The position numbers were made by a program, and so were the translations under genes. The notes beneath the pieces were generated by a model. The model searched no databases, was not told the origin of the DNA, and saw only the letters and a program-made list of their open reading frames with translations. DNA of 40,544 bases from Verrucomicrobiota bacterium (GTDB lineage: Bacteria > Verrucomicrobiota > Verrucomicrobiia > Limisphaerales > UBA9464), in NCBI GenBank assembly GCA_029865985.1, contig JARXAF010000130.1, positions 1 to 40,544 on the forward strand, read 5' to 3'. Below are positions 1 through 40,544 of this stretch, one piece after another (position 1 is the stretch's first letter; every line of letters begins with the position of its first letter).

Positions 1-28
1 ACTCACCACCCCGAGCCACCTCCGGTCC

Positions 29-1126
29 ATGCTTCAGAACCTGCTGACTCCCCGGGTCTTCATCGCGGCCACTCGCCAGAATGATGGCAAAACCACCACC
101 TCACTCGGACTCCTGGCTGCATTGCAGCAGCGCTACGGACGAGTGGGCTACATTAAGCCGGTGGGTCAGCGCTTCGTAGAGATTGACGAGCAAAAGATCG
201 ACGAGGACGCCGTGATCATGGACCGCGTCTTCCGGTTGAACTGCCCGCTGGTGGACATGTCGCCCATCGCGGTCGAGCCGGACTTTACCCGCAAGTACTT
301 GCAGTCGTCCAACCTCGAGGCCCTGGTGAAGCGCATCCACAAGGCCTTTGATCGCGTGGCTTGGGAGAAAGACTTCGTGCTTTGCGAAGGCACCGGGCAC
401 GCCGGCGTCGGCAGCGTCTTCGACCTTTCCAACGCGAACGTCGCTAAACTGCTCAATGCCAAGGTCGTCATCGTGACCCGTGGCGGCATTGGCCAACCCA
501 TCGACGAAACGGTCATGAACCACGCCCTCTTCAAACAAGAAGGGGTTCAAGTCATCGGGGTTATCATCAACAAAGTGCTGCCCGAGAAACTCGACTATAT
601 CACCGAGTTCGCGCAGCGCGGACTCAAGCGCAAGGGGCTTGAACTGCTGGGGGTGGTGCCTTACCAGCCCATCCTCTCGCGCCCGACGCTTGGGGCGATC
701 GCCGATGAGCTCGAGGCGGAGGTTTTGGTTGGAAAAACCCCGCTGACCCAGATCGTCAACCAGGTGGTCATCGGAGCCATGGGCGCGGAACGGGCGAAAA
801 CCCTCTTAAAGCCCAACGTGGTCATGATCGTCCCTGCCGACCGAGAAGACATCTTGAATGCGGCCACCGAACAAATGAAGGCCTCCCGGCAACCCATCGC
901 CGGACTCATCCTCTCCGATGACATCAAGCCCTCCACCTCGATGCTCAAACAGCTCCGAGATCTTCCCTGCCCAGTAATCATCACCGGCAAGGACAGCTAC
1001 CGTGCTGCCTCGGTCGTCCACGATTTGATCGTGAAGACCCGGCCCGACGACAGCCAGAAGATCCAACTCATTCAGGAGATCATCTCCAAGAATGTGAACC
1101 TGAACCGGATCCTCAACGCGTTGTAA
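29..1126 (+). CDS. BioD-like P-loop ATPase with DRTGG domain
   Basis: Protein of 365 aa. The N-terminal part (about residues 8-210) is a dethiobiotin-synthetase/CobQ-type P-loop fold. Its Walker A is the deviant form ATRQNDGKTTT at residues 14-24, followed by VGYIKPVGQR and an acidic CEGTGH segment. The C-terminal part (about 220-340) matches the DRTGG domain, including VPADREDILNAA and the ending VIITGKDSYRAASVVHDL. This architecture is the regulatory front half of some phosphotransacetylases, but the catalytic PTA_PTB domain is absent: the gene ends cleanly at a stop about 25 residues after the DRTGG domain. The ATG is the first in frame, 28 nt into the window, so an upstream operon partner cannot be excluded. 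The substrate is unknown. Family assignment is fairly safe; function is not. Confidence 0.85.
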   Translation: MLQNLLTPRVFIAATRQNDGKTTTSLGLLAALQQRYGRVGYIKPVGQRFVEIDEQKIDEDAVIMDRVFRLNCPLVDMSPIAVEPDFTRKYLQSSNLEALVKRIHKAFDRVAWEKDFVLCEGTGHAGVGSVFDLSNANVAKLLNAKVVIVTRGGIGQPIDETVMNHALFKQEGVQVIGVIINKVLPEKLDYITEFAQRGLKRKGLELLGVVPYQPILSRPTLGAIADELEAEVLVGKTPLTQIVNQVVIGAMGAERAKTLLKPNVVMIVPADREDILNAATEQMKASRQPIAGLILSDDIKPSTSMLKQLRDLPCPVIITGKDSYRAASVVHDLIVKTRPDDSQKIQLIQEIISKNVNLNRILNAL

Positions 1127-1413
1127 ACTGGCCCGTCGAGGAAGGGAATCGTCGCCGATAACGACGGAGAGGGAGCGGTCGGGCTTGCCGGAATTACCCA
1201 AGCTCCCAGTGCGGCCGACTCGGAGATCCGACCCCACCTCTGAGCCCTGACTCTCAGAGCCACGTCGAAGCCCTACCTCTAGCTTCTACCTCTGAAGGCT
1301 ACCTCCGGGGCCTATTTCCAGCCCGACCTCAAGCCAGACTGAATCGCGGTGGGCCCGCTTGAGCCTTCAAGGAGCCCGACCGTCTTCTGGGGCAAACGCC
1401 TTCAGTACCACCT
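1127..1413. other. Intergenic, low-complexity ACCTC-rich stretch
   Basis: This lies between the 3' ends of two converging genes. It contains several imperfect CTACCTC/ACCTCTG units around 1230-1315 and a short direct repeat of CCTTCAGTACC near 1400-1420. No convincing coding frame, RNA gene or intrinsic terminator was seen. Confidence 0.4.
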
Positions 1414-2295
1414 TCAGTACCGGTAGCCGACGGCCAACTGACCGTAGGCGGCACCGTCTCCATTGAACTGAAGGCGTACATTATCGAGTACGAACCGCCG
1501 ATCAATCATCCAACCGCCCTCGAGTGAGGCGTAAAAACCTTTCGGCCCGCCCCAGCGCGCACCAACACCCGTGCGAATCTCGCGATAGGTGACCAGCTGG
1601 TCATCCATGGCGGCCAGACCGCGGTCCCGACCAAAGCTCGGATTCAGATGGTAGGCTCCGCCCATCATGTCGGCTCCGACATGGAAGGTCCAGTTTTCAG
1701 AAGGACGGTACTGGATCTGCGGCCGGGGCAAGAGCAGTGACAGCGTCCAATGCTCGGCAAACCGCCAACGAACTCCAGGCCCGCCCACGACCGGAATATC
1801 CCGTCTCGGATCCACACTCACCGAAAGGAACACCTGAAGATCCGGATTCACCGTGTAGCCTACACCCCCGATGAACGGTGCATTGAAATCCTTCCCACTG
1901 ACCTGCTCGAAGTCGGAATACAGGCCCGGCGAAACTTCTCCGAAGGCCTGCCAACCCTCGCTAAAGCGCCAAGACACTGTGAGCGGGAGGGCCACCGACT
2001 GCAAATTGGCCGGCAGCGGATTGCCCGAATCACGACCGAAATCCCACCGCGTGTAGGCCACGCCGACACCCCAATTCAATGCAGCAGCCGGGTCGAAGAT
2101 ACCCTTGTACTCCAGCCGAGTCCGAGTCGCGTCCAGATTGCCCAACTCGCGGGATCCCAGGCGGATGTCCGCACCGGCCGAATAACCCGCATTGACTTCG
2201 AGGGCCCCGGTGTAGGAGGGGGCCTCAAATCGGTCTTGAGCCCACGCGCTGCTCACAGTCATTAGGGCAGCCACCGTCAGGGAAAGTTTCTTCAT
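1414..2295 (-). CDS. Outer-membrane beta-barrel protein (DUF6268-like)
   Basis: Protein of 293 aa if translation begins at the ATG at 2295. That start places a clean Sec signal peptide at the N-terminus (MKKLSLTVAALMTVSSAWAQ, cleavage after AWA). The reading frame stays open upstream into moeA, but the extension would put 23 extra residues in front of the signal. The mature part alternates aromatic and small residues in strand-like segments (LEVNAGYSAGADIRL, LNWGVGVAYTRWDF, WTFHVGADMMGGAYHL) and ends LAVGYRY, with the terminal aromatic typical of outer-membrane barrels. It resembles the DUF6268 family, recalled from general pattern rather than searched. It lies 65 nt downstream of moeA on the same strand and could be co-transcribed, although no functional link is evident. 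Confidence 0.75.
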   Translation of the reverse strand: MKKLSLTVAALMTVSSAWAQDRFEAPSYTGALEVNAGYSAGADIRLGSRELGNLDATRTRLEYKGIFDPAAALNWGVGVAYTRWDFGRDSGNPLPANLQSVALPLTVSWRFSEGWQAFGEVSPGLYSDFEQVSGKDFNAPFIGGVGYTVNPDLQVFLSVSVDPRRDIPVVGGPGVRWRFAEHWTLSLLLPRPQIQYRPSENWTFHVGADMMGGAYHLNPSFGRDRGLAAMDDQLVTYREIRTGVGARWGGPKGFYASLEGGWMIDRRFVLDNVRLQFNGDGAAYGQLAVGYRY

Positions 2296-2360
2296 TAGAA
2301 TTGCGGAATATTCATGCAAACCCAAAAAGCGCAACCCCAACAAGCACCAACCAATCGATA

Positions 2361-3554
2361 TCAAAATTCAGGCCAACGCAGCACCCGAACCGGCGTCCCG
2401 GCAACCCACTCCGTGGCCGGGGGCACATCCACCAACCCATTGGACCGCGCCAACGACAAAAGTATGTGCGAAGCCTGGACTCCTGCCGATCGCACCTGTC
2501 CCGATTCTTCCAAGATCACTCGCATAAAATGCCGTCGGAGACCGGGGTTTGAGAGGGGGGCCGACAACGTACCGACGGTGGTCGGCAACCCGACCTCGGC
2601 CGATCCCTGCAAACGGCGCAGAGCAGGCAAGGCCATGAGGACCGCCGTGACAAATGCCGAAACGGGATTCCCAGGCAACCCGATGAGGTACCCACCCCGG
2701 AGCGTCCCAAAAAACACAGGCTTTCCAGGCTTGATGGCCACCTTAAAGAAGTCGAGCTGCCCTCCCAAACGCTCCCAAGCCGGACGCAGAAAATCCCGGT
2801 CTCCCACTGAAGCTCCGCCCGCGGTGATCAGCAGATCTGCCTGCGACAGCGCCGATTCCAGACCCGCCATGGTCGCTTCCAGCTGATCCGGTAACGTTGG
2901 CACCTGAATCACCTCCGCGCCCGCGGATCGAAACAACGTGGTCAGCAGCACCGAGTTGCTGTCGTAAATCTGCCCTGGAGCCAGCGGCGTACCCGGAGAG
3001 CGTAACTCATCACCGGAACTCGCCACCACCACGCGCACCTTTCGATGCACCCGTAACTCCGCACGACCTGCCGCCGCCGCAAGAGCCAACTGCGGCGGAC
3101 CCAATCGTTGCCCGACCGCCAGGACCCGAGTGCCCATCCGGAAGTCCTCCCCCCGGAAACGAACATTCTCCCAAGGCTTCACCCCATCCAGGAAACGGAT
3201 CCGCCCATCGACCTCCCGCTCCGTATCCTCCTGCATCACCACCGCATCGGTCCCTGCTGGCATGGGGGCCCCCGTCAAAATGCGAGCACACTCCCCGGAC
3301 TCTAAAGATCGATCTGCCACCCGACCCGCAGCCAACTCCAACCGGCACGGCAGCACCACCCCAGAACGAGACACCTCCCCCGCTCTCACCGCATAGCCAT
3401 CCATGGAAGCCGTATCAAAGCCGGGCAGATCGACCAAAGCGGAGACATCCTCTGCCAAACAGCATCCCAACGCTTCCGTTAACGACATCGAAACGACTGG
3501 AACAGCGAGTAAAGGCTTCAAAACCCGCTCCAACGCATCTTCGTAAGTGATCAT
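2361..3554 (-). CDS. moeA: Molybdopterin molybdotransferase MoeA
   Basis: Protein of 397 aa, the usual length for MoeA, which inserts molybdate into adenylylated molybdopterin in the last step of molybdenum cofactor synthesis. Family landmarks are in order: ITYEDALERVL at the N-terminus; LPGFDTASMDGYAV at 43-56; the TGAPMPAGTDAVVMQED segment at 94-110; SSGDEL at 179-184; the MoCF-domain signature GGASVGDRD at 246-254; PGKP at 276-279; and GLPGNPVS at 292-299. The C-terminal domain IV is present. No other molybdenum cofactor gene lies in the window. The upstream 400 bp hold a copy of the 113-nt structured repeat and, on the other strand, the rpsO promoter. Confidence 0.95.
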   Translation of the reverse strand: MITYEDALERVLKPLLAVPVVSMSLTEALGCCLAEDVSALVDLPGFDTASMDGYAVRAGEVSRSGVVLPCRLELAAGRVADRSLESGECARILTGAPMPAGTDAVVMQEDTEREVDGRIRFLDGVKPWENVRFRGEDFRMGTRVLAVGQRLGPPQLALAAAAGRAELRVHRKVRVVVASSGDELRSPGTPLAPGQIYDSNSVLLTTLFRSAGAEVIQVPTLPDQLEATMAGLESALSQADLLITAGGASVGDRDFLRPAWERLGGQLDFFKVAIKPGKPVFFGTLRGGYLIGLPGNPVSAFVTAVLMALPALRRLQGSAEVGLPTTVGTLSAPLSNPGLRRHFMRVILEESGQVRSAGVQASHILLSLARSNGLVDVPPATEWVAGTPVRVLRWPEF

Positions 3555-3682
3555 GATCCGGTAAAAGGCTCTGTCGACAACCCTCCTTCCCCACTTTTCC
3601 CGCCGGAAGCGCTTCCCGCAAGCCTCGGAGCCTGTCCCTCCTTGAATTCTCCAACGCCCCCAGACAACACCCCCAGGCGGCA

Positions 3683-3795
3683 GCGGGATAGGTCCGGAGC
3701 GAGCATAGGAACGTCGACATCCTGATCGCCCTCGCGCGAAAGCGCGAAAGCTCCCCCTGTCCCAACGTTCCCTGCGAGCGCAGGACCTATCCCGC
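3683..3795 (+). repeat. 113-nt structured interspersed repeat, copy A
   Basis: The outer stem GCGGGATAGGTCC (3683-3695) pairs perfectly over 13 bp with GGACCTATCCCGC (3783-3795). The middle stem is GGAACGT (3708-3714) with ACGTTCC (3765-3771). The inner hairpin is CGCGC-GAAA-GCGCG (3733-3746), extendable by one T-A pair. A small CCTGC-GAGC-GCAGG hairpin at 3771-3784 competes with the outer stem. It lies between the divergent genes moeA and rpsO. Copies B, C and E have the same layout and length. Confidence 0.85.
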
Positions 3796-3865
3796 AGAGC
3801 CCCACCGACAACGCAATCCGCTGATTCCCAAAAAACGACCCTCCTAGAGTAAGAAAACTCCGGGC

Positions 3866-3894
3866 TTGCCCCATTTACCGCAGCCCCTTAGCTT
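3866..3894 (+). promoter_or_regulatory. Candidate sigma-70-type promoter of rpsO
   Basis: A TTGCCC box (3866-3871), a 17-nt spacer and TAGCTT (3889-3894) end 60 nt before the rpsO ATG. The candidate in front of secA has the same TAGCTT -10 box and the same 17-nt spacing, which raises confidence in both. No transcript data are available. Confidence 0.5.
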
Positions 3895-3954
3895 GGGGAT
3901 TCAAGATAAACGGAATCGCTTACTGGGAGGCATCAAGCTTCCCGACACCGAATC

Positions 3955-4212
3955 ATGTCTGAAAAAAATAAAACCATCGCGGAACACCGCATCCACGCAA
4001 AAGACACCGGTTCTGCCGATGTCCAGATTGCCCTTCTCACTGAGAAGATTAACTCCCTGACGGAGCATCTTCAGAAGAACAAGAAGGATCATAGCAGCCG
4101 TCGTGGTATGTTGCTCATGGTGGGCAAACGCCGCAGCTTGCTCGATTATCTGAACCGCACGGATTCGGCCCGTTACCAAGCGCTGACCAAGAAGCTGAAG
4201 CTCCGGAAGTAA
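3955..4212 (+). CDS. rpsO: 30S ribosomal protein S15
   Basis: Protein of 85 aa, close to the family's usual 88-89. It binds 16S rRNA in the central domain of the small subunit. Typical S15 features are visible: the [22 protein letters not shown] segment in the first 35 residues, the [23 protein letters not shown] core with the conserved HxxRRG(L/M) motif, and [24 protein letters not shown] at the end. It is followed by an intrinsic terminator and then pnp, the conserved rpsO-pnp order seen in many bacteria. Confidence 0.98.
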
Positions 4213-4223
4213 TTTTTTGCGAC

Positions 4224-4250
4224 GCCGGGCCTCCAGCCCGGTTTTCGCTT
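4224..4250 (+). terminator. Intrinsic terminator or attenuator after rpsO
   Basis: Stem CCGGGC (4225-4230), loop CTCCA, stem GCCCGG (4236-4241), then TTTTCGCTTT. It starts 13 nt after the rpsO stop. The broken T tract suggests partial read-through into pnp. Confidence 0.65.
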
Positions 4251-4512
4251 TAGGAGACCCTGCAGGCCACGATTGCCGCGACCACAGGGTTGTCCGGATT
4301 GTCCAAAGCGGACAATTGCGGGTGCCGCGCCCATTCGACGCGCGCGCAAAGTCACCCGCACCAAAAACCCAAAGACGCGTCAAAGAAGTTAAAAAGAAAC
4401 GCCCGGTCCGCCCGGGAAATTTCACTCGCTCTCCACTAACAAACCTTCCTCATCAAGAAAGGTTCGCTGAAGATCGAGTGAAGTTCCTCAGGGCGGTCGG
4501 GCAACTGCTAGT
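4251..4512 (+). promoter_or_regulatory. pnp leader region with a hairpin
   Basis: There is no gene here. A 7-bp hairpin ATTGTCC-AAAGC-GGACAAT sits at 4298-4316, in the middle of the gap between rpsO and pnp. In other bacteria PNPase represses its own mRNA through a leader hairpin processed by RNase III; whether this hairpin plays that role is inference. Confidence 0.35.
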
Positions 4513-7179
4513 ATGTCCCATACCGTTCAAATCCCCGTCGGTGGTCAATTCATCACCATCGAAACCGGCCGCTTTGCAAAGCAGGCCGACGGCGCCGTGA
4601 CCGTTCAACTCGGTGAAACCATCATCCTCACCGCAGCCGTTGCGGCCTCCAAGGCCAAGCCCGGTCAGGATTTCTTCCCCCTCACCGTGGATTACCGCGA
4701 GAAGGCAGCGGCCGCTGGCCGTTACCCCGGCGGTTACTTCAAGCGTGAAGGTCGTCCCTCCGAAAAGGAGATCCTCACCTGCCGCCTGACCGATCGCCCC
4801 ATCCGCCCGCTCTTCCCCAAGGGCTGGTACAATGAGGTTCAGGTCCAATCGCTGTTGCTCTCGGCCGACGGCCAGAACGATGCCGACATCCTCTCCATCC
4901 TCGGAGCCTCGGCTGCGTTGACCGTTTCCGACATTCCTTGGGACGGCCCGCTCGGCGCTGTCCGTATCGCCCGCGTCGCCGGTGAGTTCGTGGTGAACCC
5001 CACGCATGAGCAGCAGGCCCAGTCCGACCTCGACCTGATTTACGTCGGCAACAAGACCGACGTCGTCATGTACGAGGGCGCCGCCAACGAAATCTCCGAG
5101 GCCGATTTCATCGCCGCCCTGAAGTTCGCCCAGGCCGCCTGCCAACCCTTGATCGCCGCCCAGGAAGAACTGGCCGCCAAGGCCGGCAAGACCAAGCGCG
5201 CCATCACGGTGACCATCGTGCCGGAAGAAATCCTCACCGCCGCCAAGACCCTGGCCGGTGACCGCATCATCCCGGCCCTCCTCACCCCGCAGAAGCTGGC
5301 CCGCGAAGCCGCCGTCAACGCCATCTTCGCCGAAGTCGGCCAGAAGCTCGTCGCCCAATTCGGCGCCGACAAGGTGACCGAATTCGTCATCAAGGACGCC
5401 CAGTACTACATCCAGAAGGAAGCGGTCCGCAGCCTCGTGCTCGACCACTCCAAGCGTTTGGATGGCCGTGACTTCGACGCCATCCGCGCCCTGTCCAGCG
5501 AAGTGGGCTTCCTGCCCCGCGCCCACGGTTCGGCCGTGTTCGCCCGCGGCGAGACCCAAGCCGTCTGCTTGGCCACCTTGGGCACCAGCGACGACATCCA
5601 GCAGTTCGACTCCTACACCGGAGGCGAGACCAAGAAGCAGTTCCTGCTGCACTACAACTTCCCGAACTTCTCCGTCGGTGAGACGGGCCGCATCACCGGC
5701 CCCGGCCGTCGCGAAATCGGCCACGGAGCCCTCGCCGAGCGCAGTGTGCGCCCGGTGATCCCCCTCAGCGAGTACCCTTACGCCGTCCGCATCACGGCGG
5801 AGATCATGGAATCCAACGGTTCCACCTCCATGGCGTCGGTCTGCGGTGCGACCCTGGCCCTCATGGATGCCGGCGTGCCCATCACCCGCCCGGTGGCTGG
5901 TATTTCCATCGGTATTTGCACCGAATACGGCGCTGATCATCAGATCTCCCGCTACAAGCTCCTCACCGACATCATCGGCTGGGAAGACGCGTTCTGCGAC
6001 ATGGACTGCAAGATCGCGGGCACCGACAAGGGCATCACCGGCTTCCAGCTGGATTTGAAGCTCAAGGGTATCCCGCTGCCGATCATGGAGCAGACCATCG
6101 AGAAGGCCCGCGTGGCCCGTGGCCAGATCCTGGCCCACATGCTCACCACGCTGCCGGCCCCGCGCTCCGACATCTCCAAGTACGCCCCGCGCATCGTCAC
6201 CCTGAAGATCAACCCCGAGAAGATCGGCGCGCTGATCGGGCCTGGCGGCAAGAACATCAAGCGCCTGGTCGAAGAGTCCGGTTGCGAAATCAACATCGAG
6301 GACGACGGAACCGTGAAGGTGTTCTCCGTGTCCCCGGAAGGCATGGAAATCGCCCGCCGCGAAATCGAAGCTCTGAGCGCCGAGATCGAAATCGGCAAGG
6401 TCTACAAGGGCCGCGTCGTGACCATCAAGGAATTCGGAGCCTTCATCGAAGTGTTCCCGGGTCAAGACGGCCTGGTCCATGTCAGCGAGCTGTCCAACAA
6501 GCGCGTCGCCCGCGTTGAAGACGTCATCAAGATGGGTGACGACATCTGGGTGAAGTGCATCGGCGTCGACGAAAAGGGCCGCGTGAAGCTCAGCCGCAAG
6601 GCCGCCATGGAAGAGCGTGGAGAAATCCCGCCCTCCACCGGTGCCCCCGAAGAGGGAGCCCCTGCAGCCACCGAAGGCGAGGCCCGTCCGGAGCGCGCTG
6701 AGCGCCCCGAGCGTGGCGGTGATCGCGGTGGAGACCGTGGTCCTCGCGGCGGTGATCGCGGCGGCCGTGGTGAGCGCGGTGGAGATCGCGGCGCTCGGTC
6801 AGATCGCGGTGAGCGCGGTGGTCGTCGTAGCGACGCCCCGGCTGGCGGCGAAGGCGAAACCTCAGGCGAGCCTTTGGAAGTCGGCAAGGTCTATCGGGCC
6901 AAGGTCGTGACCATCAAAGACTTCGGTGCCTTCGTGGAGTTCCTCCCGGGCCGCGAAGGTCTGGTGCACGTCAGCGAGCTGGCCAACTTCCGCGTCAAGC
7001 AGGTCGAAGACATCGTCCAACTCGGTGACGAGATCTGGGTGAAGCTCCTCGGCCAAGACGAGAAGGGCCGCGTCCGTCTCAGCCGCAAGGCTGCCATGGA
7101 AGAGCGGGAAAAGGCCTCCTCGGGCGACGCGCCTGCAGCCGAGTCCACCGATGGTGGCAGTGCTCCGGCTCAGGAGTAA
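4513..7179 (+). CDS. pnp: Polynucleotide phosphorylase with two S1 domains
   Basis: Protein of 888 aa, against about 700 for ordinary bacterial PNPase, a phosphorolytic 3'-5' exoribonuclease. It has two RNase PH domains (about 10-230 and 310-550). The second keeps the catalytic aspartates in CDMDCKIAG and FQLDLKL. A KH domain follows (about 557-617, GPGGKNIK loop near 575-582), then an S1 domain (about 625-705). The odd part comes next: a linker of about 55 residues rich in Arg, Gly and Asp (about 724-778, many RGGDRG-like units), then a second S1 domain (about 788-866) very similar to the first. Both S1 domains carry [17 protein letters not shown], [14 protein letters not shown]. The reading frame is continuous and ends in front of a strong terminator, so this is a real extension. 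Confidence 0.97.
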
Positions 7180-7200
7180 TCCTTCCCAAGGTATTTCAAA

Positions 7201-7234
7201 GGCGCCTGCGGCAACGCAGGCGCCTTTTTCTTTT
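7201..7234 (+). terminator. Strong intrinsic terminator of pnp
   Basis: A perfect 10-bp stem GGCGCCTGCG (7201-7210) / CGCAGGCGCC (7215-7224) with a GCAA tetraloop, followed by TTTTTCTTTT. It lies 21 nt after the pnp stop. Confidence 0.95.
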
Positions 7235-7323
7235 AAACAACCCGAGGCAAGCGGAACCGTCCTCAGACCCCATCACACCTTGATAAAACAGCCAAAACAA
7301 CGGTCGCACGCCAAGAATCCGCC

Positions 7324-7656
7324 TCACTTCGACGAGACACCCTGGAAACCCATCTGCGCCACGGCCAGCAACCGACGGCCAGAAACCCGCAACCCCAACG
7401 AATCCCGCCAGAACACACGGCGGCGGCGGGCCGGATCATGCAAGTCGGCGATGGCCAGCTTCACTTGTTCCGGGCGCGTGGCATTGAGGGCGTCCTCCAC
7501 CACACTCACATCCTGGGCAAAGGCCTTGGGATGGACAGCACGCGCGAAGCGGTACAACGGTCGTTTCCATGGATAAACACACTCCAGCAGTGCCCAAGCC
7601 CCCACCTCGGCGGGCTCACAAGCACGCAAGACGGCCAGTCGGTGGCGCAAGGTCAT
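7324..7656 (-). CDS. Conserved-looking small hypothetical protein
   Basis: Not recognised. From the ATG at 7656 the product is 110 aa, basic, with no signal peptide or membrane segment. It starts MTLRHRLAVLRACEPAEVG and includes LLECVYPWKRPLYRFARAVHP and a C-terminal RRRVFWRDSLGLRVSGRRLLAV. The frame extends upstream to a GTG at 7785 (153 aa), but that extension runs through a cluster of inverted repeats and has a less protein-like composition, so the ATG was chosen. It lies downstream of the efflux-adaptor gene on the same strand, about 205 nt away. Codon use looks like the neighbours, but there is no family evidence. Confidence 0.5.
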   Translation of the reverse strand: MTLRHRLAVLRACEPAEVGAWALLECVYPWKRPLYRFARAVHPKAFAQDVSVVEDALNATRPEQVKLAIADLHDPARRRRVFWRDSLGLRVSGRRLLAVAQMGFQGVSSK

Positions 7657-7749
7657 GGATACAGCCGGACTCACGGTGTAACAGGGGGATCCCTGAGAAG
7701 GCCTTGAAGGCCATGGTCTGGTCAACCTGTTTCTGAGCAGATGTCGGAG

Positions 7750-7806
7750 CAGACTGTCTGACTCGAAGTCAGATCGAACCGCCACCCCATTTTCAGGAAG
7801 ATGGGG
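7750..7806. repeat. Cluster of three inverted repeats
   Basis: CAGAC-T-GTCTG (7750-7760) overlaps TCTGACT-CGA-AGTCAGA (7757-7773), followed by CCCCAT...ATGGGG (7785-7806). They lie between the adaptor gene and the small gene downstream of it. There is no T tract on either strand, so these are not typical intrinsic terminators. They could be protein-binding sites or transcript-end structures. Confidence 0.4.
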
Positions 7807-7861
7807 ATATGCCGGCGGTAAGGGAAACCCGCCAGCAATGGATCCCGAACGCCGTCCCGGC

Positions 7862-8956
7862 TTATTGCTGGTACGGTGCGGCCGATTCCGGGCCCGACAA
7901 CTTCAGCGGAGCGCCTGGGAAAATCTTCTTCACCCCCTCGACCACCACTTTCTCGCCCGGCTCGACACCACTCAGCACCTCCGCCTTGCCGGCCAGGCGC
8001 AACCCCAAGCGCACCGGCCGCAACACGGCCTGGTTTTGCGGGCCGACCACAAAGACCGTGTTGGTATCACCGTTGGCGATTACCGCCGGCTCTGGGATGA
8101 CCAGTGCGGATTCCCGAAGTCGCACCGAAAGATCCAACTGGGCCAGCATGCCGCCCCGAAGGCGTGTTTCCGGATTGGCCACCCGAGCCTTGACCAAGGC
8201 GGTGCGTGTACCCGGGTCCAATTGCGGTGAAATGAAGTAGACCTCCCCGGTGAAGCGCTCCTGCGGGTAGGCATCCACCCGGAAGTCCACCTTCTGACCA
8301 TTGCGAACCTGACCCAGAAACCGCTCCGGCAGGCTCAACTCCACCTTCATCACCGACAAATCCACGAGCGTGGTCAGCGGGGTATTCCGCGAAATCACTT
8401 GTCCCGGACTGACCTGGCGCGATCCGGTGGTACCGGCAAAGGGAGCCACGATACGCGCGTCTTTGAGCAACCGGCGGCGCAGCTCAACGGCGCTCTGGTT
8501 CACCCGGAACGTCGCGGCCGCCTGATCGAACTCCTGCTGGGCGATGAGTTTATCGCGGAACATCTGCTGGGCGCGGTCGAAATTGGCCCGGCTCAATTCC
8601 AGTGATGCCTCGGATTCTTGAAGCGACGTCTGGAACTTCGACTGATCCAAAGCCACGAGCAACGCACCCGCCTCGACCGACTGGCCCTCGGAGAACCCAA
8701 TCGTTTGCACCACGCCATCGGTCTCGGACTTGATTTCCACCGACTCGTTGGCGGTGACGGTTCCCACGAGTGAGACCACTTCGGCCACAGCCTGACGGCG
8801 TGCCTCAATCGCCACCACTTGGAAAGCCATACCTCCGCCCCCGCCCTTACCCGCAACCGCGCCGGGCGCTTCAGCCGGCTTGCAACCCATCGCCATCCAA
8901 CCAGTCGCCAAGGCCAGAGCAGTGCCGGAGATCAGGGGTTGAACAAATCGCTTCAT
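7862..8956 (-). CDS. RND-type efflux periplasmic adaptor (MFP family)
   Basis: Protein of 364 aa from the ATG at 8956, chosen because it opens directly into a signal sequence (MKRFVQPLISGTALALATGW) ending in a near-lipobox AMGC with Cys25. This makes it a probable lipoprotein anchored in the periplasm. The order is that of HlyD/MexA adaptors: a lipoyl half (GTVTANESVEIKSETDGVV, then EGQSVEAGALLVALD), an alpha hairpin with QESEASLELSRANFDRAQ...EFDQAAATF, the second lipoyl half (IVAPFAGTTGSRQVSPGQVI), and a beta barrel (VELSLPERFLGQVRNGQKVDF...GEVYFISPQLDPGTRTALVKA). These proteins bridge an inner-membrane pump to an outer-membrane channel. No pump or TolC-like gene lies beside it: rtcR is upstream and a small unknown gene downstream. 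Confidence 0.9.
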   Translation of the reverse strand: MKRFVQPLISGTALALATGWMAMGCKPAEAPGAVAGKGGGGGMAFQVVAIEARRQAVAEVVSLVGTVTANESVEIKSETDGVVQTIGFSEGQSVEAGALLVALDQSKFQTSLQESEASLELSRANFDRAQQMFRDKLIAQQEFDQAAATFRVNQSAVELRRRLLKDARIVAPFAGTTGSRQVSPGQVISRNTPLTTLVDLSVMKVELSLPERFLGQVRNGQKVDFRVDAYPQERFTGEVYFISPQLDPGTRTALVKARVANPETRLRGGMLAQLDLSVRLRESALVIPEPAVIANGDTNTVFVVGPQNQAVLRPVRLGLRLAGKAEVLSGVEPGEKVVVEGVKKIFPGAPLKLSGPESAAPYQQ

Positions 8957-9006
8957 GCAGGTTTGGGTAACCTGCCCGGGCTGGGGAATTCCGCGCCAGA
9001 GCAAAG

Positions 9007-10617
9007 TCAGGGCGTGCTCTCGGAACAGTCCTTCCAACTCAAACCGAACCGAGCCAGATACTTGCTCAGACGGTCGGCGTCATTCGCATGCTTCCGGGCC
9101 AGTCGGGAGACGCTGAAGAGCCGACGCCCCGCCTCCGACTGACTCTTCGATTCGCGGCAGACCCGGATCACCTCAGCGAGTTGCACCCGGTCGAAGGGAT
9201 CGATCGCCGCCCATCGCTCGGGCCCCAGCAGCGGATCGGACGCACTGCCGCCGTCCAACTCCGTCCCAAGGCCGGCCCAAGCGGCACGGAGGCGGGCCGA
9301 CTCCTCGTCCACAACCTTCCCGGTGATGCGACCGCCCTCGGCCAAGGTGGCCATGCGGGTGACCGCCGCGTTGAGATCGCGGAAATTGGCGCTCCACCGC
9401 GCCTCGGACGACTGGGCGAAGGCGAGGAATCGGTCACGGGCCTCCGTGCTCAGGGTCACTCGGGTACCGTGTCGACGCACATACTGCTCGAGTTCATAGT
9501 CGAGGTTGGGCTCCAGATCCTCGGGGCGATCCCGCAAGCCGGGCAGGCGGAAGGTCCACAAATTCAGGCGGGCGAGAAGGTCTTCGCGGAAAAGCCCTTC
9601 ACGCACCCGCGAGTGCAAGTCGCGGTTGGTTCCCGCGATCAACTGGAAGTCGCTGGAGACATCCTGATCGCCTCCGAAGGGCGGGAACCGTTTGCTCTCG
9701 AGGGCGCGCAAGAGCAGGGCCTGCTCGTCGAGACCGAGTTCTCCCACTTCGTCGAGGAAGAGCAAACCGCCATCGGCCGAACGCAACAGCCCGAGACGAT
9801 CCTTCAGGGCTCCGGTGAAGGCACCTTTCACGTGGCCGAACAGCGCGCTCATCGCCGCGTCACCCCGCAAGGTGGCGCAATTCACCTCCACGAACGTCCC
9901 GGTCAACCGGTGTCGTGACCGCTTGAGCTCATAGATGCGCCGAGCCAACTGGGACTTGCCGGCACCAGTGGGCCCCATGAGGAGCACCGGATCGCGCGAC
10001 TGCACGGCGACTTGCTCGATCTGCTCGATCAAGCGGTTGAACCCCCCATTGCGGGTCTCGATGCCCGACTTGAGGAAGCTCCGGGCCTCGCTGGCCTCCT
10101 TGCGGAACCGGGCCGCGATCCGGTCGTAGCGCGACAAGTCGAGATCGATGATGTTGGCAACCCCCAACGGTGACTTCGATTTCGACTGCCGTTCCTTCGG
10201 CGAGGTCTGGACCAACCGGCCTGGCAAATGCCGGCTCTCCGTCAGCAGAAAGAGGCAAATTTGCTGCACATGGGTCCCGGTGGTGATGTGGACGAGGTAG
10301 TCTTCTTGGTCCGGGTCGAACCGGTAACCGCGGGCGAACTCGTGCAAGGCACCGAACACCTCCTCGAAATCCCAAGGATCGCGGAGGGCCTGACGGTGCA
10401 GACGGACCTCAGTGCCCGGGGAGACCCGGGCGATATCGGCAGCCACGCAGCGGGCAACGTCTTCGTGGGGGGCTTGATGCAGCAACTCGAAGCGGCTCAC
10501 CGCCAGGTCATCCTGCTGGCAGAGCGAGACACTCGGACGCCACTTGCGCCAACGCTCGGTGTGGAACCCCGAATCGAGCACGCTGCCCAGAATGCCGAGA
10601 ACGACCGTCTTTTTCAT
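9007..10617 (-). CDS. rtcR: Sigma-54-dependent RNA-repair activator RtcR
   Basis: Protein of 536 aa from the ATG at 10617, where MKKTVVLGILGSVLD matches the usual RtcR start. The first 180 or so residues form the RtcR N-terminal CARF-type sensory domain (DDLAVSRFELLHQ, VHITTGTHVQQICLFLLTES). A sigma-54 AAA+ domain follows: Walker A GPTGAGKS at 215-222, the sigma-54 contact loop GAFTGA at 265-270, and Walker B LLFLDE at 285-290. The C-terminal segment (DRVQLAEVIRVC...SQSEAGRRLFSVSR) is the expected helix-turn-helix region. In E. coli, RtcR activates rtcBA after RNA damage. Here it is divergent from rtcA-rtcB, and a fitting sigma-54 promoter lies between them. Confidence 0.95.
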   Translation of the reverse strand: MKKTVVLGILGSVLDSGFHTERWRKWRPSVSLCQQDDLAVSRFELLHQAPHEDVARCVAADIARVSPGTEVRLHRQALRDPWDFEEVFGALHEFARGYRFDPDQEDYLVHITTGTHVQQICLFLLTESRHLPGRLVQTSPKERQSKSKSPLGVANIIDLDLSRYDRIAARFRKEASEARSFLKSGIETRNGGFNRLIEQIEQVAVQSRDPVLLMGPTGAGKSQLARRIYELKRSRHRLTGTFVEVNCATLRGDAAMSALFGHVKGAFTGALKDRLGLLRSADGGLLFLDEVGELGLDEQALLLRALESKRFPPFGGDQDVSSDFQLIAGTNRDLHSRVREGLFREDLLARLNLWTFRLPGLRDRPEDLEPNLDYELEQYVRRHGTRVTLSTEARDRFLAFAQSSEARWSANFRDLNAAVTRMATLAEGGRITGKVVDEESARLRAAWAGLGTELDGGSASDPLLGPERWAAIDPFDRVQLAEVIRVCRESKSQSEAGRRLFSVSRLARKHANDADRLSKYLARFGLSWKDCSESTP

Positions 10618-10842
10618 GGGAGGATGGATGGGATGGCGCGATCGCCCACGAAGACGCCGGACCACCGCCGATCACCTCGGAGTCTGAGGATGTGGTTCTC
10701 TTTTTGGCAAATGTGTTCGCTTTACCGCGAGTTATTGAAACCCACGGAAATCGAAATTCTTTGAAAAACCGCGGATTTCACACCTTTTTGACCTCTGGCA
10801 CGCCCCCTGCATTACGGTTCCCAGAAAGGACAAGTCACGGAC
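10618..10842. promoter_or_regulatory. Divergent rtcR/rtcA control region
   Basis: A 225-nt spacer that is more AT-rich around 10690-10790 than its surroundings. RtcR binding sites would be expected here, upstream of the sigma-54 promoter. The stretch 10725-10785 holds several GAAA/TTTC words but no inverted repeat clear enough to name as an operator. No rtcR promoter could be assigned. Confidence 0.45.
10796..10812 (+). promoter_or_regulatory. Sigma-54 (-24/-12) promoter of rtcA-rtcB
   Basis: TGGCACGCCCCCTGCAT matches the TGGCACG-N4-TTGCA consensus except for one T of the -12 box. The GG (10797-10798) and GC (10809-10810) are 12 nt apart, as required. Predicted initiation near 10821 leaves a leader of about 22 nt containing AAGGA before the rtcA ATG at 10843. 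Confidence 0.85.
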
Positions 10843-11919
10843 ATGACGCTCACCTCACACACGACCAACACCCCGGAAATGGCACCCGCCTGCATCACAC
10901 TCGACGGTTCCCAAGGTGAAGGCGGCGGGCAGATTCTGCGATCGGCCTTGGCGCTGAGCCTCATCACCGGCCGGGCATTCCGCATCCACCGAATTCGGGC
11001 CGGACGTTCCAAACCGGGACTCATGCGCCAGCACCTGGCCTGCGTCGAGGCCGCGGTCCGCATCGGATCGGCCACCGCGGAAGGGGCGGCCTTGGGTTCC
11101 CAGGAATTGACGTTCACTCCGGGCCCCCTCGTGACCGGCACCCATGAATTCCGGATCGCCAACTCGGGCAGCACGATGTTGCTCCTGCAATCGATCCTGC
11201 CGGCGCTGCTGCTGGCGCGGCAACCGAGCGACCTGGTGCTGGAGGGCGGGACACACAACCCTTTTGCGCCGCCATTCCCCTTCATCGAACAGGCGTTCCT
11301 GCCGCTCCTGCGAAGGATCGGATTCGACGTAACCGCCACGCTCGATCGTCCCGGCTTCCACCCCAACGGCGGCGGCCGATGCCGTGTCTCCATCCGGCCT
11401 GCCGGTGACCTCAAGCCACTCCGATTGGGAGACATGCGCACCCCGGGTGCCCCACCCGCGGCCTGGGCCCGCATCTGCCTGGCCGGCCTACCCCGCCAGG
11501 TCGCACAACGGGAGGCCGAGACCCTGCGGCGACGGATCGCTCTGGACCCCGAACAGTGCATGATCAACGAACATGCCGAGGCCCTCGGCCCCGGAAACAC
11601 CGTGCACGTTTTCACGGCTGGCGACGGTTTCGCCAACGTGTTCACCGGCTTCGGATCCCCGCGGGTCCGTGCCGAGCAAGTCGCTGGCGACGCCCTCGCG
11701 TCCGCCGAAGCCTTCATCGCCAGCGGGGCCTCGGTCGACGAGCACCTCGCCGACCAACTGCTGCTACCGCTGGCCATCGGCCGCGGAGGCAGCTTCACCA
11801 CCACCGCACCCAGCAACCACACCCGCACTCAATCCCTCATCCTCCAAGAGTTCCTCACGATCACCGTGACCACCGAACCGATCGCTCCCACCGTCTGGCG
11901 GGTGCAGGTCGGAACCTGA
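10843..11919 (+). CDS. rtcA: RNA 3'-terminal phosphate cyclase RtcA
   Basis: Protein of 358 aa that converts RNA 3'-phosphate ends to 2',3'-cyclic phosphates using ATP. The family signatures are clear: DGSQGEGGGQILRSALALS near residues 25-43, the RAGRSKPGL and NSGSTMLLLQSILPALL segments, GGTHNPFAPPFPFIE, and HPNGGGRC. The region VDEHLADQLLLPLAI is followed by PSNHTRTQ, whose His (about residue 326) aligns by context with the adenylylated histidine of E. coli RtcA. The start at 10843 fits the short leader predicted from the sigma-54 promoter; a later ATG at 10879 is possible and would lose only a variable N-terminus. rtcB follows 15 nt after the stop, so the two form an operon in the order rtcA-rtcB. 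Confidence 0.96.
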   Translation: MTLTSHTTNTPEMAPACITLDGSQGEGGGQILRSALALSLITGRAFRIHRIRAGRSKPGLMRQHLACVEAAVRIGSATAEGAALGSQELTFTPGPLVTGTHEFRIANSGSTMLLLQSILPALLLARQPSDLVLEGGTHNPFAPPFPFIEQAFLPLLRRIGFDVTATLDRPGFHPNGGGRCRVSIRPAGDLKPLRLGDMRTPGAPPAAWARICLAGLPRQVAQREAETLRRRIALDPEQCMINEHAEALGPGNTVHVFTAGDGFANVFTGFGSPRVRAEQVAGDALASAEAFIASGASVDEHLADQLLLPLAIGRGGSFTTTAPSNHTRTQSLILQEFLTITVTTEPIAPTVWRVQVGT

Positions 11920-11934
11920 TCCAATTCCGATTCC

Positions 11935-13362
11935 ATGAACGAAAAACACCTCATCAAGATGGGCGTGCCGCCGGGCGAGCCGGTCCGCGCGGCGCTGACC
12001 TTCATTTCCCGATACTGCCTCGCCGGCAACGACAAGCAGCGGATCCCCGAAGCCGTCGAGACGGTGCTGCGGGATCCTGCGGCGCACGCCGGTGACGATC
12101 TCCGGAGCGAGTTCGCACGAGCCCTCCTGGCTGTGCCCACGACCTTCGTCCCCGGCCAAGCGCCTTGGCGTCAATGGGGCCAAGACCTCGAGGCACAGGC
12201 CCTGGCCCAAATGGCCCGAGCCTGTGAGCTGCCCATCTCAGTGGCCGGTGCCCTGATGCCCGACGCCCATGTCGGCTACGGCCTGCCCATCGGTGGCGTC
12301 CTGGCGACCCGAGGTGCCGTCATCCCCTACGCCGTCGGCGTAGACATCGCCTGCCGCATGAAGCTCACGGTCCTCGATTGGCCCGCATCGGCGCTGACCG
12401 AGCGGCACGAAGAACTGGTCCGCGCCATCGAAGCCGAGACCCGATTCGGTGTCGGGGCAACCTTCAAGAACCGCCGCGAACACGGGGTCTTGGACGCCGA
12501 TTGGACCGTCAGTCCGACAACACGCAAGAACCGCGATCGTGCCTGGGCCCAACTCGGAACCAGCGGCAGCGGGAACCACTTCGTTGAGTTTGGAACGCTC
12601 CAGGTCTTGCCGCAGTCCCATCACAACTCCCCGAACCCCGCTGATCCGGCACCCCTGGCCCTGCCCCCGGGCGAATACCTGGCCCTGCTGTCCCACAGCG
12701 GAAGCCGAGGCACCGGCGCGGCCGTCTGCGATCACTACAGCAAGCTCGCCATGGCCATGCACCCGGAGTTGCCCAAGGACTACCAACGGCTCGCCTGGCT
12801 CGACCTCGATTCCGTAGGCCAGGAATACTGGTCGGCCATGGAGCTCATGGGCCGTTACGCCGCGGCCAACCACGAACTCATCCACCGCCACATCGCCCGT
12901 CACCTCGGTGCCGAGGTGCTCCTGGACATCGAAAACCACCACAACTTCGCCTGGAAGGAACGGCACGTTATCGACGGCGTCCCCCACGACGTGGTGGTCC
13001 ACCGCAAAGGCGCCACGCCCGCGCATGCCGGCGTCTTGGGAATCATCCCCGGCTCCATGGCCACCCCCGGATTCATCGTCCGCGGCAAGGGCGGCGACGG
13101 GTCGCTCGGGTCGGCCTCCCACGGCGCGGGGCGGGTCATGAGCCGCACCAAGGCCGAAGCCACCTTCGACTGGAGCACCGTCAACCCCATCCTGCGCGAG
13201 CGGAACGTCCGACTCCTGTCTGCCGGTATCGATGAAGTGCCCATGGTCTACAAAGACATCCACCAAGTCATGGCCGCGCAAACCGATCTCGTCGAAGTCT
13301 TGGCCGAATTCATGCCCCGCCTCGTGAAAATGGCCCCGAGCGGAGAACGCCCGGAGGATTGA
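11935..13362 (+). CDS. rtcB: RNA-splicing ligase RtcB
   Basis: Protein of 475 aa, a GTP- and Mn-dependent ligase joining 2',3'-cyclic phosphate (or 3'-phosphate) and 5'-OH RNA ends. Diagnostic motifs are in order: PDAHVGYGLPIGGV; GVDIACRM with the metal-binding Cys140; LGTSGSGNHFVEF; SHSGSRGTG; ENHHNFAWKE; HRKGATPA; GSMATPGFIVRGKG; and SASHGAGRVMSR, in which His396 is the expected GMP-accepting residue. The protein ends in the usual AGIDEVPMVYKDI...VEVLAEFMPRLVKMA. A stretch of about 20 residues rich in Pro, Asn and His (around 225-245) is a likely surface loop. It is co-transcribed with rtcA under RtcR control (inference from layout and promoter). Confidence 0.97.
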   Translation: MNEKHLIKMGVPPGEPVRAALTFISRYCLAGNDKQRIPEAVETVLRDPAAHAGDDLRSEFARALLAVPTTFVPGQAPWRQWGQDLEAQALAQMARACELPISVAGALMPDAHVGYGLPIGGVLATRGAVIPYAVGVDIACRMKLTVLDWPASALTERHEELVRAIEAETRFGVGATFKNRREHGVLDADWTVSPTTRKNRDRAWAQLGTSGSGNHFVEFGTLQVLPQSHHNSPNPADPAPLALPPGEYLALLSHSGSRGTGAAVCDHYSKLAMAMHPELPKDYQRLAWLDLDSVGQEYWSAMELMGRYAAANHELIHRHIARHLGAEVLLDIENHHNFAWKERHVIDGVPHDVVVHRKGATPAHAGVLGIIPGSMATPGFIVRGKGGDGSLGSASHGAGRVMSRTKAEATFDWSTVNPILRERNVRLLSAGIDEVPMVYKDIHQVMAAQTDLVEVLAEFMPRLVKMAPSGERPED

Positions 13363-13407
13363 GCCCAACGGTTGATCCCGCTGCCCAAACACCCAACCCC
13401 AGGCGTA

Positions 13408-13520
13408 GCGGGATCGGTCCGAAGCGAGCATAGGAACGTCCTCACCCTATTCCCCCTCGCGCGCCAGCGCGAAAGCCCAGCCTGTCCCCACGTTCCCTGC
13501 GAGCGCAGGACCGGTCCCGC
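13408..13520 (+). repeat. 113-nt structured interspersed repeat, copy B
   Basis: Outer arms GCGGGATCGGTCC (13408-13420) and GGACCGGTCCCGC (13508-13520) pair at 12 of 13 positions plus one G-T wobble. The middle stem is GGAACGT (13433-13439) / ACGTTCC (13490-13496). The inner hairpin is CGCGC-GCCA-GCGCG (13458-13471). It starts 45 nt after the rtcB stop. Confidence 0.85.
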
Positions 13521-13545
13521 GGAGCCCCTACAAAAGCCGCCAAAT

Positions 13546-13589
13546 AGTAAAGAGTGACCCTTTTTGTGTAAATAGGAGGGACCGACCCC
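13546..13589. repeat. Short interspersed module, copy 1
   Basis: The module AGTAAAGAGTGACC, CTTTTTGTGTA, GAGGGACCGACCCC begins 25 nt after structured repeat copy B. Related modules occur at 21931-21972, 22091-22133 and 40274-40320. In six-frame translation it produces a recurring spurious HKKGH peptide on the minus strand. Confidence 0.7.
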
Positions 13590-13627
13590 TTGCCGACCCC
13601 TTGCGAAGATCGCCCCGGTCAAAGCCT

Positions 13628-13656
13628 TTGACGCTGGGGGTGGGGTTACTTAGCTT
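13628..13656 (+). promoter_or_regulatory. Candidate sigma-70-type promoter of secA
   Basis: TTGACG (13628-13633), a 17-nt spacer and TAGCTT (13651-13656), ending 25 nt before the secA ATG. The -10 box and spacing are the same as in the rpsO candidate. Confidence 0.6.
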
Positions 13657-13681
13657 GCACGTTCTTTAACTTGAGACACCC

Positions 13682-16735
<3,054 letters not shown>

Positions 16736-16884
16736 GGTGAGGAGGAGCGGGGCGTGGGGCGAACCTGAACCCCCAATCCCGATCAAACTACCGCGCACTT
16801 CGAAAGGGGCTCCAAATCGGTCTGTGAAGCCATCCAAGAAACGGCGTCCGATCGCGATCTCGGTTCACTGACCCCGTTTTTCGC

Positions 16885-17607
16885 ATGTCCTCAGTTGAGC
16901 AGCACTACGATGGCCTCCTCGCGCCGGTCTACGCGTGGATGGTGGGAGGCGCCGAGGTCGCGTTCGACACAGGCCAAGCCGATTTGGCCGCCTTCGTGCC
17001 TGAGGGCTCCCTTGCGGTGGATCTTGGCGCCGGCTTTGGAATGCATACGATCCCTCTGGCCCGCTTGGGGTGGCGGGTCATCGCTTTTGATTCTTCTCCG
17101 TTGCTGATCAAACAACTTTCGGAATCTGCGCAAGGGCTGCCTGTCGAAACCCACTGTGCTGATCTCCTCGATTTTGAGGTGGGTTCGGGGCATCGGGAGA
17201 CCCCAAACCTGATCGTCTGTATGGGTGACACACTCACCCATCTGCACAGCATGGAGTTGGTGGTGCAACTGGTGGGACGAATAGGCAGTCGTCTTTGCCG
17301 AGGGGGGCGGTTCATCGCGACTTTCCGCGACTACTCGGAACTGCCGGTCGGCGATAGGCGCTTCATTCCTGTTCGATCCGATGAGCACCGCATCCTGACC
17401 TGCTTCTTGGAAGATGAAGGACAGCACGTGCGCGTCCACGACCTCCTGCACGAGGAGGTCAACGGGAAGTGGCAAACAAAAATCAGCAGCTACCGCAAGC
17501 TGAGGCTGCAGCCCGGGGCTCTCCTGGCGGCCTGCAGGGCCGCAGGACTGCGAGCAACGATTGAGCAGGGTCCTCGGGGCATGCTGCGACTGCTCGCTGA
17601 TGCCTGA
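16885..17607 (+). CDS. Class I SAM-dependent methyltransferase
   Basis: Protein of 240 aa with a Rossmann methyltransferase core. Motif I is VDLGAGFG at 45-52, followed by HTIPLARLGWRVIAFDSSP (acidic motif II), HCADLLDF (motif III) and NLIVCMGDTLTHL (motif IV). The C-terminal half has beta-strand pairs typical of small-molecule methyltransferases (FIATFRDYSELP, RKLRLQPGALLAACRAAGLRATIEQGP). The substrate cannot be told from sequence or context. It lies 149 nt after secA on the same strand, probably with its own promoter. Confidence 0.88.
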   Translation: MSSVEQHYDGLLAPVYAWMVGGAEVAFDTGQADLAAFVPEGSLAVDLGAGFGMHTIPLARLGWRVIAFDSSPLLIKQLSESAQGLPVETHCADLLDFEVGSGHRETPNLIVCMGDTLTHLHSMELVVQLVGRIGSRLCRGGRFIATFRDYSELPVGDRRFIPVRSDEHRILTCFLEDEGQHVRVHDLLHEEVNGKWQTKISSYRKLRLQPGALLAACRAAGLRATIEQGPRGMLRLLADA

Positions 17608-17950
17608 CCCCTGGTTCATCCGCTGCGGTAACGTGGTAAGGAAACCGTCTCTAACTTTGAATCGGGCGGGTTTCATCCATATGCGACCCATGGCTCGCCA
17701 GTCCAAAGTCGGCATTCGTTCCGGGACCTCGTTTCCAGAGGAGACCCCAGAACCCATCGATTTGTCTCGGTTGGCGACGGTGGCAGGATTTTTAGCACAC
17801 CACCCCTCTAGGCCGTTCGGTCCAAGTCCCTCGCCGCCCACAATTATTTTTGCGCAATTCGTCACGGAAGCGGCACCTGGGCCACCTTGTCAGCGCTGAT
17901 TGGACTGGAACATCGTTGGAAGCTTCGGTTCAAAAACTCATCTCTCCGCG
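17608..17950. other. Intergenic, no gene seen
   Basis: The 343 nt contain one weak open frame (to 17899) with a proline-rich, low-complexity product and no ribosome-binding site, judged non-coding. No strong hairpin or promoter was recognised. Confidence 0.4.
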
Positions 17951-18697
17951 ATGCGCCAACGAGTTGTGTCTCCTGCTTCGGTCAGTACCTTTACGCTGAT
18001 CGAACTCCTGGTGGTGACCGCCATCATTGCCATTCTGGCTGGTATGCTCTTGCCGGCCTTGGCGACTGCAAAGGAGAAGGTCTCTCGCACCCAATGTGTG
18101 AGCAACAACCGGCAGCTGGGATTGGCTCTTCAACTCTACGTGGGAGACAACAGCGACGGCATGCCATGGCCCAACCGGGAAAACTCCTACGGTCCGGGTT
18201 GGTTGTATCAACCCACGCCCGGGCATGCGCCCGATCCTTGGAAAACCAATGAGTTGACCATGGTGGAACAGGGTTTGTACTTCAAATATCTCGGGGTTCG
18301 AAAGGTCTACTACTGTCCTCTCGATCAGACCAACCATGTCTCGTTCATTCAACGTGGCCAACGGGTGTCGAGTTACATCATGAACGGTGCGGTCTGCCGA
18401 TTCGGTCAGATGGATCGCCCAAAGTACAAGATCACCCAATTCAATCCGACAGCTTATGTCCATTGGGAAACCGACATCAAACAGTTCGGGGCCGTCTGGG
18501 ACGCCAACCGGGGACATGATGCCAGCCAGTATCCCAGCCTCGAGGAAGGCATTGGTCGCAGGCACAAAAAAGGGGCGGTGATCACAGGCTTCAGCGGCCG
18601 AGTTCACTTCATTCGCTTCGAAGATTTCCAACGGGAGCAGAACCTAAACAAGCCGGGGCTGCTCTGGTGCGTTCCGGATTCCGCAACCGGGCAATGA
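17951..18697 (+). CDS. Type II secretion/pilin-like prepilin protein
   Basis: Protein of 248 aa from the ATG at 17951. The N-terminus [13 protein letters not shown] is followed by [24 protein letters not shown] (first F is residue 14), the class III prepilin signal. Glu at +5 of the mature protein is present (Glu18). The residue before the cut is Thr13 instead of the usual Gly or Ala. After the hydrophobic helix comes the [35 protein letters not shown] segment common in the very numerous prepilin-like proteins of Verrucomicrobia and Planctomycetes. Two later Cys and an [19 protein letters not shown] end are also typical of that group, where the family is thought to form envelope pseudopilins or substrates of unknown role. 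An earlier in-frame ATG at 17900 would give an unlikely long leader. Confidence 0.88.
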
Positions 18698-19013
18698 TCG
18701 ATCGAGGTAGACAGCCTGCAAACAGGGAACGGAGACGATTTTCGAATTTGAATCAGTCGCGTTTTCGCCAGCTGTAAAGGCAGCCCCAAAACTCTCCCAG
18801 GGCACCGAGGGCACTTTAGCTTGAGCGGCAGGAGTCCGTTGTTGAAGTCCAGTACCCATGATCTTGGCCAGGCTGGCTTAGTTCTTGCCAGTTTGCCGGT
18901 GGATCCTAACCCATGCTACCATCTCCAGACGGGTACCAGAAACCGCGATCTGGGTTGATAGCGGAGCGAGCGGGTCGAACATCAAACCGCAGCAACCAAT
19001 CAAAAGACCACCA
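18698..19013. other. Intergenic, no gene seen
   Basis: The 316 nt carry the word TTTAGCTTGA near 18815, which resembles the -10 boxes of rpsO and secA but has no fitting -35 box. A frame open from 18885 into the next gene lacks coding character. No RNA gene was recognised. Confidence 0.35.
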
Positions 19014-19586
19014 ATGAAAATGCGATTCTTGATTGCGGTGACCATCACTGCCGCGCTGTTGAGCGCATGCCTTCCGTCCGTGAACCCGTTCTACAGGGAG
19101 AAGGACGTGGTCTTCGATTCGGACTTGCTCGGAGAATGGCGAATCGAGGGCGAAACGAAGCCGTCGGAGATTTGGAAAATCGAGAAGACCGACGGCAAAG
19201 CATACAAACTCACCACCACAGAACCGGACGGCAAACAGGGCGAATTCACAGTCCATCTCTTCAAACTCGAACAGGACTGTTTTCTGGACATGATCCCAAG
19301 CGACTGTACTTACGGACTCAAACAGACCCACAACGTGGCGACTGCCATGTTCCCCGGCCATCTGCTCATGCGAGTGACGCTACGGGCATCGCAGTTGAAA
19401 GTGACGCCCACGAATTTCGGTTGGTTGGAAAAACATCTTACCGCCAATCCGAAGGCGCTCGCCCATCACGTTGAAGACAAACGTCTGCTGCTCACGGCGG
19501 ACACTCGGGCTCTGCAGCGCTTCGTGCTCAAACATCTCGGCGACGGTGAACTCTTCGAAAAGCCGACCGTGATGGTTCGCAAATAA
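19014..19586 (+). CDS. Putative lipoprotein of unknown function
   Basis: Protein of 190 aa from the ATG at 19014, chosen because it opens into a textbook lipoprotein signal: MKMRF, a hydrophobic stretch, then LLSAC with lipidated Cys19. The mature part begins LPSVNPFYREKDVVFDSDLLGEWRIEG. It continues with an alternating beta-rich pattern (GKAYKLTTTEPDG, GEFTVHLFKLEQDCFLDM) and a C-terminal helix (RALQRFVLKHLGDGELF). The DLLGEW...W segment resembles lipocalin-like lipid- or ligand-binding folds, but this is only a resemblance. No partner gene is evident. Confidence 0.8.
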   Translation: MKMRFLIAVTITAALLSACLPSVNPFYREKDVVFDSDLLGEWRIEGETKPSEIWKIEKTDGKAYKLTTTEPDGKQGEFTVHLFKLEQDCFLDMIPSDCTYGLKQTHNVATAMFPGHLLMRVTLRASQLKVTPTNFGWLEKHLTANPKALAHHVEDKRLLLTADTRALQRFVLKHLGDGELFEKPTVMVRK

Positions 19587-19791
19587 GCGTGTTTCAGGTC
19601 GACTTGGGTGACAGCCGCGATCCGACGCGACAATCCACCCGACCTTTCGAGTCTCACCGCATGGAAAGACTCGCCTGCTCCCGCATGGATGGTTGCCTGG
19701 ATTAAAAATTGGGACATGGTAGAGCACGCTTCGGCTCATCCAAACGCCGCGACAGTCGCTGTGTTGGATCCATTCCACAGGATACACAACC

Positions 19792-20166
19792 ATGATTGAG
19801 GATGTTCTTTTCTCCAGCGCCGCCCATTTGATGGAGGCGCAGGGCCGCGATGGCGGCGAATCCGTTTCCCGGGCTGCGACCGACGTCCGTGCCCAAAACG
19901 AAATCATCCAGTGCGACGTGGAGAAACTCTTCATGCTCACCGAAGCGCTGTGGACGATCCTCAAGGAGAAGCATGGCTGCACCGACGCAGAGCTCGTCCA
20001 GCGGGTGCAGGAGATCGATCTGCGAGACGGCAAACTCGACGGCAAGGTGGCCAAGGTTAATCCCGACTGCCCGAAGTGCAGCCGCAAGCTCATGGGCAAG
20101 CGCCCGGTGTGCCTGTACTGCGGAGCCGAAGTCGCTCGGGTCGACCTCCAGCCCTTCAGCCGATAG
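19792..20166 (+). CDS. Small protein with C-terminal zinc ribbon
   Basis: Not assigned to a named family. The product is 124 aa: a helical N-terminal half (AAHLMEAQGRDGGESVSRAATDVRAQNEIIQCDVEKLFMLTEALWTILKEKHG), then a short linker and a treble-clef or zinc-ribbon motif CPKC...CLYC (Cys93, 96, 107, 110). The helical part could mediate dimerisation; the ribbon could bind nucleic acid or protein. No signal peptide is present, so it is probably cytosolic. It converges with the flavoprotein gene at 20413, with a hairpin-forming repeat cluster between them. Confidence 0.75.
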   Translation: MIEDVLFSSAAHLMEAQGRDGGESVSRAATDVRAQNEIIQCDVEKLFMLTEALWTILKEKHGCTDAELVQRVQEIDLRDGKLDGKVAKVNPDCPKCSRKLMGKRPVCLYCGAEVARVDLQPFSR

Positions 20167-20203
20167 GACCTCGCGGCACAACGAGAAATACAACCGCCAC
20201 CCC

Positions 20204-20428
20204 GATCCCCGGCCCAGGCCGCCTGAGTGCGGCGGGCATTTTCGGTAAGAGACAAGGCGGATCGAGGGTCGTGTACCCTCTGATCCCCGGCCCAGGCCGC
20301 CTGAGTGCGGCGAGGCATTCTCGGCAGGGACAAGGCGGATCGGGGGGCGTGTACCCCTTGCGGTACTCGACCCCCGATCCAACGCAGTAGCTGCCGAAAA
20401 GGCCCGCCGCACTCAGACGGCCTGAGAG
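20204..20428. repeat. Two direct and one inverted copy of a 78-bp repeat
   Basis: Unit 1 (20204-20281) and unit 2 (20282-20359) both start GATCCCCGGCCCAGGCCG and differ at a handful of positions. An inverted third unit (about 20362-20428) is related to them. Its end supplies the last codons and the TGA stop of the flavoprotein gene on the minus strand. Confidence 0.85.
20337..20380. terminator. Long hairpin, possible bidirectional terminator
   Basis: Arms 20337-20355 and 20362-20380 pair at 17 of 19 positions around a 6-nt loop, and the stem can be extended outward by the flanking repeat units. It lies between two converging genes. There is no T tract, so a role in ending transcription is inference. 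Confidence 0.5.
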
Positions 20429-21600
20429 GCTGCATAGGCGCTGGCCCATGCCCACTGGAAGTTGTAGCCGCCCAGCCAGCCGGTCACATCCACCACCTCG
20501 CCGATGAAGAACAACCCCTTCACGTCCCGACACTCCATCGTCTTGGACGACAGCGCGGAGGTGTCCACACCACCCACCGTCACCTCCGCCTTCGGATACC
20601 CTTCGTCGCCGTCTGGTTGGAGCTCCCAGCCCGAGAGCTGTGTAGCCAACGTGTCGATCTCGCGTTGCGGCAATTGAGCCAAGGGCCGTGGAGCCGCGTT
20701 CGGCCCCAACCACGCCTGAACGAACCGCTCCGGCAGCACCTGACGCAGCGCCCACTTCAGATCTTTGCCACCCATCCGGTGTGACATGAGGAATGCCTTT
20801 GCATCCACGCCGGGCAGCAAATTGATCCGGAACGATTCGCGCGGCTTGAGCACGCTCGAGATTTGCAGGATCGACGGACCACTGAGCCCGCGATGCGTGA
20901 ACAGCGTGTTCTCGCGGAAGCGCGGCCGGTCGGCACTCACCCAGGTCTCGACATCGATTGATAATCCACTCAACGCCGTGAACGCCGAGTAACGTGCCGC
21001 CGGCAGCATCAGCGGCACCAATCCGGGACGTGGCTCCACCAGCGGCACCCCGAATTGCCGTGCGATGTGGTATCCCCAGGGCGTCGCGCCCAGCTTCGGG
21101 AACGAAAGCCCGCCCGTGGCGATCACCAGCGAATCGGCCGTGCGCTCGCCCTGCGAGGTGCGAATCTGCCAACCGCCCTCGGGCAACCGCTCCACTCCCT
21201 CCACCTTGCAGTTCACCGTGATCCGTACCCCGGCATCGCCGCATTCCTGTTCCAACAGTTGCAGGATCTGCTTTGAACTTTGATCGCAGAACAACTGCCC
21301 CAGCTTCTTTTCATGCCAAGCGATCCCGTGACGCTCGACCAGCGCAAGGAAATCGGCCGATGTGAACCGGGCCATCGACGACTTCAGGAAATGCGGACTG
21401 CCCGAGGTGACGTAGTTGGCCGGCGTCGCGCCGATGTTGGTGAAATTGCAGCGCCCTCCGCCGGAGATCAGGATCTTGTTGCCGGGCCGTGGATTGTGCT
21501 CCAGCAACTCCACGCGCCGCCCACGCAATCCCGCCGACCGGGCACAGAACAGCCCTGCCGCACCTCCCCCGACCACCACCACATCCCAGTGTTCGCTCAT
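20413..21600 (-). CDS. BaiN/YhiN-type FAD-dependent oxidoreductase
   Basis: Protein of 395 aa from the ATG at 21600 (an earlier start would add five residues). The FAD-binding dinucleotide motif VVVGGGAAG is at 8-16. The family-specific block NPRPGNKILISGGGRCNFTN follows, then HEKKLGQLFCDQSS, VIATGGLSFPKLGATPWGY and THRGLSGPSILQISS. The C-terminal signature is AEVTVGGVDTSALSSKTMECRDVKGLFFIGEVVDVTGWLGGYNFQWAWASA. This is the HI0933/YhiN family. Members include enzymes acting on bile-acid intermediates, but the physiological substrate of most is unknown. The last residues SQAV and the stop codon are encoded inside the inverted repeat unit. Confidence 0.93.
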   Translation of the reverse strand: MSEHWDVVVVGGGAAGLFCARSAGLRGRRVELLEHNPRPGNKILISGGGRCNFTNIGATPANYVTSGSPHFLKSSMARFTSADFLALVERHGIAWHEKKLGQLFCDQSSKQILQLLEQECGDAGVRITVNCKVEGVERLPEGGWQIRTSQGERTADSLVIATGGLSFPKLGATPWGYHIARQFGVPLVEPRPGLVPLMLPAARYSAFTALSGLSIDVETWVSADRPRFRENTLFTHRGLSGPSILQISSVLKPRESFRINLLPGVDAKAFLMSHRMGGKDLKWALRQVLPERFVQAWLGPNAAPRPLAQLPQREIDTLATQLSGWELQPDGDEGYPKAEVTVGGVDTSALSSKTMECRDVKGLFFIGEVVDVTGWLGGYNFQWAWASAYAASQAV

Positions 21601-21758
21601 TGCATGGACGGCCAATTACGCCGAACACCAATGAAAGCCCAACGCAGCCCATGAAGGCCAACCCGGAGTTCGCCCCAAACTACCTCACCAACGCAGGCGA
21701 TGCACGGCAGCCTCTGGTATAAAGGTTAACATTTTCACCGCAGAAACCTTGGGCGGCA

Positions 21759-21871
21759 GCGGAACGGGTCCGAAGTGAGCACTGGAACGTCGACATCCTG
21801 ATCCCCCTCGCGCCCCAGCGCGAAAGTTCCTCCTGGCCCAACGTTCCCTGCGAACGTAGGACCCATTCCGC
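21759..21871 (+). repeat. 113-nt structured interspersed repeat, copy C
   Basis: Outer arms GCGGAACGGGTCC (21759-21771) and GGACCCATTCCGC (21859-21871) pair at 12 of 13 positions. The middle stem is GGAACGT (21784-21790) / ACGTTCC (21841-21847). The inner hairpin is CGCGC-CCCA-GCGCG (21809-21822). It lies between the divergent flavoprotein and ABC-transporter genes. Confidence 0.85.
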
Positions 21872-21930
21872 CGAGCCCTCAGGGCACTGTCACCGGGCGC
21901 CAGCCTCCCCAAGCCAGGCAGCAATTTTAT

Positions 21931-21972
21931 GATAGTATGGCACTTTTTGTGTAGATGTGAGGGACCGACCCC
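21931..21972. repeat. Short interspersed module, copy 2
   Basis: GATAGTATGGCAC, TTTTTGTGTA, GAGGGACCGACCCC, about 60 nt after structured repeat copy C. It shares its layout with the modules at 13546 and 40274. Confidence 0.7.
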
Positions 21973-22036
21973 GAGGGTTCTGGAAGCGAACACCAAAAAA
22001 TACCGGCGCGCAGCGCAATGGTGGATGCTTCAGAGC

Positions 22037-22064
22037 TTCCCTGCGAGCGGAGGCCCCATCCCGC
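22037..22064 (+). repeat. Truncated copy D of the 113-nt repeat
   Basis: Only the 3' part is clear: TTCCCTGCGAGCGGA followed by the arm GGCCCCATCCCGC (22052-22064). A degenerate GCGCGCAGCGC at about 22002-22016 may be the remnant of the inner hairpin. The 5' arm is missing. Confidence 0.6.
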
Positions 22065-22090
22065 GGAGCCCTCCAAGAACATGCAAAGTT

Positions 22091-22133
22091 GATGATGGAA
22101 TGGCTCTTTTCGTGTCACTGCGAGGGACAGGCC
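22091..22133. repeat. Short interspersed module, degenerate copy 3
   Basis: GATGATGGAATGGCTC, TTTTCGTGTCA, GCGAGGGACAGGCC. It matches the other modules with several substitutions and again follows a copy (here truncated) of the structured repeat. Confidence 0.5.
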
Positions 22134-22207
22134 ACGTGCCTCGTACTGGGCGCTCCTTCATGTAATTCGCTTGAGAAACCCCGGGGACACCCGCTAATCG
22201 CAGAACG

Positions 22208-23851
22208 GTGCGCCGCGTCCAATCATTGCTCCTCATCCTCCTGGCGTGGACCGCCGGCCTCAGCAGCACCGCCGGCGCGGCACCGACCCCGGAACCCAGC
22301 ATTCCCCAGGTGCTCCGATGGGCGAATGATGCGGAGGGCGGGGCGCCTTACATCTTTCATCCGGCAGAACAGCCCGACCAACTCGTCGGCTTCGAGGTCG
22401 AACTCGCCCAGGCGTTGTGCGATCGGCTCGGATGCCAGTCCCGCTTCGTCCAATTCAACTGGGCCAACCTTATTCCCGGCCTTCGTCAGGGCGGCAATTT
22501 CGACATTATCATCGCGGCCCTCGAGCGCACGCCGGAGAACCTCGCTCAGGTGGCCATGAGCCGGCCGTACTTCACGTTCGGACAACAGTTGGTCACGCGG
22601 GCCTCAGACACAGGCATCCGCACCCTCGGAGACCTCGCCGGCCGCCGCATCGGAGTGCTGGCCTCCACGCTGTCCCACCGACTGGCCACTCGGCAGCCCG
22701 GCCTTGAGGTGCGCGTGTACGACGAGAACGTGAACTACTTCCGCGATCTCGAACTCGGCCGTATCGACGCCGTCCTCACCGACTCCCCGATCGCCACGAT
22801 TAACCTCCAAGGCCGTCCACAACTCCGACGAGCCGGGCCGGCCTTTGCGCCGTCGCATTACGCCATCGCAGTCCCGCTAGGGTCCGACCGCCTGCTGTTC
22901 CACATCAATGCAGCCCTCGGCGACCTCATCCACAACGGTACTCTCGAACGCATCTACCAACGCTACCAACTCTGGGATGCGGCGCAGGCGGGACTGGCCT
23001 CCTGGAAGCCCGAGCCTCACGAGACGACCCCGGCCGCCGGCCCTGCGACCACGATCGCACCCAATGGAACCCGACCCTCACCATCCACTGGGCTGACCTT
23101 GGTCACAGAAACCTCGGGAAGTTTCGGGATCTCCGGAGCCATCGGAGCCACAAGCACCGCCGAACCCACGGCCGTCGGCGGGTCCGTGGCACCCAGGCCC
23201 AAGGCCGGCTTGGGAAGAACTCTCCGCTACCTACCGATCCTACTCGAGGCCGCCATCACCACGCTGTGGGTCACCCTGGCCTCCATGACTTTGGCCATGA
23301 CCTGCGGACTTGGGCTGGCTCTCTCCCGATGCTACGGAACCCCGGCCCTGCGACGGACGGCCATCGTCTACATCGAAGTGTTCCGGGGCACGCCGCTGCT
23401 GCTGCAGTTGTACTTCATTTACTTCGGGCTGGCTCAGGCTCTCGGCTGGAACCTCCCGGCCGGGGCCGCCGCCGTACTGACCCTCGGTCTCAACTACGCC
23501 GCCAACGAGGCCGAGAATCTCCGCGCCGGGCTGGAGGCCGTCCCGCGTGGACAGACCGAGGCAGCGATGGCCTTGGGATTGTCGCCGGCCCTGACCTTGC
23601 GGCGGGTCGTCCTGCCCCAGGCGCTGCGCATCAGTCTCCCGGGCATCACCAACGACCTCATCGCCCTTTTCAAAGACTCCTCCATCGTCTCGGTCATCGG
23701 CCTGGTGGAACTTACCAAGGAATTCCTCATCCGCTCGTTGGACGCGGGCGATTACCTCGGCCTGGGAATCCTCACCGCGGCGATCTACCTCGCCATGGGC
23801 CATGCGGCCTCGGCCGCGGCACGGGCCCTCGAACGGAGGCTGCAGCCATGA
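22208..23851 (+). CDS. Fused substrate-binding protein and permease of polar amino-acid ABC importer
   Basis: Protein of 547 aa starting at a GTG. The signal peptide is RRVQSLLLILLAWTAGLSSTAGA. A solute-binding domain of family 3 spans about 34-257: GFEVELAQALCDRLGC, GLRQGGNFDIIIAALERTPE, GDLAGRRIGVL and ELGRIDAVLTDSP are typical. A linker of about 75 residues rich in Thr, Ala, Pro and Gly (about 260-335) leads to a His/Glu/Gln-type permease domain (about 336-547). That domain has EAAITTLWVTLASM, EVFRGTPLLLQLYFIYFGL and the EAA loop EAVPRGQTEAAMALGLSPALTLRRVVLPQALR, which docks the ATPase. Its stop overlaps the ATG of the ATPase gene (ATGA). The exact ligand is not predictable. Confidence 0.93.
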   Translation: MRRVQSLLLILLAWTAGLSSTAGAAPTPEPSIPQVLRWANDAEGGAPYIFHPAEQPDQLVGFEVELAQALCDRLGCQSRFVQFNWANLIPGLRQGGNFDIIIAALERTPENLAQVAMSRPYFTFGQQLVTRASDTGIRTLGDLAGRRIGVLASTLSHRLATRQPGLEVRVYDENVNYFRDLELGRIDAVLTDSPIATINLQGRPQLRRAGPAFAPSHYAIAVPLGSDRLLFHINAALGDLIHNGTLERIYQRYQLWDAAQAGLASWKPEPHETTPAAGPATTIAPNGTRPSPSTGLTLVTETSGSFGISGAIGATSTAEPTAVGGSVAPRPKAGLGRTLRYLPILLEAAITTLWVTLASMTLAMTCGLGLALSRCYGTPALRRTAIVYIEVFRGTPLLLQLYFIYFGLAQALGWNLPAGAAAVLTLGLNYAANEAENLRAGLEAVPRGQTEAAMALGLSPALTLRRVVLPQALRISLPGITNDLIALFKDSSIVSVIGLVELTKEFLIRSLDAGDYLGLGILTAAIYLAMGHAASAAARALERRLQP

Positions 23852-24603
23852 TCGAGATCGTCGGACTGCGCAAACGCTTCGGCTCCGTCACCGTTCTCGA
23901 TGGCATCGATCACCATCAGGAAGCCGGCGAAGTGGTGGCCCTCATCGGCCCAAGCGGCTGTGGCAAGAGCACCCTGCTCCGCTGCCTCAATTGGCTGGAA
24001 ACGCCTGACTCCGGATCGTTGCACCTCGGCGACGTGCGCATCGAGGCCGGAACACCGCAGGCCACCGACCGAGCCTTGCGCCAGCGACTGCGCCGACGCA
24101 CCGGGATGATCTTCCAGCAATTCAATCTCTTCCCGCACCGGACGGCCCTGGAGAACGTGATGGAGGCTCCCCTCCACGTGGACCGAGTACCCGATGCCGA
24201 GGCCCGGGAACAGGCGATGGACCTGCTGTCAAAGGTAGGCTTGGCCGATCGCGCCCATCACCGGCCTTCTCAACTGTCGGGCGGGCAGCAGCAGCGCGTG
24301 GCCATCGCCCGGGCTCTGGCGATGAAACCGCAGATCCTCCTGTGCGACGAGCCCACCAGCGCTCTGGATCCGGAACTGCGCGGCGAGGTGCTGTCGGTGC
24401 TGGCCAGGCTCGCCGACGAGGGCATGACCCTGTTGCTCGTCACCCACGAACTGAACTTCGCTCGCGACATTGCTCACCGGGTGGTCTTCATCGACGGTGG
24501 TCGCGTGGTGGCCACTGGCCCGACCCGGGCGGTGCTCGATCAACCCGAGCACCCGCGCCTTCGGGAGTTTTTGGGCTTGGGTCGCAGGACCGCGATCGCG
24601 TGA
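23848..24603 (+). CDS. Amino-acid ABC transporter ATP-binding protein
   Basis: Protein of 251 aa, the ATPase of the importer encoded directly upstream. Walker A is GPSGCGKST at 34-42, the Q-loop MIFQQFNLFPH, the signature LSGGQQQRVAIARAL, Walker B ILLCDEPTSALDPE, and the H-loop LLLVTHEL. This set, with the FNLFPHRTALENVMEAP segment, is characteristic of the GlnQ/HisP group. The ATG at 23848 overlaps the upstream stop by four bases, which implies translational coupling. Together the two genes make a complete importer. Confidence 0.96.
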   Translation: MIEIVGLRKRFGSVTVLDGIDHHQEAGEVVALIGPSGCGKSTLLRCLNWLETPDSGSLHLGDVRIEAGTPQATDRALRQRLRRRTGMIFQQFNLFPHRTALENVMEAPLHVDRVPDAEAREQAMDLLSKVGLADRAHHRPSQLSGGQQQRVAIARALAMKPQILLCDEPTSALDPELRGEVLSVLARLADEGMTLLLVTHELNFARDIAHRVVFIDGGRVVATGPTRAVLDQPEHPRLREFLGLGRRTAIA

Positions 24604-24640
24604 CGCTCCAACCGCAAGGCCCAAGGACCCTCCGGCCTGC

Positions 24641-25669
24641 TCAGACCTTCGGAGCGGAGATCAGCGCCAAGCGACCGTCCCGACATCCGGCCATCACCCA
24701 GGCATCGCCCGGCAACCAACCCAAGACTGTGACGGCGGACGACAACACGGTAGCCCGCAATGGCTGCGAAGACTTGCCTGCGTTCCAGAACAGCACTCGG
24801 CCACCCAGGCAACCGCTGGCCAGAAGGTGTCCCGCCTTCTGGTAGGAGAGGCAAGAGACTCGGGTCGGATGACCCTCGAGGATACGCGGCGTGGAACCCG
24901 CCGGCCCCTTGCCGCTGCAATCCCACACCATGGGTTCCTGGCCGCCGTCGGTGGCGAGGTATCGCCCGGAATGATGCCAGGCCAGGCTGCGTACTTTGGC
25001 TTCATAGCCCGACATGGCCAACTCTTCGCCCTCACGGAAGGGCTGCGGCCAGATTTGCACACTGTTTTCCTGAGTGCCGGCGACGACCCAACGGCCATCC
25101 GGTGAAATCGCCAGCGACACCAAACTCGTCTTCCAAGGCAACTCAGCGGTGACGCGCCCCGTGTCCGCGTCGTACACACTCACCCCGCCGTAGCAGCCCA
25201 CGGCCAGGGATCGTCCGTCGGCCGACCAGGCCAACCCGGCGATGGTGCTGCGATGGCCGCCCAATGTGTGGGTCCAACCGCTCCCGCCAGGACCCCCGAT
25301 GCACACCGTCTTGCCGGAGGCGGCCGCCCACCGATCGCCCACCGGCGATGCGGTCAATTGCTCCACCCAGGCCGAGGGCATGGGCAACGATTCGGTCTGG
25401 GTTCCAGTCAAGGCATTCCAGAGGCGAACCTGACCATCCTGACCTGCCGTGGCAAACGAGGTGCCCGAAGGCCCCCAGACTAGGCGAAATCCCCCGCCCT
25501 CATGGGCCTGAAATGTGTGGAGTCGACGCCCGGTCGACGCCTCCACCACCCAGGCAGAACCCTCGGTACCCAGGGCCGCGATGAGTCTTCCATCCGGCGA
25601 GCCTGCCAAGGCGACGATGGGTTCGTTGAGATCGAGGACCCATTCGGCGGGTCGGAGCGGAGCGTTCAT
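24641..25669 (-). CDS. WD40-repeat protein
   Basis: Protein of 342 aa from the ATG at 25669. It has about seven WD40-like blades, seen as repeating units such as LAGSPDGRLIAALGTEGSAWVVEASTG, WGPSGTSFATAGQDGQVRLWNALTG, LAWSADGRSLAVGCYGGVSVYDADTG, LAISPDGRWVVAGTQENSVQIW, LAWHHSGRYLATDGG..MVWD and LSYQKAGHLLASGCLGGRVLFWN. The expected product is a closed propeller used as a protein-interaction platform. No signal peptide was seen. The start is 40 nt downstream of the CobW-type gene on the same strand, so the two are probably co-transcribed. A start further upstream at 25738 would overlap that gene. Function is unknown; a role with the GTPase is inference. Confidence 0.88.
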   Translation of the reverse strand: MNAPLRPAEWVLDLNEPIVALAGSPDGRLIAALGTEGSAWVVEASTGRRLHTFQAHEGGGFRLVWGPSGTSFATAGQDGQVRLWNALTGTQTESLPMPSAWVEQLTASPVGDRWAAASGKTVCIGGPGGSGWTHTLGGHRSTIAGLAWSADGRSLAVGCYGGVSVYDADTGRVTAELPWKTSLVSLAISPDGRWVVAGTQENSVQIWPQPFREGEELAMSGYEAKVRSLAWHHSGRYLATDGGQEPMVWDCSGKGPAGSTPRILEGHPTRVSCLSYQKAGHLLASGCLGGRVLFWNAGKSSQPLRATVLSSAVTVLGWLPGDAWVMAGCRDGRLALISAPKV

Positions 25670-25709
25670 CTCGAGGTCGGTGCAACAGACTCGGTTGGAG
25701 GGGCAACTC

Positions 25710-27224
25710 TCAGGCCAGGCAGCGACGGAAGCCGGCATTCAGAGCCTCACGGTCCAAATTGCGACCGATGAAAACCAACTGGCTCTTGCGCTCGAGGGCG
25801 TCTTTCCACGCCCGGTCAGGCTTGCCCTCGAAGAGCATGTGAACTCCCTGGAACACGAAGCGGTTGGCCTGTCCCTTGATGTTGAGGATGCCCTTCATGC
25901 GGAAGATGTCCTGACCCTTGGTCTGAAGCAGTTCGCTCAGCCACGCGTTGAGCTTCTTGGCGTCCAGTTCCCGACGCTCTTCGATACCCACACTGGAGAC
26001 GGTCTCGTCGTGGGTGTGGTTGTGACCATGGCCGCCATGCTCATGAACATGAGTGGGCTCGACCGTCTTGCCGTCGCGTTCGATGCGTCCCTTGAACTCG
26101 TCCAACCCATGCTGGGTGAAGAGGGCGTAGTTACCGTGGGCGGGAATGCGCAAAGTGGCGGTGATGCCGTCCTCGCCGAGAATGAGTTTGTAGAGCGTCT
26201 TGCCGGGCTTGATCACTCCGCCCATGCGGACGGCCGTTCCGATGCCATTGAAGACTCCTTCGGCGATTTCCTCGGCATGGTGCAATGCGTCGTGCAGCCC
26301 ACCCCCGCACTCCTCACCGTGGCCGTGGCTGTGCCCGTGATCATGGTCATGGTCATGGCCGTGGTCATGGCCGTGGCCGTGATCGTCATGAGTGTGGTCG
26401 TGACCATGCTCGGCATGGGAATGATCGTGGCCGTGGCCCTGCTCGTGACTATGGGTATCCAATTGGAGCAGCACGGCGCCCATCACGGCATCCGGGCCCG
26501 CGTCGAGACGCAGAGTGTAATCGCCTGCATCGAGATGAAGTGTGCCGCTCCACTCAAAGGGCAGCGCTTTCTCCAAGAAATCCCCGTCCAAGGTGAGCTT
26601 GTGGTTCAGATCAAAAGCATGCAGGTGGATGACCTGATCCACCGAGAGGTTGGATTGTTGGGTATGCAGAATCTTGGCAACCGGGTTGATGGCCAGAACC
26701 TGACGTTCGAGGTGAGCCAACTCCTCGGGCGTCACGAGGTCGGTCTTGTTGAGGACGATGCGGTCAGCGAAGGCGATTTGCGCCTTGGCCTCGGGCGCGT
26801 CGTGGAGGTGCAGGGAGATGTGCTTGGCGTCGACAAGCGTGACGATGCCATCGAGACGGAAGTTATCCTTGATCTCTTCGTCGCTGAAGAAGGTCTGAGC
26901 GACCGGGCCGGGATCCGCCAGGCCGGTGGTTTCGACCAGCACGTAGTCGAACCTGTTCCGGCGCTTCATGAGCTGGCCGAGGATGCGAATCAGGTCGCCG
27001 CGGACGGTGCAGCAAAGGCACCCATTGTTCATTTCGAAGATTTCTTCGTCGGCCTGGATAACGAGTTCGTTGTCGATGCCGATCTCACCGAACTCGTTCT
27101 CGATCACGGCGATGCGCTTGCCGTGATTGGCGGTCAGGATGCGGTTCAACAAGGTGGTCTTGCCGGCGCCAAGAAAGCCCGTGAGGACGGTCACCGGAAT
27201 GCGCGAGTCGTTGTGTTCGGCCAT
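25710..27224 (-). CDS. CobW/COG0523 GTPase with His-rich metal-binding insert
   Basis: Protein of 504 aa from the ATG at 27224, where MAEHNDSRIPVTVLTGFLGAGKTT is the usual family start. The P-loop GFLGAGKT is at 16-23, the metal-binding GCLCC motif at 68-72, ETTGLADP near 99-105, and the NKTD guanine-specificity motif at 159-162. A very His-rich insert lies at 258-303 (about 20 His in 46 residues, mostly HGHDH units) with a second cluster at 391-406. The CobW C-terminal domain ends ERKSQLVFIGRNLDREAL. COG0523 proteins are G3E GTPases that act as metallochaperones; His-rich members usually handle zinc, nickel or cobalt. The length is well above the usual 320-400 because of the insert. A WD40 gene follows closely. 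Confidence 0.93.
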   Translation of the reverse strand: MAEHNDSRIPVTVLTGFLGAGKTTLLNRILTANHGKRIAVIENEFGEIGIDNELVIQADEEIFEMNNGCLCCTVRGDLIRILGQLMKRRNRFDYVLVETTGLADPGPVAQTFFSDEEIKDNFRLDGIVTLVDAKHISLHLHDAPEAKAQIAFADRIVLNKTDLVTPEELAHLERQVLAINPVAKILHTQQSNLSVDQVIHLHAFDLNHKLTLDGDFLEKALPFEWSGTLHLDAGDYTLRLDAGPDAVMGAVLLQLDTHSHEQGHGHDHSHAEHGHDHTHDDHGHGHDHGHDHDHDHGHSHGHGEECGGGLHDALHHAEEIAEGVFNGIGTAVRMGGVIKPGKTLYKLILGEDGITATLRIPAHGNYALFTQHGLDEFKGRIERDGKTVEPTHVHEHGGHGHNHTHDETVSSVGIEERRELDAKKLNAWLSELLQTKGQDIFRMKGILNIKGQANRFVFQGVHMLFEGKPDRAWKDALERKSQLVFIGRNLDREALNAGFRRCLA

Positions 27225-27338
27225 AGCGTTCCTCCACCTTGCTGGAAGGTTCTCCCCATGGCAAATCCGGCGGTGGTCAGGTTCGAGTTCAATTGGGGCT
27301 TCCGAGGGCCGATCCGGAGGCCGCAGCCGAATCGAACC

Positions 27339-27360
27339 GGAGGACTGATCCTGCGCCCCC
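27339..27360 (+). repeat. 22-bp partial copy of the 113-nt repeat's 3' end
   Basis: The 22 bp are identical to 27480-27501, the right arm of copy E and its flank. It lies 44 nt upstream of copy E's left arm and could compete with the right arm for pairing. Confidence 0.7.
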
Positions 27361-27382
27361 CACCCCCACAACCCTAACACCA

Positions 27383-27495
27383 GCAGGATCAGGCCGGAGC
27401 AAGCACTGGAACGTGAACTCCCTCACCCCCTCGCGCGTTCAGCGCGAAAGCCCAGCCTGTCCCCACGTTCCCTGCGAGCGGAGGACTGATCCTGC
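27383..27495 (+). repeat. 113-nt structured interspersed repeat, copy E
   Basis: Outer arms GCAGGATCAGGCC (27383-27395) and GGACTGATCCTGC (27483-27495) pair at 12 of 13 positions. The middle stem is GGAACGT (27408-27414) / ACGTTCC (27465-27471). The inner hairpin is CGCGC-GTTCA-GCGCG (27432-27446), with a 5-nt loop. It ends 8 nt from the stop codon of the metalloprotease gene and lies upstream of the CobW-type gene, both on the minus strand. Confidence 0.85.
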
Positions 27496-27503
27496 GCCCC
27501 CAC

Positions 27504-30158
27504 TCACTTGCCAGCCGGCTTCGGCGGCAGCAGGCCCAAGATGTCCTGCTGCTTCAGGTACCACTCACGCAACGTCCGCGAGAGCATGGAGTCCTTGAAG
27601 TCCTTGAAGTTGGCGATGTTCAAGGCGCCGTCGATGTCGTCCTTCAGGGACTTGTTCAAGTCACCCTTGGCTTCGGTGGCCCAACCGCGATAAGTCCCGG
27701 TCTTGTCGTTGAGCATTTTGGCCGCGGCCATGCGGACCTCGGGCTCGTAACGGAAGTCGACGACCTCCACGAGGCTCTTGTCCACCTTGCCCTTGAGACG
27801 CTTGGTTTCGTCCTTGGCGGTGAGCACCAGGCGGGCGGTGTCGATGATGCGCTGCTCCACCTTCGAGGTGATGTCGCTGTCCTCGAGGCTTTCCTGGGCT
27901 ACGATACCGAGGTCGCGCGGAGCGTTCTCGAGACGGGCGCAGACTTGCTTGACCAACTCCTTCTCGAATTCACGGAAGAACTTCTCGCCACGCTTCAGGA
28001 TCAACTCCTTCTCGGCGGCACTGAAGGCGTATTTCTTTTCGTCTAGGCCCACGAAGTTGGTGTAAGCCGGGGCATCCAGAAGCTTCCGCAATCGGCCCAT
28101 GAGCGTGGCTTCACTCACCTTGTCAGCCGTGGGAACCCCCTTGGGCGGGTCCTTGAGTTCCAGCTTCAGATCGAGAGGCAGGAAGCTGAACAGGGCACGG
28201 TCCACGCCACCAATGCGCTCGACCTGGTCGTTCAAGTCCTTCCAGTGGGCCTTGGCACGGTCCTTTTGGTTCAGCTCACCGATGAAATCAAACTGGTTCT
28301 CCACCCGCAGCGAGCGGGCCGAGGAACGGAACCAACCGAGCATGGAGGCGAAGTGATTGGCCGTCTGGGCGGCGTAGCGGGCGGGCGAGAGGTTCACCTC
28401 GGCGATGGGCGTGGCGTCCCGCGAATCGCGCGGCGCCTTGGCCGCGATGAAGGTTTCGATGAGGCTGTTGGGGAGCAGGCGGATATCGTCGGCCAACTGC
28501 GAGTAGGCCCCGACCACGGGTTCAACGCCTTCGTCAAAACGCTGCAGGTCGCCGTAGGTGCCGACCAGTTCGTCAGAACCAAAGAGCATTTTCTTGTCAC
28601 GGGGCTCCTGGCCACCGAAATAGCCCCACTGGATGGTCGCCTTGTCATGCGGCAGGGGCTCCTTGCGAGTGCGAATGAACCACCCGACTTGCACGGCCGA
28701 TTTGAAAACCGTGTACTCCATGATGGACGACGAAGCGAAGTGGTTGGTGTAGGCATCAAGGCTCTGCCCAGTGACGTAGGCCTGAAACCACTCGTCGATT
28801 TGCTGGCGGCTCATGTTGGCCGAAACGCTGCCGGCGAAGTTGTGCCGCAGACCGAGCACGTGCCCCACCTCGTGGGCCACCACCTCCCGGACGTAGTCTT
28901 GCGAGGCCCGCAAGGCGCCGGCATCGGTCAGCGTTTCATTGGACAACAAATCTTCCAGACCTTGGGCGTATTGGTGGGCAAATTCCACCGACTGCATGTG
29001 GCACAGGCCATTGGCAGTCATCCAGGGGAAGCCTTGCGCGGCCTCACCACCCACGGCATCGGCAGTGAGCTTCTTCTTGTCGGCCACGATGTCGCGCATC
29101 GAACGCAGCAACGCCCGGGCGCGAGCCTTTCCGCTCAAGGCAAACACACTGGTCATGTAAGCCTGACCGTGTTCGGACTGACCCGTGCGCGGGTCGATGA
29201 GGATGTCGGCGTAGGCGAAGCCGGCGTTATCCCAAGGAACCCACTGCACAATGTTGTAGCGAGAGTCGGGTGCGGTGACACCCGCCGGAGCCTTCTCGGC
29301 GCGGACCAGATTGGTGCCGAAGGCGCGGTTCCAATACAGGATACCATCCTTCACCGCCTCCACGTAGTCGGCCGGGGTGTTGGCGCTGTAGTGGAAGATC
29401 ACCGGCTTGGAGACATCGAAACGGGCCATCTGCGGAGAGGGCCGACCAGTGCTTTCCTCCAACCGGGCCTGGGTCTCAAAGAAGCGAGCGTAGCGCAGGT
29501 CCGAACCCGGAGCCTCCTTGCCCTTGTAGGTGCCGGCCTCGTAGGGCGTGAAGAAGTAGCGCACCTCGAAGCGCTGCTCGACGTTGGCCATGGCCTCGCG
29601 GTCGCGGACCTGGACGCTCTGGCGAATGGACAATTGGTTGTCGAGCTTCTCGGCCTGGAACACCCGCGATTGCGGGATTTCCAGCGATTCATCGCGGGAC
29701 ATCGCGTTGAAACCGCGGCCCTGTCCGTACCAGATCTCCGTATAGAGCCGGCGCATGCCCCGGTTGAAATCGATGATCACCTTGTTGGCATCCTGCTCGA
29801 CGATGGGGAAGGTCGTGAGGATGCGGCGGGCCGGCAGGTCCTTGGTCACCACCAAGCCGTCGGTGGCCTCGTACAAATCGACGCCGTCGTGGAAGAGCTC
29901 GAACTTCACGATCTTGCCCGACAATCCCGTGGAGGTCGCGGCCAGCGACTGCGGAATCCGCGAGGCGGACATCAAATGCTCCTTGCCGAACACGGTGCGC
30001 GGCAGAACCAGGGTGTTGTTGGTGCCCACGCTGATTTCCAGGGTCACCTTCTTGGCGGCCGCCTGGGCGCTGAGCGATTGGGGGGATCCGAAGAGCGCAC
30101 TCAGGAGGAGCACTGAGAGCACCGGAGTGAGACGGGAACAAACGTCTGGGAAAAGCAT
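27504..30158 (-). CDS. Secreted zinc-dependent metalloprotease (DUF5117-type)
   Basis: Protein of 884 aa from the ATG at 30158, chosen because the following residues form a signal peptide (LTPVLSVLLLSALFGSPQSLSAQA). The metzincin-type zinc site HEVGHVLGLRH is at 429-439, with Glu430 as the catalytic base, followed by NFAGS and, further on, the SSIMEY segment with the Met-turn. The N-terminal half (FFTPYEAGTYKGKEAPGSDLRYARFFETQ, VIFHYSANTPADYVEAVKDGILYWNRAFG, RYNIVQWVPWDNAGFAYADILIDPRTGQ) is that of the large DUF5117/DUF5118 zinc-metalloprotease family. The C-terminal 250 residues are helical and charged. It probably acts in the periplasm or outside the cell on protein substrates that cannot be named. 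hrpA lies upstream on the same strand, about 105 nt away. Confidence 0.92.
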   Translation of the reverse strand: MLFPDVCSRLTPVLSVLLLSALFGSPQSLSAQAAAKKVTLEISVGTNNTLVLPRTVFGKEHLMSASRIPQSLAATSTGLSGKIVKFELFHDGVDLYEATDGLVVTKDLPARRILTTFPIVEQDANKVIIDFNRGMRRLYTEIWYGQGRGFNAMSRDESLEIPQSRVFQAEKLDNQLSIRQSVQVRDREAMANVEQRFEVRYFFTPYEAGTYKGKEAPGSDLRYARFFETQARLEESTGRPSPQMARFDVSKPVIFHYSANTPADYVEAVKDGILYWNRAFGTNLVRAEKAPAGVTAPDSRYNIVQWVPWDNAGFAYADILIDPRTGQSEHGQAYMTSVFALSGKARARALLRSMRDIVADKKKLTADAVGGEAAQGFPWMTANGLCHMQSVEFAHQYAQGLEDLLSNETLTDAGALRASQDYVREVVAHEVGHVLGLRHNFAGSVSANMSRQQIDEWFQAYVTGQSLDAYTNHFASSSIMEYTVFKSAVQVGWFIRTRKEPLPHDKATIQWGYFGGQEPRDKKMLFGSDELVGTYGDLQRFDEGVEPVVGAYSQLADDIRLLPNSLIETFIAAKAPRDSRDATPIAEVNLSPARYAAQTANHFASMLGWFRSSARSLRVENQFDFIGELNQKDRAKAHWKDLNDQVERIGGVDRALFSFLPLDLKLELKDPPKGVPTADKVSEATLMGRLRKLLDAPAYTNFVGLDEKKYAFSAAEKELILKRGEKFFREFEKELVKQVCARLENAPRDLGIVAQESLEDSDITSKVEQRIIDTARLVLTAKDETKRLKGKVDKSLVEVVDFRYEPEVRMAAAKMLNDKTGTYRGWATEAKGDLNKSLKDDIDGALNIANFKDFKDSMLSRTLREWYLKQQDILGLLPPKPAGK

Positions 30159-30264
30159 ATCCGAATTCAATTCTGTTGGAGGGCGGATGAGTTCAGGTGG
30201 CGTCAACCTGACATCAAATTGTCACCTGTCTCCAGAATATCTTGTCAGGCGGCCATGATTTTCA

Positions 30265-33200
30265 TCAACGCATCGATGCCAAATAATCATCCAACCGCTT
30301 GGGAGAAACAGGCACCGCCGTTCCGAGTTCCTGTGCGAAGAGGGACACCTTGTATTCTTCGAGAAGCCAACGGAACCCGTCGATCCGGCGGGCCGCGTCG
30401 GGATTTGCTGGCGAAGCGGTCCGCAGACGGTGCAACGCGGCCTGATAGGGAGCGACCGCCTTGGCACGCTCCCCATCCTTGACCGGGTTGTTGGCCGCCC
30501 GTTCGGCCCTCAGGGTCAGGGCTTTGAGATACCGAGGCAACTGGCGCAGCGTCTCGAACTCGATGCCGTCCAAAAAGGCCGATGGCATGAGGAACGCCAA
30601 TTCTTCGGGCAATGTGGCCGGGCGTCCCTCGACGGAGGCCGCGGAATGAGCCGGAGCCTTGGCGCCCCCCTTGCCGGCGGCCGGAGCGTTCGCCAGCAAA
30701 GCGCCCAGTTGGCTCAGGTCGTTGAGGGTGCGGGTCTTGGGAGGCAGGGCCTTGACCGGCGCGGGCAACCCGATGCGGGCCCGGGCCAATTGGAGTGCCT
30801 GGAGGACGAGGGCCAGCTGGTCCATGAATTTCGGGACCAATCCCACGATTCGCTCCCGACCCTGAACCACCGCCGCTTCGAAGGCGGCCGCGGTCAACAC
30901 TTCCGGCAATCCGGCGGGGAGAATGTGGCGCAACAAATGACGGAAGGCGCTCTCCCGCAACTCCGACGCGGTACCGATTGCGGCATAAGCCGCATCAAAG
31001 CGAGCCAACGCACGAAGCTCCTTCTCCACCCAGGCGAGATCCTTCGACAAGGCCAACTCCACCAACCGCTGGAAGCCCAAAAGCGAGGCCGATTGACAAG
31101 CCTCGCGGGTGCGGAACAGGCGGACATTCACCGCGCCCCCTTCGCGTTCCAAGCCAGGCCAAGCCATTACCGGAAACACCGGGTCATCGACCACAGTGAT
31201 TCGTTCCGGCAAATCACCACAACTCCAAGCCGTCATGGCCGGGCGCTCCCAACGTCGCACCGCCTGATGCCAGGCCGGCGGATCGCCTACGGTCTTCGGC
31301 GCCGCTTGGGGCAGTCGCGTGCGGGCCTCCTGGAGATCACGGCTTGCCACGAGGGTCCGGCGATCGGAACCCAACAATTCGAAGCGCAACTTCAGGTGGG
31401 CGGGCACAGCCTCGGAGCCCCAAGCCTCTTCAGGGACCGGCACTCCGTAGCGCTGGGTCAAAAACCGAGCGAGGTCGGCAAAGAACGAAGTTCCCTGCGG
31501 CTGAAATTCGCGAACGATTTCCGGCACCTTGGGCGGAAAGGGCATCAATTCCCGTCGCAGCGATTTGGGCAACGCCCGGAGCAGTTCCTCGATCTTGGCT
31601 TCGCGCAACCCGGGCACTGCCCACTCCAGGACAGCGGCCCCAGCCCGCTGGGCCAAGGGTGCGGGCAACTTTACGGTGACACCGTCGTGAGCCTCGCCGG
31701 GCGCATACGCGTATACCAGTGGCACCACCTGGCCATCGACCGTCACGCTGTCGGGGAAAGCGTTCTCATCGAGATGCAGGTCTTTGCCGCCGGTGATCTC
31801 CGGCTCGGTGGCACACAAAAACCCGGACTCGGTGTGGTCGCGCATCAACCGATGCAATTCGTGCAGCGACGAGATGTTTTCCAAGTGCCGGGCGTAGAAT
31901 TCGAAGAAGACCTGATCGAGGTCCACGGTGTTGCGCCGCAAGCGGGTTTGCCAGTTCTCCACCTTTTCGCGGAGCGCCCGGTTGGCCGCCATGAAACGCG
32001 GTTCGGCCGAGGGCGCGGCCGTCTGCATGGCCCGGACCACGGCCCGGTCGTCGTCGCCATCGAAGTCGTCGTTCCGGCCGGAGAGAGCCGGGGGCAGCAA
32101 GTCATCTTCAACCAGCGCCGAGCGGATGAAGATCGCCGTGGCCTCGCGGGGGGCGATGTTTCCATAGGCCACCTTGCGGGCGAAGACCTCGAGGCCGTGG
32201 AAGGTGGTCTTCTCCTCGACGAGCACACGGCCGGCGCTGGCGCTCCAATGAGCGTTCTGGTGGGTCACTTTGCAGAGGTGCGGGGCCAGTCGGACGATCC
32301 ACTGCGGATCGATGGCAGCCAAGGTGCGGGCGAACAACTGGGAGGTCTCGACGATCTCGCCACAAACCATCCAAGCGGGCTGCCGGGTTTTCTCGGGTTT
32401 GGCCGCGGCGGGGCCGGCGGGCGGCGGGCGGCGATCCTGCCTCGGCGAGCGCTCGGGTCGGTCGTACAGCACCGATCCGGGGAACACCGACACCATCCGG
32501 TTGCCGACGCCCTTGTACTGGTTGCGTTCCTGGCGGACCGCCACATGCCCCAACAAGCCGGCCAGAATGCAGCGATGGACCGCGTCTTCCTCGGCCGGGC
32601 GCTCGTTGAGCTTCACGCCGTCGAGGTCTTCCAAGGCCCCTTGTAATTGGCCATGCAAGTCCTGCCATTCGCGCATGCGCAGGTACGAGAGGAAGTGCTG
32701 CCGGCAGAACTTCCGCCGCGCGCCTTGGGTGCGCAGCGATTCCCACTGGTCGTGCACCCCGTTCCACAACCCGAGCAGCGACAGGAAGTCGGACTGCGAA
32801 TGCATGAAGCGGCGGTGGGCCTTGTCGGCCGCCTCGCGCTGGTCGAGTGGGCGCTCGCGGGGGTCCTGAATGCTCAGGCCTGCGGCGATGATGAGGAGTT
32901 CGCGGCCCGCGTGCTCGGTCTGCGCCTGCAGGAGCATCCGACCCAACGTGGGATCAATGGGCAGGCGGGCCAAATCACGGCCCAAGGCCGTCAATTCGCG
33001 CTGTTCGTCGAGGGCTCCCAGTTCCTGCAGCAGAGAGTAGCCCCCGCTAATGGCCATCGGAGCCGGCGGATTGAGGAACGGGAAGGTCTCGATGTCGCCG
33101 AGGCGCGAGGCCTTCATGCGCAAGATGACCTCGGCCAAGTTGGCCCGCTGGATTTCGGGCTGCGTGAACGGGCTGCGCGCTTCGAAGTCCTCCTCGGAAT

Positions 33201-34440
33201 AGAGTCGAATGCACACGCCGGCCTCGACACGGCCAGCCCGTCCCTTGCGCTGGTTGGCGCTGCTTTGGGACACCGCCTCGACCGGCAACCGTCGGGTGCG
33301 GGTGCGGGCATTGTAGCGGCTCATCCGGACCAGGCCGGAGTCGATGACGAAGCGGATGCCCGGAATGGTGAGCGAGGTCTCGGCAATGTTGGTGGCAATG
33401 ACCACCTTGCGACGGGACGACGGACTGAAAACCTGTTGCTGATCACCGGAACTCAGCCGCCCGAAAAGCGGAACCACCTGCGCCTCGGAGCCCAATCGTC
33501 CCTCGATCAGGTCCGCGCATTCGCGGATGTCGCGTTCACCGGGCAGGAAGATGAGCACGTCGCCCACGCCGGTCTCATAGAACAGACGCTCGCATTCACG
33601 GGCGGCCGCATCGACAAAGTCGGTGTCGGCCGGATCCGACGAAGCCCCCTCTCCGCCGGGCGGCCGATACTCGACCTCCACCGGGAACGTGCGCCCAGAA
33701 ACTTCGATGATCGGAGCGTCGTTGAAGGCTTTCGAGAAGGCCGCCGTGTCGATGGTGGCCGAAGTGATGATGACCTTCAGGTCGGGGCGCTGAGCCAAGA
33801 GGTTCTTGAGGTGCCCGAGCAGGAAATCAATGTTCAGCGAGCGCTCATGGGCCTCGTCGATGATGATGGCCTCGTATTCGGCCAAGGTCGGGTCGCCCTG
33901 CACCTCGGCCAGCAGCATACCGTCCGTCATCAGCTTGATGACCGTGTCGGTGCCGGACCGGTCGTCGAAGCGGATCTTGCAACCCACCTCGCGGCCCCAG
34001 GACACGTCCAGTTCTTCGGCGATGCGTCGCGAGATGGACAACGCGGCCACGCGACGGGGCTGGGTGCAACCAATCATGGCCCGAGCCCCGAGTCCGGCCT
34101 CCAGGCACATCTTGGGGATTTGGGTCGTCTTGCCTGAGCCGGTCTCACCGGCAATGACCACCACCGGATGAGCTCGGATCGCGGCCACGATGTCGTCCTT
34201 GCGCGCCGAAATGGGCAAACCGGGCGGGTATTGCGGGCGAGGCATCGTTTGCACCCGAAGTTCACGGCGTTCAATGGAACTCCGCGCCTGTTCCATAAGC
34301 CGATCCAGCGGGTGGGGTCCTTCGCCTAAAGGACGACCTTCCCGGACCCAGCGGGCCGCGCGCGCGCCCAGCCGAACCCAGTCCGACAGCATGCAGCGCG
34401 GCAGCAGTTGCCGGAGTTCATCTATGCGCGGGTCGGTCAT
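30265..34440 (-). CDS. hrpA: ATP-dependent RNA helicase HrpA (DEAH box)
   Basis: Protein of 1391 aa, close to the roughly 1300 aa of HrpA, from the ATG at 34440 (a TTG nine codons upstream is possible). The motor has motif I GETGSGKTT at 98-106, TQPRRVAA, motif II DEAH at 195-198, motif III SAT, and motif VI QRKGRAGR. The winged-helix and ratchet domains follow (RRFMHSQSDFLSLLGLWN), then an OB region and the HrpA-specific DUF3418 C-terminal part (WERPAMTAWSCGDLP, DDYLASMR end). HrpA resolves stalled or collided ribosomes and unwinds RNA in bacteria where it has been studied. The gene is complete. Confidence 0.97.
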   Translation of the reverse strand: MTDPRIDELRQLLPRCMLSDWVRLGARAARWVREGRPLGEGPHPLDRLMEQARSSIERRELRVQTMPRPQYPPGLPISARKDDIVAAIRAHPVVVIAGETGSGKTTQIPKMCLEAGLGARAMIGCTQPRRVAALSISRRIAEELDVSWGREVGCKIRFDDRSGTDTVIKLMTDGMLLAEVQGDPTLAEYEAIIIDEAHERSLNIDFLLGHLKNLLAQRPDLKVIITSATIDTAAFSKAFNDAPIIEVSGRTFPVEVEYRPPGGEGASSDPADTDFVDAAARECERLFYETGVGDVLIFLPGERDIRECADLIEGRLGSEAQVVPLFGRLSSGDQQQVFSPSSRRKVVIATNIAETSLTIPGIRFVIDSGLVRMSRYNARTRTRRLPVEAVSQSSANQRKGRAGRVEAGVCIRLYSEEDFEARSPFTQPEIQRANLAEVILRMKASRLGDIETFPFLNPPAPMAISGGYSLLQELGALDEQRELTALGRDLARLPIDPTLGRMLLQAQTEHAGRELLIIAAGLSIQDPRERPLDQREAADKAHRRFMHSQSDFLSLLGLWNGVHDQWESLRTQGARRKFCRQHFLSYLRMREWQDLHGQLQGALEDLDGVKLNERPAEEDAVHRCILAGLLGHVAVRQERNQYKGVGNRMVSVFPGSVLYDRPERSPRQDRRPPPAGPAAAKPEKTRQPAWMVCGEIVETSQLFARTLAAIDPQWIVRLAPHLCKVTHQNAHWSASAGRVLVEEKTTFHGLEVFARKVAYGNIAPREATAIFIRSALVEDDLLPPALSGRNDDFDGDDDRAVVRAMQTAAPSAEPRFMAANRALREKVENWQTRLRRNTVDLDQVFFEFYARHLENISSLHELHRLMRDHTESGFLCATEPEITGGKDLHLDENAFPDSVTVDGQVVPLVYAYAPGEAHDGVTVKLPAPLAQRAGAAVLEWAVPGLREAKIEELLRALPKSLRRELMPFPPKVPEIVREFQPQGTSFFADLARFLTQRYGVPVPEEAWGSEAVPAHLKLRFELLGSDRRTLVASRDLQEARTRLPQAAPKTVGDPPAWHQAVRRWERPAMTAWSCGDLPERITVVDDPVFPVMAWPGLEREGGAVNVRLFRTREACQSASLLGFQRLVELALSKDLAWVEKELRALARFDAAYAAIGTASELRESAFRHLLRHILPAGLPEVLTAAAFEAAVVQGRERIVGLVPKFMDQLALVLQALQLARARIGLPAPVKALPPKTRTLNDLSQLGALLANAPAAGKGGAKAPAHSAASVEGRPATLPEELAFLMPSAFLDGIEFETLRQLPRYLKALTLRAERAANNPVKDGERAKAVAPYQAALHRLRTASPANPDAARRIDGFRWLLEEYKVSLFAQELGTAVPVSPKRLDDYLASMR

Positions 34441-34681
34441 GCGATCGGGGCGCAGAGCATGCGACAAGCCCGGCCCGTGGCAACGCCGGGGATGATTTCA
34501 AGTCGGGGAATCGGAGGAATAAACCGGTTTGAAGGCAAAAGCCGATGCAATCGAAGCAAACGCGGAGAAGCGCTCGAGAAATCAACCCCTAGACTTTTTG
34601 CGCCCAGAAAACAGCCTGCCAACCGAGGTTATCCGCACCCATCACAGGTTGAGGGCCCAAACCATCAACCCACTCCCCATC

Positions 34682-34966
34682 ATGCTCCCCAAATACAAAG
34701 TCACCTACGACATCGATCAGCATGGCAAACTGCCCGCGTCGCACTTCACCACCGACGACCCGGTTACCTGTGAGACCTTTCTGACCGATTTGCTGGACCG
34801 CAAACTGCACATCCGTGAAATCGCACACGAAGGTGTGGCGCTACCGCCGAAGCAGTTCGATGAAATGGTCCGGTCGGCCGTGTTGCAACTGGCCTCCCGA
34901 CACGTGTGCACCTCGCTGAAGATCTCCACCGACGAAGCCCATGTCCGCTTCGGACTACCGGCGTGA
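34682..34966 (+). CDS. Small hypothetical protein
   Basis: Not recognised. The product is 94 aa from the ATG at 34682 (an upstream in-frame start at 34529 adds 51 residues of low coding quality). It reads as a compact alpha/beta protein: MLPKYKVTYDIDQHGKLPASHF, then a helix CETFLTDLLDRKLHIREIAHEGVALP, a helix KQFDEMVRSAVLQLASRHVC, and a strand HVRFGLPA. No cysteine motif, signal or membrane segment was seen. It is divergent from hrpA and about 100 nt upstream of the phosphatase-family gene on the same strand. Confidence 0.7.
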   Translation: MLPKYKVTYDIDQHGKLPASHFTTDDPVTCETFLTDLLDRKLHIREIAHEGVALPPKQFDEMVRSAVLQLASRHVCTSLKISTDEAHVRFGLPA

Positions 34967-35069
34967 TCGGCGAAACCAACCGATATTCTGACCTTCACGA
35001 CACCCACCCCGCTTTCGGGTCCATCATTGATGTTCGAGACGGGGACGGTTCAGACTCGGAGTTGCGACG

Positions 35070-35939
35070 ATGAGCCGAACAATCCCTTCCTCCCGCCCCC
35101 CCTCGAACCCACAAGCTCTGGCCGCCGCCGTCGATGCGGCGCATCAGGCTGGAGCGTTGATGAAGAAGCACCTGCGACGCGCCAAGCAAGTCAACGAATC
35201 CCATCAGCACGACATCAAGCTCGAGCTGGATGTCCGGTGCCAGAAGCTCATCACCCGGGTATTGGCTCAGGCCTTCCCGTCGATTCCAGTTCTGGGCGAG
35301 GAGGGTATCGACGACGCCAGTGAACAGGCAGTGGCCCGCTGGGTGGTAGACCCCATTGATGGCACGGTGAACTTCGCCTATGGAATCCCCCATGCCGCCG
35401 TGAGCATCGCCTTGCAAGTGCGCACGGCCGACGGTTTTCACAGCGAAGTCGGCGTAGTGTACGACCCCTTCATGAACGACTTGTGGACGGCGATCCGAGG
35501 CAAGCCGGCCCGTCTCAACGGCCGCATCGCCAAGGTCAGCACCCGCGCCCGGTTGGATGAATCCATCGTGTCACTCGGATTCGCCAAGAGCCAAGACAGC
35601 CTGAAGGCCGCACAGGCCGACTTCCTCGAACTCACCCACCGCGTGCGCAAGATCCGCATCATGGGCTCGGCCGCGTTGGCCCTCACTTACGTCGCCTGCG
35701 GCCGCTTCGATGCCTACGTCGAGGCCGGGGTCCGACTCTGGGACATCGCGGCCGGTGGACTCATCGTGGAATGCGCCGGCGGATCCTTTGTCACACAGGC
35801 ACTGCCCGGGGAGCACCGATACGGCCTCATCGCCAGCAACGGGCTCATCCACGACCAGATCCCGCATGCGCGGACCTCGGAGGCGAAGAAAAAGACCACC
35901 CGATCCCAACGCGCATCGAAGGCCCCGACTCGTTCCTAG
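35070..35939 (+). CDS. Inositol monophosphatase family protein
   Basis: Protein of 289 aa in the Mg-dependent, lithium-sensitive sugar-phosphatase superfamily. Metal-site motifs are GEEG at 76-79, WVVDPIDGTVNF at 91-102, and the distal WDIAAGGLIVECAGG near 225-239. Family members dephosphorylate inositol-1-phosphate, fructose-1,6-bisphosphate, histidinol phosphate or PAP; this sequence does not decide among them. The N-terminal extension (about 15 residues) and the Lys/Arg/Ser-rich tail of about 25 residues are not part of the fold. The TIGR02466-type gene converges on it, with 29 nt between the stop codons. Confidence 0.93.
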   Translation: MSRTIPSSRPPSNPQALAAAVDAAHQAGALMKKHLRRAKQVNESHQHDIKLELDVRCQKLITRVLAQAFPSIPVLGEEGIDDASEQAVARWVVDPIDGTVNFAYGIPHAAVSIALQVRTADGFHSEVGVVYDPFMNDLWTAIRGKPARLNGRIAKVSTRARLDESIVSLGFAKSQDSLKAAQADFLELTHRVRKIRIMGSAALALTYVACGRFDAYVEAGVRLWDIAAGGLIVECAGGSFVTQALPGEHRYGLIASNGLIHDQIPHARTSEAKKKTTRSQRASKAPTRS

Positions 35940-35968
35940 AGCCATCAACCGCACCGGACCCGGACGGT

Positions 35969-36586
35969 TCAGGCCCAGTCGTAATTGAAGCTGATGCTAA
36001 TGCGCTCGGCCTTCAGGGTGTTGGAGGGCACCTCGTGGCGTAGCCAGCTCTCAAAGAGTGTCACGTTGCCGGCGGTGGCCGGGTAGGTCACATAACGCCG
36101 GGACCGCGAATTTCCTTCACCGGACACCGGAGGAGCCGCCATGAACTTGCTCATCCGGGGATCCTCGAACTTCAAACCAGCGCAACCCCGCGGCGTGGCC
36201 ACATAATAGGTACCGCTGACCACCGAGTTGGGGTGAAGGTGAAGGCTGTGGGTCACGCCCTGAGGCATGATGTTGATCCAGCAATCAGACATCCGCAGCC
36301 CCCGGCCCCCGAGATCCCACTCCAGAGACTTGGCATAAGCACGGACGTGCCGGTCGATCAGGCGCTCGAGTTCTGTGAAGGTCGAAGAAATGGTGTGCAA
36401 TCGATCCATCGACCCATACGACGTGTACCCGCCGGGGTAGTTCTTCTTGGACCACTTGCGCCCAGCTTCATCAAAATCTCGGAATTGGTGGCATTCCTTG
36501 AGCAGTTCACGATTGAACGCCGAGCCGTTGGGCCGCAATCGCGCGCTGTAGATGAACGTAGGAAACCAAGCTTCAATCCGTTTCAC
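35969..36586 (-). CDS. TIGR02466-type putative 2OG-Fe(II) oxygenase
   Basis: Protein of 205 aa. The N-terminus KRIEAWFPTFIYSARL, the central WINIMPQGVTHSLHLHPNSVVSGTYYVATPRGCAGLKFEDPR and the C-terminal AGNVTLFESWLRHEVPSNTLKAERISISFNYDW follow the TIGR02466 pattern. That family is predicted to be double-stranded beta-helix Fe(II)/2-oxoglutarate dioxygenases, often of phage or marine bacterial origin. The HLHP and WLRHEV histidines are the likely metal ligands, and the Arg of ERISISF the likely 2-oxoglutarate contact. The substrate is unknown. No phage genes are nearby. Confidence 0.85.
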   Translation of the reverse strand: MKRIEAWFPTFIYSARLRPNGSAFNRELLKECHQFRDFDEAGRKWSKKNYPGGYTSYGSMDRLHTISSTFTELERLIDRHVRAYAKSLEWDLGGRGLRMSDCWINIMPQGVTHSLHLHPNSVVSGTYYVATPRGCAGLKFEDPRMSKFMAAPPVSGEGNSRSRRYVTYPATAGNVTLFESWLRHEVPSNTLKAERISISFNYDWA

Positions 36587-36666
36587 GCGGATCAGCCTGC
36601 CTCAGAGGGCCGTCACGATGAAACCTTTTCAACCCGGCCACCGTCGGACAAGGTGATCACTCACTA

Positions 36667-38721
36667 ATGGGCCGTCGTTCGACCATTTTGCTCGTGTTTC
36701 TCCTGTATTCCTTAGGAGCCACCGCGGCGCTGACTAGGGCGGCGGAGACACCCTCTGCCAAGAACGGAGCTGCGAAGGCCAATCATTGGGCCTTTGCCCC
36801 TGTCAGCGATCCGGAACCGCCGCCCGTTCGAGACACGGCTTGGCTGATACGTCCGGTCGATGCGTTCATTTTGGCTCGGCTCGAGGCGGCCGGATTGAAA
36901 CCGGTGCGTGCAACCTCACCGCTGGAGTGGCTGAGGCGGGCGAGCTTCGACCTCACCGGATTGCCGCCCACCCCGGAACAGGTCAGCGCCTTCCAACCGG
37001 ACAACAGCGGCACGGTGCCGGAATCGCGCTATGCCGCGCAGGTCGACGAATGGCTCTCGAGCACGACCTTCGGCCAACGGTGGGCACGGCATTGGCTCGA
37101 CATCGCCCGGTTTGCGGAAAGCGCAGGCAAGGAGCGGAATCACCCCTTCCCCGAGGCCTGGCGGTATCGCGACTGGGTGGTCGACGCCTTCAACCACGAC
37201 AAACCCTACGCGGAGTTCGTCCGGGAACAAATCGCCGGCGACCTGCTCGCCGCGACGGCACCGCCGGATCGGCGTGACGCCCTGATCATCGCCACCGGAT
37301 TCCTGGCCATCGGAACCAAGGGGCTCAACGAAGGTCGCCGCGAGCAATTTCTGGCCGACCTGGTGGACGAGCAGATCGACACCACCACCCGGGCCATCCT
37401 GGGCATCACCGTGGCCTGCGCCCGCTGCCATGACCACAAGTCCGACCCGATTTCGCAGCGCGATTACTACGCCCTGGCAGGGATCTTCCGCAGCACCGAG
37501 ACCTGCTATGGCACCACCGGCGACAAGGCCCGCAACCGGCAACCTTCGAGGCTGATACCGCTGGAGCGATCACCTCGGGCCGAACTGGCGCTGCCACCCG
37601 ATCCCGGAGCAACGACCCGGAAGCGGAACGGTCGACGCGCGTCGGCCGCCCGGGAGATCCCGGACCGCAGGGCCACGAACGCGTTGGCCATGGGGGTGCG
37701 CGACTCAAAGCCCGAAGACGCCTTTTTCCTGATTCGTGGCGAGGTGACCCAGCGCTCCGGCCGGGTTCCCCGAGGACTACCCCAACGGCTGGGACCGACA
37801 TCGCCGGACCCGATGCCCGCCCATGAAAGCGGCCGCCGTGAATGGGCCGCGTGGCTGACCCACCCCGACAACCCGTTGACCGCGCGCGTCGCCGTCAACC
37901 GCATTTGGCTGCACCTGTTCGGACGGGGCCTGGTGCCCAGCGCCGACGACTTCGGACTCGGCGGACACAGGCCCACACACCCGGAATTGCTGGATTATCT
38001 GGCTCGAAAATTCCAGGCGGGGGGCGGGTCCACCAAGTCCCTCATCCGCGAATTAGTTCTCAGCCGCACCTACCGACTCTCGTCCGAGGCCGACCTAGAA
38101 TGCCAAGCCATCGATCCCGACGATGAACTCCTGTGGCGAGCCAGGCCGAGGCGCCTCGATGCCGAATCCATCCGCGATGCGATGCTCAGCGCCGCCGGAA
38201 CCCTGGATCCCCGACCGCTCCGTGGGTCGCTCGTTGCCCAAATAGGCGATCCTCAAGACAACGCCCGCCCGCTAATGAGTCGGCCTGGGGTCGAGCGGGC
38301 CAGTGAGAACATGAACCGCCGCAGCCTGTACCTGCCGGTGATCCGCGATACCGTGGCCGATGTGCTGGATGTGTTTGATTTCGCCGAGCCCAGCCTTGTG
38401 GTGACCCAACGCGATGAAACGCTGGTTCCGGCACAAACCCTGTTCCTCATGAACAGCCCCTTTTCCAGGGATCAGGCACAAGCCTTTGGCCAGAGACTGC
38501 TGCGGCAAGCTGGTGGCGATGCGGCCCGGATCCGGCAGGCCTACCGATGGGCCTTCGCCCGCGATCCGGCACCCCAGGAGGCGGCGCGCGCGCTCGAATT
38601 CATTCGTTCCGAAACCCTGGCCCGCGACACCCGCACCGGACGACCCGCCGGCCGAGACGAGGCCTGGACCCTGTTCGCCCAGGCCCTCTTCGCCTGTGCC
38701 GAATTCCGCTACCTTCCCTGA
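36667..38721 (+). CDS. DUF1549/DUF1553 domain protein
   Basis: Protein of 684 aa with a signal peptide (RRSTILLVFLLYSLGATAALTRAAE). A DUF1549 domain (about 55-270) includes IRPVDAFILARLEAAGLKP, LRRASFDLTGLPPTPEQ, RWARHWLDIARFAESAG and the heme-like CARCHDHK motif with PISQRDYYALAGIF. A DUF1553 domain (about 390-650) includes LTHPDNPLTARVAVNRIWLHLFGRGLV, DDFGLGG..PTHPELLDYLA, LVLSRTYRLSS and RRLDAESIRDAMLSAAG. Most relatives carry an extra N-terminal PSCyt1 cytochrome-like domain; this one goes straight from signal to DUF1549. The family is hugely expanded in Planctomycetes and Verrucomicrobia and is nearly always followed by a DUF1501 gene, as here. Its biochemical role is not established; links to polysaccharide degradation have been suggested. 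Confidence 0.92.
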   Translation: MGRRSTILLVFLLYSLGATAALTRAAETPSAKNGAAKANHWAFAPVSDPEPPPVRDTAWLIRPVDAFILARLEAAGLKPVRATSPLEWLRRASFDLTGLPPTPEQVSAFQPDNSGTVPESRYAAQVDEWLSSTTFGQRWARHWLDIARFAESAGKERNHPFPEAWRYRDWVVDAFNHDKPYAEFVREQIAGDLLAATAPPDRRDALIIATGFLAIGTKGLNEGRREQFLADLVDEQIDTTTRAILGITVACARCHDHKSDPISQRDYYALAGIFRSTETCYGTTGDKARNRQPSRLIPLERSPRAELALPPDPGATTRKRNGRRASAAREIPDRRATNALAMGVRDSKPEDAFFLIRGEVTQRSGRVPRGLPQRLGPTSPDPMPAHESGRREWAAWLTHPDNPLTARVAVNRIWLHLFGRGLVPSADDFGLGGHRPTHPELLDYLARKFQAGGGSTKSLIRELVLSRTYRLSSEADLECQAIDPDDELLWRARPRRLDAESIRDAMLSAAGTLDPRPLRGSLVAQIGDPQDNARPLMSRPGVERASENMNRRSLYLPVIRDTVADVLDVFDFAEPSLVVTQRDETLVPAQTLFLMNSPFSRDQAQAFGQRLLRQAGGDAARIRQAYRWAFARDPAPQEAARALEFIRSETLARDTRTGRPAGRDEAWTLFAQALFACAEFRYLP

Positions 38722-38724
38722 CCC

Positions 38725-40140
38725 ATGCCCCCTCTGGATCCCACAACACCGACCGGCATCGGCCCGCTGAATCGACGGACCCTGCTCAAGACCGCGGCCG
38801 CTGGATTCGGATGGATGGCCTTCCAAGGCCTGAGCGCAACCGCCTCGGGTGGCGCTGAAACCGGACAAGGCTCGGCCTCAGTCCGCCCCGTCCCCCATCA
38901 TCGTTCCCGGGCGCAGCGGGTCATCTTCCTGTGCATGCAGGGCGGCCCCTCGCATCAGGACACCTTCGACCACAAACCCCGACTGCGTCTGGACCATGGA
39001 AAACCCGGACCAGGCCGAGGCAAGGGGACCCGGCTGATCGGCTCACCTTTCGCATTCCGGCGGCATGGCCAGTCGGGCCTCTGGATGAGCGAGCTCTTCC
39101 CGCACCTCGCGGGCCAGGCCGACCGGCTCTGCATGATCCACTCCATGCGGACCGACATCCCCAACCACCCGCAGGCCTTCACGCAACTGCACACCGGCAG
39201 CGCCCGGTTCGTCCGACCCTCGATGGGAGCCTGGGTCCTCTACGGGCTGGGCAACGCCAACGAAAACCTGCCCGGGTTCATCAGCATCAGTCCTCCGGCC
39301 CAATCAGGGGCGGCCAATTACGGCAGCGCGTTTCTGCCGGCGATCTACCAGGGCACGCGCATCGGTTCGGGCCGGGAAGGTTCCGCCGACGCCGGCATGC
39401 GCTACGTCAGCCACCCGCAGCTCACCGCCAGCCAACAGCGGCGACAGCTCGACTTGATCCAGGCCATGAACGAGGACCGACGCTCGATGCTGGCGCCGGA
39501 GACCCACGGCCCCATCGAAGCGGCCATCGAGGCCAGCGAACTGGCCTTCCGCATGCAGTCGGAAGTCCCCGACCTGCTGGATCTGACCAAGGAAAGCACA
39601 GCCACCCGAGCCCTCTACGGCGTCGGTGAGACCGGCAACGACGGCTTCGCCCGGCAATGTCTTCTGGCCCGCCGCTTCGCCGAGGCCGGCGCGCGATTCA
39701 TCGAGGTCAATCTCGGCGGATGGGATCAACATCGGAATCTGGAGAACTCGCTCCGCAAGAATGCCCGCGCGCTCGACCGCCCCGCCGCGGCCCTGCTGCA
39801 GGACCTCGCCGCCCGCGGGTTGCTCGAAGACACCCTCGTGCTCTGGGGAGGCGAATTCGGACGCACCCCCGACAGCCGCCAGGACGACGGCCGCGACCAC
39901 AACCATCAGGGTTTCACCGTCTGGATGGCCGGAGGCGGCGTCCGCGGAGGCCTGGTCCATGGGCAAACCGACGATTTCGGGGGCAAGGCCGTGGAGAACC
40001 CTGTCCACATCCACGATCTCCACGCCACCCTCCTCCACTGCCTCGGACTCGACCACGAGCGCCTGACCTACCGTTACGGCGGCCGCGACCATCGCCTCAC
40101 CGACGTCCACGGTTCCATCGTTCGCGCCATCTTGGGCTAA
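38725..40140 (+). CDS. DUF1501 domain protein, Tat-type leader
   Basis: Protein of 471 aa starting three nt after the preceding stop, so the two are an operon. The N-terminus has the twin-arginine signal NRRTLLKTAAAGFGWMAF. The DUF1501 fold resembles the alkaline-phosphatase/sulfatase superfamily: AQRVIFLCMQGGPSHQDTFDHKP near the start; MIHSMRTDIPNHPQAFTQLHTG; CLLARRFAEAGARFIEVNLGGWDQH; DTLVLWGGEFGRTPDSRQDDGRDHNHQGFTVWMAGGGVRGG; and the last GRDHRLTDVHGSIVRAILG. The Asp and His residues in these blocks are likely metal ligands. It is probably exported to the periplasm folded. Function is unknown. Confidence 0.93.
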   Translation: MPPLDPTTPTGIGPLNRRTLLKTAAAGFGWMAFQGLSATASGGAETGQGSASVRPVPHHRSRAQRVIFLCMQGGPSHQDTFDHKPRLRLDHGKPGPGRGKGTRLIGSPFAFRRHGQSGLWMSELFPHLAGQADRLCMIHSMRTDIPNHPQAFTQLHTGSARFVRPSMGAWVLYGLGNANENLPGFISISPPAQSGAANYGSAFLPAIYQGTRIGSGREGSADAGMRYVSHPQLTASQQRRQLDLIQAMNEDRRSMLAPETHGPIEAAIEASELAFRMQSEVPDLLDLTKESTATRALYGVGETGNDGFARQCLLARRFAEAGARFIEVNLGGWDQHRNLENSLRKNARALDRPAAALLQDLAARGLLEDTLVLWGGEFGRTPDSRQDDGRDHNHQGFTVWMAGGGVRGGLVHGQTDDFGGKAVENPVHIHDLHATLLHCLGLDHERLTYRYGGRDHRLTDVHGSIVRAILG

Positions 40141-40273
40141 ACGGAAGGATCCAGTGGGGATGAAAGGGATGGCGTGGCGGATCCAATGGAACCGTTCCGT
40201 AGAGTCACACCCTTTCCCCAAACCTACCTGCCTGCGCAAAGCTGCCCCGCAGGAACTTCTGCAAGGGCAGGAA

Positions 40274-40320
40274 GATAGTATGAAGTGCCCCCTTTTGTGT
40301 AAAAGTGAGGGACCGACCCC
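40274..40320. repeat. Short interspersed module, solitary copy 4
   Basis: GATAGTATGAAGTGCC, CTTTTGTGTAA, GTGAGGGACCGACCCC. It is the same module found after structured-repeat copies B, C and D, but no recognisable 113-nt element precedes it. Confidence 0.7.
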
Positions 40321-40469
40321 TCGGGGAAAGGGGTGGAAAAACCTGTTGCTGGGGATTTTCGAAGAGGTAGGCTTGCCGTTCCTGCAGGTGGTTTTCACTT
40401 GGCAGGCCGCGGCCTTAAACCGGCCCGACGCATGTGCGTGGGGTGGCCACAATCGTACCTAACTGAATA

Positions 40470-40489
40470 ATCCGGCCCTTCCGCCGGAT
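40470..40489. repeat. Hairpin near the window end
   Basis: ATCCGGC (40470-40476), a CCTTCC loop and GCCGGAT (40483-40489) make a perfect 7-bp stem without a T tract. No gene was seen between 40141 and the window end apart from the repeat module; a frame at 40154-40462 runs through that module and looks non-coding. Confidence 0.5.
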
Positions 40490-40544
40490 GGGAACCTCAG
40501 CTGCACCCCGTGCGAGCGTCGTCGCCCAATACCAGGAAGTAGTG

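What the first reader, a model, noticed from the sequence alone, without database searches (positions are those of the whole stretch)
3683..27495. A 113-nt interspersed element with a covarying three-stem fold
Four full copies (3683-3795, 13408-13520, 21759-21871, 27383-27495) have exactly the same length between stem ends and the same orientation. The 13-bp outer stem differs between copies, yet each copy keeps 12 or 13 pairs (one of them a wobble in copy B). Outer-stem position 8 is A-T in copy A, C-G in B and E, and G-C in C. Position 5 is G-C or A-T, position 3 G-C or A-T, and position 9 G-C or A-T. The 7-bp middle stem GGAACGT/ACGTTCC is invariant and the inner stem TCGCGC/GCGCGA keeps its pairs while its loop changes (GAAA, GCCA, CCCA, GTTCA). 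Paired changes in the stem with free loops mean the folded form has been conserved, as RNA or as a DNA cruciform. All copies are intergenic, upstream or downstream of unrelated genes. It could be a mobile palindromic element moved by a distant transposase, or a family of small structured RNAs.
Basis: partly seen in the sequence, partly recalled or inferred. Interest (0 to 1): 0.8.

Follow-up and report, generated by a model that had tools for sequence, protein, structure and literature searches.

The report
Mobile DNA hairpin oriented with replication
The four repeats are copies of a short DNA hairpin that has spread between genes in one genus of bacteria, nearly always pointing the same way relative to the strand skew of the chromosome; it behaves like a miniature mobile element and not like a gene for a small RNA.

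Summary
In detail: four 113-nt copies at the stated places, one orientation, covarying arms. The family ("E") is large: 52 BLAST matches in the own genome; 13 of 19 genomes of the own genus (apparently freshwater Verrucomicrobiota) and 1 of 31 others in the family. The conserved unit is about 126 nt. Covariation is real (13 pairs with two-sided changes, 5.9 in shuffles) but looks DNA-borne: no G-U excess; orthologous copies differ as much as their flanks and change one arm at a time (54 one-sided, 1 compensated). Near-identical cores lie in unrelated flanks (36 of 119 pairs), and array sizes differ between 96-97% identical sites. New: E lies on the C-rich strand in 98 of 104 clusters (51 of 55 without orthologues). 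A second repeat, evidently the REP of a Y1 (RAYT) transposase, often lies 3' of E. Best reading: a REPIN-like non-autonomous element spreading as a single-stranded hairpin, probably by a Y1/HUH enzyme. The mover is unproven: four E-bearing genomes have no exact match to that REP and two of them no close full-length RAYT.

The parts
3677..3802 (+). element E, copy A (core 3683-3795 plus conserved 6-nt and 7-nt ends)
13402..13527 (+). element E, copy B (core 13408-13520)
13541..13596 (+). second repeat ('D5', REP-like), 3' of copy B, same orientation
21753..21878 (+). element E, copy C (core 21759-21871)
21923..21976 (+). D5 repeat 3' of copy C
21980..22071 (+). truncated E copy fused to the preceding D5; absent from the about 95% identical sister genome G033
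22087..22140 (+). diverged D5-like repeat (weak profile match, E 0.0037)
27377..27502 (+). element E, copy E (core 27383-27495), end sequences diverged
40271..40326 (+). D5 repeat without E nearby

Best explanation
E is a non-autonomous, intergenic, mobile DNA hairpin (about 126 nt) of one bacterial genus, apparently freshwater Verrucomicrobiota. SHOWN: it disperses (near-identical cores in unrelated flanks), multiplies into direct-repeat arrays and is lost; its arms covary between copies of the family; it lies on the strand that is poor in G over many kilobases; it is often followed by the REP repeat of a Y1 (RAYT) transposase gene. INFERRED: during replication one strand of E is exposed and folds; a Y1/HUH transposase of the RAYT kind cuts and joins this single-stranded hairpin, so only copies with matching arms spread; the conserved G.A/A.G internal mismatch (GCGAGC in both arms), which only the + strand could form as sheared pairs, would tell the strands apart, as the mismatch bulge does in E. 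coli REPs. After insertion a copy is not maintained and drifts; slippage through the hairpin gives arrays and deletions.
For: Dispersal: of 119 copy pairs with at least 93% core identity and 300 nt of flank on each side, 36 have both flanks unrelated, 25 lie in one array or close by, and 58 are the rest, orthologous or partly alike; a looser earlier count, 105 of 236, includes array neighbours and some orthologues. Presence/absence at orthologous sites: at site E one, two or three copies, one reversed copy, or none; at site A one to three copies or none; arrays of 3/2, 4/2 and 6/2 units at 96-97% identical sites. Orientation: 79 of 79 neighbours within 1 kb and 31 of 34 adjacent clusters agree; a hand count over matches listed gave 30 to 6. 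Strand skew: 98 of 104 clusters negative in E's orientation, 51 of 55 without orthologues, 52 of 61 contigs using only sequence more than 5 kb from any E, and genes on both strands show it (92 of 98 and 69 of 85 cluster values). DNA and not RNA: GU 46, AC 60 in the outer plus GA helices; 54 one-sided and 1 compensated change over 34 orthologous pairs; arms 6.7% different, flanks 6.8-8.5%. Y1 link: D5 occurs in 9 of 50 family genomes, all in the genus, and these are exactly the 9 of the genus's 19 with a RAYT at least 74% identical to the own one (other genera were not searched for RAYT). In the own genome 14 of 23 assessable D5 copies have E just upstream in the same orientation. In 5 of 9 RAYT loci an E lies between two D5s upstream of the gene. 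Genomes with at least 15 E matches mostly have a full-length RAYT of at least 56% identity (11 of 12, against 1 of 7 others; Fisher p 0.0017, cut-offs set by me afterwards, not corrected for kinship, counts).
Against: E is abundant in G034 (69 matches, the cap) and present in G027 (28), G021 (15) and G022 (5), which have no exact match to D5; G027 and G022 have no close full-length RAYT. G026 has a 56% RAYT and no E. No transposase gene was seen flanked on both sides by E. No clean insertion with a defined target site was seen: the closest case (97% identical flanks) is an internal deletion of E, and other sites have diverged spacers. The direction of the fork is not established: rpoB and L2 regions have skews of -0.039 to +0.031, while genes around E lie slightly more often on E's strand (66 against 38 clusters), which could mean either strand. 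Six clusters of 104 go against the skew rule. The pair counts are not independent: 10 of the 36 orthologous pairs come from five copies at one locus.
Confidence: 0.68

Rival explanations
1. The covariation is mutational and not selected: DNA polymerase template switching within an imperfect palindrome copies one arm onto the other, so that arms stay matched without any need for a folded form.
For: Template switching is published as a source of multi-base compensatory changes in stems (PMC8794818; abstract and the start of the introduction seen). Middle-stem variants differ by several neighbouring bases at once.
Against: At orthologous loci 54 changes are one-sided and 4 two-sided, of which 1 keeps the pair, so the process is not frequent at resident copies; it explains neither dispersal nor orientation.
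Confidence: 0.15
2. E is a family of small structured RNAs or RNA regulatory elements.
For: Strong predicted fold on the + strand; covariation; more GU than AC in the middle stem alone (9 and 2); the downstream gene is on E's strand in 30 of 43 clusters with close genes on both sides.
Against: No GU excess in the outer and GA helices (46 GU, 60 AC) and the reverse in the inner stem (2 and 13); Rfam none at gathering score, one sub-threshold HgcC match on the minus strand of copy A, 19.1 bits against 50 needed, E 0.014, judged chance; no constraint relative to flanks; gain, loss and inversion at orthologous sites; window neighbours unrelated (MoeA, PNPase, RtcB, SecA, CobW and others).
Confidence: 0.06
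3. E is a strand-polar chromosome-architecture signal (in the manner of KOPS or similar skewed motifs), kept oriented by selection and not by the way it inserts.
For: 94% agreement with the local strand skew, which also holds away from E.
Against: Not found in 6 of 19 genomes of the genus at E <= 1e-6; copies not conserved relative to flanks; arrays and presence vary between close species; far longer than known polar motifs (recalled).
Confidence: 0.08
4. E is an attC-like recombination site of an integron-type array (long imperfect hairpin, direct-repeat arrays, one active strand).
For: Length, direct-repeat arrays and strand asymmetry resemble attC sites (recalled).
Against: The conserved ends (GCNGNA...GGAGCCC) carry no attC core-site consensus (GTTRRRY/RYYYAAC, recalled), read by eye from the consensus; distances between neighbouring copies within 200 nt are 22-32 or 78-192 nt, too short for ordinary cassette genes. 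The integrase was not searched for.
Confidence: 0.02

Closest known systems
REPINs / BIMEs with RAYT (TnpA-REP) transposases, e.g. Pseudomonas fluorescens GI-GIII REPINs (PMC3116915, passages seen)
   Same: Short non-autonomous intergenic hairpins in many copies, compensatory changes in the arms, direct tandem clusters, tandem REP arrays forward in one part and reverse in another part of the SBW25 chromosome, Y1 transposase gene nearby with cognate repeats.
   Different: E has no GTAG-type tag, its arms form one long helix with a conserved tandem G.A mismatch, and its own cognate RAYT is not identified; the RAYT-linked repeat is the separate D5.
ERIC, RIME and similar 100-130 nt palindromic intergenic repeats (recalled)
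   Same: Length, intergenic place, imperfect palindrome.
   Different: No sequence comparison was made; E shows strand-skew orientation and REP-linked arrays, which I do not recall for those families.
IS200/IS605 family insertion sequences (PMC6006769, passages seen)
   Same: Proposed mechanism: single-strand, strand-specific hairpin recognition linked to replication.
   Different: E carries no gene and consists of one hairpin.
TIRYT-associated TIR repeats (named in PMC3733652 and PMC6006769, passages seen)
   Same: Y1 transposases with long terminal inverted repeats instead of REPs, some with repeat families.
   Different: Not compared in sequence here.

Membership tests
REPIN/REP-RAYT system | High-copy, intergenic, hairpin-forming repeat | tested here: met
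   52 BLAST matches in the own genome, some partial; 67 with the covariance model, 69 being the most scored per genome; 0 of 171 distinct copies in called genes; folds
REPIN/REP-RAYT system | Conserved tetranucleotide (most often GTAG) before the palindrome | tested here: not met
   flank consensus over 224 copies is GCNGNA before and GGAGCCC after the core, no GTAG
REPIN/REP-RAYT system | Two REPs in inverted order, each a palindrome of its own | tested here: inconclusive
   the arms pair with each other over the whole length in the predicted folds; halves were not folded separately
REPIN/REP-RAYT system | Single-copy cognate RAYT gene next to copies of its own repeat | tested here: inconclusive
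   D5: a match upstream of the RAYT in 9 of 9 loci; E: 5 of 9; but E is abundant in G034 without an exact D5 match and present in G027, which lacks a close full-length RAYT
REPIN/REP-RAYT system | Repeat is cut and joined as ssDNA by the RAYT | not testable with these tools
   needs biochemistry
Structured RNA family | Match to a known Rfam family | tested here: not met
   0 at gathering score in the window; best sub-threshold match for copy A 19.1 of 50 bits
Structured RNA family | Stem changes kept by G-U pairs and by compensation at the same locus | tested here: not met
   GU 46, AC 60 in outer plus GA helices, p 0.21; 1 compensated, 54 one-sided at orthologous loci
Integron attC | Core sites and integron integrase | not tested
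   core-site consensus (recalled) only compared by eye; integrase not searched

The most novel reading that the evidence does not exclude
E is the first described member of a class of hairpin elements that are not REPINs: a single long helix with a built-in tandem sheared G.A mismatch as strand mark, copied at the replication fork by an as yet unknown HUH enzyme or by the replication machinery itself, and serving as a landing pad on whose 3' side a RAYT places its REPs, so that two mobile families build oriented mosaics together.
Probability: 0.2. Interest if true: 0.72.

Novelty: new variant of a known kind. Interest (0 to 1): 0.52.

Why it matters
How REP and REPIN repeats move is unsolved (PMC8266576, introduction). 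Here are two linked repeat families and a RAYT gene present in some species of one genus and not found in others, with orthologous sites that differ in copy number, and a 94% agreement with strand skew that links spread to replication. It also suggests that covariation among dispersed repeats need not mean an RNA or a maintained structure: the same stems are not visibly maintained at fixed loci. That is a caution for covariation-based discovery of RNA families.

Tried and rejected
Rfam: none at gathering score; one weak match in the permissive search of copy A rejected as chance. Plasmid and phage collections: no match to copy B; viral contigs: 0 exact pattern matches. Clean empty sites with target duplication: the best case (G000:C71 against G033:C6) proved to be an internal deletion; older sites have diverged spacers. 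Fork direction from rpoB and L2 in 14 regions of 7 genomes: skews too small to decide. Gene-orientation bias as the cause of the strand agreement: rejected, because genes on both strands carry the skew. Gene caller: my own codon-score method; it missed window 2361-3554, which Pfam shows to be MoeA. The D5 counts (38 of 42 with E upstream) come from loci fetched around E and are biased; the fairer figure is 14 of 23 from a whole-genome pattern scan (two more D5 copies lie at contig ends). The contigs for the strand-skew test were chosen by me from E matches listed, not all contigs. Alignment A2 used 53 of 56 representatives; I dropped 3 with shifted ends, and before that 7 fused, chimeric or end-shifted copies. 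The short-type middle stem is misaligned by one column in A2, which lowers, not raises, its covariation count. On re-checking the dispersal count was found inflated by array neighbours and diverged orthologues and is replaced by 36 of 119; two of the 36 orthologous pairs were array neighbours and are left out in the 54-to-1 count. These changes did not alter my odds.
Full report
OBSERVATION. The repeat finder joins them as one family of 145-nt copies and shows a fifth, partial copy near 22037. As + strand RNA all four fold better than all 200 shuffles (z -7.1, -5.2, -3.8, -4.2); the minus strands are weaker (z -6.0, -2.0, -4.2, -1.1; 0, 6, 0 and 24 of 200 shuffles as good). With DNA parameters the + strand gives z -5.3, -3.4, -2.9, -4.1 and the minus strand -4.9, -0.9, -3.2, -1.8.

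THE FAMILY. In the own genome (G000, 3.62 Mb, 216 contigs; the window is contig C42) copy B has 52 BLAST matches, some partial. An exact-pattern scan of one genome for each of 84,980 species gave 63 stretches, all in MAGs whose titles say Verrucomicrobia, Verrucomicrobiales or Akkermansia muciniphila, several from lakes or a pond. A covariance model from 53 copies matched 14 of 50 genomes of the taxonomic family at E <= 1e-6 with strict filters: 13 of 19 in the own genus, and 1 of 31 elsewhere, with one copy. At most 69 candidates per genome were scored, so counts of 67-69 are lower bounds. No match in plasmids or phages; 0 exact matches in viral contigs.

ANATOMY. Over 224 copies conservation ends 6 nt before and 7 nt after the 113 nt (GCNGNA and GGAGCCC; 0.5 to 1.8 bits inside, at most 0.55 in the next 23-24 positions). 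The helix is 13 bp, then an internal loop, GC, a conserved G.A/A.G double mismatch (GCGAGC in both arms; GA/GA in 113 of 142 distinct copies, AA/GA in 19), GC, the middle stem, a variable loop and a GC-rich inner hairpin. That these mismatches form sheared pairs is inference. On the 53-sequence alignment 93.3% of cells pair, 13 pairs have two-sided changes (5.9 in shuffles, 0 of 500 reach it), and sliding by 1-3 columns lowers pairing to 29-51%. The middle stem, invariant in the window, has at least five compensated versions in the family. Chimeric copies with unmatched 5' and 3' halves exist (L010, L068, L075).

DNA AND NOT RNA. If an RNA were selected, G-U pairs on its strand should outnumber A-C. 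In 142 distinct copies the outer plus G.A helices have 46 GU and 60 AC (p 0.21); the middle stem has 9 and 2, the inner 2 and 13. In orthologous copies (both 300-nt flanks alike; 36 pairs after two array neighbours are left out) the outer stem shows 54 one-sided changes and 4 two-sided changes, of which 1 keeps the pair. In the 36 pairs the arms differ by 6.7%, the inner part by 7.6%, flanks by 6.8-8.5%. Dispersed pairs with similar arm distance have relatively more compensated changes (1855 compensated to 9359 one-sided at 3-4 differences, 1 to 21 in orthologues). So pairing seems to be renewed when copies spread and to decay when they sit. This test is small, its pairs were chosen by flank similarity, and they are not independent (10 of the 36 come from five copies at one locus).

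MOBILITY. Of 119 pairs with core identity of at least 93% (183 copies with 300 nt on each side), 36 have unrelated flanks on both sides, 25 lie in one array or within 3 kb, and 58 are orthologous or partly alike. Few of the 36 (3) lie both in G000, by my list of its loci. At site E (between a CobW-like and a metallopeptidase-like gene) G000 and G033 have one forward copy, G034 one reversed copy, G024 and G028 one, G031 two, G023 three (the last four followed by D5), and G027, G022 and G021 none. At site A (MoeA/PNPase) there is one copy in the window and in G031, two in G028, G024, G034 and G029, three on G000:C65, none in G027, G021 and G022; the G031 and G024 contigs end close by. Sites with 96-97% identical flanks differ by 3/2, 4/2 and 6/2 units. 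All neighbour relations are direct: 94 of 94 within 200 nt and 79 of 79 within 1 kb in the larger set.

ORIENTATION. One search used 70 sequences (the window and 69 stretches or joined stretches) of 13 genomes, chosen from listed E matches; they hold 104 clusters. The DNA within 8 kb of E, leaving out 200 nt on either side, has fewer G than C on E's strand in 98 of 104 clusters; per genome 21 of 22 in G000, 15 of 18 in G034, 14 of 15 in G031, 7 of 8 in G019 and all in the other nine. Without orthologues it is 51 of 55. The effect is strongest near E (-0.12 at 150-500 nt, 91 of 103) and persists (77 of 97 at 7-10 kb; -0.056, 34 of 38 at 10-15 kb). Using only sequence more than 5 kb from any E, 52 of 61 contigs agree. 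Genes on E's strand (92 of 98 cluster values) and on the other (69 of 85) both show it, so it is a strand property, as replication produces. Adjacent clusters agree in 31 of 34 cases; a hand count over the matches listed gave 30 to 6. D5 follows the same rule (37 of 43 with E, 5 of 6 without). Which strand is the lagging one was not settled: rpoB and L2 regions had skews between -0.039 and +0.031, and genes near E lie somewhat more on E's strand (521 against 404 kb summed over clusters).

THE SECOND REPEAT. D5 (core TTTTGTGTAA....GGGACCGACCCC) lies mostly 18-70 nt, sometimes up to 200 nt, 3' of E in the same orientation. In a whole-genome scan G000 has 25 exact matches; by comparison with E positions and fetched surroundings 14 have E upstream, 9 have none, and 2 are at contig ends. 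D5 has exact matches in 9 of 50 family genomes, all in the genus: exactly the 9 of its 19 genomes with a RAYT at least 74% identical to the own one; the other ten have at most 62% or none (genus only). A D5 match stands upstream of that gene in all nine loci, and in five of them (G019, G023, G024, G028, G031) an E lies between two D5s. In two loci examined (G000, G019) the gene neighbours an ORF with a UvrD_C_2 helicase domain, which I read as RecD. The RAYT is a Y1_Tnp protein. Yet G034, G027, G021 and G022 carry E without an exact D5 match, and G027 and G022 lack a close full-length RAYT. So D5 belongs to this RAYT, and E's dependence on it is open. E plus D5 together also matched as one stretch at other places, for example G031:C31, G023:C396 and G028:C298, so at least some composites moved or were duplicated as units.

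MECHANISM. The best-supported picture is a REPIN-like element spread as a folded single strand near replication forks by a Y1/HUH enzyme. Published parallels: E. coli TnpA-REP needs a mismatch bulge and acts on REP but not its inverse (PMC8266576, introduction read); REPINs have compensatory changes and tandem clusters, and tandem REP arrays in SBW25 are forward near 2 Mb and reverse near 4 Mb (PMC3116915, passages read); IS200/IS605 elements use the lagging-strand template (PMC6006769, passages read). GTAG REPs are reported in Verrucomicrobia (O. terrae; PMC3733652, passages read). For E itself I saw no report in the listings of the searches, which cover only open-licence papers.

VERDICT. 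A real, well-formed family, best filed as a new variant of a known kind. The strand-skew orientation, the linkage to a RAYT's REP and the contrast between covariation across the family and decay at rest are the parts worth a specialist's time.

Noticed in passing
window 9007-13362: A block with RtcR (sigma-54 regulator), RtcA (RNA 3'-phosphate cyclase) and RtcB (RNA ligase) genes stands between two genes that lie close together in several congeners; E copy B lies at its 3' edge. Possible gene acquisition at an E site.
   Followed up: partly
G000 contig C65 (L173, L174) against window 19-14334: The MAG holds a second, 77-91% identical copy of much of this region, so it probably mixes two congeners.
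   Followed up: partly
window 20204-20424: 75-nt tandem repeat (84% alike) plus a 31-nt inverted repeat nearby.
   Followed up: no
window 26009-26446: Short tandem repeats within the CobW-like gene, probably a low-complexity protein stretch.
   Followed up: no
upstream flanks of several E copies (e.g. L045, L057, L058, L066; window about 3627-3640): Another REP-like motif (AGGGACAGGC or its complement) recurs 5' of E, perhaps the REP of a different RAYT.
   Followed up: no
loci L031-L093: Several contigs of the related MAGs end at or within E arrays, so assemblies probably undercount E.
   Followed up: no
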